NCBI GenBank assembly: GCA_017469425.1
Contig: JAFUGJ010000089.1
Location: 1 to 64,000 of the forward strand
DNA length: 64,000 nucleotides
Direction: 5' to 3'
Source: Bacteroidales bacterium
Lineage (GTDB): Bacteria > Bacteroidota > Bacteroidia > Bacteroidales > UBA932
Positions 1 to 64,000 of the stretch are shown in pieces; within the stretch, counting starts at the first letter, position 1; the number at the start of each line of letters is the position of its first letter. A program made the translations under genes and the position numbers. The notes under the pieces were generated by a model, which did no database searches, was not told the origin of the DNA, and saw nothing but the letters and a program-made list of their open reading frames with translations.

Positions 1-996
1 CACACAGACAACCCCAAGCAATTCTTCGGCAATATGAAATTTGATGTAATCATAGGTAATCCGCCGTATCAACTTGATGATGGCGGCAACGGTGCCAGTG
101 CATCACCTCTTTACCAAAAATTTGTTGAACAGGCGAAGAAGCTAAAACCACGGTACATGTCGATGATTATTCCATCCAGGTGGTTTGGCGGTGGCAAAGG
201 ATTGGATGATTTCCGAAAAGAAACTCTCAATGATGACCGTTTCCGCGTAATCGTTGATTATGAAAACGCCAACGATTGTTTCCCCGGCGTAGATATCGCT
301 GGTGGGGTTTGCTATTTCCTGTGGGATAGAGATAACCGGGGAACATGTCGTGTAGTGAATATAAACAACGGAGTCCAAGTTGAAACTACGCGAAAACTTG
401 ATGAGTTTGAGACATTTATTAGGCGAGCCGAAGCGCTTAATATCATAAAGAAAGTTCGGGCGAAGAAGGAAAATGTAATGTCCAATGTAGTTACAAGTAG
501 AAAGCCCTTCGGACTGGCTACTACTGACCGTCCACTTTCGTATGGTGATTTGAAGTTAAGATGGCAGAGTGGAGAAGGTCCGTATCCAAAAGAAAAAGTT
601 TCAATTGGGACGGAGATGATCAATAAGTGGAAAGTAATCACATCATATGTTGGTTATGATCATGCTGGTAATCCAGGGAAAGATGGCAAGAGAAAAGTCT
701 TTGCTCGTATTGACATTCTGCCTCCGAAGACCATCTGCAATGAGACCTACCTGGTCATCAGTAGTTTTGATACAGAAGCGGAAGCCAAAAACATGGTTGG
801 CTATATGAAGACTTTATTCTTTAGGTTCCTCGTTTCCCAATTGATGTTTTCCCATCATATCACGAAGACCGCCTATCAATTCGTTCCAGTCCTGGATTGT
901 AAACAAGAATGGACGGATGAAAAGCTATATGAGAAATACGGATTATCTGAAGAAGAAATTGCATTTATTGAATCTATGATTCGCCCGATGGAATAA
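1..996 (+). CDS. Adenine-specific DNA methyltransferase (Eco57I-like), 5' end outside the window
   Basis: The reading frame is open from base 1, so the ATG at 34 is probably internal and only the C-terminal part (about 331 residues) is visible. The motif IIGNPPYQ just after residue 15 is motif IV (NPPY) of N6-adenine methyltransferases. The following region (PLYQKFVEQ, MIIPSRWF) resembles the catalytic core and start of the recognition region of Eco57I-type or type III/ISP-like enzymes. The SAM-binding motif I must lie upstream of the window. The gene is noticeably more AT-rich than the housekeeping genes after 5 kb, which suggests acquisition by transfer. It probably supplies the modification activity of the cassette that continues with the genes at 1116 and 1820. 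A solitary methyltransferase is the alternative. Confidence 0.8.
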   Translation, partial: HTDNPKQFFGNMKFDVIIGNPPYQLDDGGNGASASPLYQKFVEQAKKLKPRYMSMIIPSRWFGGGKGLDDFRKETLNDDRFRVIVDYENANDCFPGVDIAGGVCYFLWDRDNRGTCRVVNINNGVQVETTRKLDEFETFIRRAEALNIIKKVRAKKENVMSNVVTSRKPFGLATTDRPLSYGDLKLRWQSGEGPYPKEKVSIGTEMINKWKVITSYVGYDHAGNPGKDGKRKVFARIDILPPKTICNETYLVISSFDTEAEAKNMVGYMKTLFFRFLVSQLMFSHHITKTAYQFVPVLDCKQEWTDEKLYEKYGLSEEEIAFIESMIRPME

Positions 997-1013
997 ATAT
1001 TTATTACACGCTC

Positions 1014-1044
1014 TTTGAAATATTGACAAGAAAACTTATCTTCG
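1014..1044 (+). promoter_or_regulatory. Predicted Bacteroidetes-type promoter for the 1116 gene
   Basis: TTTG at 1014-1017, a 19-bp spacer and TATCTTCG at 1037-1044 (7 of 8 matches to TAnnTTTG). A start near 1050 would leave a leader of about 65 bases before the ATG at 1116. It suggests the small gene is transcribed separately from the methyltransferase. Confidence 0.45.
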
Positions 1045-1115
1045 TCATTGAATCTCACCACCCTTCCTTGTAGGGGGTTGTACAGTAGATGTGTTGAACG
1101 GAAATGAGATGAGCG

Positions 1116-1655
1116 ATGAGGAGTTCAGACTTTCAGCGCGAAGAAAACTTCAATGATTATCTTCGCCTGTTACGAAATAACGATTACGAGCAAGTTATGT
1201 TCGATGAAAAGTCGGGCGGGGTAAGTGCTGTTCATAAAGGCCACAGACTCGATAAACAACCTGGCTTGAATGGAGAGAGACGCGGCAACTACGAGCTAAG
1301 AACTGTCGAGACATTCAGGCAATACGGACACAGCATTGTTTTGCTTAATGAGTCAGAAGTAATTGGAGTGAAACAGTATGACGGCCTTCTTGATGGCGCA
1401 CCTTGTGAGATTAAAGCTGTTGAACAGATGGGAAGATGGACTGTCAGGACCAAGATTGCCAATGCCGTCAAACAGGGTGCTGTCCATGTCATTCTGTTTT
1501 TCCCGGACCCCGGATTATTTTCTGAAGAACGGGTACAAGATGGGTGGAAAGACTGGATTACTCATGCGAAGCCGAGTGAACAACCCGTTCCGGAAATCCA
1601 AATGTTTTGCGTAGTAAACGGCACAATCCGGTTAATAGAAAAGCCATCCTGGTAG
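1116..1655 (+). CDS. Small PD-(D/E)xK nuclease-like protein (CdiA-CT-like)
   Basis: 179 residues with no signal peptide or membrane segment. The central block reads GNYELRTVETFRQYG, a variable stretch, then YDGLLDGAPCEIKAVE. The D..(n)..EIK arrangement is the core signature of PD-(D/E)xK nucleases, and the G-x-R-x-NYELR context resembles C-terminal nuclease domains seen in CdiA-type toxins and mobile elements of Bacteroidetes. This fold assignment is inference from motif layout. The start at 1116 is supported because upstream ATGs in frame run into a stop. It lies between a DNA methyltransferase and a helicase, so a nuclease or DNA-processing role in a restriction or defence cassette is plausible. 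The gene ends in TAG. Confidence 0.55.
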   Translation: MRSSDFQREENFNDYLRLLRNNDYEQVMFDEKSGGVSAVHKGHRLDKQPGLNGERRGNYELRTVETFRQYGHSIVLLNESEVIGVKQYDGLLDGAPCEIKAVEQMGRWTVRTKIANAVKQGAVHVILFFPDPGLFSEERVQDGWKDWITHAKPSEQPVPEIQMFCVVNGTIRLIEKPSW

Positions 1656-1683
1656 CAGAATGGCTCTATCCGAAGATTCTTTG

Positions 1684-1731
1684 GGTTATGGTGACAGGAG
1701 GACTACCCCTTTACCTATCACCCCCATAACC
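1684..1731. other. Strong imperfect inverted repeat (possible structured RNA)
   Basis: GGTTATGG (1684-1691) pairs perfectly with CCATAACC (1724-1731). The stem continues after a 3-base bulge with TGACAGG (1692-1698) against CCTATCA (1714-1720), which pairs with one G-U when read on the minus strand. The loop is about 15 bases. No T-tract follows on either strand, so a simple intrinsic terminator is unlikely. Together with the leftward promoter just to its right it could be a small RNA or leader structure. Confidence 0.4.
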
Positions 1732-1747
1732 TTGGTTAATTCAACAG

Positions 1748-1778
1748 CAAAGATACTTCTTTTTTGACAAAAGCAAAA
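1748..1778 (-). promoter_or_regulatory. Predicted leftward promoter between the nuclease-like gene and the helicase
   Basis: On the minus strand TTTTG (complement of 1774-1778), an 18-bp spacer and a perfect TATCTTTG (complement of 1748-1755). It faces away from the helicase and toward the hairpin at 1684-1731 and the 3' end of the 1116 gene. There is no leftward gene there, so any product would be an untranslated or antisense RNA. Confidence 0.4.
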
Positions 1779-1819
1779 GTTTTCCTGTCAGTATTTTGGG
1801 AGCACAAACATGAATTGCT

Positions 1820-4582
1820 ATGGCATCCGAAACACTATTACGGGAGAGGATTCGCGAAATCCCCATGATATACGCCTATGAGCACATAGGATATCCCGCC
1901 CATAAGGGCTGGCTGAAGGTCGGCTATACCACGCGCGATGTAGAGACCCGCGTGCGGGAGCAGAACCTGACCGGCAACATCCAGTACCGGATTGTCCTCA
2001 AGCGGCCAGCTATGCGAAAGGACGGTTCCTCCTTCACGGACAAACTGGTCCACCGAATCCTCCGCAAAGACCATATCCGCAATCCGGAGGGCGAATGGTT
2101 CGTGTGCGATGTCAAAAAGGTGGAGCAGGCCATCGCCACAGCCGTGGCCGGGAAAGACAAGATGATAGACCGCATCTACGACTTCCCAATGCGCCCGGAG
2201 CAGAAGCGTGCGGTTGAGAAGACATCGGCCTACTTTGACGCCTTCAAGAAGGACCCGGCTAACCGTGGCCTCATTCCGCACTTCCTCTGGAACGCAAAGA
2301 TGCGCTTCGGAAAAACCTTTACCACCTACCAACTTGCCCTTAAGATGGGTTGGAAGAAGGTGCTGGTGCTCACCTTCAAACCTGCTGTCAAGACCGCCTG
2401 GGAAGAAGACCTTCTCACTCACAAAGACTTCGAGGGATGGCAGTTCTGCCAGAAGCAGGAAGACCGGGAGTTCAATTATGTCAATGAGCGCAAGCCCTTT
2501 GTCTGCTTCGCCTCCTTCCAGGATGTTCTGGGCAAGAATGCCGTGGGCGGCATCAAGGCAACCAATGAGTGGATTCAGACCGTCCAGTGGGACTGCATCG
2601 TTCTGGACGAATACCACTATGGAGCCTGGGGCAAGAACGCCAAGAACTTCTACGACAAGAAAGATCCGGCCCTAAGACGGGCTGAGGAAGTGGGTGAAAT
2701 CATCTCCGAAGATGCCGACAACACGCGTGAACTGGAAGCCCGGGAACTGTACGACGAAGGCTTGATGCCACTGCGCACCGGGGCTTACCTCTATCTCTCC
2801 GGAACACCGTTCCGTGCCATCTCTACCGGTGAATTTATCGAAGAGCAGATTTACAACTGGACCTACTCCGACGAGCAGGCAGCCAAGGAAGCCTGGATGG
2901 ATGAAAAGAATCCCTACGCCCAACTGCCCAAGATGGTAATGCTGACCTACCAATTGCCGGACAGCATTAGGGAGATTGCCTCCCAGGGAGAGTTTGATGA
3001 ATTTGACCTCAACGAATTCTTCCGGGCTGAAGACGACTACTTCCTCCACGAAGAGTATGTCCAGAAATGGCTGGACCTCATTCGCGGAGCCTACACGGAA
3101 AACATAGTTACGGAACTGAAACTGGGGACGGAGAAGCCGCCGATGCCGTTCTCCGATTCCCGCCTGCTCAGTTACCTGCAGCACACCTACTGGTTCCTGC
3201 CCTCCGTAGCAGCCTGCCGTGCAATGGCCAGGCTCCTGAAGAAACGCTCCAACCGTTTCTATGATGAGTATAAGGTCATTGTGGCTGCCGGAAATTCCGC
3301 CGGAATGGGAGCTCAAGCAGTTGAACCGGTGTATAATGCAATGGAAGACCCGCAGCAGACAAAAACCATTACCTTGTCTTGCGGCAAACTTTCCACCGGC
3401 GTCACGGTCAAACCCTGGACCGGCATTATGATGCTGCGTAACACCACCTCACCGGAAACCTATTTCCAGGCCGCCTTCCGTGTGCAATCTCCTTGGACAA
3501 CCAAAGACGAATCAGGAGAAGAAGTCATCCTGAAACCCCTCTGCTATGTCTTTGATTTTGCCCCCAACCGGGCACTCCGTCAGGTGGAAGAATACAGCTG
3601 CCAGCTCAATGTCCAGGAATCCAACCCTGAAAAGAAGGTGGAGCAGTTCATCAAGTTCCTGCCTATCCTGGCCTTCGACGGTTCATCAATGAAGGAAATC
3701 GATGCCGCCGGAGTTCTGGATATGGCCATGAGCGGCACAACGGCAACGCTCCTTGCCCGCCGCTGGGAGAGCGCCGTGCTGGTGAATGTGGACAACGCCA
3801 CCCTGCAGCGCCTGATGAGCAATCCTGAGGCGATGCGTGCCCTGATGAACATCGAAGGCTTCCGCAACCTCAACTCCGACATTGAGACCATCATCAACAA
3901 GTCCGAACATGTCAAAAATACCAAGAAAGAGAAAGGTGACGACCTGACTCCTAAGGAGAAGAAGCAGCTCACCGAAGAGGAGAAAGAGTACAAAAGCAAG
4001 CGCAAGGAGATTCAGGAGAAACTCATCAAGTTCGCCACCCGCATCCCGGTCTTCATGTACCTGACGGACTACCGGGAATACTGCCTGAAAGATGTTATCG
4101 AGCAGTTGGAGCCTGAGCTCTTCCGCAAGGTCACCGGCCTCACCCTCAAGGATTTCAGCCTCCTGGTGAGCCTCGGCGTCTTCAACAGCGAACTGATGAA
4201 CGATGCCGTGTACAAGTTCAAACGCTACGAAGACGCCTCGCTGGAATACACTGGCATCGACAAACACACCGGCACGGTCATCGGACTCTGGGATACGGCC
4301 ATTGACACCGCGGTCGTGGATAAAGACTTGCCAAATCAGGCCGGGCATGACGAACACGAACCCGTTTCACCCGTTATTGCCCGCCCTGACCGGCAATCTC
4401 CAGAAGAAGAGTCTGAGCCTTGGGAACGCCTTCAGGTAGGTGACACCGTTATACACAAGAGCCTCGGCCCCGGCGAGGTCATCGCTCTTGATGACGATTT
4501 TCTTATTGTTAAGTTCCCCGACCGCGAATCCAAATTCCGTTATCCAAGTGCTTTTGAAAAAGGATACTTGTCAGCGGAATAA
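1820..4582 (+). CDS. SF2 DEAD/DEAH-type helicase with N-terminal GIY-YIG/T5orf172-like domain
   Basis: 920 residues. Residues about 15-100 carry YAYEHIG, WLKVGYT, a conserved Arg (DVETRV) and GEWF, the layout of T5orf172/GIY-YIG-like nuclease domains. The helicase follows: MRFGKT (Walker A, about residue 161), LDEYHYG (DExH box, about 263) and YLSGTP (motif III, about 326), with a second RecA-like lobe ending near residue 560. A charged, coiled-coil-like stretch lies at about 690-730. The last 50 residues (VGDTVIHKSLGPGEVIAL) look like a CarD/SH3-type barrel. Such architectures occur in restriction-type translocases. With a methyltransferase two genes upstream, a restriction or anti-phage role is inferred. 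Its composition is closer to the host's than that of the 1-1800 region. Confidence 0.75.
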   Translation: MASETLLRERIREIPMIYAYEHIGYPAHKGWLKVGYTTRDVETRVREQNLTGNIQYRIVLKRPAMRKDGSSFTDKLVHRILRKDHIRNPEGEWFVCDVKKVEQAIATAVAGKDKMIDRIYDFPMRPEQKRAVEKTSAYFDAFKKDPANRGLIPHFLWNAKMRFGKTFTTYQLALKMGWKKVLVLTFKPAVKTAWEEDLLTHKDFEGWQFCQKQEDREFNYVNERKPFVCFASFQDVLGKNAVGGIKATNEWIQTVQWDCIVLDEYHYGAWGKNAKNFYDKKDPALRRAEEVGEIISEDADNTRELEARELYDEGLMPLRTGAYLYLSGTPFRAISTGEFIEEQIYNWTYSDEQAAKEAWMDEKNPYAQLPKMVMLTYQLPDSIREIASQGEFDEFDLNEFFRAEDDYFLHEEYVQKWLDLIRGAYTENIVTELKLGTEKPPMPFSDSRLLSYLQHTYWFLPSVAACRAMARLLKKRSNRFYDEYKVIVAAGNSAGMGAQAVEPVYNAMEDPQQTKTITLSCGKLSTGVTVKPWTGIMMLRNTTSPETYFQAAFRVQSPWTTKDESGEEVILKPLCYVFDFAPNRALRQVEEYSCQLNVQESNPEKKVEQFIKFLPILAFDGSSMKEIDAAGVLDMAMSGTTATLLARRWESAVLVNVDNATLQRLMSNPEAMRALMNIEGFRNLNSDIETIINKSEHVKNTKKEKGDDLTPKEKKQLTEEEKEYKSKRKEIQEKLIKFATRIPVFMYLTDYREYCLKDVIEQLEPELFRKVTGLTLKDFSLLVSLGVFNSELMNDAVYKFKRYEDASLEYTGIDKHTGTVIGLWDTAIDTAVVDKDLPNQAGHDEHEPVSPVIARPDRQSPEEESEPWERLQVGDTVIHKSLGPGEVIALDDDFLIVKFPDRESKFRYPSAFEKGYLSAE

Positions 4583-5037
4583 CAGATACCTCTGCATTTG
4601 GTATATCAGAATATGGTGCACATCCACGCATCAACAAGAAAAGACCTGTGCAACAAGAAGTCGTAAGTTCCAACTTGAAGTGTTTGTAGTGTTGATGGAG
4701 CTTTTCTTTTTTATGCCTTCTTCTCCCGGAACTCCGCTGGAATAAACTTCCAATGGCAGTACGGCACTCTCCATCGGGCACGCCACCGTTCTGTTCCTGC
4801 GCTAACTTCGGACCTGTTTTTATAAATAGTCCGTGGGGATAATAGATTGACTATAAATATATTACATAAATTGATCTCCTTGAATTCGGGGAGGTCACTT
4901 TGTGTAAAACTATATTAATCAGCTATTTAGCTCCACGCTGCGCTTTGCCGTCGTCCTGAATATGGTTTACAGGAATAGAGAAAAAAACCGCAACATCACT
5001 GCTGCGGTTTTAGGTCTGTTGAAAAAGGAGAGGAATC
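4583..5037. other. Intergenic stretch between the accessory cassette and rpsU; no gene seen
   Basis: About 450 bases, AT-rich from 4800 to 4900. I see no open frame with a credible protein, no tRNA and no clear direct repeat that would mark an attachment site. Its only supported element is the rpsU terminator at the right end. It is the likely left boundary of the conserved chromosome. Confidence 0.5.
4981..5011 (-). terminator. Intrinsic terminator of rpsU
   Basis: Read on the minus strand, AAAACCGCA and TGCGGTTTT form a 9-bp stem with a 10-base loop, followed by a run of seven T. It lies 27 bases after the rpsU stop. Confidence 0.8.
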
Positions 5038-5232
5038 TTACTGATCTTCCTCGAGACGGAGATGCTGCACATAGATGGCCTTCTCTTTTGCAAGGCGCTT
5101 CAGCACAGAGGGTTTCTTGAACTCCTTGCGGGCACGCATTTCGCGTACGGCACCGGTCTTTTCGAACTTGCGCTTGAATTTCTTCAGAGCCCTTTCGATA
5201 TTCTCACCGTCTTTTACAGGTACTATAATCAT
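5038..5232 (-). CDS. rpsU: 30S ribosomal protein bS21
   Basis: 64 residues, MIIVPVKDGENIERALKKFKRK at the start and a basic C-terminus, the usual bS21 length and sequence. In Bacteroidetes ribosomes bS21, with bS18 and bS6, is known to help hold the anti-Shine-Dalgarno end of 16S rRNA in a closed pocket. The gene is monocistronic, with its own TACCTTTG promoter and an intrinsic terminator. Unlike its neighbours it has a long Shine-Dalgarno sequence, the arrangement reported for autoregulated rpsU in this phylum. Confidence 0.95.
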   Translation of the reverse strand: MIIVPVKDGENIERALKKFKRKFEKTGAVREMRARKEFKKPSVLKRLAKEKAIYVQHLRLEEDQ

Positions 5233-5238
5233 TTAAAA

Positions 5239-5250
5239 ATCACCTCCTTT
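5239..5250 (-). promoter_or_regulatory. Extended Shine-Dalgarno sequence of rpsU
   Basis: The minus strand reads AAAGGAGGTGAT immediately upstream, ending 6 bases before the ATG. This is a 12-base complement of the usual 16S rRNA 3' end. Other starts in this window lack such a sequence. Confidence 0.85.
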
Positions 5251-5265
5251 TCGATTAAGCGGGTG

Positions 5266-5273
5266 CAAAGGTA
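5266..5273 (-). promoter_or_regulatory. -7 element of the rpsU promoter
   Basis: Minus strand TACCTTTG, a perfect TAnnTTTG, 33 bases upstream of the rpsU ATG. No convincing -33 box was found. Confidence 0.55.
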
Positions 5274-5289
5274 GAAAATTTTTCCGAAA

Positions 5290-5991
5290 TTACAACATTC
5301 CTGCAAAATCTTTCATTCCCTCCGTCGCCACTTTCCGTATATGTACTATGCGGCGGTCGAATAGCGGCACTTCGGCAGGGTCGATGATGAATATCCTGGC
5401 ATCGGAAGAAGCATACCTGTACAGTCCTGCGGCAGGGTAAACCGATAGGGAAGTGCCCACAATCAGAACCACATCCGCCTTTGAGACGAGGTCCATCGCC
5501 TGCTCCATCTTGGGAACTGCTTCGCCGAAAAACACTATGTGCGGGCGCAGCTGCACTCCGTTGGGCGCCTTGTCGCCGAGGCGGACTTCGTCGTAGCCTA
5601 TGTCGAAAACGCTCTTTTCGCTGAAGCCGTCTTCCTCATTGCAACTGTTCTCCGGACGCACCTTGGTAACCTCGCCGTGAAGGTGCACAACATGGGTGCT
5701 TCCTGCGCGTTCGTGCAGGTTGTCCACATTCTGGGTAATCACATCCACGATGTAATCCTTCTCCAGCCCGGCTATTGCAAGATGCGCCCCGTTCGGCCTG
5801 GCTTCGCGCAGATGCCGCCGCTGCATGTTGTAGAAATCCAGCACCTTGGCGCGGTCGCGGTACCAGCCTTCAATGGAGGCTACTTCCATGGGGTCGTAGT
5901 TGTCCCAGAGCCCGCCGTTGTCGCGGTAGGTTCCAAGTCCGGATTCGGCGCTTACGCCTGCACCTGTAAGAACTGCTATCCTTTTTTTCAT
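5290..5991 (-). CDS. cobB: NAD-dependent protein deacylase, sirtuin (CobB-like)
   Basis: 233 residues from the ATG at 5991. It contains the sirtuin signatures GAGVSAESG (NAD binding), TQNVDNLHERAG and the catalytic His in HLHGE, followed by GTSLSVYPAA near the C-terminus. It should remove acyl groups from lysines using NAD. The four cysteines that bind structural zinc in most sirtuins are not present; only one Cys is seen in that region (RPENSCNEEDG). A longer frame upstream to 6822 is only the shadow of the ATPase gene. The start overlaps the stop of the upstream ATPase gene by four bases (ATGA), which implies translational coupling. Confidence 0.9.
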   Translation of the reverse strand: MKKRIAVLTGAGVSAESGLGTYRDNGGLWDNYDPMEVASIEGWYRDRAKVLDFYNMQRRHLREARPNGAHLAIAGLEKDYIVDVITQNVDNLHERAGSTHVVHLHGEVTKVRPENSCNEEDGFSEKSVFDIGYDEVRLGDKAPNGVQLRPHIVFFGEAVPKMEQAMDLVSKADVVLIVGTSLSVYPAAGLYRYASSDARIFIIDPAEVPLFDRRIVHIRKVATEGMKDFAGML

Positions 5992-7136
5992 TCGTCCTTG
6001 AGATTGAAGAAATAATGCCTTGCCCAGTACTCGAAAAGCGGGTCGAGGATGATGGGCTCGTCGTTGTCGCCGAATGTGATGATTTCTTTCTTGCAGAGGG
6101 CATCCTTGAGCCTGCGCACATTCGCCGAGGAGTGCAGCCCGTAGTGCTCGATTACTTCCGCGGAGCTGAATTTGGTGACTCCTTCGAGGGTGGCTTTCAG
6201 CAGCGAGACCTGGAAGCCCGTGAGGTCGCCCACCATCTCCCGGAAACGCGGTTCGTGGATGGAAAGCAGCATCCCGAGGGCGTCCAAGAGGGTTGCGTCG
6301 GTGATGAAGCCTTTGGTGAGATGGTCGCAGATGGACGAGAAATGGCAGATGTACCAGATGTGCCCGCGGAAGCGTTTGCACACGCTCATCATGAGGTCGC
6401 GGTCGATGACCTTTCCGCTTGTGAGGAATCCTTTGACGATGAAGTCGGTGATTTCCCGGGAGTCGATTTCGGAAAGGCGCACACGGTTTACCTGACGGTG
6501 GAAGAAAACTTTCTGCTCGAAAATCTCCTTCATTGCGTTCACCTTCGAGCCCATGAAAATAAAGCTGCAGAGGTCCTTCTGCGAGTCGCGGATAACCCCT
6601 TCGAAAATCTTCAGTATCTTTTCCCAGCCGTCGAGGAAGGTGATGTTCTGGAATTCGTCGAGCACCACTATGCACTTTTTCCCCTTGATGGCGGCAATGC
6701 GGTAGGGGAGGCAGAAGATGGAGCGGATGTCGCCTTCGTCGATGTCCCAGTTGAGCGAGAGCACCGAGTCGGTTGCGGCGTAGCTTGCCGGGTCGAAGAC
6801 GAAGTGGGTGTCGGGCAGGCACACTTTCACCATCGATGCGAATTCGTCCGGAGTGGTGGCTTCGGAGCGTATGATGGTGGAGCCGAGAAGCAGCATCAGG
6901 GAAGATGTGTCGCGGATGTTGAGCAGGGACACTTCGGCTGTGCTGAACTGCTTCCCGGAGATGCGCATGCCGAAGAAAGTCTGCTGCAGCAGGGAAGTCT
7001 TGCCGGTCTTGGGCGGCTCATATATCACCACATTCTCCGAATTGAGGATGAGGTTGGAGAGGATGGTCTGATCGCCGCGCCGGCCGATGTTGTTCTTGCC
7101 GGTTACAGGTTTGCTGTAGGTGAAAATGCCGTCCAT
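5988..7136 (-). CDS. AAA family ATPase with C-terminal winged-helix-like region
   Basis: 382 residues. It has EPPKTGKTSLL as the Walker A motif near residue 40 and KKCIVVLDEFQNI as Walker B with a downstream sensor region (FIFMGSKVNAM). The C-terminal 90 residues (SSAEVIEHYGLHSSANVRRLKDAL, then DPLFEYWARHYF) resemble the winged-helix tail of archaeal-type ATPases of the PF01637 kind. These proteins are common in Bacteroidales but have no assigned role. The gene is divergent from rplU and overlaps the sirtuin gene by four bases, so the two proteins are probably made together. Confidence 0.75.
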   Translation of the reverse strand: MDGIFTYSKPVTGKNNIGRRGDQTILSNLILNSENVVIYEPPKTGKTSLLQQTFFGMRISGKQFSTAEVSLLNIRDTSSLMLLLGSTIIRSEATTPDEFASMVKVCLPDTHFVFDPASYAATDSVLSLNWDIDEGDIRSIFCLPYRIAAIKGKKCIVVLDEFQNITFLDGWEKILKIFEGVIRDSQKDLCSFIFMGSKVNAMKEIFEQKVFFHRQVNRVRLSEIDSREITDFIVKGFLTSGKVIDRDLMMSVCKRFRGHIWYICHFSSICDHLTKGFITDATLLDALGMLLSIHEPRFREMVGDLTGFQVSLLKATLEGVTKFSSAEVIEHYGLHSSANVRRLKDALCKKEIITFGDNDEPIILDPLFEYWARHYFFNLKDE

Positions 7137-7162
7137 TTCGTAACAATCTTGTTTTCAGCAGG

Positions 7163-7170
7163 CAAAAATA
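7163..7170 (-). promoter_or_regulatory. -7 element of the AAA ATPase-sirtuin operon
   Basis: Minus strand TATTTTTG (TAnnTTTG), 26 bases upstream of the ATG. It is divergent from the rplU promoter, whose -33 box begins 9 bases to the right. Confidence 0.5.
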
Positions 7171-7178
7171 ATAAATTA

Positions 7179-7210
7179 TTTTGCGGATTTGTCAAAAATT
7201 ACTACTTTTG
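7179..7210 (+). promoter_or_regulatory. Promoter of rplU-rpmA
   Basis: TTTTG at 7179-7183, a 19-bp spacer and TACTTTTG at 7203-7210, a full match to the Bacteroidetes consensus. The transcript would have a leader of about 87 bases. Confidence 0.7.
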
Positions 7211-7249
7211 CAGTCCGATTTTTCAGAAGACTGCAGGGCCCGTCAAGTG

Positions 7250-7265
7250 CCGTTCGGAGGAACGG
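7250..7265 (+). other. Perfect hairpin in the rplU leader
   Basis: CCGTTC (7250-7255) and GAACGG (7260-7265) form six pairs around a GGAG loop, inside the predicted rplU leader. Ribosomal protein leaders often carry autoregulatory structures, but I cannot match this one to a named family. Confidence 0.35.
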
Positions 7266-7303
7266 ACGCCTTCAGCCACAAACTTTAAACAAGTTTAGTT
7301 ATT

Positions 7304-7615
7304 ATGTACGCAATCGTAGACATTGCAGGCAGCCAGTTCAAGGTTGAGGCCGGAAACGAGATTTTCGTGCCCCGTCTTCCTCAGGCCAAGGATTCAGAAG
7401 TAGAATTTGACAAGGTCCTCCTCATCGAGAACGAGGGCGATGTCAAAGTCGGTGCTCCCTATGTAGAAGGTGCCGTTGTAAAGGCAACGGTTCTCGCAGA
7501 CGATGTCAAGGCAGACAAGGTTATCGTGTTCAAGAAGATCCGCCGCAAGGGCTTCCAGAAACTGAACGGTCACCGCCAGAAACTCACCAAGATCAAGGTT
7601 AACGAAATCGCTTAA
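7304..7615 (+). CDS. rplU: 50S ribosomal protein bL21
   Basis: 103 residues, [20 protein letters not shown], ending in the typical basic [11 protein letters not shown] segment. Full-length bL21, which binds 23S rRNA domain I. It is the first gene of the rplU-rpmA operon, five bases before rpmA, behind a consensus promoter. Confidence 0.97.
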
Positions 7616-7620
7616 TCATT

Positions 7621-7881
7621 ATGGCACACAAGAAAGGTCAATCCAGTTCAAAGAACGGTCGTGAGTCGCACAGCAAGCGTCTGGGCCTCAAGAAATTCGG
7701 CGGCGAGGTCGTTAAGGCCGGCAACATTATCGTACGCCAGAGGGGTACCGTGCACAATCCCGACAAGAATGTGGGAATGGGCAAGGACCACACCCTTTAT
7801 GCACTTGTTGACGGAACGGTGAAGTTCTCCCGCAAGAAAGAGGACAAATCCTTCGTCTCCGTAATCCCTTTTGAGAATTAA
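7621..7881 (+). CDS. rpmA: 50S ribosomal protein bL27
   Basis: 86 residues. [36 protein letters not shown] and the [14 protein letters not shown] block are diagnostic of bL27, located near the peptidyl-transferase centre. There is no cleavable N-terminal extension of the Firmicutes type. It is cotranscribed with rplU and followed by a strong terminator. Confidence 0.97.
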
Positions 7882-7905
7882 TTCCGGGGAGTAATGAATA
7901 GAATG

Positions 7906-7941
7906 AGAGCCTGCACTCCGGAAGAAGTGTAGGCTCTTTTA
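7906..7941 (+). terminator. Intrinsic terminator of rplU-rpmA
   Basis: AGAGCCTGCACT (7906-7917) and AGTGTAGGCTCT (7926-7937) form a 12-bp stem with one G-U pair, followed by TTT. Confidence 0.85.
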
Positions 7942-7957
7942 ACTTTTAGTACAAGAT

Positions 7958-9229
7958 ATGCTCACTCTCAAATCACTCCGTGATGACCCTCAGGCGATTG
8001 TCGACCGCCTGAAAGTCAAGAATTTCGATGCAAAACCCATAGTGGACAAAGTGCTCGAGCTCGACGAACGCCGCCGTGCCCTCCAGCAGCAGAGCGACAG
8101 CCTGCTTGCCGAGCAGAAGAAGAAGGCCGCTGAAATCGGCGCCCTCATGAAGCAGGGCCTCAAAGATGCGGCGGAAAGCGCGAAGGCGGCAGTCGCCACC
8201 CTCAAGCAGAAGAGTTCCGAACTTCTCGCACAGGGCGAGGCCGTGGCGGAAGAGCTGCAAAGCCAGCTCGTGCTGCTGCCCAACACTCCCTGCAGCCTGG
8301 TGCAGAACGGAAAGGATGCATCCGACAATGTGGTGGTGAAAGAAGGCGGCCCCGATGTGAAGCTCCCTGAAGGAGCCCTGCCCCATTGGGAGCTTGCCAA
8401 GAAATATGACATCATCGACTTCGACCTCGGAGTCAAGATTACCGGCGCCGGTTTCCCCGTGTATAAGGGCAAGGGCGCGAGGTTGCAGAGGGCGCTCATC
8501 AATTTCTTCCTTGACGAAAACACCAAGGCGGGATATCAGGAGACCGAACCTCCCGTGGTGGTGAACGCCGCTTCGGGCTTCGGCACGGGCCAGCTTCCCG
8601 ACAAGGAAGCCCAGATGTATTATGTGGGCCTGGACAATTTCTACCTCGTGCCTACTGCTGAGGTGCCCGTCACCAACATTTTCCGCGATGTAATCCTGGA
8701 AAATTCCCAGCTTCCCCAGAAGCTTACCGCCTACACCCCCTGCTTCCGCCGTGAGGCAGGCTCCTACGGCAAGGATGTGCGCGGACTCAACCGCCTGCAC
8801 CAGTTCGACAAGGTCGAAATCGTGCGCGTGGAGCGTCCTGAGGATTCCTACAAGGCCCTCGACGAGATGGTCGCCCATGTAGAGGGGCTGGTTCAGAAAC
8901 TCGGCCTCAAATATCATATTCTCAGGCTCTGCGGCGGCGACATGTCGTTCACTTCCGCAATCACCTACGACTTCGAGCTCTGGAGCGCGGCACAGGGCCG
9001 CTGGCTGGAAATCTCTTCGGTCTCCAACTTCGAGTCCTTCCAGGCCAACAGGCTGCATCTGCGCTACCGCGACGAAAATGGCAAGACCCGGATTGCGCAC
9101 ACCCTCAACGGGTCGTCGCTCGCCCTGCCCCGCGTCGTGGCCGCCCTGCTCGAGGACAACCAAACCCCTGAAGGAATCGTGATTCCCGAAGTGCTGCGTC
9201 CATACACAGGCTTCGACATCATTGACTAA
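7958..9229 (+). CDS. serS: Seryl-tRNA synthetase
   Basis: 423 residues, the usual SerRS length. The N-terminal 110 residues form the charged coiled-coil arm that grips tRNA-Ser (KKAAEIGALMKQG region). Class II motif 2 is FRREAGSYGKDVRGLNRLHQ and motif 3 is NGSSLALPRVVAALLEDNQ. It charges tRNA-Ser, and usually tRNA-Sec, with serine. A TAACTTTT sequence at 7940 is a weak promoter candidate after the rpmA terminator. The 3' end overlaps ruvC by 8 bases. Confidence 0.97.
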   Translation: MLTLKSLRDDPQAIVDRLKVKNFDAKPIVDKVLELDERRRALQQQSDSLLAEQKKKAAEIGALMKQGLKDAAESAKAAVATLKQKSSELLAQGEAVAEELQSQLVLLPNTPCSLVQNGKDASDNVVVKEGGPDVKLPEGALPHWELAKKYDIIDFDLGVKITGAGFPVYKGKGARLQRALINFFLDENTKAGYQETEPPVVVNAASGFGTGQLPDKEAQMYYVGLDNFYLVPTAEVPVTNIFRDVILENSQLPQKLTAYTPCFRREAGSYGKDVRGLNRLHQFDKVEIVRVERPEDSYKALDEMVAHVEGLVQKLGLKYHILRLCGGDMSFTSAITYDFELWSAAQGRWLEISSVSNFESFQANRLHLRYRDENGKTRIAHTLNGSSLALPRVVAALLEDNQTPEGIVIPEVLRPYTGFDIID

Positions 9230-9782
9230 GGCAAGAACCATACTCGGCATCGATCCCGGAACCAACCTGCTTGGTTTCGGGATTGTCCGTGTGGATGAGG
9301 CCGGGCATCCCTCCTATGTCGATATGGGAGTGCTGGACCTGCGCCGCATAAGTTCCCCTTATGACAAGCTGCAGTGCATCTTCCAAAAGGTTTCCGCCCT
9401 CTGCGGGCTCCACAGCCCAACCGACCTCGCCATCGAGTCGCCTTTCTATGGCAAGAACGCCCAGGTCATACTCAAGCTCGGGCGGGCGCAGGGGGCCGTG
9501 ATGACGGCGGCGGCTGAGCACGGGCTGGAAATTACGGAATACGCTCCCCGAAAAGCCAAGATGGTTATTTGCGGTAATGGCGCGGCTTCCAAGGAGCAGG
9601 TTGCCCTGATGGTGGAGCGCACTCTTGGCATCAGCATCGAAAGCAAGTATCTCGATGCAACCGATGCCCTCGCAATCGCAATGTGCCACTACTATCAGCT
9701 CAAGAGTCCTCTCACTTCCGGTAAGGGGGGCGCGTCGAGCTGGGAAAAATTCATAGCACAAAATCCTGACCGAATTAAATAA
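9222..9782 (+). CDS. ruvC: Crossover junction endodeoxyribonuclease RuvC
   Basis: 186 residues from a TTG codon at 9222. LGIDPGTNLLGFGIV holds the first catalytic Asp, LAIESPFYGKN the Glu, and DATDALAIAMCHY the C-terminal Asp pair. It cuts Holliday junctions with RuvAB. No ATG or GTG lies near the conserved start, so TTG inside the end of serS (8-base overlap) is the best start and fits the short N-terminus known for RuvC. It is coupled to serS. Confidence 0.93.
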   Translation: MTKARTILGIDPGTNLLGFGIVRVDEAGHPSYVDMGVLDLRRISSPYDKLQCIFQKVSALCGLHSPTDLAIESPFYGKNAQVILKLGRAQGAVMTAAAEHGLEITEYAPRKAKMVICGNGAASKEQVALMVERTLGISIESKYLDATDALAIAMCHYYQLKSPLTSGKGGASSWEKFIAQNPDRIK

Positions 9783-9824
9783 TTCCATTAAACCTTGTGC
9801 GCGCAGGCGCGTCTTAATTCAGTT

Positions 9825-12743
9825 ATGAATATTTTGAGAGGAACAATCAGCGTCGTCGCCGGTCTTGTTTTCAGCACCGGCCTTTTTGCACAAAATAAAG
9901 TTACCGGAACACTTTCTGATTCTTCCAACGGAGAGTCCGTGCCTTTCGCTACCGTGTCGCTCACGAAGCAGGGCTCGGAAAAACCGGATAAATTCAACCT
10001 CAGTTCGGACAACGGCGATTTTGCCATAACCGGCGTGCGCAAGGGCGTCTATACCCTGAAAGCCGAGCTTCTCGGCTATAAGACCCTTACCCGGGAGCTG
10101 AAGGTGGAAGGCGATACCAATCTCGGTACACTCAAGATGGACCCCGACAGGCAGGTGCTCGACGCCGCATCGGTTTCGGCGGTTGGCAACCCCATCGTGG
10201 TGAAGAAAGATACCCTGGAATACAATGCCAGTTCGTTCAAGACCACCGACAATGACATGCTTGAGGACCTTCTCAAGAAACTCCCCGGCGTGGAAGTGAA
10301 CGAGGACGGTTCCATCACCTTCCAGGGAGAAACAATCACCAAGATTACCATCGAGGGCAAGACTTTCTTCCTCGACGACCCTCAGCTCGCATCCAAGAAC
10401 ATCCCCGCAAAGCTTGTCAACAAGCTCAAGGTCATCAACAAGAAGAGCGAGCAGGCCGAGTTTACCGGCATTGACGACGGTGAAGAGGAAAAAGTCATCG
10501 ACCTCGACATCAAGCCAGGCATGATGAAGGGCGCTTTCGGCAACATCATGGCCGGGGCCGGTCACGATGTGCCTGCCGACGAGGGTATTGACGGAGATTT
10601 CCGCTATCAGGGAGCTGCCTTCATAGGTAATTTTACCGACAAGCGCCAGCTCAGCATCATCCTCAACGGCAACAATACCAACAACCGCGGATTCAATGAC
10701 CTTTCCGGCTCCATGATGGGCAACATGCGTCAGGGCGGAATGGGCGGCGGCCAAGGCGGATGGGGCGGAGGCAACGGCATCACCACCTCCTACATGGCGG
10801 GCGCCAACGGCAGCTGGACCCTCTTTGACGGCGACATGGACTTCAATTCCAACTATCTTTACAACCACACCGGCAAGGATGTGCTGGAGCAGAGTGACAA
10901 GGTTACCTATGTCACCGGCAGCGACCCCTACAACCTGAATTATTCTTCCGACGGTTCCAGCACCACCAAGTCCAACGGACACCGTTTCGGTATCCGCGTG
11001 GACCATAAATTCAGCGAGAACACTTCCATCCTTTTCGAACCGAGGGTTGAGTTCGGAAACGGAAATTACCTCCAGCGCAACGACTACGCCACCGACAGCC
11101 TCAACCTTGCAAGCGGCGACGCAGTGCAGATAAACCGCGGTTCCAGCCTTCAGTCGGGCGACAACAAGAATGTGTCCACGAGCGGATTCTTCCTGCTGCG
11201 CCAGCGTCTCGGCATTCCCGGGCGCACTATGACCTTCATGGGCCGCTATTCGTTCAGCAACAACGACCTGGACGCCATAAACCGTTCAGATACCTGGATT
11301 TCCGGTACCGACTCCACCATCAACCAGAGCATCAGTTCCAACCAGAAGAGCAGCAGCCTGTGGGGGCGCGTGACATACACCGAACCCCTCGGGCACAACC
11401 TGTATGCGGAACTCAACTACCGCTACGGCTGGAGCAGGTCCACTTCCGAGAAGAAAACTTATGACCTTGCCAACGGGGGAGTCTTCGACTATGTGTATTC
11501 CAACGAGATAGAGAACCGTTCCACCACCCAGGAAATAGGTGCCAACCTCATGTACCAGAGGGAGAAGTCGCGAGCCCAGCTGGGTTTTGCCGCCACGCCT
11601 ACCAGCACCTACAACAACACTACCCGCTACGACAGTTTCACGCAAAGTTATTCTCCCGTGGAATACACGGACTTCCGCTGGAATTTCTCGCCCCGCCTGA
11701 TGCTCTGGTGGGAGTTCAACGACAACGCCAATGCCCGCATGTTCTATCGCGGAACATCCTCGCAGCCTTCGACCAGGCAGCTGATGCCGGTTCCCGACAA
11801 CTCCGACCCTCTCAATGTGAGTTTCGGTAATCCTAACCTGACCCCTTATTTCTCCCACAGCCTGCGCGGCGATGTGCGCTACAACAACAAGAAAACCTTC
11901 GCTTCCCTCAATGTCCGTTTCGAAGGAAGTTATGTGCAGAATCCCATCGTGAGCCTTACATGGTATGAAGGCGGCGCCCAGTATTCCATGCCTTTCAACG
12001 GGCCCGACAGGGCTTCCGCCGGAGTGAACGGCTTTGCCAACATCCCTCTCGGAAAGAGCAATTTCTCCATTTCCAATTTCGCGCGCATCAACTGGTCTGA
12101 ATCTTCATCCTATGTGGGCACCGACATCAACACCACCACTTATTCCACCGGAGGCGACTATTACGGATTCATGGATGAAATCGTAGGTCTGTGGAGCGAT
12201 GCCTCATGGAAGGACGCCCACATTGTCACCAGTACCGTGCGCAGCCTCGGCGTCACCGAGCGCTTCCGCGTGACATACCGCAACGACGCCCTCGAACTCA
12301 CCGCATCGGCCCGCACCCGCATAAACGATTCGCGCTATTCCATACGCGACGACCGCACCACCACCTTCAACAATCAGGTGCGCCTCACCGCCAACTGGAC
12401 ATGGGAACAGACCGGAATCACCTTCAAGGCAGAGGGCAACCAGAACTGGTATAACGGCTATGCGAGCGCCCAACCTTCCGAAACCGTGCTCAATGCCGAA
12501 ATCCAGAAACTGCTCTTCAAGAATAAAGTCACCTTTGCCGTGAAGGGCTATGACATCCTCGGCCAGGCCAAGAACCTGTCGGTGACCGACGGCGAAAACT
12601 ACCACAACGAGGTGGTGAACAACACGCTTGGCCGTTACATCATTGCGTCGCTGACTTTCCGTTTCGGCACCTTCGACCGCAGCCAGATGCGAGGCCCGGG
12701 CGGCCCTGGCGGCCCCGGCGGCCCGGGAGGCCCGCGCAGATGA
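9825..12743 (+). CDS. Outer-membrane beta-barrel protein, TonB-receptor-like, with Gly-Pro-rich C-terminus
   Basis: 972 residues from the ATG at 9825. A signal peptide (VVAGLVFSTGLFAQ) is followed by a carboxypeptidase-regulatory-like domain (VTGTLSDSSNGESVPFATVSL), a plug-like segment (LLKKLPGVEVNEDGSITFQGE) and a large barrel rich in alternating aromatic strands. This is the layout of the outer-membrane barrel family related to TonB receptors (OMP_b-brl_3 type). A Gly-rich loop (GGMGGGQGGWGGGNG) sits at about residue 310. The last 18 residues are GPGG repeats ending in RR, an unusual tail for a protein whose barrel normally ends in an aromatic residue. Substrate unknown. It overlaps the next gene by four bases. 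An upstream TTG at 9795 is a less likely start. Confidence 0.85.
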   Translation: MNILRGTISVVAGLVFSTGLFAQNKVTGTLSDSSNGESVPFATVSLTKQGSEKPDKFNLSSDNGDFAITGVRKGVYTLKAELLGYKTLTRELKVEGDTNLGTLKMDPDRQVLDAASVSAVGNPIVVKKDTLEYNASSFKTTDNDMLEDLLKKLPGVEVNEDGSITFQGETITKITIEGKTFFLDDPQLASKNIPAKLVNKLKVINKKSEQAEFTGIDDGEEEKVIDLDIKPGMMKGAFGNIMAGAGHDVPADEGIDGDFRYQGAAFIGNFTDKRQLSIILNGNNTNNRGFNDLSGSMMGNMRQGGMGGGQGGWGGGNGITTSYMAGANGSWTLFDGDMDFNSNYLYNHTGKDVLEQSDKVTYVTGSDPYNLNYSSDGSSTTKSNGHRFGIRVDHKFSENTSILFEPRVEFGNGNYLQRNDYATDSLNLASGDAVQINRGSSLQSGDNKNVSTSGFFLLRQRLGIPGRTMTFMGRYSFSNNDLDAINRSDTWISGTDSTINQSISSNQKSSSLWGRVTYTEPLGHNLYAELNYRYGWSRSTSEKKTYDLANGGVFDYVYSNEIENRSTTQEIGANLMYQREKSRAQLGFAATPTSTYNNTTRYDSFTQSYSPVEYTDFRWNFSPRLMLWWEFNDNANARMFYRGTSSQPSTRQLMPVPDNSDPLNVSFGNPNLTPYFSHSLRGDVRYNNKKTFASLNVRFEGSYVQNPIVSLTWYEGGAQYSMPFNGPDRASAGVNGFANIPLGKSNFSISNFARINWSESSSYVGTDINTTTYSTGGDYYGFMDEIVGLWSDASWKDAHIVTSTVRSLGVTERFRVTYRNDALELTASARTRINDSRYSIRDDRTTTFNNQVRLTANWTWEQTGITFKAEGNQNWYNGYASAQPSETVLNAEIQKLLFKNKVTFAVKGYDILGQAKNLSVTDGENYHNEVVNNTLGRYIIASLTFRFGTFDRSQMRGPGGPGGPGGPGGPRR

Positions 12744-13210
12744 TTCTTCGCTGCGACGATATTTTCGAGGCGGTTGAAGCCCTTCCGGAGTTCAGGGAGG
12801 CTTCGACCGTTCTGGCATTCTGGGCCGTGCGTGACGAACCCCGTACCCAGGAATTCATTGCCCGCTGGCACGGACGCAAGCGCATCGCCCTGCCCGTGGT
12901 GGTGGATGACACGCAGATGATACTTCGCGAATACGACCCGGAACTGATGCGTATGGGGCGTTTCGGCATCATGGAACCTTCGGAAGAAGCCCTCGAAGTG
13001 CATCCTTCCGAGATAGACTTTGCAATAGTGCCGGGGCAGGCTTTCGATGCCGATGGCAGGCGCAAAGGCCACGGGAAGGGCTACTACGACCGTTTTCTTC
13101 CATCGCTGCACTGTTTCAAGGTGGGCGTGGCCCATGCAGGACGCATAGTCGGGCACATTGATGCCAGGCCGTGGGATGTGAGTGTCGAACTGGTAATTAC
13201 GGAAAAATAA
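12740..13210 (+). CDS. 5-formyltetrahydrofolate cyclo-ligase
   Basis: 156 residues with the signature DADGRRKGHGKGYYDRFL (substrate and ATP binding loop of the family) and IVPGQAFD upstream of it. It converts 5-formyl-THF to 5,10-methenyl-THF using ATP. The protein is shorter at the N-terminus than typical 180-200 residue members, starting directly in the alpha/beta core. The ATG overlaps the stop of the barrel-protein gene (ATGA). Confidence 0.9.
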   Translation: MILRCDDIFEAVEALPEFREASTVLAFWAVRDEPRTQEFIARWHGRKRIALPVVVDDTQMILREYDPELMRMGRFGIMEPSEEALEVHPSEIDFAIVPGQAFDADGRRKGHGKGYYDRFLPSLHCFKVGVAHAGRIVGHIDARPWDVSVELVITEK

Positions 13211-13211
13211 T

Positions 13212-13219
13212 TATCTTTG
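13212..13219 (+). promoter_or_regulatory. -7 element just upstream of the PASTA gene
   Basis: TATCTTTG, a perfect TAnnTTTG, ends six bases before the ATG at 13226. Transcripts from it would be leaderless or nearly so. Confidence 0.45.
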
Positions 13220-13225
13220 TATGCT

Positions 13226-14038
13226 ATGGCAGAAAACAAGGATAAAGGCAAGGGCGGCAGTATCTGGTCGAACTGGATAGTGCGCAATATAATACTGGCG
13301 GTTCTTTTCGTGGCTGCCATCCTGGTGCTTGCAAGCATTGGCCTCGGAGCCATCACCCAGCACAACAAGGAAATCGATGTTCCGGATTTTACCAACATGA
13401 CCTTCGAAGAGGCGAAGTACAATGCCGAGCGGGTCGGGCTGAAAGTGGAGATTGCGGATTCGGTGTTCGTGCGCAGGATGAAGAAGGGCGCGGTGTTCAC
13501 CCAGTATCCGAAGGGGGGCAGCAGGGTGAAGAAGGGCCGCAGCATCCAGCTCACCACGAATGCCAAAACTGCAAAGGAGGTTACCATGCCTCTTCTCGTA
13601 GGGTATTCCATGCGACAGGCGAAGGCCGAACTTGCTTCCAAGGGGCTTAATCTCGGGCGTCTCATCTATGTGAACGACATGGCCACCAACAATGTGCTCA
13701 AACAGCTCTACAACAGCCGCGAAATCAAGGCGGGCACCCAGATTGAGAGCGGCTCCTACATCGACCTCATGGTGGGCCTCAATTCCGAGGACAACCGCAC
13801 CTATGCCCCCAATACAATCGGACTCAAATACCTTCGTGCCGTGGATGCCGTCCACGACAATTCTCTCAACATAGGCAAGCTCCACTTCGACAAAGGCGTA
13901 AAGACATACAGCGATTCGCTGAATGCCGTGGTTTACAAGCAGAGCCCCACATCGGCAAGCGGAGCCCTTACCATGGGAGCCGCAGTTACCCTGCATCTTA
14001 CCACGGAGCCGTCCAAACTCGAGGAGCTCGGCCTGTGA
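13226..14038 (+). CDS. Membrane-anchored PASTA domain protein
   Basis: 270 residues from the ATG at 13226 (an in-frame TTG nine bases upstream lies in the promoter). One transmembrane helix spans about residues 20-43 (NIILAVLFVAAILVLASIGL). Three PASTA repeats follow: IDVPDFTNMTFEEAKYNAE, VTMPLLVGYSMRQAKAEL and a divergent third that begins near YAPNTIGL. PASTA domains bind peptidoglycan fragments or partner proteins. There is no kinase or transpeptidase domain, so this is a stand-alone periplasmic PASTA protein, as is common in Bacteroidales next to an rluD homologue. Confidence 0.9.
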   Translation: MAENKDKGKGGSIWSNWIVRNIILAVLFVAAILVLASIGLGAITQHNKEIDVPDFTNMTFEEAKYNAERVGLKVEIADSVFVRRMKKGAVFTQYPKGGSRVKKGRSIQLTTNAKTAKEVTMPLLVGYSMRQAKAELASKGLNLGRLIYVNDMATNNVLKQLYNSREIKAGTQIESGSYIDLMVGLNSEDNRTYAPNTIGLKYLRAVDAVHDNSLNIGKLHFDKGVKTYSDSLNAVVYKQSPTSASGALTMGAAVTLHLTTEPSKLEELGL

Positions 14039-14060
14039 GCCTTCGGAAAACAGCCGCGAC

Positions 14061-15125
14061 ATGGACTGGAACGACGATGAAATAATTGAGGATGCCGAGC
14101 AAGGCATGTTCGAGCACTTCCGGCTCAGCGTAGATGCCGGTCAGGTGCCCGTCCGTATCGACAAATACATGTCGGCGCACCTCGAGGACACTTCGCGCCA
14201 CCGCATCCAGTGTGCAATCAAGGAAGGTTATGTGAAAGTGGGGGATAAAACCGCCAAGGCAAACCTGCTGGTGCGCCCAGGCGACATCATCCGCTTCGTG
14301 ATGCCCTACCGCCGCAGGGGTGTGGACCTCGTGCCGCAGGACATCCCTCTCGATATAGTTTATGAGGACGACGATGTGCTGGTGGTGAACAAGCCTGCAG
14401 GCATGGTGGTGCACCCGGGCCACGGACATTTCGACGGCACCCTGGTCAACGCCCTTCTCTTCCACCTCGGCAGGGAAGCTTCGGCTGCGGAAGATGCTGA
14501 AAAAGGGGGGATACTCGTGCACCGCATCGACAAGGACACCAGCGGACTGCTGCTCGTGGCGAAAAATGACGAAGCCCAGCTTAAACTCGCCAGGCAGTTC
14601 TACGACCACAGTATCGAGCGCTGCTACAATGCCATAGTATGGGGCGACATCAAGGAAGACGAAGGCACCATCGATGCCAACATCGCCCGTGACCCCAACG
14701 ACCGCCTGCGCTTCCGCGTGAGCGCCGACCCTTCGCAGGGCAAACACGCGGTTACGCATTTTCGCGTGCTGGAGCGTTTCGGCTTCGTTACCTTCGTGGA
14801 ATGCCGCCTGGAAACAGGCCGAACCCATCAGATACGCGTTCACATGGCCTCCATCGGCCATCCCCTTTTCAATGACGAGCGCTATGGCGGTGCCGAAATC
14901 CGCAAGGGCACCATCTACGCCAAATACCGCCAGTTCATCCGCAACTGTTTTGAAATCTGCCCCCGTCAGGCGCTGCATGCCCGCACCCTCGGGTTCGAAC
15001 ATCCCGTCAGCCGCAAATGGCTCCGTTTCGATTCGGAGATACCCGCCGACATGACCGCCCTGCTCGGCAAGTGGCGCAAATACAGCGGCAACATGCCGCC
15101 GGAGGAGGAAGAAGGGGATGAGTAA
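14061..15125 (+). CDS. rluD: RluA/RluD family 23S rRNA pseudouridine synthase
   Basis: 354 residues from the ATG at 14061; the open frame extends upstream but only as a shadow of the PASTA gene. An S4 RNA-binding domain (RIDKYMSAHL through VRPGDIIRFVMP) occupies about residues 35-100. The catalytic domain carries HRIDKDTSGLLLVAKND with the conserved Asp, and ETGRTHQIRVHMASIGHPLF. RluD modifies the helix 69 region of 23S rRNA. The exact paralogue (RluA, C or D) is not certain from sequence alone. It overlaps lnt by 8 bases. Confidence 0.9.
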   Translation: MDWNDDEIIEDAEQGMFEHFRLSVDAGQVPVRIDKYMSAHLEDTSRHRIQCAIKEGYVKVGDKTAKANLLVRPGDIIRFVMPYRRRGVDLVPQDIPLDIVYEDDDVLVVNKPAGMVVHPGHGHFDGTLVNALLFHLGREASAAEDAEKGGILVHRIDKDTSGLLLVAKNDEAQLKLARQFYDHSIERCYNAIVWGDIKEDEGTIDANIARDPNDRLRFRVSADPSQGKHAVTHFRVLERFGFVTFVECRLETGRTHQIRVHMASIGHPLFNDERYGGAEIRKGTIYAKYRQFIRNCFEICPRQALHARTLGFEHPVSRKWLRFDSEIPADMTALLGKWRKYSGNMPPEEEEGDE

Positions 15126-16719
15126 TCAGGTCAGGACCATACTGCCACTCGTTCTGCTTTCTGCTGTGCTGTTGAGCATACCTTGGCTCGTGCCCCACTG
15201 CGGCTTTTTCGCACTTGTGGGTTTCGTGCCCCTGCTATGGGCGGAGCATCTGGCTTCGGAAAGGGGAGTGAAGCGCTTCTGGGGATGGATTTACCTTTGT
15301 TTCGTGCTATGGAATGCCGCCACCGTGTGGTGGGTTGCAAACGCCACGGTGGGAGGCGCAGTGTTCGCCGTTCTTGCCAATGCCCTGCAGATGGCCGTTA
15401 TCTGGTGGCCTTTCCGTCTTTTCAAGAAGCGGTTCGGGGGCATCCTTCCGTATATTTTCCTCGCAGTCCTGTGGATTGCGTGGGAAAGATGGTATCTGCA
15501 AAGTGCCGAGATTTCTTTTCCCTGGCTGGTTCTCGGCAACGCCTTTGCCCAAAGCACCCGCTGCATACAGTGGTACGAGTTCACCGGCACGCTTGGCGGT
15601 TCGCTCTGGGTATGGGTGTGCAACATCAGCATTTTCCTGTGCCTCAAGGGAGTACGCAGACCTCTTCGTACGGCCTTCTTCGCATGGACCGCCGCCGTGC
15701 TCGCCTTCCCTTTCGCCGCGTCGGCACATCTCTATCATTATTATAAGGAAAAGAGCGAAGATTCGATCAAGGTGCTCATAGCCCAGCCCAATTTCGACCC
15801 TTACGAGAAGTTCGAGAGCCTGAGCCAGGATGAGCAGAACGCCGTGTTGCTGGGCATTTACGAAAAAGCGATGCAGGGCGACAGCACATGGACCGGGCTT
15901 CTGATTGCGCCGGAAACTTTTACCGGAGATGTCGTCCTGAACGATATTGCGGCGGGAAACACTTTCCGCACATTCCAGGATTTCCTCTCGAAGCATCCCG
16001 GAGCGAACCTGCTGTTCGGCGCATCCACATACAGGATTTATCCGCAGGTGCGCAGACCTGCTCCCGTTGCAAGAAAAATCAACGGCGGCTGGAGCGTGAG
16101 CCATAATTCCGCCATCATGACCGACACTTCAGGAAGGGCGGATGTCTTCCACAAGAGCAAGCTCGTCGTGGGCACCGAACTCACCCCTTATCCGAAGATA
16201 TTCGTTCCTCTCGACGACAAACTCGGCGGAGTCATGGGGCGCTGCGTCGGACAGAAGCGCATAAGCTGCCTGCCTTTCATCCGGGACGGTTCCGTTACGA
16301 AAATAGGGGTGCCTGTCTGCTACGAATCCATTTACGGGGAATACTGCACCGGATACATCAAGGCAGGGGCGCGGGCGCTGGCGGTAATTACCAACGATGC
16401 CTGGTGGGGCGATACTCCCGGATACAGGCAGCACCTCAGCTATTCCAGGCTCCGTGCCATAGAAACCCGGCGCGACATCGCCCGCTGCGCCAACACCGGC
16501 ATCTCCGCCATAATCGACCAGCGCGGCGACCTTCCCGCCCGGACTTCCTGGTGGCAGGAGGACTGCATCGAGGGTGAAATCAATCTCAATTCCGCTTCCA
16601 CTTTCTTCGTGCGCCACGGCGACATTGCCGGCAGGAGCTGCGTTGTAATTGCGCTCATTGTGGCGTTGCTCTGGCTCCTTTCCGCATTCTCCGGCAGGAA
16701 ATTTCTCCTTTCCCGCTGA
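15118..16719 (+). CDS. lnt: Apolipoprotein N-acyltransferase
   Basis: 533 residues with six or more N-terminal membrane helices to about residue 210 and a nitrilase-like domain from about 220. The Glu-Lys-Cys triad is visible in LIAPETF, HKSKLVVGTELTPY and GVPVCYESIYGE. It adds the third acyl chain to lipoproteins in the inner membrane, relevant to the many lipoproteins encoded nearby. A further C-terminal helix (VVIALIVALLWLLSAF) completes the topology. The start ATG lies inside the 3' end of the rluD gene. Confidence 0.95.
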   Translation: MSNQVRTILPLVLLSAVLLSIPWLVPHCGFFALVGFVPLLWAEHLASERGVKRFWGWIYLCFVLWNAATVWWVANATVGGAVFAVLANALQMAVIWWPFRLFKKRFGGILPYIFLAVLWIAWERWYLQSAEISFPWLVLGNAFAQSTRCIQWYEFTGTLGGSLWVWVCNISIFLCLKGVRRPLRTAFFAWTAAVLAFPFAASAHLYHYYKEKSEDSIKVLIAQPNFDPYEKFESLSQDEQNAVLLGIYEKAMQGDSTWTGLLIAPETFTGDVVLNDIAAGNTFRTFQDFLSKHPGANLLFGASTYRIYPQVRRPAPVARKINGGWSVSHNSAIMTDTSGRADVFHKSKLVVGTELTPYPKIFVPLDDKLGGVMGRCVGQKRISCLPFIRDGSVTKIGVPVCYESIYGEYCTGYIKAGARALAVITNDAWWGDTPGYRQHLSYSRLRAIETRRDIARCANTGISAIIDQRGDLPARTSWWQEDCIEGEINLNSASTFFVRHGDIAGRSCVVIALIVALLWLLSAFSGRKFLLSR

Positions 16720-16723
16720 TTCT

Positions 16724-16754
16724 TTTGCTTTTAATAATTTAATGGTTATATTTG
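16724..16754 (+). promoter_or_regulatory. Promoter of the alginate SusCD operon
   Basis: TTTG at 16724-16727, a 19-bp spacer and TATATTTG at 16747-16754, a perfect Bacteroidetes promoter. The transcription start would fall at the left edge of the palindrome at 16762. Confidence 0.75.
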
Positions 16755-16761
16755 CAAAAGA

Positions 16762-16781
16762 AAAATTGGTCAACCAATTTT
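16762..16781 (+). promoter_or_regulatory. Hexuronate-type GntR operator at the susC start site
   Basis: Perfect palindrome AAAATTGGT-CA-ACCAATTTT beginning seven bases after the -7 box. The same half-sites recur at 36214-36233. They match, from memory, the UxuR/ExuR (FadR-subfamily) operator core ATTGGT-N2-ACCAAT. The likely ligand protein is the GntR regulator at 37240, acting as a repressor at the start site. Confidence 0.75.
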
Positions 16782-16820
16782 CAAAAAACCATTTATTAAT
16801 AGCAGAATCAATCAGTTGGT

Positions 16821-19800
16821 ATGTTCAAAACAAGGCTTGCAGCTTTGCTGATGGTGTTCATTTCATTGTCGGCTGCTGCTCAGAACAAAGTGGTGAAGGG
16901 TATTGTTTCCGACTCTGAGGGCCCGCTTATCGGCGCATCGGTCGTAATCAAAGGAACCACCCAGGGAACCACTACTGGTATCGACGGTGACTACAGCATC
17001 GCGGTTCCCAACAATGCAACAATCCTAGTCTTCTCCTACATCGGCTACAAGAGCGAAGAAGTGCCCGTCGGCAAGACCCGGGAAATCAATGTTACACTCA
17101 AGACGGACGAGACCTTCCTCGATGATGTAGTCGTGGTCGGTTACGGTACACAGACCAAATCGCATCTCACCGGTTCAATTTCCAAGATTGAAGGTGACGG
17201 AGCGCTCATTGACATGCCGGTTTCCGATGTGGCTACCGCCTTGCAGGGCCAGGTTGCCGGTCTGAGCATCAACAACATTACCTCGGAGGTCGGCGTTTCT
17301 CCTACCATCCGCGTGCGCGGCACCGGCTCCATCTCCGCCGACAGTTCACCTCTCATCATAGTGGACGGCTATCCAGTGCCCGACGGCCTTTCCATGGTGA
17401 ACGCGTCCGACATCAAGTCCATTGAAATCCTGAAAGATGCTGCATCGGCCGCCATTTACGGGTCGCGTGCGGCCAACGGTGTAATCATGATTACCACCAA
17501 AGGCGGAAAGGCTGATGAGCCTCGCTATTCCGTGAAGGTTTATCAGGGCATGAAATACGCATACAAGCTTCACGACCTGCTCACAGCCACCGAATATATG
17601 CAACTTCAGGAGTTTGAGGCTTCCGTAGGAGGCCCTGCCGTAAAGGGGCAGGACCGTGCAGCCGCATGGGTGGAGAAGAATATCGGCTCCACCGACTGGC
17701 AGCGCGAAGGCTTACGCGATTTCACAGGCATCACCAACGCCCAGTTCAGCGTGTCCGGCGGTCGCAAGGCAATGCGCTACTACACCTCTGCATCCTATAC
17801 CAGGGATCAGGGTATCATGCTCCAGAACTCGGTGAACAAGCTTTCAGTGCGCACCCGCCTTGATGTGGACCTCACTTCCAAGGTGCGCTTCGGCTACAAC
17901 ATTTCGGGCAATTATTCCAAGTCCGAGCGCCCGCGCAACAATTTTATCGACTTCTACCGTACTCCTTCGTTCCTTCCCGTGAAGCATAACGACTGGACTA
18001 CCGCCTTTACCGGAGGATACACCGGATTCGCCCGAGGCAGCCACTTCAATCAGATTACCACCCCTACCGGCGACCCCGACTCCTACGGCAATCCCACCTG
18101 GGACAATAAAGTGAGTCCTTTCAACTCCGCCAACAACAACCCCAAGAGCGTGATGGCCAACACCGAGCGCTGGAGCGAATCCATGTCCGGCCTCGGCAAT
18201 GCGTATCTGGAAATTACCCTTGCCAAGGGGTTGACTTTCAAGACTTCCGACGGTTTCAACCTGCGCTACAGCCCCTCCTACACCTATGAGAACATGAACG
18301 CACTCAAGGACGGAACTCCCAGCGAAGCCACTTTCAACAGCACCCTCTATGTCGATTTGCTCAGCGAGAACACCCTTAACTACAATCTCGTACAGGGCCG
18401 CCACCGCTTGGACCTGCTTGCAGGTTACACTGTAGAAAAGACCCGCGTGCAGAGAGTTTCCCTTGACGGTACCGGCTTCCCTACGGACGACATTCATACA
18501 CTGAATGCAGCAACTGTATTTTCCCTTGCCGCCAACAATAACGGCAACGGTTCCGGCACAGGAACATTCCGCTATCCCGACAAGATACTGGAATCCGCCC
18601 TCGCCCGCGCTACCTACAGCTATGCTGACAAATACTTGTTTTCAGCATCGCTTCGACTCGACCGTTCGTCGCTATTCACCAAGGGCAACCGCAATGCATG
18701 GTTCCCCTCCGTATCCGCAGGCTGGCGTGTTTCGCAGGAACCCTGGATGCGTGAAATCGACTGGATCAACACCCTCAAGCTCAGGGCTTCGTACGGCGTG
18801 ACCGGCAACAACAATGTGAACTACTACTCCGCACTCGAAGTGCTCGGAGGAGCCAACTATGTGACCGGCGCCGGTAATGGCAGCCTGGTTTCCGGAACCG
18901 CCAACAATTCCACTACGCTCGCGAATGCCGACATCACCTGGGAACAGACCGACGAGTTCAATCTCGGTTTCGACCTCAGCGTGCTGCGCAACCGCATCAA
19001 CCTCTCGGTCGATACATACTATTCCATCACCAGGGCCCTCCTCTTCGAGCAGCCTACCCAGTCGTTCACCGGCTTTACCAAGTATTGGAACAACATAGGC
19101 CGGGTGCGCAATTCCGGCGTGGAACTTCAGCTCAATACGCTCAATGTCAAGAAGCGCCGCTTCACCTGGTCGAGCGACTTCAACATCTCCTTCACCCGCA
19201 ACAAACTGCTTGAAATCGGCGGCGAACGCGAAGTGATTACCCAGGGTGAACGCAGCGAGAATTACATCGCTCGCGTTGGCGATCCTCTTATCCAGTATTA
19301 TGGATTCAAGACCGACGGAGTGTGGAACACCACCGCTGAAATCCAGTCGAATCCCCATTTTGCGGCAGATGTGCCCGGCGGACTTCGCATCGTGGATACC
19401 AGTGGCGACGGCGTGCTGGGTGACGACGACCGCGTAGCTCTCGGGAATCCCTATCCTGCATTCTCCTACGGCCTCACCAACACCATCAAGTTCGGCAAGT
19501 TCGACTTTTCGGTGCTCATCCAGGGAGTTGCCGGAGTGACTGTATTCAACGGCGATGTTTACTACAACGAATCGCACAAATACAATACCGCATATCTTAA
19601 GAACCGCTGGGTCAGCGCCGACTATCCCGGCAACGGCAAGGTTCCCTACATGAAAGTGGGCTACGACATGCTTCTTACCGACTATCCTCTGCAGAACGGC
19701 TCCTACATCAGCCTTCGGAATGTGGCCATGGGCTACACCTTCGACAGCAAGGACCTCCGGGGCAGGCTCAGCGGACTGAGGGTCTATCTTACCGGCCAGA

Positions 19801-19955
19801 ACCTCGCATACATCTGGAGCAAGGACTACAAGGGCGTGAACCCCGAGTCCAGGATGACTTCCGGCAACTACTCTTCGCCAATGATTTCGGGTTATCAGCG
19901 TGGCGGATTCCCCATCACTTCCACCATTACCCTGGGTCTTGATGTCAAATTCTAA
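16821..19955 (+). CDS. SusC-type TonB-dependent outer-membrane transporter (alginate locus)
   Basis: 1044 residues. Signal peptide (LLMVFISLSAAAQ), a carboxypeptidase-D-like domain (KGIVSDSEGPLIGASVVIKG, residues 26-105), TonB box-like DDVVVVGYGTQ, plug domain with IRVRGTGSISADSSPLIIVDG and SIEILKDAASAAIYGSRAANGV, then a 22-strand barrel ending in LGLDVKF. It imports oligosaccharides with the SusD partner encoded 15 bases downstream. As first gene behind the operator-bearing promoter it heads the alginate operon. Alginate oligomers are the inferred cargo, from the lyases downstream. Confidence 0.95.
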   Translation: MFKTRLAALLMVFISLSAAAQNKVVKGIVSDSEGPLIGASVVIKGTTQGTTTGIDGDYSIAVPNNATILVFSYIGYKSEEVPVGKTREINVTLKTDETFLDDVVVVGYGTQTKSHLTGSISKIEGDGALIDMPVSDVATALQGQVAGLSINNITSEVGVSPTIRVRGTGSISADSSPLIIVDGYPVPDGLSMVNASDIKSIEILKDAASAAIYGSRAANGVIMITTKGGKADEPRYSVKVYQGMKYAYKLHDLLTATEYMQLQEFEASVGGPAVKGQDRAAAWVEKNIGSTDWQREGLRDFTGITNAQFSVSGGRKAMRYYTSASYTRDQGIMLQNSVNKLSVRTRLDVDLTSKVRFGYNISGNYSKSERPRNNFIDFYRTPSFLPVKHNDWTTAFTGGYTGFARGSHFNQITTPTGDPDSYGNPTWDNKVSPFNSANNNPKSVMANTERWSESMSGLGNAYLEITLAKGLTFKTSDGFNLRYSPSYTYENMNALKDGTPSEATFNSTLYVDLLSENTLNYNLVQGRHRLDLLAGYTVEKTRVQRVSLDGTGFPTDDIHTLNAATVFSLAANNNGNGSGTGTFRYPDKILESALARATYSYADKYLFSASLRLDRSSLFTKGNRNAWFPSVSAGWRVSQEPWMREIDWINTLKLRASYGVTGNNNVNYYSALEVLGGANYVTGAGNGSLVSGTANNSTTLANADITWEQTDEFNLGFDLSVLRNRINLSVDTYYSITRALLFEQPTQSFTGFTKYWNNIGRVRNSGVELQLNTLNVKKRRFTWSSDFNISFTRNKLLEIGGEREVITQGERSENYIARVGDPLIQYYGFKTDGVWNTTAEIQSNPHFAADVPGGLRIVDTSGDGVLGDDDRVALGNPYPAFSYGLTNTIKFGKFDFSVLIQGVAGVTVFNGDVYYNESHKYNTAYLKNRWVSADYPGNGKVPYMKVGYDMLLTDYPLQNGSYISLRNVAMGYTFDSKDLRGRLSGLRVYLTGQNLAYIWSKDYKGVNPESRMTSGNYSSPMISGYQRGGFPITSTITLGLDVKF

Positions 19956-19970
19956 ACAGGAGGATACGAT

Positions 19971-21479
19971 ATGAAAAAGAATATAATCATAGTCATTGCA
20001 GCATTGTTCGGCCTTAGCGCCTGCAATCTCGACCAGTATCCCTATTCCGAAGTCGCCGCCGACGAGTATGTGAAGGACGCTACCTCGGTGAACAACCTCG
20101 TGATAGGCATGTACAATGGTTTGTATGATGTCGTTTATAACGAATGGGCCATGACCGAACTGCGCAGCGACAATGCCCGCATGAGGGTGAACAACTCCAC
20201 CTCGCAGGATTCCAAGCTAATCGAACAGCTTGACCAGCTGGTTGTGCTCACTGCCAATTCCTGGGTCCAGGATTACTGGGATGCCCTTTATGTGGCCGTC
20301 AACCGCGCCAACACCGTGATTGCTAACCTCGATGTGGTTGAAGACGCACAGCAGCGTGCGCGTTTCGAGGGCGAGGCCCGCTTCATCCGCGCCTGGATGT
20401 ATTTCAATCTGGTGCGTCTTTGGGGCCCCGTGTTCGTTGTTACTTCCAAGACTGGCGCCGATGAAGCCCGCTACATGCAGCGCAGTCCTTCATCGGATGT
20501 CTGGGCGCTTATCGAGGAAGATCTGGAAGCGGTCGTGGATGAAGCGCTCCTTCCCGCAAGCATTCCTTCCAACGACCTGGGCCGCGCAGACCTCAAGGCT
20601 GCGAAAGCCCTGCTCGCAAAGGTTTACATGACCAGGTACAAGGCCGCAGATGCCAAGTATTCCACCGCGGCAAATCTGCTGAAGGAAGTGCTTGACGAAT
20701 GCGGCGATCCCACCACGGGGGCCCAGCTGGTGCCCTATGCCGATGTGTTCGACAAGGCCAACGAAGGTAATGCCGAAATCATCCTCGCGGTGCGCTACCG
20801 CAGCGGCAATCTCGGCATCGGTTCTCCTTTCACCACGCTCTACGCTCCCATCAATAACGGCGGCAATGTGGCGATAGGCTCTCCCAAGCACTATAATTAT
20901 CCGAGCGACAACATCATATCCGCATTCGATGCCAATCCCGGCGACCTGCGAAAGGATGTCTGCCTTCAGACCAGCTATTTCAACGCCACCACCGGCACCC
21001 TGGTTGATAATGCCAACGCCCGTTATTGCAGCAAGTTCATCGATCCGGACATGACGAGCGAATGGGATGCCGAGAACGACTTCCCCATCATCCGTCTTGC
21101 CGATGTATTGCTTCTCTATGCAGAGGCCCGCAACGAACTCGAAGGCCCTTCTGCCGAAGCCCTCTCCCGTCTCAATGCTGTGCGTGAGCGTGCCGGCATC
21201 CCCGCATATTCCCTCGGCGACCTGCCTTCCAAATACGCTTTCCGCCAGGCTGTGAGGGAAGAGCGCAGGCTTGAACTCGCTTTCGAGAACCAGCGTTTCT
21301 TCGACCTTCTCCGCTGGGGAACCGCGGTTTCCACCATCAATGCGTTCCTCGCCGGAGAACCCTTCTATGCCGCATACGACTATGTGGTGAATCCCATCTC
21401 CGAGTGGCAGACCCTGCTGCCCATCCCGGTGTCCGTAATCAATATCAACAAGAGTGTAGCTCAGAACCCCGGCTATTGA
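19971..21479 (+). CDS. SusD/RagB-type surface glycan-binding lipoprotein (alginate locus)
   Basis: 502 residues, lipobox LFGLSAC at residues 12-18. The TPR-like SusD fold is shown by RFEGEARFIRAWMYFNLVRLWGPV in the first half and AVREERRLELAFENQRFFDLLRWG plus LLPIPVSVININ at the C-terminus, both hallmarks of RagB/SusD. It forms the lid over the SusC channel. Confidence 0.95.
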   Translation: MKKNIIIVIAALFGLSACNLDQYPYSEVAADEYVKDATSVNNLVIGMYNGLYDVVYNEWAMTELRSDNARMRVNNSTSQDSKLIEQLDQLVVLTANSWVQDYWDALYVAVNRANTVIANLDVVEDAQQRARFEGEARFIRAWMYFNLVRLWGPVFVVTSKTGADEARYMQRSPSSDVWALIEEDLEAVVDEALLPASIPSNDLGRADLKAAKALLAKVYMTRYKAADAKYSTAANLLKEVLDECGDPTTGAQLVPYADVFDKANEGNAEIILAVRYRSGNLGIGSPFTTLYAPINNGGNVAIGSPKHYNYPSDNIISAFDANPGDLRKDVCLQTSYFNATTGTLVDNANARYCSKFIDPDMTSEWDAENDFPIIRLADVLLLYAEARNELEGPSAEALSRLNAVRERAGIPAYSLGDLPSKYAFRQAVREERRLELAFENQRFFDLLRWGTAVSTINAFLAGEPFYAAYDYVVNPISEWQTLLPIPVSVININKSVAQNPGY

Positions 21480-21480
21480 T

Positions 21481-23175
21481 ATGAAAAAGTTAGGTTTATA
21501 TATATTGGCAGCCGTTGCCTTCGTTGCAGCGGCATGCGACCAGACCAATGTGGACGAGGTGGTGCCTTCCGCCCCGGTAATCGAATCCTTCTCTCCCGAA
21601 ACGGCTCCCGTAGGTGCGGTGATTACCGTTAACGGCTCCTTCCTGAACGATGTGACCGAAGCCTATATCGGCGATGTGGCAGTCGGTTTCGCGGAGAAGA
21701 TTTCCGACACCAGGCTCACCCTCAAGGTTGCCAACGGAGTGACTTCCGGCAACATCGTGCTTGTGAACGACCTCGGAAGGGGAGTGTCGCAGAATGTGTT
21801 CAACTGCTCCTTCACCGTTCCCACCATCGCAGCTTCCCTGCTTCAGGAGAGTGCCGAGATGGGTTCGGAAGTGCTCATCAGCGGAAGCGGCCTCAGCGCC
21901 GTCACCACCGTGCTCTTTACTGCGGAAGGCTACACCGAAGGCCATAAGGCCGAGATAGTGGTGGCATCCGACGACGAGCTCGTGGTGAAGGTTCCCTATG
22001 TTGAAGAGGCCGACGCTTCCATCACCCTCGGGTACTTCAACGGCAGCAGCGAGGTTTTCACTTCCCTCAGCGGAGCTCCCGGCATAAAGGTCATACGCTA
22101 TGTGCCCAAGTTCGACGCCTACACTTTCGAGCGTACCGCTGTGGGCAAGAGCATAACACTCACAGGAGAATACCTGAACAATGTGGAAAAGGTTCTGGTA
22201 GGCGAATTCGAGGCACCCATTTTCAAGGAACCTTCCAAACTCAGCTTTACCATCCCCGCAGGCGATTTTGAAGACGGCGAGACTACCGTGAGCCTTAGCG
22301 CCGTGTATTTCGAAGGCAACGAAAGCATCACCTTGGCCGAGTCCTTCGTGGTGTATGTGCCTTTTGTGAAGTTCTGGGAGAATGCGCGTACCTGGGCGCA
22401 GGGCCGTACCGAGAAGAATGAATATGTATCGTTCTTCTCTCCCGAGACCGGCATCGCCTACGAAAACTCCAAGTGGAAGGATGTGCTTGACCCCATTGCA
22501 ATGAAGTACCAGAATGCACAGTGGGATGCGGCAAACACTCCCAAGGCAGGTGTGGTATCCGACGAGGAATACGACTCTGTGGTGCCCTACTTCTTCATTT
22601 CTGCAGTGAGCGGAAATGTGCTGCAGGTAAATTCTCCCGCCAACTCCAACAGCCAGCTGAAGAACTTCTACACTGCCGCCACCGGAACTCCCGCCAACGA
22701 CTACCGCGTGCCCGGCAGCAACAACAATATGCCCGGCACTCCCATCCTCGCCTTCCGTTACCTGAACCCCGACGCATCCTCCGATGCCGAAAAGGCCCTT
22801 GCTGCCAAGGTGGTGGCGGGCAGCATCGACAATATCAATGAGGAACTGTTCCCCATCGATGTCAACGCCGGCACCATAGCGGGAATCTCGGTATCTTCGC
22901 TCGCAGGCGCCATCAAATCCGACAAATGGTGCAGCCGCCAGATTACCGACCTTGTGGATGAGGACGGCTACAAGCTGGATGCGGTCTTCCTCGTTGCTTA
23001 CTACTACAACAACGGCTACATCAAGGAAACTCCTGCCAAAAACATCCGCCGCCTGGGCTTCCTGCACATCACCGGCATCGACTGGGGCATCTACAACGCC
23101 CAGAATTACGGATCGTCGCGCGTGACCTTCAACTTCTACTGGCAGAAGTACGATTATGACTATTCCAAACTTTAA
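21481..23175 (+). CDS. TIG/IPT-domain surface lipoprotein, SusE/F position, first of two
   Basis: 564 residues, lipobox VAAAC at residues 15-19. Three TIG/IPT-like domains follow: about 33-115 (IESFSPETAPVGAVITVNG), 117-200 (MGSEVLISGSGLSAVTTVLF) and 208-300 (VGKSITLTGEYLNNVEKVLVG). The remaining 260 residues form a separate domain with VVPYFFISAVSG, LQVNSPANSNSQLKNF and an aromatic C-terminus (FNFYWQKYDYDY). The position right after susD suggests a surface glycan-binding protein. The C-terminal domain has a counterpart in the next gene. No recognised CAZy module could be assigned. Confidence 0.8.
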   Translation: MKKLGLYILAAVAFVAAACDQTNVDEVVPSAPVIESFSPETAPVGAVITVNGSFLNDVTEAYIGDVAVGFAEKISDTRLTLKVANGVTSGNIVLVNDLGRGVSQNVFNCSFTVPTIAASLLQESAEMGSEVLISGSGLSAVTTVLFTAEGYTEGHKAEIVVASDDELVVKVPYVEEADASITLGYFNGSSEVFTSLSGAPGIKVIRYVPKFDAYTFERTAVGKSITLTGEYLNNVEKVLVGEFEAPIFKEPSKLSFTIPAGDFEDGETTVSLSAVYFEGNESITLAESFVVYVPFVKFWENARTWAQGRTEKNEYVSFFSPETGIAYENSKWKDVLDPIAMKYQNAQWDAANTPKAGVVSDEEYDSVVPYFFISAVSGNVLQVNSPANSNSQLKNFYTAATGTPANDYRVPGSNNNMPGTPILAFRYLNPDASSDAEKALAAKVVAGSIDNINEELFPIDVNAGTIAGISVSSLAGAIKSDKWCSRQITDLVDEDGYKLDAVFLVAYYYNNGYIKETPAKNIRRLGFLHITGIDWGIYNAQNYGSSRVTFNFYWQKYDYDYSKL

Positions 23176-25097
23176 TGCTCCGGAATATGAAGAAGATATT
23201 TAGCATACTTGCATTTGCGGCCCTTTTTGCCTTTGCCGCATGCGAAGACGAGGTGACACCCGCAGAGAACACCCCTGCGGTGAATGTCACTACGGAAAAG
23301 CTCAACCCCAATACCGATGAAAGCGGAACCGTGCGTGCCTATGTGGGCACTCAGGTAACCGCCCTCGGGCTCAATCTTGACAAGGTGGGCAAGGTGACCA
23401 TCGACGGACTCGACGCCACCATCGTCAGCCAGGAAATGAAGACTCTCGTTTTCGAGATTCCCGATATCGGCAAGGGCCAGCAGGACGACCCTTATATGGT
23501 TGACCTTGTCGTTTACGATGCCGATGCCACCACTCCTGTATTCAAATACGACTATTTCGTGACCATTCCAGTTACCGATGCGCTTGTGAGCGGCTTTGCT
23601 CCCGCTTCGGGAACCGTGGGAACGGTGGTTACCATCTCCGGACGCAATCTTGGGCAGGTAACTTCCGTAAGTTTCGGGGGAGTTGCCGTGAGCAGCTTCG
23701 TATCCCAGGAAGCCGATGCAGTCGAGGTGGCCGTGCCTCTGGTGAACACCGGCGAGGCTGACAGCGAAATCGACATTACCGCCGTCTGGAGCGGAGGCAT
23801 CCTTTCGTTCGCCTACAAGTTTACCCTCAGCTTGCCCAAGTTCGATCCTTATACCCAGGAAAGCCCTGCTCTGCTTGGCGATGAAGTAACCCTGACCGGC
23901 AAAAACCTTGACCTGGTGTCCGCAGTGAAGTGGGGCGACGAAACCCTGCTCATCTCCGACCAGGGCGCAGATGCCATCACCGTGAAGATTCCTACCGGAC
24001 TTGAGCAGCAGACTCCTGCAGTCGTAGCCAAGGCCCTCACCGCCGTGTATGGCGTATCCGCGGACCAGATTCTTGCCATTGCGGAAGCTTTCCGGATTGA
24101 CACCACCCCCGTCGGCCCTGCAGCGCCCGTATTTGCGAGCATCGCTCCCACCGACACCGGGTACGACAAGATTTTCCTCGGCAGGGAAGTCACGGTAAAG
24201 GGTGAAAATTTCGCATCCATAGAAAAATTCAAGATTGACGGAATCGAAGTTGCCCTCAACGGAGAGGCTACCGACATCGACGCCAGGTTCACCGTTCCCC
24301 GCACCATCACAGGCACTGCCAAGAAGCAGGTCAGCCTCGTTGCGGTGTGGAACGGCGGCAACGAGCTCGACTGCGGAGAGATTACCGTATATCCTTTCTT
24401 CTTCACCAAAGGGCTCAGGATTGGCATTGGCTCCAACTCCAAGAACACCTATCCCGACTATAACCGCGAGAATGCCTTCATACTTCTCGACGAAGGAAAG
24501 GTGATTTCGGTGGACGAGTTCAAATCTTCCAACATTGATCCGTTTGCACTCAGCGGAAGCAATACGGTGACACCTTCTGCCGGCAAGGTGGCTGGTTCGG
24601 AAACCGACTACTACAGCGTGCAGCCATACCTCTTCGCCATCAGCAACAGCGCCCACAAGCTGAGCTTCTGCAATCCGGCCAACACTGCAAACCAGCTCAA
24701 GTGCCACTTCGACTCCGACAAGAACGCCCTGCCTACCACATTCGGTACTCCCGTGATATACCTGCTGATTGTGACCGACGAGACTCTCAAGGCAAGTGTT
24801 TCCGACGGTACGCTCGATGACATTGCCACCAGCGTTGGCAAGGCGGGCTCCGGCGCTCCAGCCCTGGGCACCTCTGAGGGCAGCACATGGGTCAAGGGCA
24901 GCGTGCTTGGCCTTCAGTACACGAGCTACGATTACGCCAAGGACACCAAGAAGCCCGATACCGGACTTGCTGGCGTTCGCAAGGTGGGTTATGTGGTAGT
25001 GCGCGACATTACCTGCGCCGACCTCGCCACCGGCCTTGCAAACACCGACCGCGAAGGGTATATTGAGCTTGATCTATATTGGTCCAATGTATTATAG
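23175..25097 (+). CDS. TIG/IPT-domain surface lipoprotein, second of two
   Basis: 640 residues from the ATG at 23175, which overlaps the previous stop (TAATG). The ATG at 23187 gives an equally good lipoprotein signal (FAALFAFAAC). Four TIG-like repeats are visible at about 40-130, 135-215 (FAPASGTVGTVVTISGRNL), 215-315 (LLGDEVTLTGKNLDLV) and 320-410 (FLGREVTVKGENFASI). The C-terminal 230 residues resemble that of the upstream protein (VQPYLFAISN, LSFCNPANTANQLKCHF). It is probably a paralogous glycan-binding protein that extends the binding domain away from the membrane. It ends in TAG. Confidence 0.78.
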   Translation: MLRNMKKIFSILAFAALFAFAACEDEVTPAENTPAVNVTTEKLNPNTDESGTVRAYVGTQVTALGLNLDKVGKVTIDGLDATIVSQEMKTLVFEIPDIGKGQQDDPYMVDLVVYDADATTPVFKYDYFVTIPVTDALVSGFAPASGTVGTVVTISGRNLGQVTSVSFGGVAVSSFVSQEADAVEVAVPLVNTGEADSEIDITAVWSGGILSFAYKFTLSLPKFDPYTQESPALLGDEVTLTGKNLDLVSAVKWGDETLLISDQGADAITVKIPTGLEQQTPAVVAKALTAVYGVSADQILAIAEAFRIDTTPVGPAAPVFASIAPTDTGYDKIFLGREVTVKGENFASIEKFKIDGIEVALNGEATDIDARFTVPRTITGTAKKQVSLVAVWNGGNELDCGEITVYPFFFTKGLRIGIGSNSKNTYPDYNRENAFILLDEGKVISVDEFKSSNIDPFALSGSNTVTPSAGKVAGSETDYYSVQPYLFAISNSAHKLSFCNPANTANQLKCHFDSDKNALPTTFGTPVIYLLIVTDETLKASVSDGTLDDIATSVGKAGSGAPALGTSEGSTWVKGSVLGLQYTSYDYAKDTKKPDTGLAGVRKVGYVVVRDITCADLATGLANTDREGYIELDLYWSNVL

Positions 25098-25102
25098 GAA
25101 TA

Positions 25103-26455
25103 ATGCTGAAGTTCAATAAGTTGTTTGGCGTCATGGCACTCCTCCTGGTGGTCGGGTGCCACGACGCGTATTCTATCCCCAGGGTTCAGCCCGTTCATGG
25201 CGGAGCCGGTGAGGTGTTGGTGAAGGATGCCGAAACTTTCAGGACGGCGGTGAAAGCTGCGGTGCCGGGCACCGTGATAGTGTGGGCAGATGGAGAGTAT
25301 TCCGACATTTCTCTCAAACTCACTGCCGACGGAAGCGAAGAGTCTCCCGTCGTCCTCAGGGCGCAGACTCCCGGCAAGGTGGTGTTCAAGGGCCATTCCT
25401 CAATCCAGCTCCAGGGCAGCTGGCTCGTGGCTGAGGGCTTCAGCTTCACCAGCCTCGACACTTCCGTGAAGGGTTCGGTCCTCACATTTGCCAAAGGCTG
25501 TTCCAACTGCCGCATCTCGCATTGCAAGATTGACGGCAAAGGCAGCAGGGTTTCCGATGTGGATACCAAATGGGTGTCGATGTACGGGCAGTACAACGAG
25601 ATTTCTCACTGTACCTTCCTCGAAAAGAAGAATATGGGCTGCCTCCTCGTTGTTTGGATGGAGGACGGAATCGTGCCCTACCACACCATCTCCGACAACT
25701 ATTTCTACCGCCCTTATACCCATTACGACGAAAACGGCAAGGCGCGAAACGGCCAGGAAGCCATACGCATAGGAACAAGCGACTTTTCCATGAACGACGC
25801 TTTCTGTTATGTGAGCGGCAACTGGTTCTATCGCTGCAATGGCGAGAGGGCCGAAATCATTTCCAACAAGAGCTGCCACAATGTTTACGAGGAAAACCTC
25901 TTTGAGGAAGGGGAGGGAAGCCTTACCTTGCGACACGGCAACGACTGCACGGTGCGCGGCAACTATTTCCTTTCCGGAGGCAGGGGTGAAGTAGGCGGCG
26001 TGCGCATAATAGGGGAGAGGCATCTGGTTGAGGGCAATTGGTTCCTGAACCTCACGGGCAGCAACTACAAGGCTGCGCTCTGTGTGGTTACAGGCGAAAC
26101 CGGGGCGGCGCTCAACGGCTATTGGACAGCCATCGACTGCAAGGTCAAAGACAATTATTTCGTGGATTGCTACAGTGGTATAGTAGTTAATTACGGCGCC
26201 CGCAGTACCCAGGACAGTGCACCCGCGAACCTGCTGGTGAGCGGCAATACCCTTGTGTCGGGCAAGTCATCGATGAATCCTGTCATCGTGATGCCCGGAA
26301 CCCCACCCTCGGCTGTGATATGGGAATCCAATACTATATACGGGGGAAAGCAAAAGGGCGTCAGCCTCGGCACGGTGAAGGAAAAACCGGAAATCGTGCT
26401 GCCCACTGATGCCATCTCCAAGATAAGGAACAACGCAGGGATACAGTGGAAATGA
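25103..26455 (+). CDS. PL6 family alginate lyase, single-domain lipoprotein
   Basis: 450 residues from the ATG at 25103, lipobox LLLVVGC. A right-handed beta-helix with the PL6 (chondroitinase-B-like) motifs: NGQEAIRIGTS (calcium-site region), EIISNKS with catalytic Lys256 and LTLRHGN with catalytic Arg277. The 21-residue Lys-Arg spacing equals that recalled for AlyGC (Lys220/Arg241). It should cleave alginate, often MG or poly-M, by beta-elimination. Being a lipoprotein it may act at the cell surface or periplasm. It overlaps the next gene by four bases. Confidence 0.9.
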   Translation: MLKFNKLFGVMALLLVVGCHDAYSIPRVQPVHGGAGEVLVKDAETFRTAVKAAVPGTVIVWADGEYSDISLKLTADGSEESPVVLRAQTPGKVVFKGHSSIQLQGSWLVAEGFSFTSLDTSVKGSVLTFAKGCSNCRISHCKIDGKGSRVSDVDTKWVSMYGQYNEISHCTFLEKKNMGCLLVVWMEDGIVPYHTISDNYFYRPYTHYDENGKARNGQEAIRIGTSDFSMNDAFCYVSGNWFYRCNGERAEIISNKSCHNVYEENLFEEGEGSLTLRHGNDCTVRGNYFLSGGRGEVGGVRIIGERHLVEGNWFLNLTGSNYKAALCVVTGETGAALNGYWTAIDCKVKDNYFVDCYSGIVVNYGARSTQDSAPANLLVSGNTLVSGKSSMNPVIVMPGTPPSAVIWESNTIYGGKQKGVSLGTVKEKPEIVLPTDAISKIRNNAGIQWK

Positions 26456-28440
26456 TGAGAAGAATACTTATAACGGCAGTCATTGCCTTTGCAGCATGTT
26501 CATGCGCGCAGAAGCCCGTGCAGCTCGGCGGCGTGGCTTCCCGGCTTCAGAAAGTGTCGGCAGGCGACACCATTTTTGTGGCTGACGGAGTGTATGAGGA
26601 TGTGGACCTCGTCTGGAAAGCTTCCGCCCCGGCAGTGGTGGCTGCGGCAAATCCCGGCAAGGTGGTCGTGAGCGGCAGGTCGTCGCTCCACATTTCCGGC
26701 ACGGGTCTGGAAATTTCCGGTCTGGTGTTCCGGGGCTGCGTGGCTGACAGGGGTAGTGTGGTGGAGTTCCGCAATGGCGATGAAATGGCGGAAGGATGCC
26801 GCCTCACCGAGTGTGTGATAGACCGCTGCGTTCCCGCGCGACGCGACATCTCCTATAGCTATGTGCATCTTTACGGACGGGGTAACAGGGTCGACCATTG
26901 CTCATTCCTCGGCAAGCTTAACCTTGGCGTGACCCTCATCGTGATGCTCAATTATCCAGACTGCGATGAGAACAACCACAGCATTGACCACAACTGGTTC
27001 GGACCCCGCCCGGTCTATGGCTCCAACGGTGCCGAAACCATCAGAGTGGGCACTTCGCAGCAATGCATGCAGAACTCCCGCACGCTCATTTCAGAGAATT
27101 TCTTCGACCGCTGCAATGGCGAGGTTGAGGTCGTGTCCATAAAATCCAGCGAAAACTGCATCAAGAATAATGTGTTCTATGAGTGCCAAGGAGTGCTTGC
27201 TCTGCGCCATGGCGACCGCAATACCGCCGAAGGTAATCTGTTCATAGGCCACGGCATACGCAATACCGGAGGCATACGCGTTGTGGGCGAGGACCAGGTA
27301 CTGCGCTCCAATACCATGCTCGGGCTTGCCGGAGAACGCTTCTTCTCCGCCCTCGCGCTTATGTATGCCGTTCCCAATTCTCTGCCCAACCGCTATATGC
27401 AGGTAAAGGACACGGTCATCGAGCACAATGTATTCGAGGCATGCAAATCAATAGAGTTCACCACGGGGCAGGATTATGAAAGGACCCTTCCTCCCGTGGG
27501 TACGGTGTGGGAAGACAACAGGGTGGATGCCGTGCAGACTACAGCCGAACCATCCTATGATGAACTTCTCGCAGGCCGCGGTGCCTCGTGGTATGTTCCC
27601 GAATGCAGCGATGTCCTGCAAGCCGGGGTCCTTGCTGCAGCGCCCGGCGACGACCTTCCCGCCATTGCGGAGAATGCCGTTCCCGGCTCGGTGATAGAAC
27701 TGTCCGACGGGCTCTATGCCCTGGAAAAATCCATTCGCGTAAGCGTGCCCCTGGAAATCCGTGCGGCTGAAGGAGCAAGTCCCCGCATGGTTTTCCGCGG
27801 GCGCAAGCGCGACAATTTCATTACCATAGCCGACGGTGGCTCACTTCGTCTGAAGGGAATAGCTTTCAGCGGCGAACTTACCAGCGGGCGCAGCCTTGCG
27901 GAAGGCATCGTATCCACCGCAAAGGATATGATTGAACCTTATAACCTAAGCATCGAAGACTGCTCCTTCGAGCAGTGCGGCGAGAGCGGATTCATCCCCG
28001 TGAAGGGCATGAAAGGCACATTTGCCGACAGCGTCGTCATCCGCCGCTGCCATTTCGAGGCGCTTAGCGGCGATGCCGTCAACTATGCCGGCGAAACCGA
28101 GGACAAGGGCCGCTACAATGCCGACGATATCATCATGGAGGACTGCACTTTTGAGCGCATCCTGGGTATCCCGGTAAACATCTACCGCGGCGGCAGCGAC
28201 GAAAGCACGGCAGGCCCTTATGTCACGGTCAGCGGCTGCACTTTTGACGACTGCTGCAACAAGGTGCGCGGCTCCGTAATCCGCATTACCGGAGCGCAGA
28301 TACTCTCCATTACCGGCAACAGTTTCCTATCCAGCGGAAGGGGAGGATATTCCATACGGCTCGACGATGCTCCATGGGAGAAGATTACCCTCGGGCACAA
28401 CACTTTTGTCAATTCCGGCAAGATACTTTCCAACAGATGA
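26452..28440 (+). CDS. PL6 family alginate lyase, two-domain form
   Basis: 662 residues from the ATG at 26452 (ATGATGA overlap with the first PL6 gene). Lipoprotein-like signal (ITAVIAFAACSC). The N-terminal beta-helix has NGAETIRVGTSQ, VVSIKSSEN with Lys231 and LALRHGD with Arg252, again 21 apart. A second beta-helix fills about residues 390-660 (LSDGLYALEKSIRV, VTVSGCTFDDCC) and lacks the Lys/Arg pair. This is the AlyGC-like two-domain architecture, often exolytic on poly-G. With the single-domain PL6 next door, a division of labour between endo and exo action is inferred. Confidence 0.88.
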   Translation: MMRRILITAVIAFAACSCAQKPVQLGGVASRLQKVSAGDTIFVADGVYEDVDLVWKASAPAVVAAANPGKVVVSGRSSLHISGTGLEISGLVFRGCVADRGSVVEFRNGDEMAEGCRLTECVIDRCVPARRDISYSYVHLYGRGNRVDHCSFLGKLNLGVTLIVMLNYPDCDENNHSIDHNWFGPRPVYGSNGAETIRVGTSQQCMQNSRTLISENFFDRCNGEVEVVSIKSSENCIKNNVFYECQGVLALRHGDRNTAEGNLFIGHGIRNTGGIRVVGEDQVLRSNTMLGLAGERFFSALALMYAVPNSLPNRYMQVKDTVIEHNVFEACKSIEFTTGQDYERTLPPVGTVWEDNRVDAVQTTAEPSYDELLAGRGASWYVPECSDVLQAGVLAAAPGDDLPAIAENAVPGSVIELSDGLYALEKSIRVSVPLEIRAAEGASPRMVFRGRKRDNFITIADGGSLRLKGIAFSGELTSGRSLAEGIVSTAKDMIEPYNLSIEDCSFEQCGESGFIPVKGMKGTFADSVVIRRCHFEALSGDAVNYAGETEDKGRYNADDIIMEDCTFERILGIPVNIYRGGSDESTAGPYVTVSGCTFDDCCNKVRGSVIRITGAQILSITGNSFLSSGRGGYSIRLDDAPWEKITLGHNTFVNSGKILSNR

Positions 28441-30593
28441 AAAAGTTAGTAGTTATCATATTTGCTTCTGCACTGAGCTTTTCGCTCGCAGCATCTTCGC
28501 ACCGTCATCCTTGCCTCCTGCTGAGCAAGGATGCGGTGGTGCAGATGAAGGCGGTGCGCGGAAGCGTTCCCCTTTTCGACGCTTCACTCGCGGAGGTAAT
28601 CGACAATGCCGAAAGGGCTTTGGAGAGGGAAATCAACCTTCCCAGACCCGAACACGGCGGGGGAGGCTACAGCCACGAGACGCACAAGCTCAACTATTTC
28701 GACATGTATAACTGCGGCATTGCCTGGCAGATTACGGGCAAGCGTGCCTATGCCGACAGGGTGAAGGCTATGCTGACGGCCTATGCCGAGCTGTATCCGA
28801 CCCTGGGTTATCATCCTCTGAATCTCTCGCCCGTGCCCGGCCGCATTTTCTGGCAGACCCTGAATGAAAGCGTATGGCTGCTGCATGCTGCCCAGGCATA
28901 TGACTGCATCTACGATACCCTCAGCTCCAGGGAGCGCAGGCACTTGGAAAGCGTGTTGTTCCGCCCTTATGCCGAGTTTATCATGAACGGCACGGCTGAC
29001 AACCGCGCCAACCAGCGGACTTTCAACAACCTCAACAACCATGCAACCTGGGCTAATGCCGCAGTGGGCATGATTGCCATTGTGATGGGCGACGATGCCA
29101 TGCTTCGCAAGGCCCTATACGGGAAGGACGAAAGCGGCGAGGTAGGATTCATGCGCCAGCTCGATGTGCTTTTCTCGCCCGACGGATATTTCACCGAAGG
29201 GGCTTACTATCAACGTTACGCCATCTGGCCTTTCATGATTTTTGCCCAGTGCCTGCAGCATAATCGCCCTGATCTTGGCATATTCACCTATCGCGACGGC
29301 ATCCTGCTGAAAGCAGTGGACACTCTGCTGCAGATGGCATACGACGGGCAGTTCATGCACTTCAATGACGCCCTTGAGAAAGGCTACGACGCCCAGGAAC
29401 TCGTTTCGGCAGTTGATATAGCCTATCTCGCCGACCCTTCCAACAAGGAACTCCTTTCGGTGGCGGCGGATTATCAGCAAAAGGTTCTGGTGAGCGACGC
29501 GGGATTTGCCGTTGCCAAGGCTATTGCCGAGGGGCAGGCCCGTCCGCTGAAGCTTCGCAGCTGCATCCTGCACGACGGGGCCGACGGCAGTGAGGGCGCA
29601 TTCGTGATAATGCGTTCTCCCCGTGAGGGCGAGAATTCCGCACTGACATTCAAGGCCACTTCGCACGGCCTCAGTCACGGGCATTTCGATCGCCTGAACT
29701 TCGCCTACTACGATGCCGGAAACGAAATTGTAACCGACTATGGAGCAGCGCGTTTTCTGAACATTGTGGCTAAATACAACGGGCATTACACCCATGAGAA
29801 CAATAGCTATGCAAAACAGACTATTGCCCACAATACCCTCGTGGTGGATGCAAAGAGTCAGTTCCAGGCCAAGATGAAAGATGCATCCGACTCCCATCCC
29901 GAAATCACCGCCTGTTCTCTCGGAGGCGATGTACAGATGGTTGCCTCCCGGGAAGAGAATGCCTATCCCGGGGTCAGCATGGAGCGCTGGCTCTTCTTTG
30001 CCGATGTGCCTTTCCTGCAGTTTCCTCTCGTAATGGACCTGCTGCGGGCCACATCTTCCGAATCCCATTGCTATGATTATCCGGTACATTATCTCGGACA
30101 CATGATAGAACTTTCGGTACCTTATTCCAAGGCTCTTGAAACCATGCACAGGATGGGTGATGCAAGCGGCTACCAGCACCTCTGGGTTGAGGCTGAAGCC
30201 GATGCTGCCGATGGAACCACGGCATATACCTGGCTCACAGGATACAGGATGTACAGCATCTCCACTGCCACGGCTGCAGGCGACAAGGTATTTATTGCAA
30301 GGACTGGAGCAAGTGACCCGGATTTCAACCTGCGCAGCGAACCCGCTTATATACTTCGCCACCAGGCGGGGCCCGGAAGCACGCTTTTCGCATCTTGCCT
30401 CGAAACCCATGGCAAATACGACATCAAGGTTGAGCAGTCGGCAAACCTCGACCGCTCCTGCACCGCAGTGGAGGTGACGGAAAACAGCCCCTCGCACATA
30501 TCCGTGCGCTACTCCTTCAAGGATGGGAGGGCAGTGCTGCTCGATGTCGACCTTTCTTCCGACCAGATAAAATACAATGTTAGTTACGAATAA
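28437..30593 (+). CDS. PL17 oligoalginate lyase
   Basis: 718 residues from the ATG at 28437 (four-base overlap with the second PL6). Signal peptide IIFASALSFSLAAS. The N-terminal alpha/alpha toroid (alginate lyase domain) carries Asn201-His202 in NNLNNHATW and Tyr258 in GAYYQRYA. These numbers coincide with those I recall for Alg17C of Saccharophagus. The C-terminal heparinase II/III-type beta-sheet domain starts near residue 380 (SHGLSHGHFDRLNFAYYD). It is an exolytic enzyme that releases unsaturated monouronate from alginate oligomers, probably in the periplasm. A 1040-residue open frame on the opposite strand across this region is a shadow. Confidence 0.93.
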   Translation: MKKLVVIIFASALSFSLAASSHRHPCLLLSKDAVVQMKAVRGSVPLFDASLAEVIDNAERALEREINLPRPEHGGGGYSHETHKLNYFDMYNCGIAWQITGKRAYADRVKAMLTAYAELYPTLGYHPLNLSPVPGRIFWQTLNESVWLLHAAQAYDCIYDTLSSRERRHLESVLFRPYAEFIMNGTADNRANQRTFNNLNNHATWANAAVGMIAIVMGDDAMLRKALYGKDESGEVGFMRQLDVLFSPDGYFTEGAYYQRYAIWPFMIFAQCLQHNRPDLGIFTYRDGILLKAVDTLLQMAYDGQFMHFNDALEKGYDAQELVSAVDIAYLADPSNKELLSVAADYQQKVLVSDAGFAVAKAIAEGQARPLKLRSCILHDGADGSEGAFVIMRSPREGENSALTFKATSHGLSHGHFDRLNFAYYDAGNEIVTDYGAARFLNIVAKYNGHYTHENNSYAKQTIAHNTLVVDAKSQFQAKMKDASDSHPEITACSLGGDVQMVASREENAYPGVSMERWLFFADVPFLQFPLVMDLLRATSSESHCYDYPVHYLGHMIELSVPYSKALETMHRMGDASGYQHLWVEAEADAADGTTAYTWLTGYRMYSISTATAAGDKVFIARTGASDPDFNLRSEPAYILRHQAGPGSTLFASCLETHGKYDIKVEQSANLDRSCTAVEVTENSPSHISVRYSFKDGRAVLLDVDLSSDQIKYNVSYE

Positions 30594-30596
30594 AAT

Positions 30597-30941
30597 ATGA
30601 AAACAAGAAGCGAAACTTTCCTTATTGGCAGGAAGCTCCCCTGGGAGCCCGCCGGTGAAGGCGTCAAACGCCAGATTATGGGTTATGACGGTCAACTTAT
30701 GATTGTCAAGGTTCATTTTGAAAAAGGTTCGGTGGGCAATCTCCATGAGCATTACCACAGTCAGGCAACTTATGTGGTGAGCGGCAAGTTCGAGGTGAGC
30801 ATCGGGCGCAAGAAGAAGGTGCTCACGGCGGGTGACGGCTTTTATGTAGCTCCCGACGAGATTCATGGCTGTTTGTGCCTGGAAGAAGGAGTGCTCATTG
30901 ATGTGTTCTCGCCCCACAGGGCCGACTTCCTCGCAAAATAA
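30597..30941 (+). CDS. kdgF: KdgF-like cupin, unsaturated uronate ring-opening
   Basis: 114 residues, a single cupin with metal-binding HEHYHSQATYVVSG and PDEIHGCLCLEEG. KdgF speeds conversion of the cyclic unsaturated uronate released by alginate and pectin lyases to the open 4-deoxy-5-keto uronate. It lies three bases after the PL17 gene and just before the transporter, the position expected for this step. No signal peptide, so cytoplasmic. Confidence 0.9.
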   Translation: MKTRSETFLIGRKLPWEPAGEGVKRQIMGYDGQLMIVKVHFEKGSVGNLHEHYHSQATYVVSGKFEVSIGRKKKVLTAGDGFYVAPDEIHGCLCLEEGVLIDVFSPHRADFLAK

Positions 30942-30947
30942 GTGCCT

Positions 30948-32258
30948 ATGAAAGTCAAAGGACTCCGCTGGTGGGTGCTGGCGCTCATAGTGCTGGTAAC
31001 CATCATCAACTACCTCGACCGCAACACCCTCGGCATCATGTGGGCCAAGATTGTGGAAGACCTTGGCATCATCAGCCGCGACGGTCTCAGCGACGCCGAG
31101 TTTAACGACCTGAGCAAGAAGCTGTTCCGCGACATCAACATGGTATTCATGATTGCCTACGGCCTCTCGCAGATGTTTTCCGGGAAACTGTACGACAAGA
31201 TTGGCACCCGCAAGGGCTTCACCATATCCGCTCTCGTATGGGGGATTTCCGACCTCCTGACCTCGCTCGCCACGGGCGTCAAGTCCATCGCTGGATTCCG
31301 TGCAGGACTGGGCCTTGGCGTGGCAGGCCCGTGGCCCGGAGCGGTGAAGAGCAATGCGGAGTGGTTTCCCCAGAAGGAGCGTGCCATGGCCCAGGGGTAT
31401 TTCAATGCCGGAGCCTCCGTAGGCGCCATCCTCGCCCCCATTCTCATAGCCCTCATTTATGCCTGGGTAGGCTGGAAGTGGACCTTCGTGGCCATCGGCG
31501 TGCTGGCTCCCCTGTGGGTGATTCCATGGCTTGTCATCAACAAGAAAGGCCCCAAGGAGCATCCCTGGATAACCGATGCCGAACGGGATTACATCATAAA
31601 CGGACAGCCGGAATGTAATGTGAAGAATGACACGGGGCTCAGCTGGGGTCAGCTCCTCTCCCGGCGCAAGAGCTTTGCGGTTATCCTCGGGCGGTTCTTC
31701 CTCGACCCCATCTGGTGGATGTTCGTAACATGGCTTCCCATCTACCTCGGCCAGAAATACGGCATGGACATCAAGCAGCTTGCAGCCCACATGTGGATAC
31801 CCTATGTCGGGGCGGCACTTGGTTCGCTTGCCGGCGGTTGGACTTCCAGCCACTTCCTCCGCAAAGGCAGGTCTGTGGGATTCGCCCGCAAGGCCGCCAT
31901 ACTCATAGGCGCCTGCATCCTCCTGCCCTCGCTTATCTATGTGGCCTTCGTGCAGGATGCAATGCTCGCCGTTTGCGTGATGGCCGTGATTCTTTTCGGT
32001 TACCAGTTTACCATCAACAACATCCAGACCCTTCCCGGCGACATGTACACAGGCAAGAGCGTGGGTTCGCTCGCGGGCCTTGGCGGGGCTGCCGCAACAC
32101 TGGGAACCATCCTCACGATGCTCTTCATTCCTATGCTCACTGCGGGTGACAACTGGACTCCGTTCTTTATCATGGGAGCTTCGCTGGTTCCGCTCAGCCT
32201 TATTTGCGTTTTTGTGTTTGGCGGAAAGATAGAACACGACGCGCTAAAATCGGAATGA
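30948..32258 (+). CDS. MFS transporter, anion:cation symporter family (ExuT-like)
   Basis: 436 residues from the ATG at 30948; an in-frame GTG at 30942 is less likely. About twelve transmembrane segments. The start, LRWWVLALIVLVTIINYLDRNTLGIM, and GLGLGVAGPWPGAVKSNAEWFPQKERAMAQG are typical of hexuronate and galactarate carriers of the ACS family. It probably carries the monouronate across the inner membrane. An 8-base gap after kdgF suggests cotranscription. Confidence 0.9.
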   Translation: MKVKGLRWWVLALIVLVTIINYLDRNTLGIMWAKIVEDLGIISRDGLSDAEFNDLSKKLFRDINMVFMIAYGLSQMFSGKLYDKIGTRKGFTISALVWGISDLLTSLATGVKSIAGFRAGLGLGVAGPWPGAVKSNAEWFPQKERAMAQGYFNAGASVGAILAPILIALIYAWVGWKWTFVAIGVLAPLWVIPWLVINKKGPKEHPWITDAERDYIINGQPECNVKNDTGLSWGQLLSRRKSFAVILGRFFLDPIWWMFVTWLPIYLGQKYGMDIKQLAAHMWIPYVGAALGSLAGGWTSSHFLRKGRSVGFARKAAILIGACILLPSLIYVAFVQDAMLAVCVMAVILFGYQFTINNIQTLPGDMYTGKSVGSLAGLGGAAATLGTILTMLFIPMLTAGDNWTPFFIMGASLVPLSLICVFVFGGKIEHDALKSE

Positions 32259-32281
32259 TAACTTTTATATAATTTATTGAA

Positions 32282-33037
32282 ATGGGAAAACTTGAAGGAA
32301 AAGTTGCCATCGTAACAGGTGGCGCACGCGATCTCGGACGCGCAATCTCCGTGAAACTTGCTCTCGAAGGAGCAAAGGTATGCCTCAATTATTTTGACAA
32401 CAAGGCCGATGCCGAAGAAACCCTCCGTATGATCAGGGAGGATGGCGGCGAAGCCATTGCAGTCCAGGGCGACATGACCAAGGCGGACGATGTAAAGAAC
32501 CTCTTTGCAAAAGCAGCCGAGGCTTTCGGCCCCACCGTACATGTGCTCGTAAATGTGGTCGGAGGTATCGTTGGACGCAAACTTATCACCGAACAGGATG
32601 AGAAGTGGTACGACTTCCTTATGGATGTGAACATGCGCAGCGTGTTCCTCTGCACCCGCGAGGTGGTGCCCATGATGAGCGAAGGCGGCGCCATCGTCAA
32701 CTTCAGCTCCCAGGCAGCCCGCGACGGCGGCGGCCCCGGCGCTTCGATGTACGCCACCGCCAAGGCTGCGGTAATGTGCCACACCCGTTCCATGGCCAAG
32801 GAACTCGGCCCCAAGGGCATCCGCGTGAACGCCCTCGCTCCCGGCATGATCAACACCAGTTTCCACGACCGCTTCACCAAACCCGAAGCCCGCGAAAACC
32901 TTCACAACACCGCTCCTCTGCGCCGTGAGGGTGAAGCCCGCGAAGTTGCCGACCTGGTATGCTTCCTCGCCTGTGACGAGTCGTCCTACATCACCGGCGC
33001 CGCCATAGACATCAACGGCGGCGTGTTGTTCTCATAA
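32282..33037 (+). CDS. SDR-family reductase of 4-deoxy-5-keto uronate (DehR/KduD-like)
   Basis: 251 residues. Classical SDR: TGGARDLGRAI (nucleotide binding), NVVGG, FSSQAA with the catalytic Ser, and YATAK with Tyr and Lys. In alginate loci this gene reduces the linear unsaturated uronate (DEH) to 2-keto-3-deoxygluconate with NAD(P)H. That specific substrate is inferred from context. A weak TAACTTTT element sits just upstream at 32259, so a minor internal promoter is possible. Confidence 0.85.
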   Translation: MGKLEGKVAIVTGGARDLGRAISVKLALEGAKVCLNYFDNKADAEETLRMIREDGGEAIAVQGDMTKADDVKNLFAKAAEAFGPTVHVLVNVVGGIVGRKLITEQDEKWYDFLMDVNMRSVFLCTREVVPMMSEGGAIVNFSSQAARDGGGPGASMYATAKAAVMCHTRSMAKELGPKGIRVNALAPGMINTSFHDRFTKPEARENLHNTAPLRREGEAREVADLVCFLACDESSYITGAAIDINGGVLFS

Positions 33038-33050
33038 ATAATCCGAAAGT

Positions 33051-33200
33051 ATGAAAACAGTCAAAATTATGCGTGCGGCGTATATGGCACCTGTCATCGA
33101 ACTGCAGGAAATTGCCTCGGCATCTCTCATCTGCACTTCAGGCAATGCTCCGGACAGCGGCTTTGAAGGTTTGAACGATCCCGTTGATCTTGAATGGTAA
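33051..33200 (+). CDS. 49-residue conserved-type Bacteroidales peptide
   Basis: Small gene, ATG at 33051 and TAA at 33198-33200. It begins MKTVKIMRAAYMAPVIEL, then has ASASLICTSGNAP and ends in NDPVDLEW. Many Bacteroidales encode similar 45-60 residue peptides (Tyr-x-x-Pro near the start, a short SLxCxSG middle and an acidic end with Trp) in front of fimbrillin-like surface protein genes. The function is unknown. It lies 13 bases after the SDR gene and 16 bases before the fimbrillin-like gene, so it is part of the operon. Confidence 0.65.
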   Translation: MKTVKIMRAAYMAPVIELQEIASASLICTSGNAPDSGFEGLNDPVDLEW

Positions 33201-33216
33201 AAAAGAGGAACTGATT

Positions 33217-35130
33217 ATGAAAAATATAGTTTTTTCTTCCGCAGCCCTTTTTGCTGCCCTGATGATTTCTTCCTGCTCCAAGGAGCAGCCTGTTGAATCC
33301 TTTGTGAATGAAGGTTCCGACCTTGTTCCCATGTCATTTGTCGCCTCCGTAGAAGCTGACGGAACAAAGGCTGCCCTGGAAGCGGACGGCAAAACGGTCA
33401 GTTGGGAGGGCAACGAGTCCATAGCCGTGTTTGACAATGTCAGCGGCGACATACACAAATTTGATGCTGAGGGTGCAGGCGCCACTACATCTTTCACCGG
33501 TTCCGTAAGCAGCGGAGCCTCAAGTTTTGTTGCAGTATATCCCTATAGCGAAGACATAGTCTACACCCCCGGCGAGTCGAGCCCCATTCTTATGGAGCTT
33601 CCTTCGGTACAGGATGCCGTTCTTGGCGGATTCGACCCCAAGGCTGCCGTTTATGTGGCCACTTCTGCCGACCTTTCCGCCAAGTTGGCTTTCAAGGCTT
33701 GCTTTGCCCTTGTCAAGGTCAATGTTGATATCGACAATGTGACGGGCGTGCTCGTAGAGGCCAAGACCAAGTACATGTCCGGCAGTGTCAAGGTTTCAAC
33801 CGGAGGCGGTATCGGGGACGGTACAGGCACAAGGGTCAGAAATGTTGCGCTCAGAAAGCCGGACGGAACCGTCCTTGCAAAAGGGGAATACTACATTGTG
33901 GTCAGACATCTCGGTTCGAGCGGTACATACACCGATTTTACAGTGACTTATGTAAAATCCGATGCAAAGGGCCTTTCCCGCACTGCTTCGTCTGACATGA
34001 CGCCCACCGAGCTTGGCAGGAAATGCGTTTTGAATATTGGCAACCTTTCCGGTTTCCCCGGAACTCCGCAGACCAACAGGTATCTTGTATATCAGACCGG
34101 CGCAAATGTCGTACTCGGAGGTGAAACATATAACAGGGCCATTTACGGAGAAGCCGTCGAGCTTGATCCGGCGGTCAATATCTCTGATTCCAGACTCTCC
34201 GCAAAGGTGCATTTCCTGAAGGCCGGAGCCAATTACACTACCAGCGGCCTGGCTATGAACAAGGAACTTATCGTGCTTGCAGGAGAAGACCCCGAAAATG
34301 TTTCGGTTGTCAAGAATTCCAGCGCATGGAAACTGCAGTCCGGCACATTGGTGGCAGATGGTCTTGGGTTTGATTTATCCGCTCTTACATCGAGTTCAGC
34401 TATCTTTATGAACAACAGTGGCGCTACCGAGGATTTTGAGAGTCTCGTCGTGTCCAAGTGCAGGATTGCGGAAACCAGTGCGAATCCCTGGTATTTGTTC
34501 AACACCAATTCCGGTGTTACGGATGTAGGAATAAAGAATGTCCTCCTTGCCGACAATGTGTTCGTGGTTGATTCCAAGGTGAAATATTTTATAGGGTTCA
34601 ACTCTAATCATGTTGCAGTAGACCATTTCAAGAATATGGAATTCCGCAACAATGTCATCTGCAGCAAGAGTACAACCAACAGGGCACCGAGCCTGTTTTA
34701 TTCCAGCGCGTCGAAGGCCAATACTACCGGCTATGATGATGTGAAGGTAAAGATTACCGGCAATATTTTCTATAATGCTGCCGCAACGGCCGGCACCTAT
34801 CGTAGCTATTCTGCGGGGGATATCCAGATTAAGGACAATGTCTACTATGTGACGGACGGACAGAACTTTACATCAAGCCCCAAAGTGGTCCATTTCAGTA
34901 TCGATATCAATCCGGGTGAAGCTCCTTACACCGGTTTTGCGACGCATAACCTTGCCTATGGAACAATGACGGGCGGGGGTTCGTGGACAATCGCGAGTTC
35001 AAAATATTCCATTTCCATGTTCGAGGCATTTACAATTGCCGACGAAGACCCCTTTGAAACAGCGGATTATACGACAGGCACATTTGTCCTGAAACCGGCC
35101 TACTCATCGTATGGCCCTCAGGCAGAGTAG
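33217..35130 (+). CDS. Fimbrillin-like N-terminus with beta-helix-like C-terminus, surface lipoprotein
   Basis: 637 residues from the ATG at 33217, lipobox LMISSC. Residues about 20-290 resemble fimbrillin-family proteins (VPMSFVASVEADGTKAALEADGKTVSWEGNE is cut here for length; key residues are TKA and W-x-x-x-E). From about residue 300 there is a right-handed beta-helix-like region with repeated short N-V-F and N-I-F turns, similar to DUF4957/DUF5123 proteins found in polysaccharide loci. Probably a surface alginate-binding protein. It ends in TAG just before the bidirectional terminator. Confidence 0.65.
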   Translation: MKNIVFSSAALFAALMISSCSKEQPVESFVNEGSDLVPMSFVASVEADGTKAALEADGKTVSWEGNESIAVFDNVSGDIHKFDAEGAGATTSFTGSVSSGASSFVAVYPYSEDIVYTPGESSPILMELPSVQDAVLGGFDPKAAVYVATSADLSAKLAFKACFALVKVNVDIDNVTGVLVEAKTKYMSGSVKVSTGGGIGDGTGTRVRNVALRKPDGTVLAKGEYYIVVRHLGSSGTYTDFTVTYVKSDAKGLSRTASSDMTPTELGRKCVLNIGNLSGFPGTPQTNRYLVYQTGANVVLGGETYNRAIYGEAVELDPAVNISDSRLSAKVHFLKAGANYTTSGLAMNKELIVLAGEDPENVSVVKNSSAWKLQSGTLVADGLGFDLSALTSSSAIFMNNSGATEDFESLVVSKCRIAETSANPWYLFNTNSGVTDVGIKNVLLADNVFVVDSKVKYFIGFNSNHVAVDHFKNMEFRNNVICSKSTTNRAPSLFYSSASKANTTGYDDVKVKITGNIFYNAAATAGTYRSYSAGDIQIKDNVYYVTDGQNFTSSPKVVHFSIDINPGEAPYTGFATHNLAYGTMTGGGSWTIASSKYSISMFEAFTIADEDPFETADYTTGTFVLKPAYSSYGPQAE

Positions 35131-35158
35131 AAACTGCTGATATTCATTCTGATTAAAG

Positions 35159-35194
35159 AAAGAGTGCTGTCCGAACAACCGGACGGCACTCTTT
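35159..35194. terminator. Bidirectional terminator between the alginate operon and the esterase gene
   Basis: AAAGAGTGC (35159-35167) pairs with GCACTCTTT (35186-35194), continued by GTCCG (35169-35173) with CGGAC (35180-35184) around an AACAAC-type loop. The esterase stop codon (35193-35195) overlaps its right arm. Confidence 0.8.
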
Positions 35195-36173
35195 ATAAAT
35201 TCTTGCTGACGAAATCCGCGGTTTTGAAGAAAATTTCTTCCATTTTGTCGGAAGTCTTGGAACTGAGGTTGTGGTCGTAGTACATGTATTCCTGCAGGTC
35301 GACCTTGGCCTTTCGGCGCTTCAGGGCGGCGGCGAATTCTTCGCTCTGGACGCATTCTACCGTAAGGTCGGCAGTGCCGCAGAACAACTGTGCCGCAAGA
35401 CTGGTCTTCTTGGGAATCATGAAGTAGGGAGAAGCCTCCTTGAGGTAATCGGACTTCAGGCCGCCGAAGTATGCGATGCGCTCGGGGTCTTTTGCGCGGG
35501 TTGTGATGGCGGCGGTCGTGAGGTCGTAAATGCCCGAGTAGCCTACGAACACTTTTGCATTGCACTTCAGGGCTGCAACGGCGGCAAGATGCCCGCCTGC
35601 CGATGTGCCGAGGAATCCGATGCGGGTCATGTCAACATTGAGTTCGGAAGCATGCTCCCGTACATATTCAACTGCGTCAAGTACATCCTGAATCGACACC
35701 TGTACATTCGCTCCGGGCTGAGGAGCCAGAGTGTACTGTATGCGTACTCCGGTAATCCCGTGCTGCTGGGCAAGGTACTTGGAGATTGAACGCGACGATG
35801 TGTTGGTGCCTCGGGCCCAGCCGCCTCCATGCACATAGAACATCACGGGAGTGGGGGATGAGCTGTCGAAGCTGTCTATTTCTATGTGCAGCTCGTATCC
35901 GTCGTGGATCTTGTATATGTAATCCTTGGTGCGGGCTTTGTTGTAGAGCTTGCCGCTGAGCCTCTTGTTTTCGTGTACATATGGAGTATAAAGGTCGGGA
36001 ATCTCGCTGAGGTTGATGATTTTTGCATAGCGTTGCTCGCGCTGCAGGGCATAGCTGCCGTCGGGCTTCTGTTCAAGCTTCATGGCATATCGGTTTGTGG
36101 GCACGGGCTCCTGGGCGAAAACCCCAGGGGTCATGAGTACGGCGGCAAGTGTGGAGAGCAAATAATGTTTCAT
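35193..36173 (-). CDS. Secreted alpha/beta-hydrolase, carbohydrate esterase-like
   Basis: 326 residues with a signal peptide (STLAAVLMTPGVFAQ). HGGGW forms the oxyanion hole, GTSAGG holds the nucleophile Ser and YYDHN the likely catalytic His, the pattern of BD-FAE/HSL-like esterases. It is transcribed away from the lyase-gntR pair but shares their operator. Removal of O-acetyl groups from alginate (bacterial alginate is acetylated) is a reasonable but unproven role. Confidence 0.8.
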   Translation of the reverse strand: MKHYLLSTLAAVLMTPGVFAQEPVPTNRYAMKLEQKPDGSYALQREQRYAKIINLSEIPDLYTPYVHENKRLSGKLYNKARTKDYIYKIHDGYELHIEIDSFDSSSPTPVMFYVHGGGWARGTNTSSRSISKYLAQQHGITGVRIQYTLAPQPGANVQVSIQDVLDAVEYVREHASELNVDMTRIGFLGTSAGGHLAAVAALKCNAKVFVGYSGIYDLTTAAITTRAKDPERIAYFGGLKSDYLKEASPYFMIPKKTSLAAQLFCGTADLTVECVQSEEFAAALKRRKAKVDLQEYMYYDHNLSSKTSDKMEEIFFKTADFVSKNL

Positions 36174-36196
36174 GTTGTTTTTTGTTAATTTTGTGC

Positions 36197-36204
36197 TAAA
36201 TTTG
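36197..36204 (+). promoter_or_regulatory. -7 element for the lyase-like gene and gntR
   Basis: TAAATTTG, a perfect TAnnTTTG. A TTG at 36174-36176 is 20 bases upstream as a weak -33. The start would fall at the left edge of the palindrome. Confidence 0.55.
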
Positions 36205-36210
36205 TGGTTA

Positions 36211-36236
36211 GCTAAAATTGGTTAACCAATTTTAGC
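36211..36236. promoter_or_regulatory. Extended hexuronate-type GntR operator in the divergent region
   Basis: A perfect 26-bp palindrome. Its core AAAATTGGT-TA-ACCAATTTT (36214-36233) has the same half-sites as the operator at susC, and here the symmetry extends by GCT/AGC. It lies between two -7 boxes that point toward each other. One bound dimer would cover both start sites, repressing the esterase and the lyase-gntR genes, including gntR itself. Confidence 0.78.
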
Positions 36237-36241
36237 ATTTG

Positions 36242-36249
36242 CAAATATA
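36242..36249 (-). promoter_or_regulatory. -7 element for the esterase gene
   Basis: Minus strand TATATTTG, a perfect TAnnTTTG, five bases to the right of the palindrome. The leader to the ATG at 36173 would be about 63 bases and begin with the palindrome. No clear -33 box. Confidence 0.5.
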
Positions 36250-36264
36250 ATCAAACTTATTGTT

Positions 36265-37236
36265 ATGCGTAAGGCTTACATATTTTTTTTGATGGTTGTA
36301 ATTGCCGTGGCTTGCAGCAGCTCCGGTTTTGTCATTCCCGAACCTTTAAATAACGGCAGCCCTGCAGTGAACGACGACCCTGACGATGCCGACGATTCTG
36401 TAGAACCTGAAGATCCCGGCAAGGGCCGCAAGGATGAGAAGGTTTACGGCCTTGTGGCCGACGGCAACGATGCAGGTACCTACGATTTGATTCTTGCTGC
36501 TGGCTACAATTACGAGACTCCCGACACATCCGGAGAGCATGCCGAAGCACCCTTCCGCCACATCAGGCAGAGTTATGACAAGCGCCTGAAAAAGGATGTA
36601 TTCGACTTTTATCTCCACATTGAGAATGACGACGACCGCGGCAAGCCCAATGTTACCGACCGCCAGCGCAACGAAATCAAGACAGACGGTCATTCTCCCG
36701 ACAGTTTAGTGGCACAGTATGGCGAGACTCTGCGCATCTGCTGGAAGTTCCGCCTCCCGGCAGGCATGAAAACCACCACCAAGTTCGCCCATATCCATCA
36801 GCTCAAGGGTATTGACAACAAGGCGGGAACCGCAGATGTGTCGCTCCCTGCCGTCACATTCACTTGCCGGTCGCTGAGCAGCGGCAAGCAGCAGATGCAG
36901 GTGCTCTACACCGCATCCAATGTTGAGAGCGATGGCTCCACCACCTATCTTGCGCGGGTCGACCTTGCCGATTTCCTTGACGAGTGGGTGTCCGTGACTG
37001 AGACCGTCACCTTTGCTGACAAGGGAAGCTATTCCGTTGTCATCAACCGTATTTACGATGGGAAAGAACTCGTAAGGGTTGAAAATGCCCGGCTTGATTT
37101 ATGGCGCAGGGATTGCACCGGAATGCGTCCCAAGTGGGGGCTGTATCGTAATTTTGGTGAAAAACGCTCTCTCGCGTCGGAACTTCGTGACGAAATTCTT
37201 AAATTTGCCGACTTTACGATACACAAGGAGAAGTAA
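36265..37236 (+). CDS. Jelly-roll polysaccharide-lyase-like lipoprotein
   Basis: 323 residues, lipobox VIAVAC followed by an acidic linker (about residues 35-60). Conserved-looking blocks are DRQRNEIKT, FAHIHQLKG and GMRPKWGLYR. They resemble in order the RxExR, QxH and YFKxGxYNQ motifs of jelly-roll alginate, glucuronan and heparin lyases (PL7, PL13, PL20). I could not place it in a family with confidence. The context (alginate operator, regulator in the same operon) favours a uronate-containing glycan as substrate. It is three bases before gntR. Confidence 0.65.
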   Translation: MRKAYIFFLMVVIAVACSSSGFVIPEPLNNGSPAVNDDPDDADDSVEPEDPGKGRKDEKVYGLVADGNDAGTYDLILAAGYNYETPDTSGEHAEAPFRHIRQSYDKRLKKDVFDFYLHIENDDDRGKPNVTDRQRNEIKTDGHSPDSLVAQYGETLRICWKFRLPAGMKTTTKFAHIHQLKGIDNKAGTADVSLPAVTFTCRSLSSGKQQMQVLYTASNVESDGSTTYLARVDLADFLDEWVSVTETVTFADKGSYSVVINRIYDGKELVRVENARLDLWRRDCTGMRPKWGLYRNFGEKRSLASELRDEILKFADFTIHKEK

Positions 37237-37239
37237 TTT

Positions 37240-37950
37240 ATGGCAAAAAAAAGAACGAGTGAAGACGAACTCCGTGTAGTACCGGAATATGTGAAGCATT
37301 TGCTGGAAAGCGGCCAGTGCGGTCCTGGTCAGCGGCTTCCGGCGGAAAGGAAGATGGCGGAAGAACTGGGTATCAGCAGGCCCAAGGTGAGGCTGGCCCT
37401 CGAAAAACTCGAATTCTACGGAGTGTTGAATATCCTGCCCCAAAGTGGCTCTGTGCTGGCAAATCATTCCAGGGCTGTGCTTATCCGCCAGATCTCCAAT
37501 CTTCTGGAAGAGTCATGCTTCGACTTCGCTTCGCTTGTTTCTGTGCGTACCATGCTTGAGACCAAGGCGATACGCTTGTGTGCCGAGCTGCGCACCGAGG
37601 CGGAAATCGTTGCTATTGAAGCGGCCCACAGGGATTTTGTAGACAATGCGAACGGTTCCCGGAGGGAAGAGAAAGACTTTGCCTTCCATGCGGCCATTGC
37701 CAAGGCAAGCCACAACCCTGTGCTGTATTCACTCTACCTGATTGTGGCTCCGGATGTGCTGGCCTACTACAAGCAGCTGAACGCCTGCTCCGCACCTCTG
37801 GACAAAGTCATTGAAGAGCACAAGGCAATGCTCGAGTGCATCAAGGCGGGTGACGCCGATGCGGCGGAAAAAGAGCTCCTCAACCATTTCACCGATATTA
37901 CCGAATTCGCATCAAATATTTCTGCATCCGTTCCAAGAAACCGTATCTGA
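37240..37950 (+). CDS. GntR-family regulator, FadR/FCD subfamily (UxuR/ExuR-like)
   Basis: 236 residues. Winged helix-turn-helix at about 12-75 (GQRLPAERKMAEELGISRPKVRLALEKLEFYGVL), then an all-helical FCD effector domain at about 95-225 with metal-ligand candidates in DFAFHAAIAKASHN, EEHKAML and LNHF. FadR-subfamily hexuronate regulators bind ATTGGT-N2-ACCAAT-type palindromes, exactly the sequence seen at 16762 and 36214. It is therefore the likely local repressor of the alginate locus, relieved by a uronate or KDG-type metabolite (inferred). It is cotranscribed with the lyase-like gene and autoregulated. Confidence 0.9.
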   Translation: MAKKRTSEDELRVVPEYVKHLLESGQCGPGQRLPAERKMAEELGISRPKVRLALEKLEFYGVLNILPQSGSVLANHSRAVLIRQISNLLEESCFDFASLVSVRTMLETKAIRLCAELRTEAEIVAIEAAHRDFVDNANGSRREEKDFAFHAAIAKASHNPVLYSLYLIVAPDVLAYYKQLNACSAPLDKVIEEHKAMLECIKAGDADAAEKELLNHFTDITEFASNISASVPRNRI

Positions 37951-37961
37951 AAATAAATTCT

Positions 37962-37969
37962 TATATTTG
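37962..37969 (+). promoter_or_regulatory. -7 element of the fabH promoter
   Basis: TATATTTG, perfect TAnnTTTG, 49 bases before the fabH ATG. No good -33 box. Confidence 0.5.
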
Positions 37970-38018
37970 CAAAGTGCTAAACTTATTGGATGATTAACTT
38001 TTAAAACCTGAACTTTTT

Positions 38019-38966
38019 ATGCGGATTCTCGGAACGGGCAGCGCCCTCCCTCAAAAACAAGTCGGCAACGACGACCTCTCCAAGTTCCTCGATACCAGCG
38101 ATGAATGGATAGTGCCCCGTACGGGCATTCACAGCCGACATGTAATCAGCAATGAATACCTCGAAGACCTGGCCGTCAGTGCGGCCCGTCGGGCTCTTGA
38201 CGACGCTTCCCTCGGCGTCGCCGACATCGACCTGCTGATATGCTCCAATGTGGTGAATGAGTATGTCACCCCTTCGCTCAGTTGCATAATTGCAGCCAAG
38301 ATGGGTCTTGCATGCCCCTGCTTCGACATCAACTGCGCCTGCCCCGGCTTCATATATGCAATGGACATGGCGGACAGCTATTTCTGCTGCGGCAAGGTTA
38401 GGCATGTGCTCATTGTCTGCGCCGAGGAGCCTACCCGCATGGTGGACTGGAGCGACAGGGCTACCTGCGTGCTGTTCGGCGACGGAGCCGGTGCGGCCGT
38501 GTTCGGAGAGGGCGACAATCTCAAGGGAATACGCCTTTCCGCCGAACCCTCCCCGGACAAGATATGCGAGATGCGCAGGCTCCTGCCCACTCCTTATGTA
38601 GACAAGGAAGAAACTGAAATGCCCATGCAGATGAAAGGACGCGATGTGTTCCGCTTTGCGGTGACCACATCCGCACGCGACATCAACGATATCCTTTCCC
38701 GGACGGGGCTCAGCCTCGATGATGTGGATTATTTCATGATTCACCAGGCCAATCTCCGCATAATCGACGGCATTCGCGAGCGTCTTGGGGTGGCCCCGGA
38801 AAAATTCCCCACGAACATTGCCGACCATGGCAACTCATCGTCGGCATCCTGCCCCATCCTGCTTGACGAATGTAATCGCAAGGGCATGTTCAAGAAAGGC
38901 GACCTGCTGGTCTTCAGCGCTTTCGGTTCCGGACTTTTGAGTGCCACCGCAGTAATAGAGTGGTAA
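38019..38966 (+). CDS. fabH: Beta-ketoacyl-ACP synthase III
   Basis: 315 residues. Catalytic triad Cys in NCACPGF, His in IHQANLRII and Asn in DHGNSSSAS. DTSDEWIVPRTGIHSRH near the start is diagnostic. It condenses acetyl-CoA (or another starter) with malonyl-ACP to begin fatty acid synthesis. A fabF gene follows, but no acyl carrier protein gene lies between them. A specialised starter-unit role is possible but not shown. Confidence 0.93.
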   Translation: MRILGTGSALPQKQVGNDDLSKFLDTSDEWIVPRTGIHSRHVISNEYLEDLAVSAARRALDDASLGVADIDLLICSNVVNEYVTPSLSCIIAAKMGLACPCFDINCACPGFIYAMDMADSYFCCGKVRHVLIVCAEEPTRMVDWSDRATCVLFGDGAGAAVFGEGDNLKGIRLSAEPSPDKICEMRRLLPTPYVDKEETEMPMQMKGRDVFRFAVTTSARDINDILSRTGLSLDDVDYFMIHQANLRIIDGIRERLGVAPEKFPTNIADHGNSSSASCPILLDECNRKGMFKKGDLLVFSAFGSGLLSATAVIEW

Positions 38967-38979
38967 TGTAAAAAATAAC

Positions 38980-38987
38980 TATATTTG
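38980..38987 (+). promoter_or_regulatory. -7 element directly upstream of fabF
   Basis: TATATTTG ends five bases before the fabF ATG at 38993, which predicts a leaderless transcript. Confidence 0.5.
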
Positions 38988-38992
38988 CACTT

Positions 38993-40249
38993 ATGACAGA
39001 ACAAAGAGTAGTAGTTACAGGTATGGGGATTATTTCCCCGGTTGGCAATGACATACCTACCTTTTGGCAGAACCTCAAAGCAGGTGTCTGCGGCATAGAT
39101 ACAATTACCGAATTCGATACATCCGCGCTTCCCGTGCACATCGCTGCAAAAATCAAGGGCTTCGACCCCCTGCAGTACGGCATGGACAAGGCTTTTGTGC
39201 GCAAGCAGGCACTCTTCACCCAGTACGGTGTAGCCGCCGCCCACCAGGCGATGCAGGATGCCGGTCTTCACAGCGAAGGCGAGGATGCCAACATCGACCC
39301 CTTCCGTCTCGGCGTGTATGTGGGCTCCGGCATCGGCGGATTTGACATCCAGTATCGCGAAACCCAGAAAATGATAGAGGACCCTTCCGGACAGTGGATC
39401 AGCCCTCTGTTCATTCCTTCCATGATTTCCAATATCGCCGCAGGCCATATCGCAATCAAGAATAATGCAAAGGGCGTCTGCATCAATGTCGTTACCGCGT
39501 GCGCAACATCTTCGCACAATATAGGCGAAGCTTACCGCGCCATCCGTTATGGATATGCCGATGCCATCATCAGCGGCGGCTGCGAATATGCATCCATCCC
39601 TCTCGGCATCGCAGGTTTTGCAAACGCAAAGGCCCTCTCCCGTTCGGAAGACCCCAAATACGCTTCGCTGCCTTTCAACCTGAACCGCGGCGGGTTTGTA
39701 ATGGGGGACGGCGGCGCCATCCTCATTCTCGAAAGCCTTGAGCATGCCCGGGCGCGCGGAGCCGGAATCTATGCTGAAGTGGTGGGCTATGGCAACACCT
39801 GCGACGCGTATCACTCCACCGCACCACGCCCGGACGGCACCACCCAGTCGCAGGCCATGAAGCTTGCCCTTGCCGAAGCCGGGTACAGCGACGACGATGT
39901 GCTCTACATCAATGCCCATGGCACCGGAACCCATCTGAACGACGCTTCCGAGACCCAGGCTTACAAGCTTGCCCTCGGCGATGCCGCCTACAAGGCGCAC
40001 ATCACATCCATCAAGAGCATGACAGGGCATCTTCTCGGAGCAGCCGGAGCGGCGGAAGCAATAGCCACCGTGCTGTCGCTTCGCGAGGGAACCGTCACTC
40101 CCACCATCAACCTCGACGCTCCCGACCCCGAGTGCGACCTCGACTACACCCCGAACAAGGCGGTCCAGGCTCCGCTCACCCTCGGAATCTCGGATTCGCT
40201 GGGTTTCGGCGGACACAATGCCTGCCTGGCATTCCGTCCTTTCAACTGA
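38993..40249 (+). CDS. fabF: Beta-ketoacyl-ACP synthase II
   Basis: 418 residues, the normal FabF length. Catalytic Cys in VTACATSSHNIG, His in HGTGTHLND and His in KSMTGHLLGAAGA. It elongates acyl-ACP chains. Adjacent to fabH but with its own promoter. The missing acpP suggests that the main FabF may be encoded elsewhere and that this is a second copy, which the window cannot settle. Confidence 0.92.
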   Translation: MTEQRVVVTGMGIISPVGNDIPTFWQNLKAGVCGIDTITEFDTSALPVHIAAKIKGFDPLQYGMDKAFVRKQALFTQYGVAAAHQAMQDAGLHSEGEDANIDPFRLGVYVGSGIGGFDIQYRETQKMIEDPSGQWISPLFIPSMISNIAAGHIAIKNNAKGVCINVVTACATSSHNIGEAYRAIRYGYADAIISGGCEYASIPLGIAGFANAKALSRSEDPKYASLPFNLNRGGFVMGDGGAILILESLEHARARGAGIYAEVVGYGNTCDAYHSTAPRPDGTTQSQAMKLALAEAGYSDDDVLYINAHGTGTHLNDASETQAYKLALGDAAYKAHITSIKSMTGHLLGAAGAAEAIATVLSLREGTVTPTINLDAPDPECDLDYTPNKAVQAPLTLGISDSLGFGGHNACLAFRPFN

Positions 40250-40271
40250 CAGGCGTGCCTGACATAAAAAA

Positions 40272-40297
40272 GAGAGGTGCTCAATCGAGCACCTCTC
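40272..40297. terminator. Bidirectional terminator for fabF and rng, containing the rng stop codon
   Basis: GAGAGGTGCTC (40272-40282) and GAGCACCTCTC (40287-40297) form a perfect 11-bp stem around AATC. T-runs follow on both strands (CTTTTT on plus, TTTTTT on minus). The rng stop TGA (complement of 40281-40283) lies at the top of the hairpin, so the last rng codons encode its terminator. Confidence 0.9.
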
Positions 40298-41849
40298 CTT
40301 TTTCATTCAGAAATTCATATTGCAGGATGCTGTTGGAAGTGGACTCCACCACCTTCAGCTTGCAACGGTACTTGCGTTTCCACTTCGACACATAAGATGA
40401 GCCGAACGAGCCGCGCGTAAGATACGCTCCCAGGATGGGGCTGAGGCGCAGGGTAAGTTCGTTCATTCCTTTGTCCTTCGCATAATAGGCGAGGCGGCGT
40501 TCCACCTGCTCGTCGATGATTACCGTGGATTCGATTTTTCCCGTGCCGTGGCAGAGAGGGCATTTCTCCATTACATTGATTTCGGTAACGGGGCGGATGC
40601 GCTGGCGGGTAATCTGCATGAGCCCGAACTTGGTGAGCGGCAGCACATTGTGCTTTGCGCGGTCGTCTGCCATCAGTTCGCTCATGTATTTGTGCAGTTC
40701 GTTCCGGTGCTCCTGGGTCTCCATGTCGATGAAGTCCACGATTATGATTCCACCCATATCGCGCAGCCGCAGCTGCCTTGCGATTTCTTCAGCGGCGAGC
40801 TTGTTCACTTCGAAAGTGTTGGCCTCCTGGTCGGAGGTTTTGGCGCGGATGCCGCTGTTGACATCTATGACATTGAGGGCCTCGGTGGTTTCAATCACGA
40901 GATATGCACCCTGTCTCATCGGCACAACCTTGCCGAATGAGCTTTTGATTTGGCGGGTAATCTCGAAGTGGTCGAAAATGGGCTCCTTGCCGTCGTAGAG
41001 CTTTACAATCTTCTCCTGCTCAGGGGAAATGAGGGAGATGTACTTTCTGGTTTCCTCGTAGATCTTTTCATCGTTCACATAGATGTTGCTGAACGATTCG
41101 TTGAGCAGATCGCGGAGGATGGTGGTGGTTTTGGAGTACTCGGTGAACAGAAGCTGCACGCCCTTGGAAGATGCTATCTTGCTCCATGAGCTTTCCCATT
41201 TGTCGATGAGGCTCTGTGCCTCGGCCACCAGCACGCTTGCGTTCTTGCCTTCTGCGGCGGTGCGTATGATGGCTCCGTAGTTTTTGGGAAGGATGCTCCG
41301 CACGAGGGTTTCGAGCCTGCGTTTCTCTTCCTTGCTGGAAATCTTCTGCGACACATTCACCTTGTCGGCGAACGGCATCAGTACTATGTTGCGTCCTGCC
41401 AATGAAATTTCCGCGGTAAGGCGCGAGCCTTTGGTGGAGATAGGTTCCTTGGTAATCTGCACGGCTATCATCTGCCCCGGCTGGAGGTATTTCTCAATGC
41501 GGCCCTCCTTTTCCAGTATTGCTCCCAGTTTCGTGGAAGCGTACAGGTCGCGGAGGTCGCGGTTGGGGTTGCTCGCTTTGATGAAGCTGTCGAATGCCGT
41601 GAAGTGGAATCCAAGGTCGAGGTAGTGGATGAAAGCCTCTTTGCTGTCGCCTATGTCCACGAAAGCCGCGTTCAGCGAAGGAAGCAGTTTCTTCACCCTT
41701 CCGAGGAATACGCTTCCCACCGAAAAACTGTGACCCTGGTTGGACTCCCTGTTGAGTTCCATCAGGCGATGGTTCTCGGTGAGGGCTATGCGCACCTCGG
41801 CGGGGGATTCCTCGACGATAAGGTCTTTTTCGACTTTCTGTTCGTCCAT
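40281..41849 (-). CDS. rng: Ribonuclease E/G family endoribonuclease
   Basis: 522 residues, RNase G size without the RNase E C-terminal scaffold. An S1-like RNA-binding domain (SVGSVFLGRVKKLLPSLNAAF) lies near the start. The catalytic DNase I-like core carries GGIIIVDFIDME with metal-binding Asp residues, and the Zn-link is CPLCHGTGK. It processes rRNA and mRNA 5' monophosphate ends. It is downstream of the AURKAIP1/COX24-like gene, and its terminator overlaps its own last codons. Confidence 0.95.
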   Translation of the reverse strand: MDEQKVEKDLIVEESPAEVRIALTENHRLMELNRESNQGHSFSVGSVFLGRVKKLLPSLNAAFVDIGDSKEAFIHYLDLGFHFTAFDSFIKASNPNRDLRDLYASTKLGAILEKEGRIEKYLQPGQMIAVQITKEPISTKGSRLTAEISLAGRNIVLMPFADKVNVSQKISSKEEKRRLETLVRSILPKNYGAIIRTAAEGKNASVLVAEAQSLIDKWESSWSKIASSKGVQLLFTEYSKTTTILRDLLNESFSNIYVNDEKIYEETRKYISLISPEQEKIVKLYDGKEPIFDHFEITRQIKSSFGKVVPMRQGAYLVIETTEALNVIDVNSGIRAKTSDQEANTFEVNKLAAEEIARQLRLRDMGGIIIVDFIDMETQEHRNELHKYMSELMADDRAKHNVLPLTKFGLMQITRQRIRPVTEINVMEKCPLCHGTGKIESTVIIDEQVERRLAYYAKDKGMNELTLRLSPILGAYLTRGSFGSSYVSKWKRKYRCKLKVVESTSNSILQYEFLNEKGEVLD

Positions 41850-41919
41850 TTGGAAATTCTATTGGTGTGGTTTGATAAAGTTAGAGGCCCGCCGGATCCC
41901 CCGTACGAGCCTCTATCGA

Positions 41920-42009
41920 CTATTTCTTCTTGTGTCTGTTGAGGCGCAAGCGCTTTTTACGCTTGTGCGTCGCCATTTTATGTCTTTTTCTCTTCTTTCC
42001 GCTTGGCAT
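41920..42009 (-). CDS. 29-residue AURKAIP1/COX24-like basic protein
   Basis: ATG at 42007-42009 and TAG at 41920-41922 on the minus strand. The peptide starts MPSGKKRKRHKMATHK, continues KRKKRLR and ends NRHKKK. This matches the very short AURKAIP1/COX24 domain proteins of Bacteroidetes, related to the mitochondrial small-subunit protein mS38, so a ribosomal role is likely. It lies 20 bases after the HU gene and is probably cotranscribed. Its region is followed by a weak AGAGGC/GCCTCT inverted repeat at 41883-41914. Confidence 0.8.
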   Translation of the reverse strand: MPSGKKRKRHKMATHKRKKRLRLNRHKKK

Positions 42010-42029
42010 AAGCTATATTGTTTTTGATG

Positions 42030-42305
42030 TTATTTCTGCAGAGAAGCGACGAAGACCTTAGCGGGCTTGAAGGCCGGAACATCGTGAGCGGGGATGTTGA
42101 TGGTGGTCTTCTTGGTGATATTGCGGGCTGCCTTCTGAGCGCGATGCTTGATGATGAAGCTGCCAAAACCACGGAGATATACGGGCTGACCTTTTGAAAC
42201 TGAATTCTTTACAGTTGCCATGAACTGCTCCACGACAACCTGAACCGAAATTTTCTCGATGCCGGTACTTTTGGCAATCTCATTAACGATGTCTGCTTTA
42301 GTCAT
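42030..42305 (-). CDS. HU/IHF family DNA-binding protein
   Basis: 91 residues: MTKADIVNEIAKSTGI, GQPVYLRGFGSFI and AHDVPAFKPAK are the HU/IHF fold landmarks, with the DNA-bending arm between them. Its Pro-containing arm (NIPAHDVPAF) fits a nucleoid-associated protein. It has its own consensus promoter. Confidence 0.93.
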   Translation of the reverse strand: MTKADIVNEIAKSTGIEKISVQVVVEQFMATVKNSVSKGQPVYLRGFGSFIIKHRAQKAARNITKKTTINIPAHDVPAFKPAKVFVASLQK

Positions 42306-42343
42306 AATCTTTATAATAATAAATAGTTTCGTTTTTGGGATTG

Positions 42344-42375
42344 CAAAAATAGACTTAATTTTTTAATAATCAAAA
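42344..42375 (-). promoter_or_regulatory. Promoter of the HU gene
   Basis: Minus strand TTTTG (complement of 42371-42375), exactly 19 bp, TATTTTTG (complement of 42344-42351). A complete match to the Bacteroidetes consensus. Confidence 0.7.
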
Positions 42376-42400
42376 TCCTAAAATCTATTTTTCCATCATT

Positions 42401-42432
42401 TTTGACAGTGGCACGGAGATTGACTATATTTG
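42401..42432 (+). promoter_or_regulatory. Promoter of lon
   Basis: TTTG at 42401-42404, a 20-bp spacer and TATATTTG at 42425-42432. The lon ATG is at 42478. The promoter is intact although the gene is interrupted. Confidence 0.7.
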
Positions 42433-42477
42433 TGCCTCGGGTTTATTGTGCCCATTTACTGACAATTTGACAATTTT

Positions 42478-44874
42478 ATGAGAGACAAAGAATATACATT
42501 CCCTTCCGGAGCCGAAGTGAGCATCATTCCCGTCATGCAGGGAGACGGTCTTCAGAAGATCGACGAATCCACTCTTCCGGACATCCTGCCGGTGCTTGCA
42601 CTGCGCAATGCCGTGATATTTCCCGGCACCATCTTTCCCGTTACGATAGGGAGGGCGAAATCCATCCGCCTCATCAAGGATGCGGAGGAGCACGACATGT
42701 TCATTGCCTGTGTGCCACAGACCGATGTGATGGTGGAGGAACCCGGCGAAAACGACCTGTACCAGTATGGCACCGTTGCCAAGATTCTCAAGAGCCTGGA
42801 GATGCCGGACGGCAGCATTACCGCCATCCTGCAGGGCTTCAAGCGCCTTTCCCTGGATTCGGTGATAGGGTTCGAACCCTATCTGACGGGGCGCGTGCAT
42901 TATCTGGACGACTATCTTCTGGAAGGGGACAGTACCGCCCTCCGGGCCATTGCCGACTCCCTCAAGGAGCAGGCGGGCCACATCATCCGCAACTCTTCCA
43001 TGGCTTCCCGCGAAGCTGTCGCCGCCATCCGCAACATCGACAATTTCCAGTTCCTGGTGAACTTCATCGCCACCACCGTGGAAGTTGACGACTTCTCGGA
43101 CAAGATGGACCTGCTGCAGTACGACGATGTGAAGGTGCGTGCCATGAAACTGCTCGGCATGCTCAACACCGAACTGGAGCTGAACAAGATTAAGCAGGAC
43201 ATCAACCAGAAGGTGAAGTCCGAAATCGACCAGTAGCAGCGCGAGTACTATCTCAACAACCAGCTCCGCACCATCCAGGAGGAGCTTGGCATGGACGACG
43301 GGGAAGACCTCGACGCGCTGAAGGCCCGTGCCGAAAAGAAGGACTGGCCGAAGGAGATTGCCGAAACCTTCGAAAAGGAACTGAACCGCCTCGGGCGTTA
43401 CAATACCAATTCGCCGGACTACAGCATCCAGTACAACTATCTGGACTTCATGCTGAACCTGCCCTGGAACGAAACCAGCAAGGACAATCTCGACCTCAGG
43501 CATGCCCAGAAGGTGCTCGACGACGACCATTACGGCCTCGATACCGTGAAAGACCGCATCATCGAGTATCTTGCCGTGCTCAAGCTGAAGGGGAACATGA
43601 AATCGCCCATCCTCTGCCTCTACGGGCCTCCAGGCGTGGGCAAGACCAGCCTCGGCAGGAGCATTGCAAAAGCTCTCGGGCGCAAGTATGTGCGCATCTC
43701 CCTCGGCGGCATGCACGACGAGGCGGAAATCCGCGGCCACCGCAAAACCTATGTGGGGGCCCTCCCCGGCCGCATCCTGAACGGAATCGCCCGTGCCGGT
43801 ACATCCAACCCGGTAATTGTGCTCGACGAAATCGACAAGCTTTCGACCGACTTCAAGGGCGACCCTTCATCGGCGTTGCTGGAAGCTCTCGACCCCGAGC
43901 AGAACACCACCTTCCACGACAACTATCTGGACCTCGACTACGACCTGTCCAAGGTGCTCTTCATCACCACCGCCAACAGCATCTCCCCGGTGCAGCCCGC
44001 ACTGCTCGACCGTATGGAGGTAATCAATGTCACAGGCTATCTCGCGGAAGAGAAGATGCAGATTGCAAAGCACTTCCTGCTTCCCAAGCAGCTCCGCGAG
44101 CATGGCATCGACAAGGGCGGCCTGAAGATTGATTCCGCCGCACTCCGCGAAATCATCGACCAGTACACCCATGAGTCGGGGGTGCGCGGGCTCGAAAAGC
44201 AGATTGCGAAGATTGCACGCGTCACCGCGAAGAAGATTGCGATGGAGCAGGAGTATCCCGATACCATAAAGAAGGAACATCTCAAAGAATATCTCGGATT
44301 GCCTACGGCATTCCACGACATCCAGAAGGGGAACGAGGGCCCCGGCATCGTAACCGGACTGGCCTGGACCTCGATGGGCGGTGAGATACTCTTCGTTGAG
44401 AGTTCCGTATCGGGCGGGAAGGGGCTGCTTACCATGACCGGAAGTCTTGGTGATGTGATGAAGGAATCCGCCACCATCGCCTACCAATACATAAAGGCGC
44501 ACCCGGAGATGGCAAAGCTCAGCAGCGAGCAGTTCGCCGCGAAAGACATCCATGTCCATGTGCCCGAGGGAGCCGTTCCCAAGGACGGACCTTCCGCCGG
44601 CATCACCATGGTTACCTCCATGATTTCCGCCCTGCGCGGCGAAGCAATCAGGAAGGGCATAGCCATGACCGGAGAAATGACCCTGCGTGGCCGTGTGCTG
44701 CCGGTCGGCGGCATCAAGGAGAAAATCCTCGCCGCAAAGCGTGCGGGAGTGCATACCATAGTGCTGAGCGAGGAAAACCGCAAGGACATAGAGGACATCA
44801 AGGAGATTTATGTGAAGGGGCTCAGTTTCCAGTATGTGCGCACCATCGACGATGTCATCAACTTTGTGTTCTGA
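42478..44874 (+). pseudogene. lon: ATP-dependent protease Lon, interrupted by an in-frame amber codon
   Basis: One continuous frame of 799 codons except for TAG at 43234-43236. The first part (252 residues) is the Lon N-terminal substrate-recognition domain. After the TAG the frame resumes at once with QREYYLNNQLRTIQEELG, a conserved Lon block in which the stop takes the place of a Gln (a CAG to TAG change). The rest is intact: LYGPPGVGKTSL (Walker A), VLDEIDKLS (Walker B), catalytic Ser in [11 protein letters not shown] and Lys in [15 protein letters not shown] is a normal stop elsewhere in the window. A restart at the ATG 43291 would give a 527-residue protein with ATPase and protease domains but no recognition domain. 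Sequencing error is the main alternative. Confidence 0.9.
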
Positions 44875-45542
44875 TGGATGTAAAGATAGAACAGTCCTGG
44901 AAAGGGGCGCTCGCAGCCGAATTCGACAAGCCTTATTTCGGGAGGCTTGTCGGATTTTTGCGTGATGAGAAGGCTTCCGGACAGACCATATATCCTGCCG
45001 GGCGCAACATTTTCAAGGCATTCGAGCTCACTCCCGTGCAGGATGTGAAGGTGGTGATTCTGGGGCAGGATCCCTACCACGGGCCGGGGCAGGCCATGGG
45101 CTTGTCTTTCTCCGTGCCCGACGGCGTGCCCGCTCCGCCTTCGCTCCGCAACATTTTCAAGGAGATAGAGGACGACCTCGGCATACGCATGAGCGGACGG
45201 CCCAACCTCGAGAGCTGGGCCCGCCAGGGGGTGCTGCTGCTCAACAGCGTGCTTACCGTGCGCAGCGGCCAGCCTGCTTCGCACAGCAACATAGGCTGGC
45301 AGGAGTTTACCGATGCGGTGATACGCTATGTCTCCGACAATTGCGAAGGTGTGGTGTTCCTTCTCTGGGGCAACTTTGCGAGAAGCAAGCGCGGACTCAT
45401 CGACAGCTCCAGGCATCATGTGCTGGTAGCGGCCCATCCTTCTCCCCTTGCGCGTGGCGCATTTTTTGGATGCAGGCATTTCAGCAAGACCAACCAGATA
45501 CTTGTATACGAAAACAAAACTCCGATAAATTGGCAACTGTAG
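44874..45542 (+). CDS. ung: Uracil-DNA glycosylase, family 1
   Basis: 222 residues. GQDPYHGPGQAMGLSFSV contains the catalytic Asp66 and the water-activating loop. HPSPLARGAFFG is the DNA-intercalating loop with the catalytic His. It excises uracil from DNA. The start overlaps the lon stop (TGATG), and the 3' end overlaps coaD by 13 bases. It ends in TAG. Confidence 0.97.
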   Translation: MDVKIEQSWKGALAAEFDKPYFGRLVGFLRDEKASGQTIYPAGRNIFKAFELTPVQDVKVVILGQDPYHGPGQAMGLSFSVPDGVPAPPSLRNIFKEIEDDLGIRMSGRPNLESWARQGVLLLNSVLTVRSGQPASHSNIGWQEFTDAVIRYVSDNCEGVVFLLWGNFARSKRGLIDSSRHHVLVAAHPSPLARGAFFGCRHFSKTNQILVYENKTPINWQL

Positions 45543-45997
45543 CTTTATTCCCCGGGTCGTTCGACCCCTTTACCGAAGGGCATCTCAACATACTGAAAAG
45601 GGCCCTTACCATGTTCGACCAGGTGGTCGTGGCAGTTGGCGTGAACCAGGACAAGCACGGGTTTTTCACCACCGAGCAGAAACTGGACATCATCGCCCAG
45701 GCCACCAGGGGCATCGAGGGTATCAGAATCATCAATTACGACGGACTCACCATCGACATCTGCCGCTCTCTTGGCATAAGGCACATCGTGAGAGGGGTGC
45801 GCAACATGCTTGACTTCGAAAACGAGCGCAGCATAGCCGACGCCAACCGCCGCCTCGCCCCGGACATCGAAACCATCATCATCCCTACCGCCCAGGAGTT
45901 TGCGCACATATCCTCTTCCGCCGTGAGGGATATCCTCCGCCACAATGGCGACACTTCTCTGTTCATGCCCGAGGGGGTGCATCTTCCCAAGGTATGA
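45530..45997 (+). CDS. coaD: Phosphopantetheine adenylyltransferase
   Basis: 155 residues from TTG at 45530, the usual CoaD length. Nucleotidyl-transferase motifs FPGSFDPFTEGHLNIL, VRGVRNMLDFENE and ISSSAVRDI. It makes dephospho-CoA from 4'-phosphopantetheine. The TTG start fits the conserved N-terminus; upstream in-frame ATG codons would overlap ung far too much. It overlaps the next gene by four bases. Confidence 0.93.
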   Translation: MATVALFPGSFDPFTEGHLNILKRALTMFDQVVVAVGVNQDKHGFFTTEQKLDIIAQATRGIEGIRIINYDGLTIDICRSLGIRHIVRGVRNMLDFENERSIADANRRLAPDIETIIIPTAQEFAHISSSAVRDILRHNGDTSLFMPEGVHLPKV

Positions 45998-46842
45998 AAA
46001 AACATTTGCTGACTCTTTTTCTGCTGCTGTTTTCCGGCCTTGGGCTCTGCGCCCAGAGCTCGCCGCAGAAGAATGCGGTGCTGGACAGCCTGGTGCTGAA
46101 CTATGTGGAGTTCATACAGCCGCAGAGCGTGGAATCAAAGCAGAAGGAGTGTGATTTCCTGATAAATTCAGTAAACGACGAAGGGATGCGCTCGCATATA
46201 GCGCAGACCCTTTTCGAGTATTATAAGGAGCCTCCCGTGATGGGCGACGAAGAAGTCGCCATCTATATCTACGACAAATGGTTCGCCTCCGGACCTTACA
46301 AGTTTGACGGGGAGTTCACTGCGCTGGAAGCCGAGATGTTCGTAAATCTCAACCGCAACACCATGCTCGGCATGGATGCCCCCCTGCTTAATGCCGTCAA
46401 GCCCTGCGGGGGTAAGAAGACCATCCCCGCCAAAGGGGGTACCAGCATACTCTGGTTCTACGACACGGCGTGCAGCAAGTGCCGCATTGAGTCGAAACTT
46501 CTTCCCGGAGTGCTGGAGAGGGGAGTGGATTTCCCCGTGACCCTTGTGGCTTTTTACACTGGAGCCGACCGCAAGGCATGGAGGGAATTCCGCCGCAGTT
46601 TCAAGGTGGACAATCCCAATGTCAGGGTCGAGCATTATTGGGACCGCACCTACTCGAGTGATTATCAGCGGCTTTATGCTGTGGTAGACACCCCTAAGAT
46701 GTATGTTGTGGCACCCGAAGGGAGCATAATAGGCCGTCGCCTGGAGCTGGATGCTCTTGTAGAGTTGCTGCCCATTGCCAAGGAAATAGATGCGGTCTTT
46801 TCGAAAAAAAATAAATTTATATCGAATTTCAATAAAAATTGA
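45994..46842 (+). CDS. Secreted thioredoxin-like protein with CxxC motif
   Basis: 282 residues, signal peptide LFLLLFSGLGLCAQ. The N-terminal 130 residues resemble a DUF5106-type domain of Bacteroidetes. The C-terminal half is a thioredoxin fold with DTACSKCRIE, a CxxC active site with Ser-Lys between the cysteines, and TPKMYVVAPEG holding the cis-Pro. It likely acts in periplasmic thiol-disulfide exchange. It is coupled to coaD. Confidence 0.8.
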   Translation: MKKHLLTLFLLLFSGLGLCAQSSPQKNAVLDSLVLNYVEFIQPQSVESKQKECDFLINSVNDEGMRSHIAQTLFEYYKEPPVMGDEEVAIYIYDKWFASGPYKFDGEFTALEAEMFVNLNRNTMLGMDAPLLNAVKPCGGKKTIPAKGGTSILWFYDTACSKCRIESKLLPGVLERGVDFPVTLVAFYTGADRKAWREFRRSFKVDNPNVRVEHYWDRTYSSDYQRLYAVVDTPKMYVVAPEGSIIGRRLELDALVELLPIAKEIDAVFSKKNKFISNFNKN

Positions 46843-46850
46843 TATATTTG
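46843..46850 (+). promoter_or_regulatory. -7 element of the M16 peptidase gene
   Basis: TATATTTG, perfect TAnnTTTG, immediately after the preceding stop codon and 16 bases before the ATG at 46867. Confidence 0.55.
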
Positions 46851-46866
46851 CAAAAATTTAAATAAA

Positions 46867-49683
46867 ATGAAGAAGTTGTTTATCGCAATTCTTGCCGCAG
46901 CGGCGGCCATGACGATGTCCGCACAGGACAATCCCATGATGCGGCCCCTTCCGGGGGATCCCGCAGTAAAGGTAGGAAAACTCGACAACGGGCTTACCTA
47001 CTACATCCGTCACAACGAGCTCCCCGTACATCGTGCCGAGTTTTATCTTGCAACCAATGTTGGTGCCATCCAGGAAACTCCCGACCAGGACGGTCTTGCA
47101 CATTTCCTCGAGCACATGTGCTTCAACGGCACCGAGCATTTCCCCGGAAAGGGAATTCTCAACTGGCTGCAGAGCATCGGCGCCGAATTCGGCCGCAATA
47201 TCAATGCATCCACCGGTTTTGAAGAGACCCAGTACATGCTCAACAACATCCCCGTGGAGCGTGAGACCGTGGTTGATTCCTGCCTGATGGTGCTCCGCGA
47301 ATATGCCCATTTCGTAACCAATGCCACCGAGGAAATCGATGCCGAGCGCGGAGTCATCCGCGAGGAGCGCCGCCAGCGCCGCAATGCTTCCTGGCGCACT
47401 TTCGAGGCTTCGCTGCCCTACTACTTCGGCGACACCAAATACGCCTCCTGCACCCTCATCGGCCTGGAAGAGAGCATCATGGGCTTCGACCCCCAGAGCC
47501 TGCACAACTTCTACAAGACCTGGTACCATCCGGACATGCAGGCGGTTGTGGTCGTAGGTGATGTGGATGTCGACCGCACCGAGGCCAAAATCAAGGAAAT
47601 ATTCGGTATCATCCCTGCCGAACCCAATCCTGCCCAAAAGGCTGAAATCCCTTTCCCTGCAAACAAAGAACCCGTGGTGGGTGTCATCACCGACCCTGAA
47701 ACTTCCGCTCCTTCCATCGAGATGATATGGAAGAGCGAAGCCGCTCCCGAGTTCATCAACGCCACCATCGCAGGCGAGTTGCAGAACTACATCAAGCGCA
47801 TCATCTCCATGATGATGGACGAGCGCTTCAACGACATTACCGCCAAGGCTGATGCTCCCTACATCAGCGGAGGTTTCTATGTGAGCAGCCTCATCTACGA
47901 GGCCATCGATGCCGCAATGGGCGAGGTGACCCTGAAGGAAGACAATCTTCTCGGAGGCTTCGAGGCATTCTACACCGAACTCGAACGCATGCACCGTTTC
48001 GGTTTCCAGGCCGATGAGTTCGACCGTGCGAAGGCAAATATCATTTCCGGGCTCGAAACCGCTGCTGAGCGTGCCGCAACCCGTCAGAATCCCCAGCTGG
48101 TAAGGCCCCTTCTGAGTAACTTCTTCGACCAGACCCCTTATCTCGACCCCAAGGACAACCTCGAACTCGGCAAGCAGATTCTGAGCATGCTCACCGTGGA
48201 TGTAATCAATCAGGTTGCCCCCCAGCTCCTTACCGAGGAGAATCTCGTGGTCATCTATTCCGGGCCCCAGAAAGACGGCATCGTCAATCCTTCGGCTGAA
48301 GAGATTTCCGGCATCATTGCCAAGGTCAAGGCTTCTGATATCAAGCCTCTCGAAGGAGAGGAAATAGCGAGCGAATTCCTCGATGCTTCCAAGCTCAAGG
48401 GCTCCAAGGTAGTCAAAACCGCCTCCGGCCCTTACGGCAGCTTCGTCTGGACTCTCAAGAACGGAGTGCAGGTATATGTTCTTCCTACCGAATATCAGAA
48501 AGACCAGATTCTGCTCCGCCTCTATCGTGAAGGCGGCATCAGCACCGTTCCGGATGCCGAGCTCGATTCCTTCGACGACAATATCTGGGGCATGTTCAAC
48601 CAGAACTCCGGCGTGGCAGGATTCTCCGGCACCCAGACTTCCAAGATGCTTACCGGAAAGAATGTTTCGGTGAGCCCCATCTTGGACAATCTCTACAACG
48701 GAGTGCAGGCCACTTCCACCAAGAAAGACCTCGAAACCGCATTCCAGCTCGTTTACCTGCAGTATGCACAGCCTCGTTTCGATGAGGAGGAATACATGGT
48801 GGGCATCAACCAGCTCAAGGGCATCCTTCCCAATGTGCTGAATACCCCCAACTTCAAGATGCAGCGTTCCTTCTCCGACCTTGCCTACAACAAGAATCCC
48901 CGTCACAAGACCATCGACCTCGGCACTCTCGAAAATGCCAGCATCGCAACCGTGGAAAAGAACTACCGCCGCATGTTTGCCGATGCCGCCGGGCTCAAGC
49001 TCGTGATTGTGGGCGATGTTACTCCCGAGGCCGTAAAGCCTCTCGTGGAGAAGTATATCGGCTCCCTCAAGAAGGGCAAGAAGGCTCCCGCATGGGTTGA
49101 CAACAAGGACCGTCTCGCCACAGGTACCGTAAAGATGGTGGATCCCACCAAGATGGAAACACCCCAGAGCACGGTGGTCCTATACTATCACGCCCCAGTA
49201 AACTACAGTGCAGCCAACGATGCGGCCCTGAATGTGCTGTCGTTCATCATGGACATGCGTTATGTTGCTTCGCTGCGCGAGGAAATCGGCGGCACTTACG
49301 GAGCACATACCATGGGCAGTCAGCAGATGTATCCCAACCAGCAGGCTACCTTCATGGTTCAGTTCCAGTGCAAGCCCGAGCTTTGCGACACCCTGCTCAC
49401 CGTAGCCAAGCGCCAGCTCGCTGAGTTCTGCGCTGACGGACCTACCGACGAAGAATTTCAGATGGCAGTGCTGAATCTCAAGAAGAACATTCCCGAGAAC
49501 CGCATTACCAACCGCTACTGGCTGCGTCAGATTCGCAACATTATCGAAGGCTATGGCGACGAGGATGCCGCCTACGAAGCCGCAGTGGAGGCCCTTACTC
49601 CCGAGAAGGTACGGGAACTTGCAGCCCTGGTTGCCGCAGGTGACAACAGCATCGAGTATGTGATGGTTCCTTCCGAGGAATAG
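46867..49683 (+). CDS. M16 family zinc metalloprotease (pitrilysin-like)
   Basis: 938 residues with a signal peptide (AILAAAAAMTMSAQ). The inverted zinc motif HxxEH is HFLEH in GLAHFLEHMCFNG, and the distal Glu is in NATEEIDAERGVIREERR. Two M16 halves follow, each of about 450 residues; the second half lacks the zinc motif (NQNSGVAGFSGTQTS). It is a periplasmic peptidase, usually a two-domain clamshell that degrades peptides. It ends in TAG followed by a strong terminator. Confidence 0.93.
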   Translation: MKKLFIAILAAAAAMTMSAQDNPMMRPLPGDPAVKVGKLDNGLTYYIRHNELPVHRAEFYLATNVGAIQETPDQDGLAHFLEHMCFNGTEHFPGKGILNWLQSIGAEFGRNINASTGFEETQYMLNNIPVERETVVDSCLMVLREYAHFVTNATEEIDAERGVIREERRQRRNASWRTFEASLPYYFGDTKYASCTLIGLEESIMGFDPQSLHNFYKTWYHPDMQAVVVVGDVDVDRTEAKIKEIFGIIPAEPNPAQKAEIPFPANKEPVVGVITDPETSAPSIEMIWKSEAAPEFINATIAGELQNYIKRIISMMMDERFNDITAKADAPYISGGFYVSSLIYEAIDAAMGEVTLKEDNLLGGFEAFYTELERMHRFGFQADEFDRAKANIISGLETAAERAATRQNPQLVRPLLSNFFDQTPYLDPKDNLELGKQILSMLTVDVINQVAPQLLTEENLVVIYSGPQKDGIVNPSAEEISGIIAKVKASDIKPLEGEEIASEFLDASKLKGSKVVKTASGPYGSFVWTLKNGVQVYVLPTEYQKDQILLRLYREGGISTVPDAELDSFDDNIWGMFNQNSGVAGFSGTQTSKMLTGKNVSVSPILDNLYNGVQATSTKKDLETAFQLVYLQYAQPRFDEEEYMVGINQLKGILPNVLNTPNFKMQRSFSDLAYNKNPRHKTIDLGTLENASIATVEKNYRRMFADAAGLKLVIVGDVTPEAVKPLVEKYIGSLKKGKKAPAWVDNKDRLATGTVKMVDPTKMETPQSTVVLYYHAPVNYSAANDAALNVLSFIMDMRYVASLREEIGGTYGAHTMGSQQMYPNQQATFMVQFQCKPELCDTLLTVAKRQLAEFCADGPTDEEFQMAVLNLKKNIPENRITNRYWLRQIRNIIEGYGDEDAAYEAAVEALTPEKVRELAALVAAGDNSIEYVMVPSEE

Positions 49684-49716
49684 TCAAAAGGCTGAATTAC
49701 AATAAATTACTTGTTG

Positions 49717-49746
49717 ACTATCGCCCGATTCGGGCGATAGTTTTTT
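49717..49746 (+). terminator. Intrinsic terminator of the M16 peptidase gene
   Basis: ACTATCGCCCG (49717-49727) and CGGGCGATAGT (49731-49741) form a perfect 11-bp stem with a 3-base loop, followed by TTTTT. Confidence 0.88.
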
Positions 49747-49773
49747 CATGTTTGGCAGCGCTTTGCTTATTTG

Positions 49774-49786
49774 ATTGATTATCAAT
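49774..49786 (+). promoter_or_regulatory. Candidate operator in the RHH gene promoter
   Basis: ATTGAT-T-ATCAAT, a perfect 13-bp palindrome between a TTTG at 49770 and the -7 box. Two further symmetric pairs flank it after one mismatch. Autorepression by the RHH protein is possible. Confidence 0.4.
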
Positions 49787-49795
49787 TAAATTTAT

Positions 49796-49803
49796 TATAT
49801 TTG
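49796..49803 (+). promoter_or_regulatory. -7 element of the RHH gene
   Basis: TATATTTG, perfect, ending four bases before the ATG at 49808. It predicts a leaderless transcript. Confidence 0.5.
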
Positions 49804-49807
49804 CGGT

Positions 49808-50035
49808 ATGGCACGCAAAAAGAATTCCGGAGTAGATCCGCGTTACCTCGACAAGGAGCGCGCTTCGCTTGTGCGCAAGCATCGCAAATCTGTGTTTTTC
49901 AACAAAAGGGAACTCGCTGCAATCGACGAGTATTGCAAGCTCTTTGGCGTGCGCTCCCGCAGTGCGCTCATCCGGCAGGCCACTATGGAGCATGTACTGA
50001 AAGAGTTGGATGAAAATCACCCAACTCTCTTCTGA
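49808..50035 (+). CDS. Ribbon-helix-helix DNA-binding protein
   Basis: 75 residues. A basic N-terminus (MARKKNSG) is followed by the strand KSVFFNKRE, helix LAAIDEYCKLFGV and helix RSRSALIRQATMEHVLKEL, an RHH/CopG-type fold. There is no toxin gene beside it, so a toxin-antitoxin pair is unlikely. It is probably a small transcription factor, perhaps autoregulated through the palindrome in its promoter. Confidence 0.7.
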   Translation: MARKKNSGVDPRYLDKERASLVRKHRKSVFFNKRELAAIDEYCKLFGVRSRSALIRQATMEHVLKELDENHPTLF

Positions 50036-50054
50036 AAATCTTGTTTGAGGCTCT

Positions 50055-51764
50055 TTATTCCGCCCTGTAATTTTCCAAATCCTCTTCGCTGACCGAAGCA
50101 ATGAATGCTTTGTGGCGGGCGGTGTCGGCTTCGGCGAGGCGCACATACACATTGGCGCTCTTTCCGAACAGGTCGGGCCGTACCGAAGCGTCGGCAATGA
50201 TGAGAAGGCTCATCATGATGTCGCCGGTAGTTTCGTAAAGGTGGCGGGCGATGAAGTCCTGTTTCTCCTGGCTTTCGCCTGCAATGCCTGCAAGCACTGC
50301 TTCATAGCGTTCTACCAGTGCGGCAACACGCTCGCGAAGCCCTGCGAACTGTTCTGCGCAGGGTTCGGCAAGCATTTCCTTCATTATATTGAGGTAAGTG
50401 CCGTTGGTGATGTAGCGTATGGCAGCCACGACCTGCAGCTGGGTGGTTCCTTCATAGATGGAGAAGATGCGGGCGTCGCGGTAGAGCCTCTGGCACTTAT
50501 ACTCCATGATGAAGCCGGAGCCTCCGTGCACGCTGATGCAGTCGTAGGCGTTCTGGTTGCAGTATTCGGAGTTCATGCCCTTGCAGAGGGGAGTGAAAGC
50601 ATCGGCGAGGCGGCTGTACTTCTTGAGTTCGGCTTTCTCTTCGGGAGTGAGCGTCCGGCCGCAGCGCTGCAGGTCTTCCAGCCCCTTGTAAATATCCACA
50701 TAACGGGCGGTCTGATACAGCAGCGACCTTCCGGCGTCGAGCTTTGCCTTCATGGTGGCGAGCATGTCGTACACGGCGGGGAAGCCGATGATTTTCTTTC
50801 CGAACTGGGCGCGTTCGCGGGCGTATGCTATGGCTTCGTTGTAGGCTTCCTGGCTCAGGCCCACGCTCTGTGCGGCAATGCCGAGACGGGCGCCGTTCAT
50901 CAGGGCCATTACATATTTGATAAGGCCCAGGCGGGTGCTTCCCACAAGTTCTGCCTTGGCGTTCTTGAACACAAGTTCGCAGGTGGGTGAGCCGTGGATT
51001 CCGAGCTTGTGCTCGATGTGGCGTACATCAACTCCGCCGTTGCGCTTGTCGTAAACGAACATCGACAGGCCGCGGCCGTCGGTCGTGCCTTCTTCGGAGC
51101 GGGCGAGCACGAGGTGGATGTCGGAATCGCCATTGGTGATGAATCGCTTCACGCCGTTGAGCCTCCAGCATCCCTCGGCCTCGTCGTATGTGGCCTTGAG
51201 CATGACACGCTGCAGGTCCGACCCGGCATCGGGCTCGGTGAGGTCCATACTCATTGTTTCGCCTGCGCATACGCGAGGGATGTAACGCTCGCGCTGCTCG
51301 TCGCTTCCGAACTCATAGAGGGTATCGGCGCAGGACTGCAGGCTCCAGATGTTCTCGAAGCTGGAATCGGCTGCGGAAACAATCTCGGACAGCATTGAGA
51401 ACACGACATTGGGCATGTTGAGTCCGCCATAACGCCTTGCCTGTGCAACTCCGCTGAGTCCTGCCTTGCGTATGGCTTCCATGTTCTCCACGGTCTTGGA
51501 AGCATATTTCATGCGTCCGTTTTCAAGGTGCGGGCCTTCGATGTCCACATCCTCGGAATTGGGTTCGATGATGTTGGCGGCAAGGTCGCCCATGATGTCC
51601 AGCACGCGCTTGTAATTCTCGATGGTATCTTCGTAATCGACCGGAGCGTCGTCGTACTTGTCTTTGTCTTCGTAGAAATGCTCGCGAAGGTCGACGACCC
51701 TCTTCATCAGTGGATGATTCAGGTAAAACTCCAGTTCGGGATGGTCGGAATAATAGTTTGCCAT
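50055..51764 (-). CDS. Acyl-CoA dehydrogenase, long form
   Basis: 569 residues. TEPDAGSDLQ (FAD and substrate region), GVKRFITNGDSDIHLVLAR and the C-terminal IYEGTTQLQ are acyl-CoA dehydrogenase signatures. A C-terminal extension beyond the canonical 380-residue core is typical of the Bacteroidales version. It oxidises an acyl-CoA and passes electrons to the ETF encoded upstream in the same operon (12-base gap). Substrate not known. Confidence 0.9.
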   Translation of the reverse strand: MANYYSDHPELEFYLNHPLMKRVVDLREHFYEDKDKYDDAPVDYEDTIENYKRVLDIMGDLAANIIEPNSEDVDIEGPHLENGRMKYASKTVENMEAIRKAGLSGVAQARRYGGLNMPNVVFSMLSEIVSAADSSFENIWSLQSCADTLYEFGSDEQRERYIPRVCAGETMSMDLTEPDAGSDLQRVMLKATYDEAEGCWRLNGVKRFITNGDSDIHLVLARSEEGTTDGRGLSMFVYDKRNGGVDVRHIEHKLGIHGSPTCELVFKNAKAELVGSTRLGLIKYVMALMNGARLGIAAQSVGLSQEAYNEAIAYARERAQFGKKIIGFPAVYDMLATMKAKLDAGRSLLYQTARYVDIYKGLEDLQRCGRTLTPEEKAELKKYSRLADAFTPLCKGMNSEYCNQNAYDCISVHGGSGFIMEYKCQRLYRDARIFSIYEGTTQLQVVAAIRYITNGTYLNIMKEMLAEPCAEQFAGLRERVAALVERYEAVLAGIAGESQEKQDFIARHLYETTGDIMMSLLIIADASVRPDLFGKSANVYVRLAEADTARHKAFIASVSEEDLENYRAE

Positions 51765-51776
51765 AGTCTGTCCGGT

Positions 51777-52799
51777 TTATTTGCTGTTTGCCTTGTAGTA
51801 CTTGATGAGTTTGGGAACCACTTCTTCAACCTTGCCGGTAATCACATAGTCCGCAATCTTGTTGATGGGAGCGTCGGGGTCGGTGTTGATGGAAATGATG
51901 ATGCCCGAGTCGCGCATGCCTGCAATGTGCTGAATCTGTCCGGAAATGCCGCAGGCGATATACACCTTGGGATGGACGGTGACACCGGTCTGGCCAATCT
52001 GGCGGTCGTGGTCCACGAAGCCCGCGTCAACTGCGGCACGGCTTGCGCCGACCTCTCCGTGAAGTTCCCTTGCGAGCTGGAAAAGGAGGTCGAAACCTTC
52101 CTTGCTGCCCACGCCGTATCCTCCGGCAACAACTATCGATGCACCTTTTAGGTTGTGCTTCGCGGCTTCGATATGGCGGTCGATGACCTTTACCACATAG
52201 TCGGCGTCGGGCACATATTCCGCCACATCGGGAGTTACCACTTCGCCCTTGTAGTTCTCGTCCAGAATCTGCTTCTGCATCACGCCGCTTCGCACCGTTG
52301 CCATCTGCGGACGGTGTTCGGGGTTCACGATGGTTGCCACGATGTTGCCTCCGAAGGCGGGGCGTATCTGATATAGAAGGTCCTTGTATTTCTCGTGGGT
52401 ACGGATATCTTCATAGTCGCCGATTTCGAGCTGGGTGCAGTCGGCAGTGAGTCCGCTGGTAAGGCTGGAGCTCACTCGGGGGCCGAGGTCGCGTCCTATT
52501 ACGGTCGCACCCATGAGGCATATCTGCGGCTGCTCTTCCTTGAAGAGGTTTACGAGGATGTCGGTATGGGGTGCAGAGGTGTAGGGGAAAAGTCCGGGAG
52601 CGTCGAAGATGAAGAGCTTGTCCACTCCGTAGGGGAGAATCTGGCTCTCTACCTTTCCGGTGATGCCGGTGCCCGCCACTACTGCATGGAGCTGAACGCC
52701 AAGACGGTTCGCAAGCTTGCGTCCTTTGGTAAGAAGTTCCTGGGAGACTTCGGCAACGCTGGTGCCTTCAATCTCACAATAGACGAATACATTGTTCAT
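51777..52799 (-). CDS. etfA: Electron transfer flavoprotein alpha subunit
   Basis: 340 residues. The N-terminal domain pairs with EtfB, and the C-terminal FAD domain carries QIGQTGVTVHPKVYIACGISGQIQH and NTDPDAPIN, diagnostic of EtfA. It accepts electrons from the acyl-CoA dehydrogenase encoded downstream. The length fits EtfA of the short, non-ferredoxin type. Confidence 0.93.
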   Translation of the reverse strand: MNNVFVYCEIEGTSVAEVSQELLTKGRKLANRLGVQLHAVVAGTGITGKVESQILPYGVDKLFIFDAPGLFPYTSAPHTDILVNLFKEEQPQICLMGATVIGRDLGPRVSSSLTSGLTADCTQLEIGDYEDIRTHEKYKDLLYQIRPAFGGNIVATIVNPEHRPQMATVRSGVMQKQILDENYKGEVVTPDVAEYVPDADYVVKVIDRHIEAAKHNLKGASIVVAGGYGVGSKEGFDLLFQLARELHGEVGASRAAVDAGFVDHDRQIGQTGVTVHPKVYIACGISGQIQHIAGMRDSGIIISINTDPDAPINKIADYVITGKVEEVVPKLIKYYKANSK

Positions 52800-52802
52800 G
52801 GC

Positions 52803-53675
52803 TTAACCGATTATCTTTTCGTTCAACAATTCCTGCACGAGACCTTCCACATCGGCATCGCTTCCGGTGAGGCTCTTGCTTTCCTTGGCCTGGAATACGA
52901 TGTTCTGCACGGCCTTCACCTTGGTAGGGGAGCCTGCATTTCCGCACTGGGCGGGGTCGCCGTCCACATCGGCCACACTCCACTGGGTGAGGTTGAGGTA
53001 AGGCTTCTGCTCGTAGAGGTAGTCATATTTTCCGGGCTCTGCGGGCCTTTCGGACGGGCAGCTCGCCCTCTTGTACTTGAGCACCAGCTGGGCGTTGCAG
53101 GGCCTGCACGGAGTGGCGCTTCCGTTAACGGTAATCACAAGTGGAAGGGGAGCGACGACAGTTTCCACTCCTCCGTCGATATGGCGGCGTATGGTTGCCT
53201 TTCCGTCTTCAATCCCGAGGATTTCTTCTGCATAGGTAACCTGGTTGAGCCCGAGTTTCTGGGCCACCTGGGGGCCTACCTGGGCGGTATCGCCGTCAAT
53301 TGCCTGGCGTCCGCCTATGATGATGTCAGCACCGCCTATTTTCTTGATTGCGGTGGCGAGGGCATAAGATGTGGCGAGGGTGTCGGCACCTGCAAACAGG
53401 CGGTCGGTAAGCAGCCACCCTGTATCTGCGCCGCGGTAAAGTCCCTGTCTGATGATTTCACCGGCGCGGGGAGGACCCATCGTGAGCACTCCTACCGTAG
53501 TGCCGGGATTCTGTTCTTTGATTTGGAGGGCCTGTTCGAGCGCGAGAAGGTCGTCGGGGTTGAAGATGGCCGGAAGCGCCGCCCTGTTGACAGTGCCGGC
53601 TTCGGTCATTGCGTCCTTTCCCACATTTCGCGTGTCGGGAACCTGCTTGGCCAGCACGATTATTTTATAAGCCAT
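52803..53675 (-). CDS. etfB: Electron transfer flavoprotein beta subunit
   Basis: 290 residues; KIIVLAKQVPDTRNVG at the start, then IIGGRQAIDGDTAQVGPQVA, the AMP/FAD-binding signature of EtfB. First gene of the etfB-etfA-acyl-CoA dehydrogenase operon, three bases before etfA. Whether this ETF bifurcates electrons cannot be told here. Confidence 0.93.
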   Translation of the reverse strand: MAYKIIVLAKQVPDTRNVGKDAMTEAGTVNRAALPAIFNPDDLLALEQALQIKEQNPGTTVGVLTMGPPRAGEIIRQGLYRGADTGWLLTDRLFAGADTLATSYALATAIKKIGGADIIIGGRQAIDGDTAQVGPQVAQKLGLNQVTYAEEILGIEDGKATIRRHIDGGVETVVAPLPLVITVNGSATPCRPCNAQLVLKYKRASCPSERPAEPGKYDYLYEQKPYLNLTQWSVADVDGDPAQCGNAGSPTKVKAVQNIVFQAKESKSLTGSDADVEGLVQELLNEKIIG

Positions 53676-53710
53676 AATTTAAATAGGTTTAAGTTTCTTT
53701 TAACTGCCTG

Positions 53711-53718
53711 CAAAGATA
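53711..53718 (-). promoter_or_regulatory. -7 element of the etfBA operon
   Basis: Minus strand TATCTTTG, perfect TAnnTTTG, 35 bases upstream of the etfB ATG. Confidence 0.5.
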
Positions 53719-53728
53719 GTAAATATTT

Positions 53729-54397
53729 TTATCTCCGGTTGGCGATGCCTATGTAGTAGAAGAGCGTAGCAAGGGAGCCGAGCGCGGCTATGACATAGGT
53801 ATATGCGGCCCATTTGAGGGCGTCTTTCGCCATGGGAAGCGTCTCGTAGGTAGTGAGGCCGGAACCCTCCAGCCATGCTATCGCCCTGCGGCTGGCATCT
53901 ATCTCAACCGGCAGGGTAACCAGGCTGAAGAAGGTGGTGGCGGCGAAAAGCGCGATGCCAATCCAAAGCAGCCCGGGGAAAATGTTAATGAACAGCACTC
54001 CTGCGAGCAGTACCCACTGCACGGTGTTGTTGGCGAAGGTTACCACGGGAACGAGGGCGCTGCGAAGCCTCAGCGGGGCATATCCCACCGCATGCTGGAT
54101 GCAGTGCCCTGTTTCGTGGGCCGCCACAGCCGCTGCGGCGATATTCCGTTTTGCAAACACGCTTTCGGAGAGGTTGATGCTCTTGTCGGCGGGGTTGTAA
54201 TGGTCGGTCAGTTTGCCTGCGATGCCTGTAATCTTTACATCCCTGATGCCGTTGTCGGCCATCATCCGTGCGGAAATGTCCGCTCCGCTGAGGTCGATGC
54301 CAACCTTGGAGTATTTTTCAAACCTTCTGTTGAGGGTGGCCTGCACTATCCATGAAAGGACCATAACCACCAGCATAATTATCCAAGCAAAATTCAT
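53729..54397 (-). CDS. Membrane zinc metallopeptidase (YugP-like)
   Basis: 222 residues with an N-terminal helix, AAHETGHCIQH (HExxH-type zinc motif, residues about 93-97) and two or three C-terminal membrane helices (VQWVLLAGVLFINIFPGLL). It matches the Zn_peptidase_2 family. Its substrate is unknown, and it is probably part of a DJ-1, S4 protein, peptidase operon. Confidence 0.88.
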   Translation of the reverse strand: MNFAWIIMLVVMVLSWIVQATLNRRFEKYSKVGIDLSGADISARMMADNGIRDVKITGIAGKLTDHYNPADKSINLSESVFAKRNIAAAAVAAHETGHCIQHAVGYAPLRLRSALVPVVTFANNTVQWVLLAGVLFINIFPGLLWIGIALFAATTFFSLVTLPVEIDASRRAIAWLEGSGLTTYETLPMAKDALKWAAYTYVIAALGSLATLFYYIGIANRR

Positions 54398-54412
54398 GTC
54401 AGTCAGTTATTA

Positions 54413-54799
54413 TTAATCGTTGTCAATGGCTTCCCATAAGGAATCCAGGGTGCGCCTGTCCTTCTTGGTAGGGCGTCCCGTGCCTTTGTCGCGCTTTACG
54501 AAAAACACTTCCTTGGGCGCATTCAGCTTGTCGAGTTCCGCCGCAGGAGTAAGGTTTTCGGCGTACTCTTCAACCAGGGAGGCCCCTACCCGGGCATGCA
54601 GGGCGGCTTTAACCCTGTAGCTGAGTTCCACGGGGCCCTTTCGTATGGTGAGAAGGTCGCCAACTTTGACTACCTTTGCCGGTTTGCTCACCACTCCGTT
54701 CACCTGCACTTTGTTGCCCTTGCAGGCATCTGTTGCGTCCGACCGTGTCTTGAACACGCGGATGCACCAGAGGTATTTGTCGAGTCGTATGTCTTCCAT
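54413..54799 (-). CDS. S4-domain RNA-binding protein, HslR/Hsp15-like
   Basis: 128 residues. RLDKYLWCIRVFKTRSDA and KVQVNGVVSKPAKVVKVGD form the S4 domain. The basic C-terminus (GTGRPTKKDRRTLDSLW) is typical of Hsp15, which binds free 50S subunits carrying nascent chains. It lies 15 bases before the Zn peptidase gene. Confidence 0.88.
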   Translation of the reverse strand: MEDIRLDKYLWCIRVFKTRSDATDACKGNKVQVNGVVSKPAKVVKVGDLLTIRKGPVELSYRVKAALHARVGASLVEEYAENLTPAAELDKLNAPKEVFFVKRDKGTGRPTKKDRRTLDSLWEAIDND

Positions 54800-54802
54800 A
54801 TT

Positions 54803-55378
54803 TCAAATAGTATGAAGGTACAATGCGTGCCGCACTTCTTCCACCTTCTCCGGACGGAGTTTCTTAACAATTTCCAGGCCGAAACTGAGGGCGTGCCCTG
54901 CGCTGCGTCCGGTGATGATGCGCCCGGAGCAGATGGCGGGTCTGGGTTCGAAATGTGCCCCGGCCTTCTGCAATGCGCCTTCAAATCCGTCGAAACAGGT
55001 AACGGTGGCACCTTCTATGCCTCTTAACTGGCTGAGTACAAGCCCTGGGGCCGCGCAGATTGCCGCCACGCTGCCGCCAGCATCGTAGTGTTCCTGCATG
55101 AGCCTGATGAGGGGCTTGCATGCCGCGAGGCTCTTGCTGCCGGGCATGCCTCCGGGAAAAATCAGCAGGTCGTTTTCGGTGGTGCCTTCGTGGTCGGTTT
55201 CCATGAAGGGAAGGTTTGCCTCCACTCCCACCAGCGCTCCATGCGAAGTCTGGGCAAAGGGTTCTTCGCCGATTCCCACCAGGGTGGTCAGCAGTCCGGC
55301 ACGGCGCAGGACATCATTTGTGCCGAGAGCTTCCACATCCTCGAAACCGTCGGCAAGGAAAATGTAAATACCTTTCAT
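54803..55378 (-). CDS. DJ-1/PfpI family protein (YajL-like)
   Basis: 191 residues from the ATG at 55378. IYIFLADGFEDVEA and the nucleophile elbow VAAICAAPGLVLSQL with the conserved Cys define the DJ-1/ThiJ family. Roles in protein deglycation or oxidative stress are described for family members; the role here is unknown. A weak promoter is present upstream, and the gene is divergent from the isomerase gene. Confidence 0.85.
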   Translation of the reverse strand: MKGIYIFLADGFEDVEALGTNDVLRRAGLLTTLVGIGEEPFAQTSHGALVGVEANLPFMETDHEGTTENDLLIFPGGMPGSKSLAACKPLIRLMQEHYDAGGSVAAICAAPGLVLSQLRGIEGATVTCFDGFEGALQKAGAHFEPRPAICSGRIITGRSAGHALSFGLEIVKKLRPEKVEEVRHALYLHTI

Positions 55379-55439
55379 ATCCGTAAAGATAATAAATAAC
55401 ACGGAAAAATGTTATCTTCGCGTAAAATCAGAAAGGATT

Positions 55440-56426
55440 ATGGAAAAAAAGAAACTGTATCCGCTTCATTTCGGGGCTATCGACGATATATATAACTGGG
55501 GCAGTGAGCATTGGCGCATGGCGGACCTTGGATACCGCGACACTTTCATCACCGGCGGATGGCTCGGAGGCAATGCTTTTGCGGATGTGATGGAAACCTA
55601 TCTCGACCGCATTACCGGCGACCATATCTTCGATTTCTACGGAGCCCAGTTTCCTTTTCAGATAAAGGATGTCAAGGTCAAGGGGAAGATGCCCCTCCGG
55701 GTGAGTCCGGATGACGAAATGGCGCGGAACCGCTACGACCATCTCGGCAAGGAAAAGCTCTGGTACATACGAAGTGCCGGTCGCGATGCGCGCCTGCTGC
55801 TGGGATTCAAGGAAAACTGCGATGCATCCGCTCTTTACGAAGCCTGCATGAACGGCACTGCCGACAGGCTTCTGAATGTGCTGCAGCCCATCGAAGGACA
55901 GTATTTCCATATCCCTCCGGGCACTCCGCACTGCGCCTGGGGAAGTCTGGATATAATTGAAGTTAGCGAATCTTCCGCCCTCGATTTCCTGCTCTGCCCA
56001 TGGGGTCAGGAACTTTCCTCGGACGAATTCGACCCCGAGCTGAATCTCGTGCAGGCGCTGGATATAATCGATTTCGGCAAGGCGCCTTCGGAACTGCTGA
56101 CAGGAAAAACCGTTCAGGCCGATAATGCGGGAGCGGCAAAATCCCTCCTGAAACTCCCGCAGTTCAGCGTGAATCTGCTAAGCCTCGACCAGCCCCTGCA
56201 TGTAAACTCCCCCGAAGCCGGAAGCTGCACGGCCTATGCACTGGTGAAAGGTTCATTCGCCGTAGTTCCCGGCGATGCCGAGACTCTGAAGAATGCCGAC
56301 ATGTCAGTTGCTTCAAAACAGGCCGCCGACACGGTGCTCGTGCCTTCTGAACTAACGGATTTCAATCTGCTGCCGCTTCGCGAAGGCACGACGCTTCTTG
56401 AGGTAATCGTGGAAGCGCAGAATTAA
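55440..56426 (+). CDS. Class I mannose-6-phosphate isomerase-like protein
   Basis: 328 residues, a cupin-fold protein. LRVSPDD is the usual Q-V-H-P region but with Ser-Pro in place of His-Pro, and the second cupin motif is YFHIPPGTPHCAW. The overall start (YPLHFGAIDDIYNWGSEHWR) fits class I phosphomannose isomerases of Bacteroidetes. The substitution of the usual zinc-site residues makes catalytic activity uncertain, so the name is by similarity only. Confidence 0.7.
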   Translation: MEKKKLYPLHFGAIDDIYNWGSEHWRMADLGYRDTFITGGWLGGNAFADVMETYLDRITGDHIFDFYGAQFPFQIKDVKVKGKMPLRVSPDDEMARNRYDHLGKEKLWYIRSAGRDARLLLGFKENCDASALYEACMNGTADRLLNVLQPIEGQYFHIPPGTPHCAWGSLDIIEVSESSALDFLLCPWGQELSSDEFDPELNLVQALDIIDFGKAPSELLTGKTVQADNAGAAKSLLKLPQFSVNLLSLDQPLHVNSPEAGSCTAYALVKGSFAVVPGDAETLKNADMSVASKQAADTVLVPSELTDFNLLPLREGTTLLEVIVEAQN

Positions 56427-56430
56427 ACAG

Positions 56431-57876
56431 TTAAATACCGGAAACTTTTACATCCGTTCCGGGCGAGCGGCGCATCACATCCACCAGCTTGCGGCGGTTG
56501 ACGCTCACTTTTCCGGTGGTGAACTGCGGCAGGTTATATGACATCAGCAGCCTTTTGTAGTATTTGACCGGGTCTTTCTGCGGCAGCATGAATGCCTTTG
56601 ATGCCTGCCCGTCGGTATCTATATGCGCAATATACAGTCTTGTATAGAGGCTGTCGTCGCGGCGTGAACTGAATATCATCCACCTGCCATTGCTGCTCCA
56701 GCTGTGGAAGCTGTCCACGCTGTCGGAGTTGAGAGCGTCCAGAGGTCGGCTTTCTCCGCTCAGCAAATCTATCATCCACAGGTCGGCATCCTGATGCCAT
56801 ATCGAGAAGTTTCCGTATTTATGGAGGGTGAAGCAAAGGTAGCGGCCATCGGGAGAAATCCTGGGGAAGGAGGCGCTCTTTCCCAATGCAGGTGCGTCAA
56901 ACACAGTTTCGAGCGTATCTCCAAAACTCATTGTCGCGGCGTCGAAAGCTATCCTCTTTATCCCATAGTGCACTTTTTCTACATTCCTGGTTACGGCATC
57001 CACGGCTTCAGCCGAGCAGAAATAAAGCCATTTCCCGTCGGGTGAGAAGGCGGGGAAGGTCTCGAAATTCTCTTCCGACTTCGTGAGGGGCGACCATGCT
57101 ATGCTGTGGGTGCGCAGGTTGTAGACAACCACATCCGAAGCGTCGTCGTATACCTCTATCCTGTCGTTGCCATGGTTGTAGAACTGCTGAAAGGTCTTGT
57201 TGACCGAGAATGCGACAAAATCACCTTCGGGATGCCAGAAAGGATATACGAGTGCACTCATGGTGGAGTCGGTCTTGGTATTTAGCTTCTCGATATTTTC
57301 TCCTTCCGCCACCATGGTTCCGCCGAAAGTGGCGCGTGCATGGAAAAGAAGGGTGGAAGGGTCTCCGTTGCAGTATGTGTGGCAGTTGCAGCAGTTGCTG
57401 CCTCCGTTCTTGTTTTCGTAGATTGGAGTCTGCCTATAGCTGCCGAGGTTCCTCTGGTAAATTCCCATCTTCTCCCATGCCTGATATCCGGGGGGAATGA
57501 GCCTGTAGGAAATGTAAGGGTCTATCTTTTCGTGGGAAACATATATGCAAAAGTCTTTGCATGCTTTCCAGTTCCTGCCTTCCCTTACGAGCAGGGTGAA
57601 GCTGACAGAATCGGAGGCCATGAGCGTGCTCCATTCCCGCCGGGAGAATCTGAACAGCCCTTTGCGGGGGCGGATAATTTTCGAGCCGTTGATTCTCAGT
57701 GCGGATTCGCCCTCGCCTGTAAACGAGAAATTCAGAGGGGCGATGTTGTCCGGAACGGTCACATCCCTGTAATCGGGATAAATAGGGGCGGCCTCTTCGC
57801 TTTCGGAAATCTCTCCAATACGGGGAGCGCAGGCTGCAAGGCAAAGGACTATGGCGGCAAACAGTATCTTTCTCAT
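56431..57876 (-). CDS. TolB-like beta-propeller lipoprotein
   Basis: 481 residues from the ATG at 57876, lipobox VLCLAAC. After a 170-residue N-terminal part with a Cys cluster (GGSNCCNCHTYCNG), several PD40/WD40-like repeats appear, including FPAFSPDGKWLYFCS and FPRISPDGRYLCF. It is probably periplasmic. It is preceded by the DUF6057-like gene with a one-base gap, so the two are one operon. Function unknown. Confidence 0.75.
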   Translation of the reverse strand: MRKILFAAIVLCLAACAPRIGEISESEEAAPIYPDYRDVTVPDNIAPLNFSFTGEGESALRINGSKIIRPRKGLFRFSRREWSTLMASDSVSFTLLVREGRNWKACKDFCIYVSHEKIDPYISYRLIPPGYQAWEKMGIYQRNLGSYRQTPIYENKNGGSNCCNCHTYCNGDPSTLLFHARATFGGTMVAEGENIEKLNTKTDSTMSALVYPFWHPEGDFVAFSVNKTFQQFYNHGNDRIEVYDDASDVVVYNLRTHSIAWSPLTKSEENFETFPAFSPDGKWLYFCSAEAVDAVTRNVEKVHYGIKRIAFDAATMSFGDTLETVFDAPALGKSASFPRISPDGRYLCFTLHKYGNFSIWHQDADLWMIDLLSGESRPLDALNSDSVDSFHSWSSNGRWMIFSSRRDDSLYTRLYIAHIDTDGQASKAFMLPQKDPVKYYKRLLMSYNLPQFTTGKVSVNRRKLVDVMRRSPGTDVKVSGI

Positions 57877-57877
57877 G

Positions 57878-59572
57878 CTAATACACAGGATTTTTTTCAG
57901 CGCTTCCGGCATTTGCGGCATTGTTGTTTAGATATATCAGGTAATACCAGAATGAGTTGCGGTATCCGGCAGGAGCTTTGCCTTTGCTCCGGATGCTGGC
58001 CTGCTGGAAGTCTTTCAGCCGTGTGATGGTCTTCTCTTCCACGCCGTGGCTGCGGCACCAGTCAAAGTCGAGGTAAGCAAATTCGGGATTCTTCTCCACA
58101 TTGCGCTGATAATCTGCGAAAAATACCAGTGCTTCCTGGGCACATTCGGGAAGTTTCTTTAAGGCCGGACTGCCATGGAACTCATTGATGAAGCGGGCCG
58201 TATTGCGGATGTCTTTCGCAAGCAGGAGGAATGCAAGCCCGTACTCCATTGCGGCTGGGTCTGACTGATTCGTCCGCAGGATGGCGAACAGCTCATCCAT
58301 CGGAGAACCATATACCGCGAAGCCATCCGAAACAGGAAAATCCGCCCGGCCTCTGGTAAGTTCAGGATTCGATTCCACCAATGAATCGTTTCCCGGATAC
58401 CGTTTTCTTTCCAATGCCCATTTCCTGTAGAAAAGGCTGTGCGAGAGGATTTCCAGATATTTGTCGGCAACCTCATAGCTGCCGCGCATGATGTCGATGT
58501 CGGCAAGCATTTTCAACATGGAAGGGTTGCAGCCCGTGCTGGTGAATACCGCGTTGTATGCAACATTCTGGGCGCCTGCCATATTGCCTATATGGTAAAG
58601 CACATAAGGGAGAGCATAGTTGTATGTTTTGTCTCCGGGCACGAAAATCAGGTCGTGAGGCCCGTTGTGGGGGTAACGGAACATGTCCTTCATCAATGTG
58701 CCTTTGCAGGATTTGGCAAGGTGATAATAATTTGCCGCCACCTGGTTCAGTACATAAGGCTCCGAGGCTTTTTCCAGGGCATCCCAGTCCTGGCAGACCA
58801 CATAATGGTTCAACCTGTAAATATGCTTCATTACAGGATTCGTCAGTTTTCCGGAAAGCGTAATGGCTGCCGGGATGCAAGCCAGCGTGAGCACGCCGGA
58901 GGTTATGAGTGCGTAAAGCTTGCGGGGAATCCTGCCAAAGAACTCTGCAACAAGGATTGCAACAGGAAATGCAAACCAGCACACGAAGTGCCCCGCGTGC
59001 ATGGTCTCGCCGGGATTATAGAAGAACTCGGGCGTGAGACCGATGTGGAATTCCGGGGTTGCCAGAAGCAGATAGGCGATGTAAGCCGTTGCCAGTGCTG
59101 CGGCAAGCGTGACTGCAGCGCTCAGAAGGGCCTTTCTGTTGGCAATGCCATAGGCGAGGGCGCACAAGGCGAAGAGCGTCGAAGCGCTCCCTGCGAGCGG
59201 AAACAGCAGGACGGAAAGTACTATGCCGTACAAAACTTTTTCCCCTGAATTTACCCATGTTGCAAATGACAGCGAAGCCAGGAAAATTGCCGGAACAATG
59301 TCGAAATGCAGTTCAGGGTCGCAAAGCGAAGCTGCGAGAAGCATCAGTGGTGCCAGAATCAGGGGAAAGTGCCTGCGCAGTACCCATCCAATGCCCAGCA
59401 GGCAGATTATGGCAAGCGTCAGCGCCACGGCGGGATTCCCGAAAAACTGTACTATGAAACGCCCTGCCAGCCCTGCCAGCCCGCCCGGCTGAAAGAGCGT
59501 GTCGGCAATATACTCTTTTGTATATAGGAACAGCTGCTGCTGTTCGCGGTATGCCAGCGAAAACGGATTCAT
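57878..59572 (-). CDS. DUF6057-type membrane protein
   Basis: 564 residues from the ATG at 59572. Eight to ten membrane helices in the first 270 residues (TLAIICLLGIGWVL, VLYGIVLSVLLFPLAG) and a soluble helical, TPR-like C-terminal half. This matches the DUF6057 layout (REQQQLF, GGLAGLAGRFIVQFF near the start). The first membrane helix of relatives seems absent, so the N-terminus may be truncated. A 7-codon frame (59592 to 59569) overlaps the ATG. Function unknown. Confidence 0.65.
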   Translation of the reverse strand: MNPFSLAYREQQQLFLYTKEYIADTLFQPGGLAGLAGRFIVQFFGNPAVALTLAIICLLGIGWVLRRHFPLILAPLMLLAASLCDPELHFDIVPAIFLASLSFATWVNSGEKVLYGIVLSVLLFPLAGSASTLFALCALAYGIANRKALLSAAVTLAAALATAYIAYLLLATPEFHIGLTPEFFYNPGETMHAGHFVCWFAFPVAILVAEFFGRIPRKLYALITSGVLTLACIPAAITLSGKLTNPVMKHIYRLNHYVVCQDWDALEKASEPYVLNQVAANYYHLAKSCKGTLMKDMFRYPHNGPHDLIFVPGDKTYNYALPYVLYHIGNMAGAQNVAYNAVFTSTGCNPSMLKMLADIDIMRGSYEVADKYLEILSHSLFYRKWALERKRYPGNDSLVESNPELTRGRADFPVSDGFAVYGSPMDELFAILRTNQSDPAAMEYGLAFLLLAKDIRNTARFINEFHGSPALKKLPECAQEALVFFADYQRNVEKNPEFAYLDFDWCRSHGVEEKTITRLKDFQQASIRSKGKAPAGYRNSFWYYLIYLNNNAANAGSAEKNPVY

Positions 59573-59596
59573 TTGATTACGGGCTTGTTCATGGCA

Positions 59597-59604
59597 CAAA
59601 TATA
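59597..59604 (-). promoter_or_regulatory. -7 element of the DUF6057-TolB-like operon
   Basis: Minus strand TATATTTG, perfect, four bases before the ATG of a 7-codon frame that overlaps the DUF6057 ATG. Confidence 0.5.
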
Positions 59605-59606
59605 AC

Positions 59607-59638
59607 AAAAAAAGACCGGCCCCGAAAGGGGTCGGCCT
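59607..59638 (-). terminator. Intrinsic terminator of the second SusCD operon
   Basis: Minus strand AGGCCGACCCC and GGGGCCGGTCT (one mismatch) form a stem around TTTC, followed by TTTTTTT. The T-run abuts the promoter of the DUF6057 gene. Confidence 0.8.
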
Positions 59639-59655
59639 GTTTCGATAGTCAACTA

Positions 59656-61773
59656 TTAATATCCGGCATTCTGTGCAATTTCCTTGTCCTTGTTGGACTG
59701 GATAATCTGCGTAGGAATAGGAAGAACATAGTTGTGAGGCTTGATGTTAGGGATGTGACGGGTCAGACCCATTGCATCTGTATAACTCTCACGGCCACGG
59801 TCGTCGTTCTCATAACCAAAACCATACTTGCGGGTACGCTCATAGAGAGTATTGGAAGTAGTGGTGTTCTGGGTAGGATACTTGTCAAGGACATAAGTCG
59901 CATTAGGGTTGCAGCTCAGGCGGCTGAGTGTAATCCAACGCTGTTCCTCTCCGAAGAGTTCGCGGACACGCTCGTCAAGAATGTAGTCAATGTCCACCTT
60001 TGCAGCGGCAACATCAGCTGCGCCTGCACGACTGCGGAGCACATTGATATCTTCAGCAGCACCACTCTTGTTGCCCTGGGCGAGACGCGCCTCCGCACGG
60101 AGCAGATAGGTCTCGGCTATACGGATGAGATACCAGTCGGTGTCATTGTACAATGTTGAAGGATTCTTGCTTGCAAAAGGATGGTGGTCATCCGAGAACT
60201 TCCAATAACGGGGAGTTACATTTATGGTATCAGCTGCCGTGAGAGAATAGTTGTTCTTGACAGCTTTGCCATTCTTATCCTTGTCATTGGCATGCAAGGC
60301 GGCGCGGGCGGCAATATTGGCCTTGACCTCACTCCACTTCTTACCCGAAGGAGTGTAGTAGTCGCGCTGAATCATGATTTCCGAACCGCGGAAGTCGTGA
60401 GGATCATCCCAATAACTGCCGTTGATGTCGCCATAAGGGCGGGTGACAAATTCTGAAGCATAAAGGCCAAGTGCAATTCCTCCACCGTTGCTTGCCGTTG
60501 CACGCAACGCAAGGGAATCAGTCTTGGTGGAAAGGTTATAGGCAAGTTTGCGTCCCTGCGCTTCAGGAATGTCGGTGGCGGGAGTGCCGGAACCTGCGGG
60601 ATTCACACCTGCAGGGAAGCAGGTTGCATCAGCAGTGAAGATGTAGAATTTCTCTGTGACATTGCCTTCTTTGTCGGCCCTGGAATCGGAAGGGTCATAC
60701 CAAGTCTGAGTTCGGGTTCCATTCTTTCCTCCCATAGGAATCCAAGGAGCCCATGTGCACTCGAGAACAGGGAAGTGGGTACGGAACCAGGAGTCTCCGG
60801 AACCGCCGAGAGGCCAACTGTCAATACCTGGTTCATAGTGAATCTGGGCAACCCAGATGGCTTCCTTGTTGTCGGGATCGTTGGGGTTGGAGTCATTAGC
60901 CTCCGTACCGTCGGACTTGGCGGATGAACGGAACAGATCCCAATATGCACCCTGAGGAGCAGCGAGGGAGTTGCCATAGCGGTCAACAGCATCAGTCTTT
61001 CGGTTACCGAAGCGGGTCTTCATGATTTCATAAGCTCCGTCCGTGCCGTCAATTACTCGGGTGGCAGCTTTTTCGGCATCGGCGAACTTGCCGAGAGCAA
61101 GATAGGTCTCTGCGAGGAAATGGGCTGCTGCAGCCTTGGTCACGGTTCCGGTTAGACGGGGCTTTACAGGAAGATTCTCTTCAGCCCACTTGAAGTCCTC
61201 AGCAATCTTCTTCCAGGCTTCTTCGCGGGAAATCATTTCATAGTCATACTGTGCACCGGTAGTCATGTGCTCCGAATATACGAGCGAACCGAACAATCCG
61301 GCCAGGATACGGTATGCATAAGCGCGGAGAAAAACGCCTTCTGCACGAAGCTCGTTCTTGTAAGTGTCATTATGATAAACAATTTCAGGATGTTCATCAA
61401 TCATGTCAATTACAGTGTTTGCACGGTTGGCAAGTTTGTACATATAGTCACCCCAGTGACGGGCATATCCGCTGTCGGCGGTCAGGGTGGACCAGTTTGA
61501 GAAATTTGCGTTGGCATTGGTCATGGTAAATGAATCAAGACCCATACCGTTCACTATCCAGTTGTGCTCGGAACCGCCACGCTGATTACCGAATACCATA
61601 TACTGGACATTGGCATAAGCAGCGGCAAGACCAATTTCCATTGCACGCTCAGACTCGTAGAATCTTTCGGAGTCGTTCAGATACGATTTCTCCTCAAGGA
61701 ACTCCTTGTCATTGCAAGCGCTGAACACGAATGCGCCAAGCGCGAGAACTGCAAATAATTTATTGATTTTCAT
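59656..61773 (-). CDS. SusD/RagB-type surface lipoprotein, second locus
   Basis: 705 residues, lipobox GAFVFSAC. FLRAYAYRILAGLFGS, ETYLLRAEARLAQGNKSGAAEDINVLRSRAG and the C-terminal LPIPTQIIQSNK are SusD hallmarks. It is longer than typical (about 500-600 residues), with insertions near residues 290-420. It pairs with the SusC gene 18 bases upstream. The glycan target cannot be judged because the locus runs off the window. Confidence 0.93.
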   Translation of the reverse strand: MKINKLFAVLALGAFVFSACNDKEFLEEKSYLNDSERFYESERAMEIGLAAAYANVQYMVFGNQRGGSEHNWIVNGMGLDSFTMTNANANFSNWSTLTADSGYARHWGDYMYKLANRANTVIDMIDEHPEIVYHNDTYKNELRAEGVFLRAYAYRILAGLFGSLVYSEHMTTGAQYDYEMISREEAWKKIAEDFKWAEENLPVKPRLTGTVTKAAAAHFLAETYLALGKFADAEKAATRVIDGTDGAYEIMKTRFGNRKTDAVDRYGNSLAAPQGAYWDLFRSSAKSDGTEANDSNPNDPDNKEAIWVAQIHYEPGIDSWPLGGSGDSWFRTHFPVLECTWAPWIPMGGKNGTRTQTWYDPSDSRADKEGNVTEKFYIFTADATCFPAGVNPAGSGTPATDIPEAQGRKLAYNLSTKTDSLALRATASNGGGIALGLYASEFVTRPYGDINGSYWDDPHDFRGSEIMIQRDYYTPSGKKWSEVKANIAARAALHANDKDKNGKAVKNNYSLTAADTINVTPRYWKFSDDHHPFASKNPSTLYNDTDWYLIRIAETYLLRAEARLAQGNKSGAAEDINVLRSRAGAADVAAAKVDIDYILDERVRELFGEEQRWITLSRLSCNPNATYVLDKYPTQNTTTSNTLYERTRKYGFGYENDDRGRESYTDAMGLTRHIPNIKPHNYVLPIPTQIIQSNKDKEIAQNAGY

Positions 61774-61791
61774 ATTTCTTTCCGTATTAGA

Positions 61792-64000
61792 TTAGAAAGT
61801 GAGGTTTACACCGCAGGTGACAGTCTTGTATGCACCGTTGCTGCCATAGCGGCTGGAGGAGATACCGGCTGCTATGGTACCGGCGTCTTCAGGATCGATA
61901 CCGGACCATCCGGTGATGGTGAAGAGGTCAGTTGCAGCGACATATACGCGTGCATTGCTGAGGCCGACCTTGCGTACGAGAGTCGAAGGAAGGTTGTAAG
62001 AGAATACGAGGTCTTTGAGTTTCAGGAAGGAACGCTGGTTCCAGAACTGATAATCGTAAGTATTGGTATTGTTGTAGCCATAACGAGGGAATGTCGTGGA
62101 ATGATTATCTTCAGTCCAAGGCTTCACGCGTGCGAGCTGTGCGCCACCGGTCATGGTCGTGCCGAAGGCATAAGGGTCGAGCCACAGGAAGTGGGTCTTG
62201 TCGCCCTGCGCCCAGCGGAAATTGAAGTACAGGCTGAAGTTCTTCCAGCTGAGGGTGTTGCCAAAGTTCAAGGTGAAGAGAGGATCGGGTGAACCAAGAT
62301 AATGACGGTCATTGGAGTTAATCTTACCGTCACCGTTCCAGTCCTCAATCTTCAGGTCGCCGGGCACTGCTTTTTCCTGAAGCTTTACTCCATTTTCATT
62401 CACATAATTGTCAATCTCCTCCTGGCTTTGGAAGATGCTTACGCTGTAGTCGTATGCGGCACCGATGGGGCGTCCTACGAGCAGAGAATAGTAAGCCTCG
62501 CGGCCATAGGAAACGGCATTGGCAATATCGTCGGCCTCTTCGCCATTGTAGTTCTTTCCAAAGAGGGAAACGAGCTTATTGGCATTGGAGTCGAATACAA
62601 AGTTGCTCTCCCAACGGAAGGTGTCCTTGCCGTTACCGTTGATGTTTACGGTGTTGAGTACGATTTCAATACCCTTGTTGGTAACCTTGCCCACATTGTC
62701 GTTCACGGAAGTATATCCCGAGAAGTACGGGGCTGAACGGTTTACGAGCATGTTCTTGGTAGCACCTGAATAAACATCCACGCTACCGTTGATGCGGCTG
62801 TCGAGAACAGCAAAGTCGATACCGAGATTGAGTTTTTCAACGGTTGCCCATGTGAGATTGGGGTTGGGAACATTGGACATTGCCATACCGAGGTTGGACT
62901 CATTTCCAAGCCATGTCATACTGTTGTTACCATTGTTGAGGGTAATTTTCTCAACGGTAGGAAGAGTTGCACCTGCTGTTACCGAACGGCTGCCGTTCTG
63001 ACCCCAGCTGAGACGGAGCTTGAGGAAATCAAAAACATTCAGGTTCTGGATGAAATCCTCATTGCTGAGTACCCACGCAGCACTTGCACCATAGAAATTT
63101 CCCCACTTGTTGTCTGCGCTGAAAGCAGAGTAACCGTCACGGCGGAAGTTCACGGTAGCATAGTACTTGTTCGCGTAATTATAGTTGAAACGGGCAAGGT
63201 AACCTACTGCCTGGGAATCCACGCGACGGCGGTATGCCCCTGCATAGGAGTTTGCGGTTTCGAGGTTATATACACCGAGGGTAGTAGGGGTGTCGAATCC
63301 TGAGAAAGGAAGGTACAGCGAGTTGCTTACAGTCTTTTCACGGGTGTAACCCAGGGTTGCATCAAAATGATGTACACCGAAATCCCTGGTATAGGTAAGG
63401 ATTTGGTCGATGTTCCATGCATTGTAATGCGAAGATGATGCGGAACCGGTAACCTTTCCATTTTGTTTTCCGACATTCTTCATGTCGCTTACATTCTCCG
63501 TGTTGACATACATTTCAGGATTGTTGAATACATCGGAGAAGCCCGCGTTGCGTTGTGCCTGCGCGGTGATGCGATAACTGAGACCGGGGATGAAGGGGAA
63601 ATCAACCTGTGCATAAGCAACACCGTTCAGGTTCATGCTCTTGCTGGTGCGGTCGGTGTATGCATAGGAATCATCTTTTCCTGTTCCAAGATACGGGCTT
63701 CCGCTGTTGCCGTCAGGAGTGGAGTTGTACCAGTCAGTATATCCGTCCTGGCGTGCGTAAACATAGGAAAGAGGAGTATACCACATGGCATAGCGGATGC
63801 TTGCGGGCTGTCCCCAGCTGTTGGAAGCCAGGTAGTTGGCCTTTGCACCTACGGTAAGCCAGTCGGTGATATTGATGTCGAGTTTGCCCATGAAGCCATA
63901 CTTCTCGTAGTCGTCACCCTTGCGGATACCCTGCTGACGGGTATAGTCTGACGATATATAGTAGTTGGCCTTGTTGCTACGACCGCTTACGGAAACATCG
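61792..64000 (-). CDS. SusC-type TonB-dependent transporter, second locus, N-terminus outside the window
   Basis: The reading frame is open to base 64000, so the ATG at 63891 is internal. About 735 C-terminal residues are visible. The right-edge segment DVSVSGRSNKANYYISSDYT is the first barrel region of SusC, and the protein ends in TCGVNLTF. Barrel strands such as YATVNFRRDGYSAFSADNKW and WSGIDPEDAG are typical of SusC. It forms a pair with the SusD encoded just downstream. The plug domain lies beyond the window. Confidence 0.93.
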   Translation of the reverse strand, partial: DVSVSGRSNKANYYISSDYTRQQGIRKGDDYEKYGFMGKLDINITDWLTVGAKANYLASNSWGQPASIRYAMWYTPLSYVYARQDGYTDWYNSTPDGNSGSPYLGTGKDDSYAYTDRTSKSMNLNGVAYAQVDFPFIPGLSYRITAQAQRNAGFSDVFNNPEMYVNTENVSDMKNVGKQNGKVTGSASSSHYNAWNIDQILTYTRDFGVHHFDATLGYTREKTVSNSLYLPFSGFDTPTTLGVYNLETANSYAGAYRRRVDSQAVGYLARFNYNYANKYYATVNFRRDGYSAFSADNKWGNFYGASAAWVLSNEDFIQNLNVFDFLKLRLSWGQNGSRSVTAGATLPTVEKITLNNGNNSMTWLGNESNLGMAMSNVPNPNLTWATVEKLNLGIDFAVLDSRINGSVDVYSGATKNMLVNRSAPYFSGYTSVNDNVGKVTNKGIEIVLNTVNINGNGKDTFRWESNFVFDSNANKLVSLFGKNYNGEEADDIANAVSYGREAYYSLLVGRPIGAAYDYSVSIFQSQEEIDNYVNENGVKLQEKAVPGDLKIEDWNGDGKINSNDRHYLGSPDPLFTLNFGNTLSWKNFSLYFNFRWAQGDKTHFLWLDPYAFGTTMTGGAQLARVKPWTEDNHSTTFPRYGYNNTNTYDYQFWNQRSFLKLKDLVFSYNLPSTLVRKVGLSNARVYVAATDLFTITGWSGIDPEDAGTIAAGISSSRYGSNGAYKTVTCGVNLTF

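Follow-up and report, generated by a model that had tools for sequence, protein, structure and literature searches.

The window analysed here, a stretch of 64,000 nucleotides from a member of the Bacteroidales, contains an alginate PUL in which genes for SusC- and SusD-like proteins, alginate lyases, an MFS transporter and an SDR are accompanied by a gene for a GntR regulator (Table 1). Some of the assignments rest on profile matches that fall short of the respective cut-offs: the PL17-type protein scores 670.6 bits against the NCBIfam oligoalginate lyase model (cut-off 1400), the polysaccharide-lyase-like protein 26.3 bits against Pfam Polysacc_lyase (cut-off 29.9), and the Pfam match of the DUF4957-like lipoprotein is likewise under its cut-off. 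The SusC-like protein and the SDR are 34% and 37% identical, respectively, to their homologues in a Zobellia uliginosa locus, and the MFS transporter is 46% identical to the one adjoining gntR in that species.

Table 1. Genes, predicted operators and promoter-like elements of the alginate locus (positions within the window).
Feature	Position	Strand	Remarks
-7-like element TATATTTG, facing susC	16747..16754	+	ends 12 bp before TGGT core
Operator 1 (predicted site), AAAATTGGTCAACCAATTTT	16762..16781	.	upstream of susC
SusC-like TonB-dependent transporter	16821..19955	+	first gene of long unit
SusD-like protein	19971..21479	+	
IPT/TIG-domain protein	21481..23175	+	
IPT/TIG-domain protein	23175..25097	+	
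PL6-type lyase	25079..26455	+	Chondroitinas_B model; listed ORF starts with TTG, start uncertain
PL6-type alginate lyase	26446..28440	+	best PDB match BcAlyPL6, 7dmk; listed ORF starts with GTG
PL17-type alginate lyase	28374..30593	+	best PDB match 8bdd
Cupin, probably KdgF-like	30597..30941	+	assigned from position and cupin domain
MFS transporter, probable uronate carrier	30942..32258	+	
SDR, probable DEH reductase (inferred)	32282..33037	+	
DUF4957-like lipoprotein	33184..35130	+	likely ATG 33218; last gene of long unit
Alpha/beta-hydrolase esterase (BD-FAE)	35193..36173	-	faces operator 2
-7-like element TAAATTTG, facing lyase-gntR	36197..36204	+	ends 14 bp before core
Operator 2 (predicted site), AAAATTGGTTAACCAATTTT	36214..36233	.	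between two divergent gene starts
-7-like element TATATTTG, facing esterase	36242..36249	-	ends 13 bp before core
Polysaccharide-lyase-like protein	36265..37236	+	first gene of gntR unit
AusR-type GntR regulator (GntR HTH and FCD)	37240..37950	+	second gene of lyase-gntR pair

As the first-pass annotation had reported, the window carries two exact copies of a palindrome with identical half-sites, AAAATTGGT-N2-ACCAATTTT, with the spacer CA in operator 1 and TA in operator 2. With up to three mismatches allowed, these are the only matches in the window (0.03 expected from shuffled sequences) and also in the whole assembly (2,533,415 bases in 103 contigs, 94% complete), where the palindrome read backwards gave one match as a control; the full palindrome is thus not scattered across the genome. 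Its short core, TGGT-N2-ACCA, is restricted within the window to the same two sites. The 12-mer TTGGT-N2-ACCAA occurs at three places genome-wide, compared with two for its backward control, and is therefore not enriched by itself; the significance of the palindrome lies in its long arms, its position and the comparison of genomes. The third 12-mer copy (C65:55629) lies inside an open frame and was rejected as probably due to chance. Inspection by eye showed no additional, degenerate copy at a distance of 13 bp from either window site.

The two sites face three gene starts, those of susC, of the divergent esterase gene and of the lyase-gntR pair. Operator 1 lies 40–59 bases upstream of the susC ATG (16821) and not, as initially described, at the start of the gene; similarly, gntR, initially placed beside the second copy, is approximately 1 kb away from it, as the second gene of the rightward lyase-gntR pair that follows operator 2. 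The one KDPG-aldolase-family gene found in the assembly (C30) has neither TGGTN2ACCA nor TKGTN2ACMA in the stretch examined, which places the aldolase step outside the predicted regulon.

On all three gene-facing sides the core is preceded, at a distance of 12–14 bp, by TAnnTTTG, the -7 consensus of Bacteroidota quoted in PMC7366714. Shuffling the flanks produced a box with its end 10–16 bp ahead of the core in 0.5%, 1.5% and 0.45% of cases for the three sides. Second TAnnTTTG elements end 25 bp before the core on the lyase-gntR side and 23 bp before it on the esterase side, where no clear -33 box was seen; a TTTG read by eye lies 19 bp upstream of the susC-facing element. A scan for sigma-70-type promoters between positions 16700 and 36600 returned 16 hits (11.7 expected), and a terminator scan returned 16 (19.4 expected), which says nothing either way on a break in the operon.

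The product of the gene at 37240 (hereafter the 37240 protein) matches PF00392 (GntR HTH; 1.8e-12) and PF07729 (FCD; 4.4e-23) and is the sole FCD protein found in the assembly. Against a profile built from the eight proteins of its family, AusR-type regulators score 234–414 (one fragment 133) and other FCD proteins at most 101. A tree of 58 rows, in which long branches were flagged, places all 34 AusR-type rows in one clade (support 100/99) that includes Zobellia proteins and lies apart from the other FCD proteins, UxuR and ExuR of Escherichia coli among them. The Zobellia proteins compared are from other species of the genus, Z. galactanivorans being absent from both the loci and the tree; also left out of the latter were a fragment (L148), duplicates or near-copies (L059, L151, L153, L155, L159, L165) and the two lowest-scoring sequences (L169, L178). 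The branch of the 37240 protein is long (1.39). Residues D146, H150, H194 and H216 of the FCD domain are invariant across the eight family proteins and aligned in UxuR/ExuR, and we take them to be suited to a metal-bound sugar-acid ligand. Judged by its sequence, the 37240 protein is an AusR-type GntR.

The gntR gene is present in eight of the 149 genomes of the family and missing from 141. The 14-mer ATTGGTN2ACCAAT was found in 16 of the 149: in seven of the eight with the gene and nine of the 141 without it (p = 3.1e-7 for all sites). It is intergenic in the seven gene-bearing genomes and always inside open frames in the nine gene-less ones, so that for intergenic sites the counts become 7/8 and 0/141 (p = 2.9e-11; this split was made after the hits had been seen). 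The backward control of the 14-mer occurs in 19 of the 149 genomes, two of them with the gene; the 14-mer is no commoner across the family than its control, and the signal therefore resides in where it sits.

The core is retained in orthologous loci: TGGTN2ACCA is present in the approximately 1.5 kb flanks of 27 of 32 gntR orthologues (duplicates L046 and L137 not counted), namely 7/8 at the rank of family, 9/12 of order and 11/12 of phylum, whereas the swapped control ACCAN2TGGT is found near none of the 32. In one of the 27 (L048) both cores lie inside script-called open frames. The exact core is absent from the flanks of L007, L054, L138, L144 and L147; the genome of the first (G072, same genus) has sites elsewhere in its locus, and the other four were examined within the fetched flanks. 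Near other FCD genes the core was seen in one case out of 25, these being the genes neither AusR-type nor from the window among 30 with loci (36 FCD matches in all; flanks measured from the FCD domain).

A further set of 75 distinct loci, all of them counted, was obtained from 80 of 285 named relatives. The core occurs there at 222 intergenic and 24 coding positions and the control at 0 and 28, respectively, the loci being related and not independent and the open frames, in these and the preceding counts, being those of at least 80–110 codons picked by script, not annotated genes. Intergenic cores are found in 73 of these 75 Flavobacteriaceae-type loci (none in L123 and L129), and 28 of the 75 lack a core in the 300 bp preceding the gntR match. 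The consensus of the relatives' sites, which were chosen by their core, consists of an A/T-rich arm, TTGGTNNACCAA and another arm. Many relatives carry the operator in tandem, in Flavobacteriaceae mostly at a spacing of 13 bp; outside that family, spacings of 15, 17, 23 and 27 bp are seen as well. In flavobacterial loci the core overlaps the -7 box (offset +2) in 23 of 115 operator-gene pairs. Taken together, the uniqueness of the palindromes, their spacing from the -7 boxes, the presence of a single FCD protein, its clade and the co-occurrence of gene and site across genomes indicate that the palindromes are very probably operators of the 37240 protein. The link that the first-pass annotation drew from the SusCD operon to the regulator's own unit, with this FadR/FCD-type GntR as the very probable binder, is thereby upheld.

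The closest known system is that of AusR from Zobellia galactanivorans (Dudek 2020), which the available excerpts of PMC8286568, PMC7874173 and PMC8073546 present as a GntR repressor of alginate PULs, with citing papers among them describing repression as lifted by degradation intermediates; an excerpt of PMC9296495 cites the same study. As far as these excerpts go, the window resembles the AusR system in having a GntR-family regulator encoded within an alginate PUL and predicted operator copies at its promoters, which presumably correspond to the published AusR operator. The clade is shared with proteins of other Zobellia species, and the susC, MFS and SDR genes are homologous. The differences are that the 37240 protein is 33% identical to the Z. 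uliginosa protein, that the window has single operators in place of the tandem copies of many AusR-type relatives, that its regulator gene is paired with a lyase gene, the two running divergently from an esterase gene, and that the aldolase-family gene was found without an operator. Alginate PULs of B. eggerthii DSM 20697 and B. ovatus CP926 also combine a FadR-family GntR with SusCD, PL6, PL17, KdgF and MFS; here the likeness is one of description, the parts of PMC11381880 available making no mention of an operator. According to excerpts of PMC3878776, regulators of uronate genes in B. thetaiotaomicron are of the LacI family, with GntR proteins serving fucose and mannose.

An UxuR/ExuR-kind hexuronate repressor, released by glucuronate, galacturonate or fructuronate, might instead have been recruited to the alginate locus, and the first-pass annotation had leaned this way on the likeness of the half-sites. 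That likeness is real for the E. coli genes uxuA and uxuR, whose upstream sites TGGTCAACCA, TGGTTAACCA and TGGTTGACCA have an identical TGGT-N2-ACCA core, and does not extend to the exuT/exuR region examined, in which TGGT-N2/3-ACCA is absent. UxuR/ExuR are also FadR-type GntR proteins with matching FCD Asp/His residues. However, TKGT/ACMA boxes are a trait of the FadR subfamily (PMC4494728), and the shared core is therefore weak evidence of UxuR/ExuR membership. The 37240 protein scores 50.7 bits against the UxuR equivalog (cut-off 442) and 48.2 bits against that of ExuR (cut-off 396), UxuR/ExuR fall outside the AusR-type clade, the locus encodes PL6/PL17 alginate lyases, and the E. coli regions examined show no tie to SusCD or alginate genes. 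We therefore consider this explanation improbable. Since the protein is not UxuR/ExuR and AusR is already published for Zobellia alginate PULs, as the excerpts above indicate, with the core in nearly all the flavobacterial relatives, the description of the control as hexuronate-type and hence unusual has to be abandoned.

We regard it as likely, with good but not complete confidence, that the alginate locus is governed by the AusR-type GntR/FCD repressor encoded within it. A dimer of the 37240 protein would bind TGGT-N2-ACCA with its A/T arms at two places, and the two bound sites would cover three starts, those of a susC unit of approximately 18 kb, of the divergent esterase gene and of the lyase-gntR pair, making the repressor self-limiting. 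Since each operator follows closely on a -7 box of the sigma-ABfr type, it should overlap the predicted transcription start and block the polymerase. An alginate degradation intermediate, most likely DEH, the unsaturated-uronate product, or KDG, would enter the FCD pocket, upon which the ligand-loaded repressor would leave the DNA and the locus would be induced.

The FadR family includes activators as well as repressors, and the sequence would be compatible with a protein that binds both sites and activates, or acts in both ways. Yet the position of the operator downstream of the -7-like box on each of the three sides suits a steric block, and AusR is a repressor according to the excerpts cited above, which leaves activation or a dual role with little chance. 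Still less probable is that the palindromes act as hairpins in a 5' leader RNA. Their perfect arms could pair into a stem closed by a small loop, and the -7 boxes, if correctly placed, would put both sites within the leader or close to it; against this, the core is common among relatives while the arms vary (in sites chosen by core), the presence of the site tracks the gntR gene, and a core overlapping the -7 box, as in the flavobacterial pairs, should not be fully transcribed. Chance, or the sites of another regulator, is equally remote as an explanation: occupancy by the 37240 protein is predicted from sequence and the 12-mer is as common as its control, but two long palindromes at one locus of a 2.53 Mb assembly, many times the expectation for the window, and the co-occurrence across genomes point to operators.

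More tentatively, and with rather more doubt than belief, the AusR-type repressor and its operator might represent one ancestral pair that runs whole alginate PULs throughout the class. The operator would be locked to the sigma-ABfr -7 box, with the distal copy fused with the box in many Flavobacteriaceae; it would be built up from copies in close phase, in that family mostly at intervals of 13 bp, so that their number would set the tightness of repression, and the present genome would have the minimal single-copy form, with two operators for an entire PUL. The varied spacings outside Flavobacteriaceae made us slightly more sceptical of this reading.

Glycan loci of Bacteroidales are best known for control by hybrid two-component systems, SusR-like regulators or sigma factors. 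Control of the alginate locus by an AusR-type repressor would extend the model from marine Flavobacteriaceae to a different order within their class, and the comparison yields an operator consensus for AusR-type regulators that is computed and open to testing. Having a single regulator and two sites, the locus may offer a compact system for the study of effector choice and promoter blocking.

The first-pass annotation had noticed two exact copies of a palindrome, one of them at the susC start site, and proposed that a genome-wide search be made for scattered copies. A search allowing up to three mismatches recovered the same two and no other in the window (0.03 expected). They were also the only copies in the entire 2.53 Mb assembly, where the pattern read backward occurred once, and the 37240 protein was the sole FCD protein detected; because the assembly is 94% complete with an estimated contamination of 6.3%, neither the absence of additional copies nor that of a second FCD gene is absolute. 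Within the window the TGGT-N2-ACCA core is likewise confined to the two sites. By itself the core is not rare, since the 12-mer TTGGTN2ACCAA occurs at three places in the genome versus two for its backward control; the third of these places lies within an open frame. What distinguishes the sites is their long arms and placement, not the core.

Features of the window and of related loci (coordinates refer to the window or to the fetched locus)
Feature	Source	Coordinates	Strand	Context
Endonuclease/helicase-like gene	window	1820-4582		T5orf172 endonuclease-like domain, then ResIII helicase domain; possibly a mobile or defence gene
Operator 1	window	16762-16781		before susC
Gene run	window			long, tightly packed, downstream of operator 1: susC, susD, two TIG, two PL6-type lyases, PL17, cupin, MFS, SDR, DUF4957-like lipoprotein
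49-codon open frame	window	33051-33203		between SDR and DUF4957-like lipoprotein genes
BD-FAE-type esterase	window	35193-36173	minus	at operator 2
Operator 2	window	36214-36233		between esterase and lyase-like gene
Lyase-like gene	window		plus	
gntR	window	37240-37950	plus	3 bp after lyase-like gene
BD-FAE-type esterase	L032 (G072, same genus)	7918-8958		at an operator
Operator-like site	L033 (G072:C16:32072)	5074		intergenic, additional, on a contig other than the PUL's; flanked by SBF transporter and shikimate-dehydrogenase-like genes
BD-FAE-type esterase	L034 (G048, genus g11)	13799-14785		at an operator
KduI-like gene	L034 (G048)	15704-16546		follows second operator
Distal core fused with -7 box	L059	2985-3013		Flavobacteriaceae
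gntR locus	Zobellia uliginosa DSM 2061			susC, susD, PKD, PL7, gntR, MFS, SDR, PfkB kinase

On all three gene-facing sides of the operators there is a TAnnTTTG box, a motif given as the -7 consensus for the primary sigma factor of Bacteroides (PMC7366714), and the distance from its end to the core is 12, 14 or 13 bp. Among dinucleotide-shuffled flanks, boxes ending 10-16 bp before the core appeared at frequencies of 0.005, 0.015 and 0.0045. At site 2 a second box lies farther out on each side, 25 and 23 bp from the core. By eye, a -33 element could be discerned 19 bp farther up for susC (TTTG) and for lyase-gntR (TTG), with no clear one on the esterase side. Such spacing would position the operators where transcription is expected to start, judging from these putative promoter elements.

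Among neighbouring cores less than 40 bp apart in related loci (L059-L133 and L032), 71 of 87 pairs are spaced by 13 bp and 14 by 26 bp, with one each at 17 and 23 bp; beyond this set, L047 and L049 display spacings of 15 and 27 bp. The 13/26-bp phasing suggests stacked or cooperating dimers. Of 115 flavobacterial operator-gene pairs, 32 have a -7 box that stops 11 bp short of the core and 23 have one that overlaps it (offset +2); fusion of the distal core with the box (TATATTTGGT) is frequent in Flavobacteriaceae. Given these offsets, the single operators of the window resemble the proximal copy of an array.

The 37240 protein possesses GntR and FCD domains. Genes of this type are present in 8/149 family genomes (E up to 1e-15) and, using the family profile at 1e-35, in 13/393 genomes of the order and 13/395 of a phylum sample, the window genome being counted each time. 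The pattern ATTGGTN2ACCAAT was found in 16 of the 149 family genomes and its backward control in 19, including two of the eight with the gene, so that family-wide it is not commoner than chance. It is the placement of the pattern, not its frequency, that tracks gntR: the site is intergenic in seven of the eight gene-bearing genomes, whereas in the nine of 141 gene-free genomes that contain it all sites lie within open frames (7/8 versus 9/141 for all sites, p = 3.1e-7; 7/8 versus 0/141 for intergenic sites, p = 2.9e-11, a split chosen after the hits had been seen). The eighth, G024, carries a weaker intergenic core, TTGGTTGACCAA.

The core was present in 27 of 32 orthologue neighbourhoods (counting L048, both of whose cores fall in frames the script called open), the swapped control ACCAN2TGGT in none, and the core lay near only 1 of 25 other FCD genes. 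Five neighbourhoods (L007, L054, L138, L144 and L147) are without it; in the genome of L007, G072, tandem cores are instead located before susC and before the esterase. Across 75 named loci, which are mutually related, 222 cores were intergenic and 24 within genes, versus 0 and 28 for the control.

One phylum-sample protein (L053) is identical to a protein of Zobellia uliginosa DSM 2061, with which the 37240 protein shares 33% identity over 208 residues; the window and that locus are also related in susC (34%), MFS (46%) and SDR (37%). In a tree of 58 rows, with long branches flagged, the 34 AusR-type rows formed a single clade (100/99) that excluded UxuR/ExuR of E. coli as well as 22 other FCD proteins. 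The 37240 protein is not UxuR/ExuR, and the earlier label of hexuronate-type repressor is not supported. FCD residues D146, H150, H194 and H216 are invariant across the eight family proteins; residues of this kind bind metal and a carboxylate ligand. As the first-pass annotation had suggested, the sequence preceding the uxuA and uxuR genes of E. coli contains matches to the half-site, but TKGT/ACMA boxes are described as shared across the FadR subfamily (PMC4494728, section 10).

The suggestion that such a regulator would be unusual for an alginate locus is likewise not supported. AusR of Zobellia galactanivorans is a GntR regulator described as using single, double or triple operators, its control being lifted by degradation intermediates (PMC7874173, PMC8286568); GntR genes are reported in gut Bacteroides alginate PULs (PMC11381880), and 32 polar alginate gene clusters contain 29 regulators, of which 16 are GntR (PMC7874173). 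Such regulation is therefore of a known kind, and no account of the operator outside Flavobacteriaceae was found in the literature passages covered.

A KduI-like uronate isomerase, as encoded in G048, was not seen among the scanned PUL genes of the window. G072 has a SASA acetylesterase in addition to its BD-FAE-type esterase. One possible implication of the esterases located at operators is that acetylated (bacterial) alginate serves as a substrate. The best reading of the locus is that the 37240 protein is a self-limiting AusR-type repressor, predicted to bind the two operators and thereby block three promoters, and that it would be released by an alginate breakdown product, presumably DEH or KDG.
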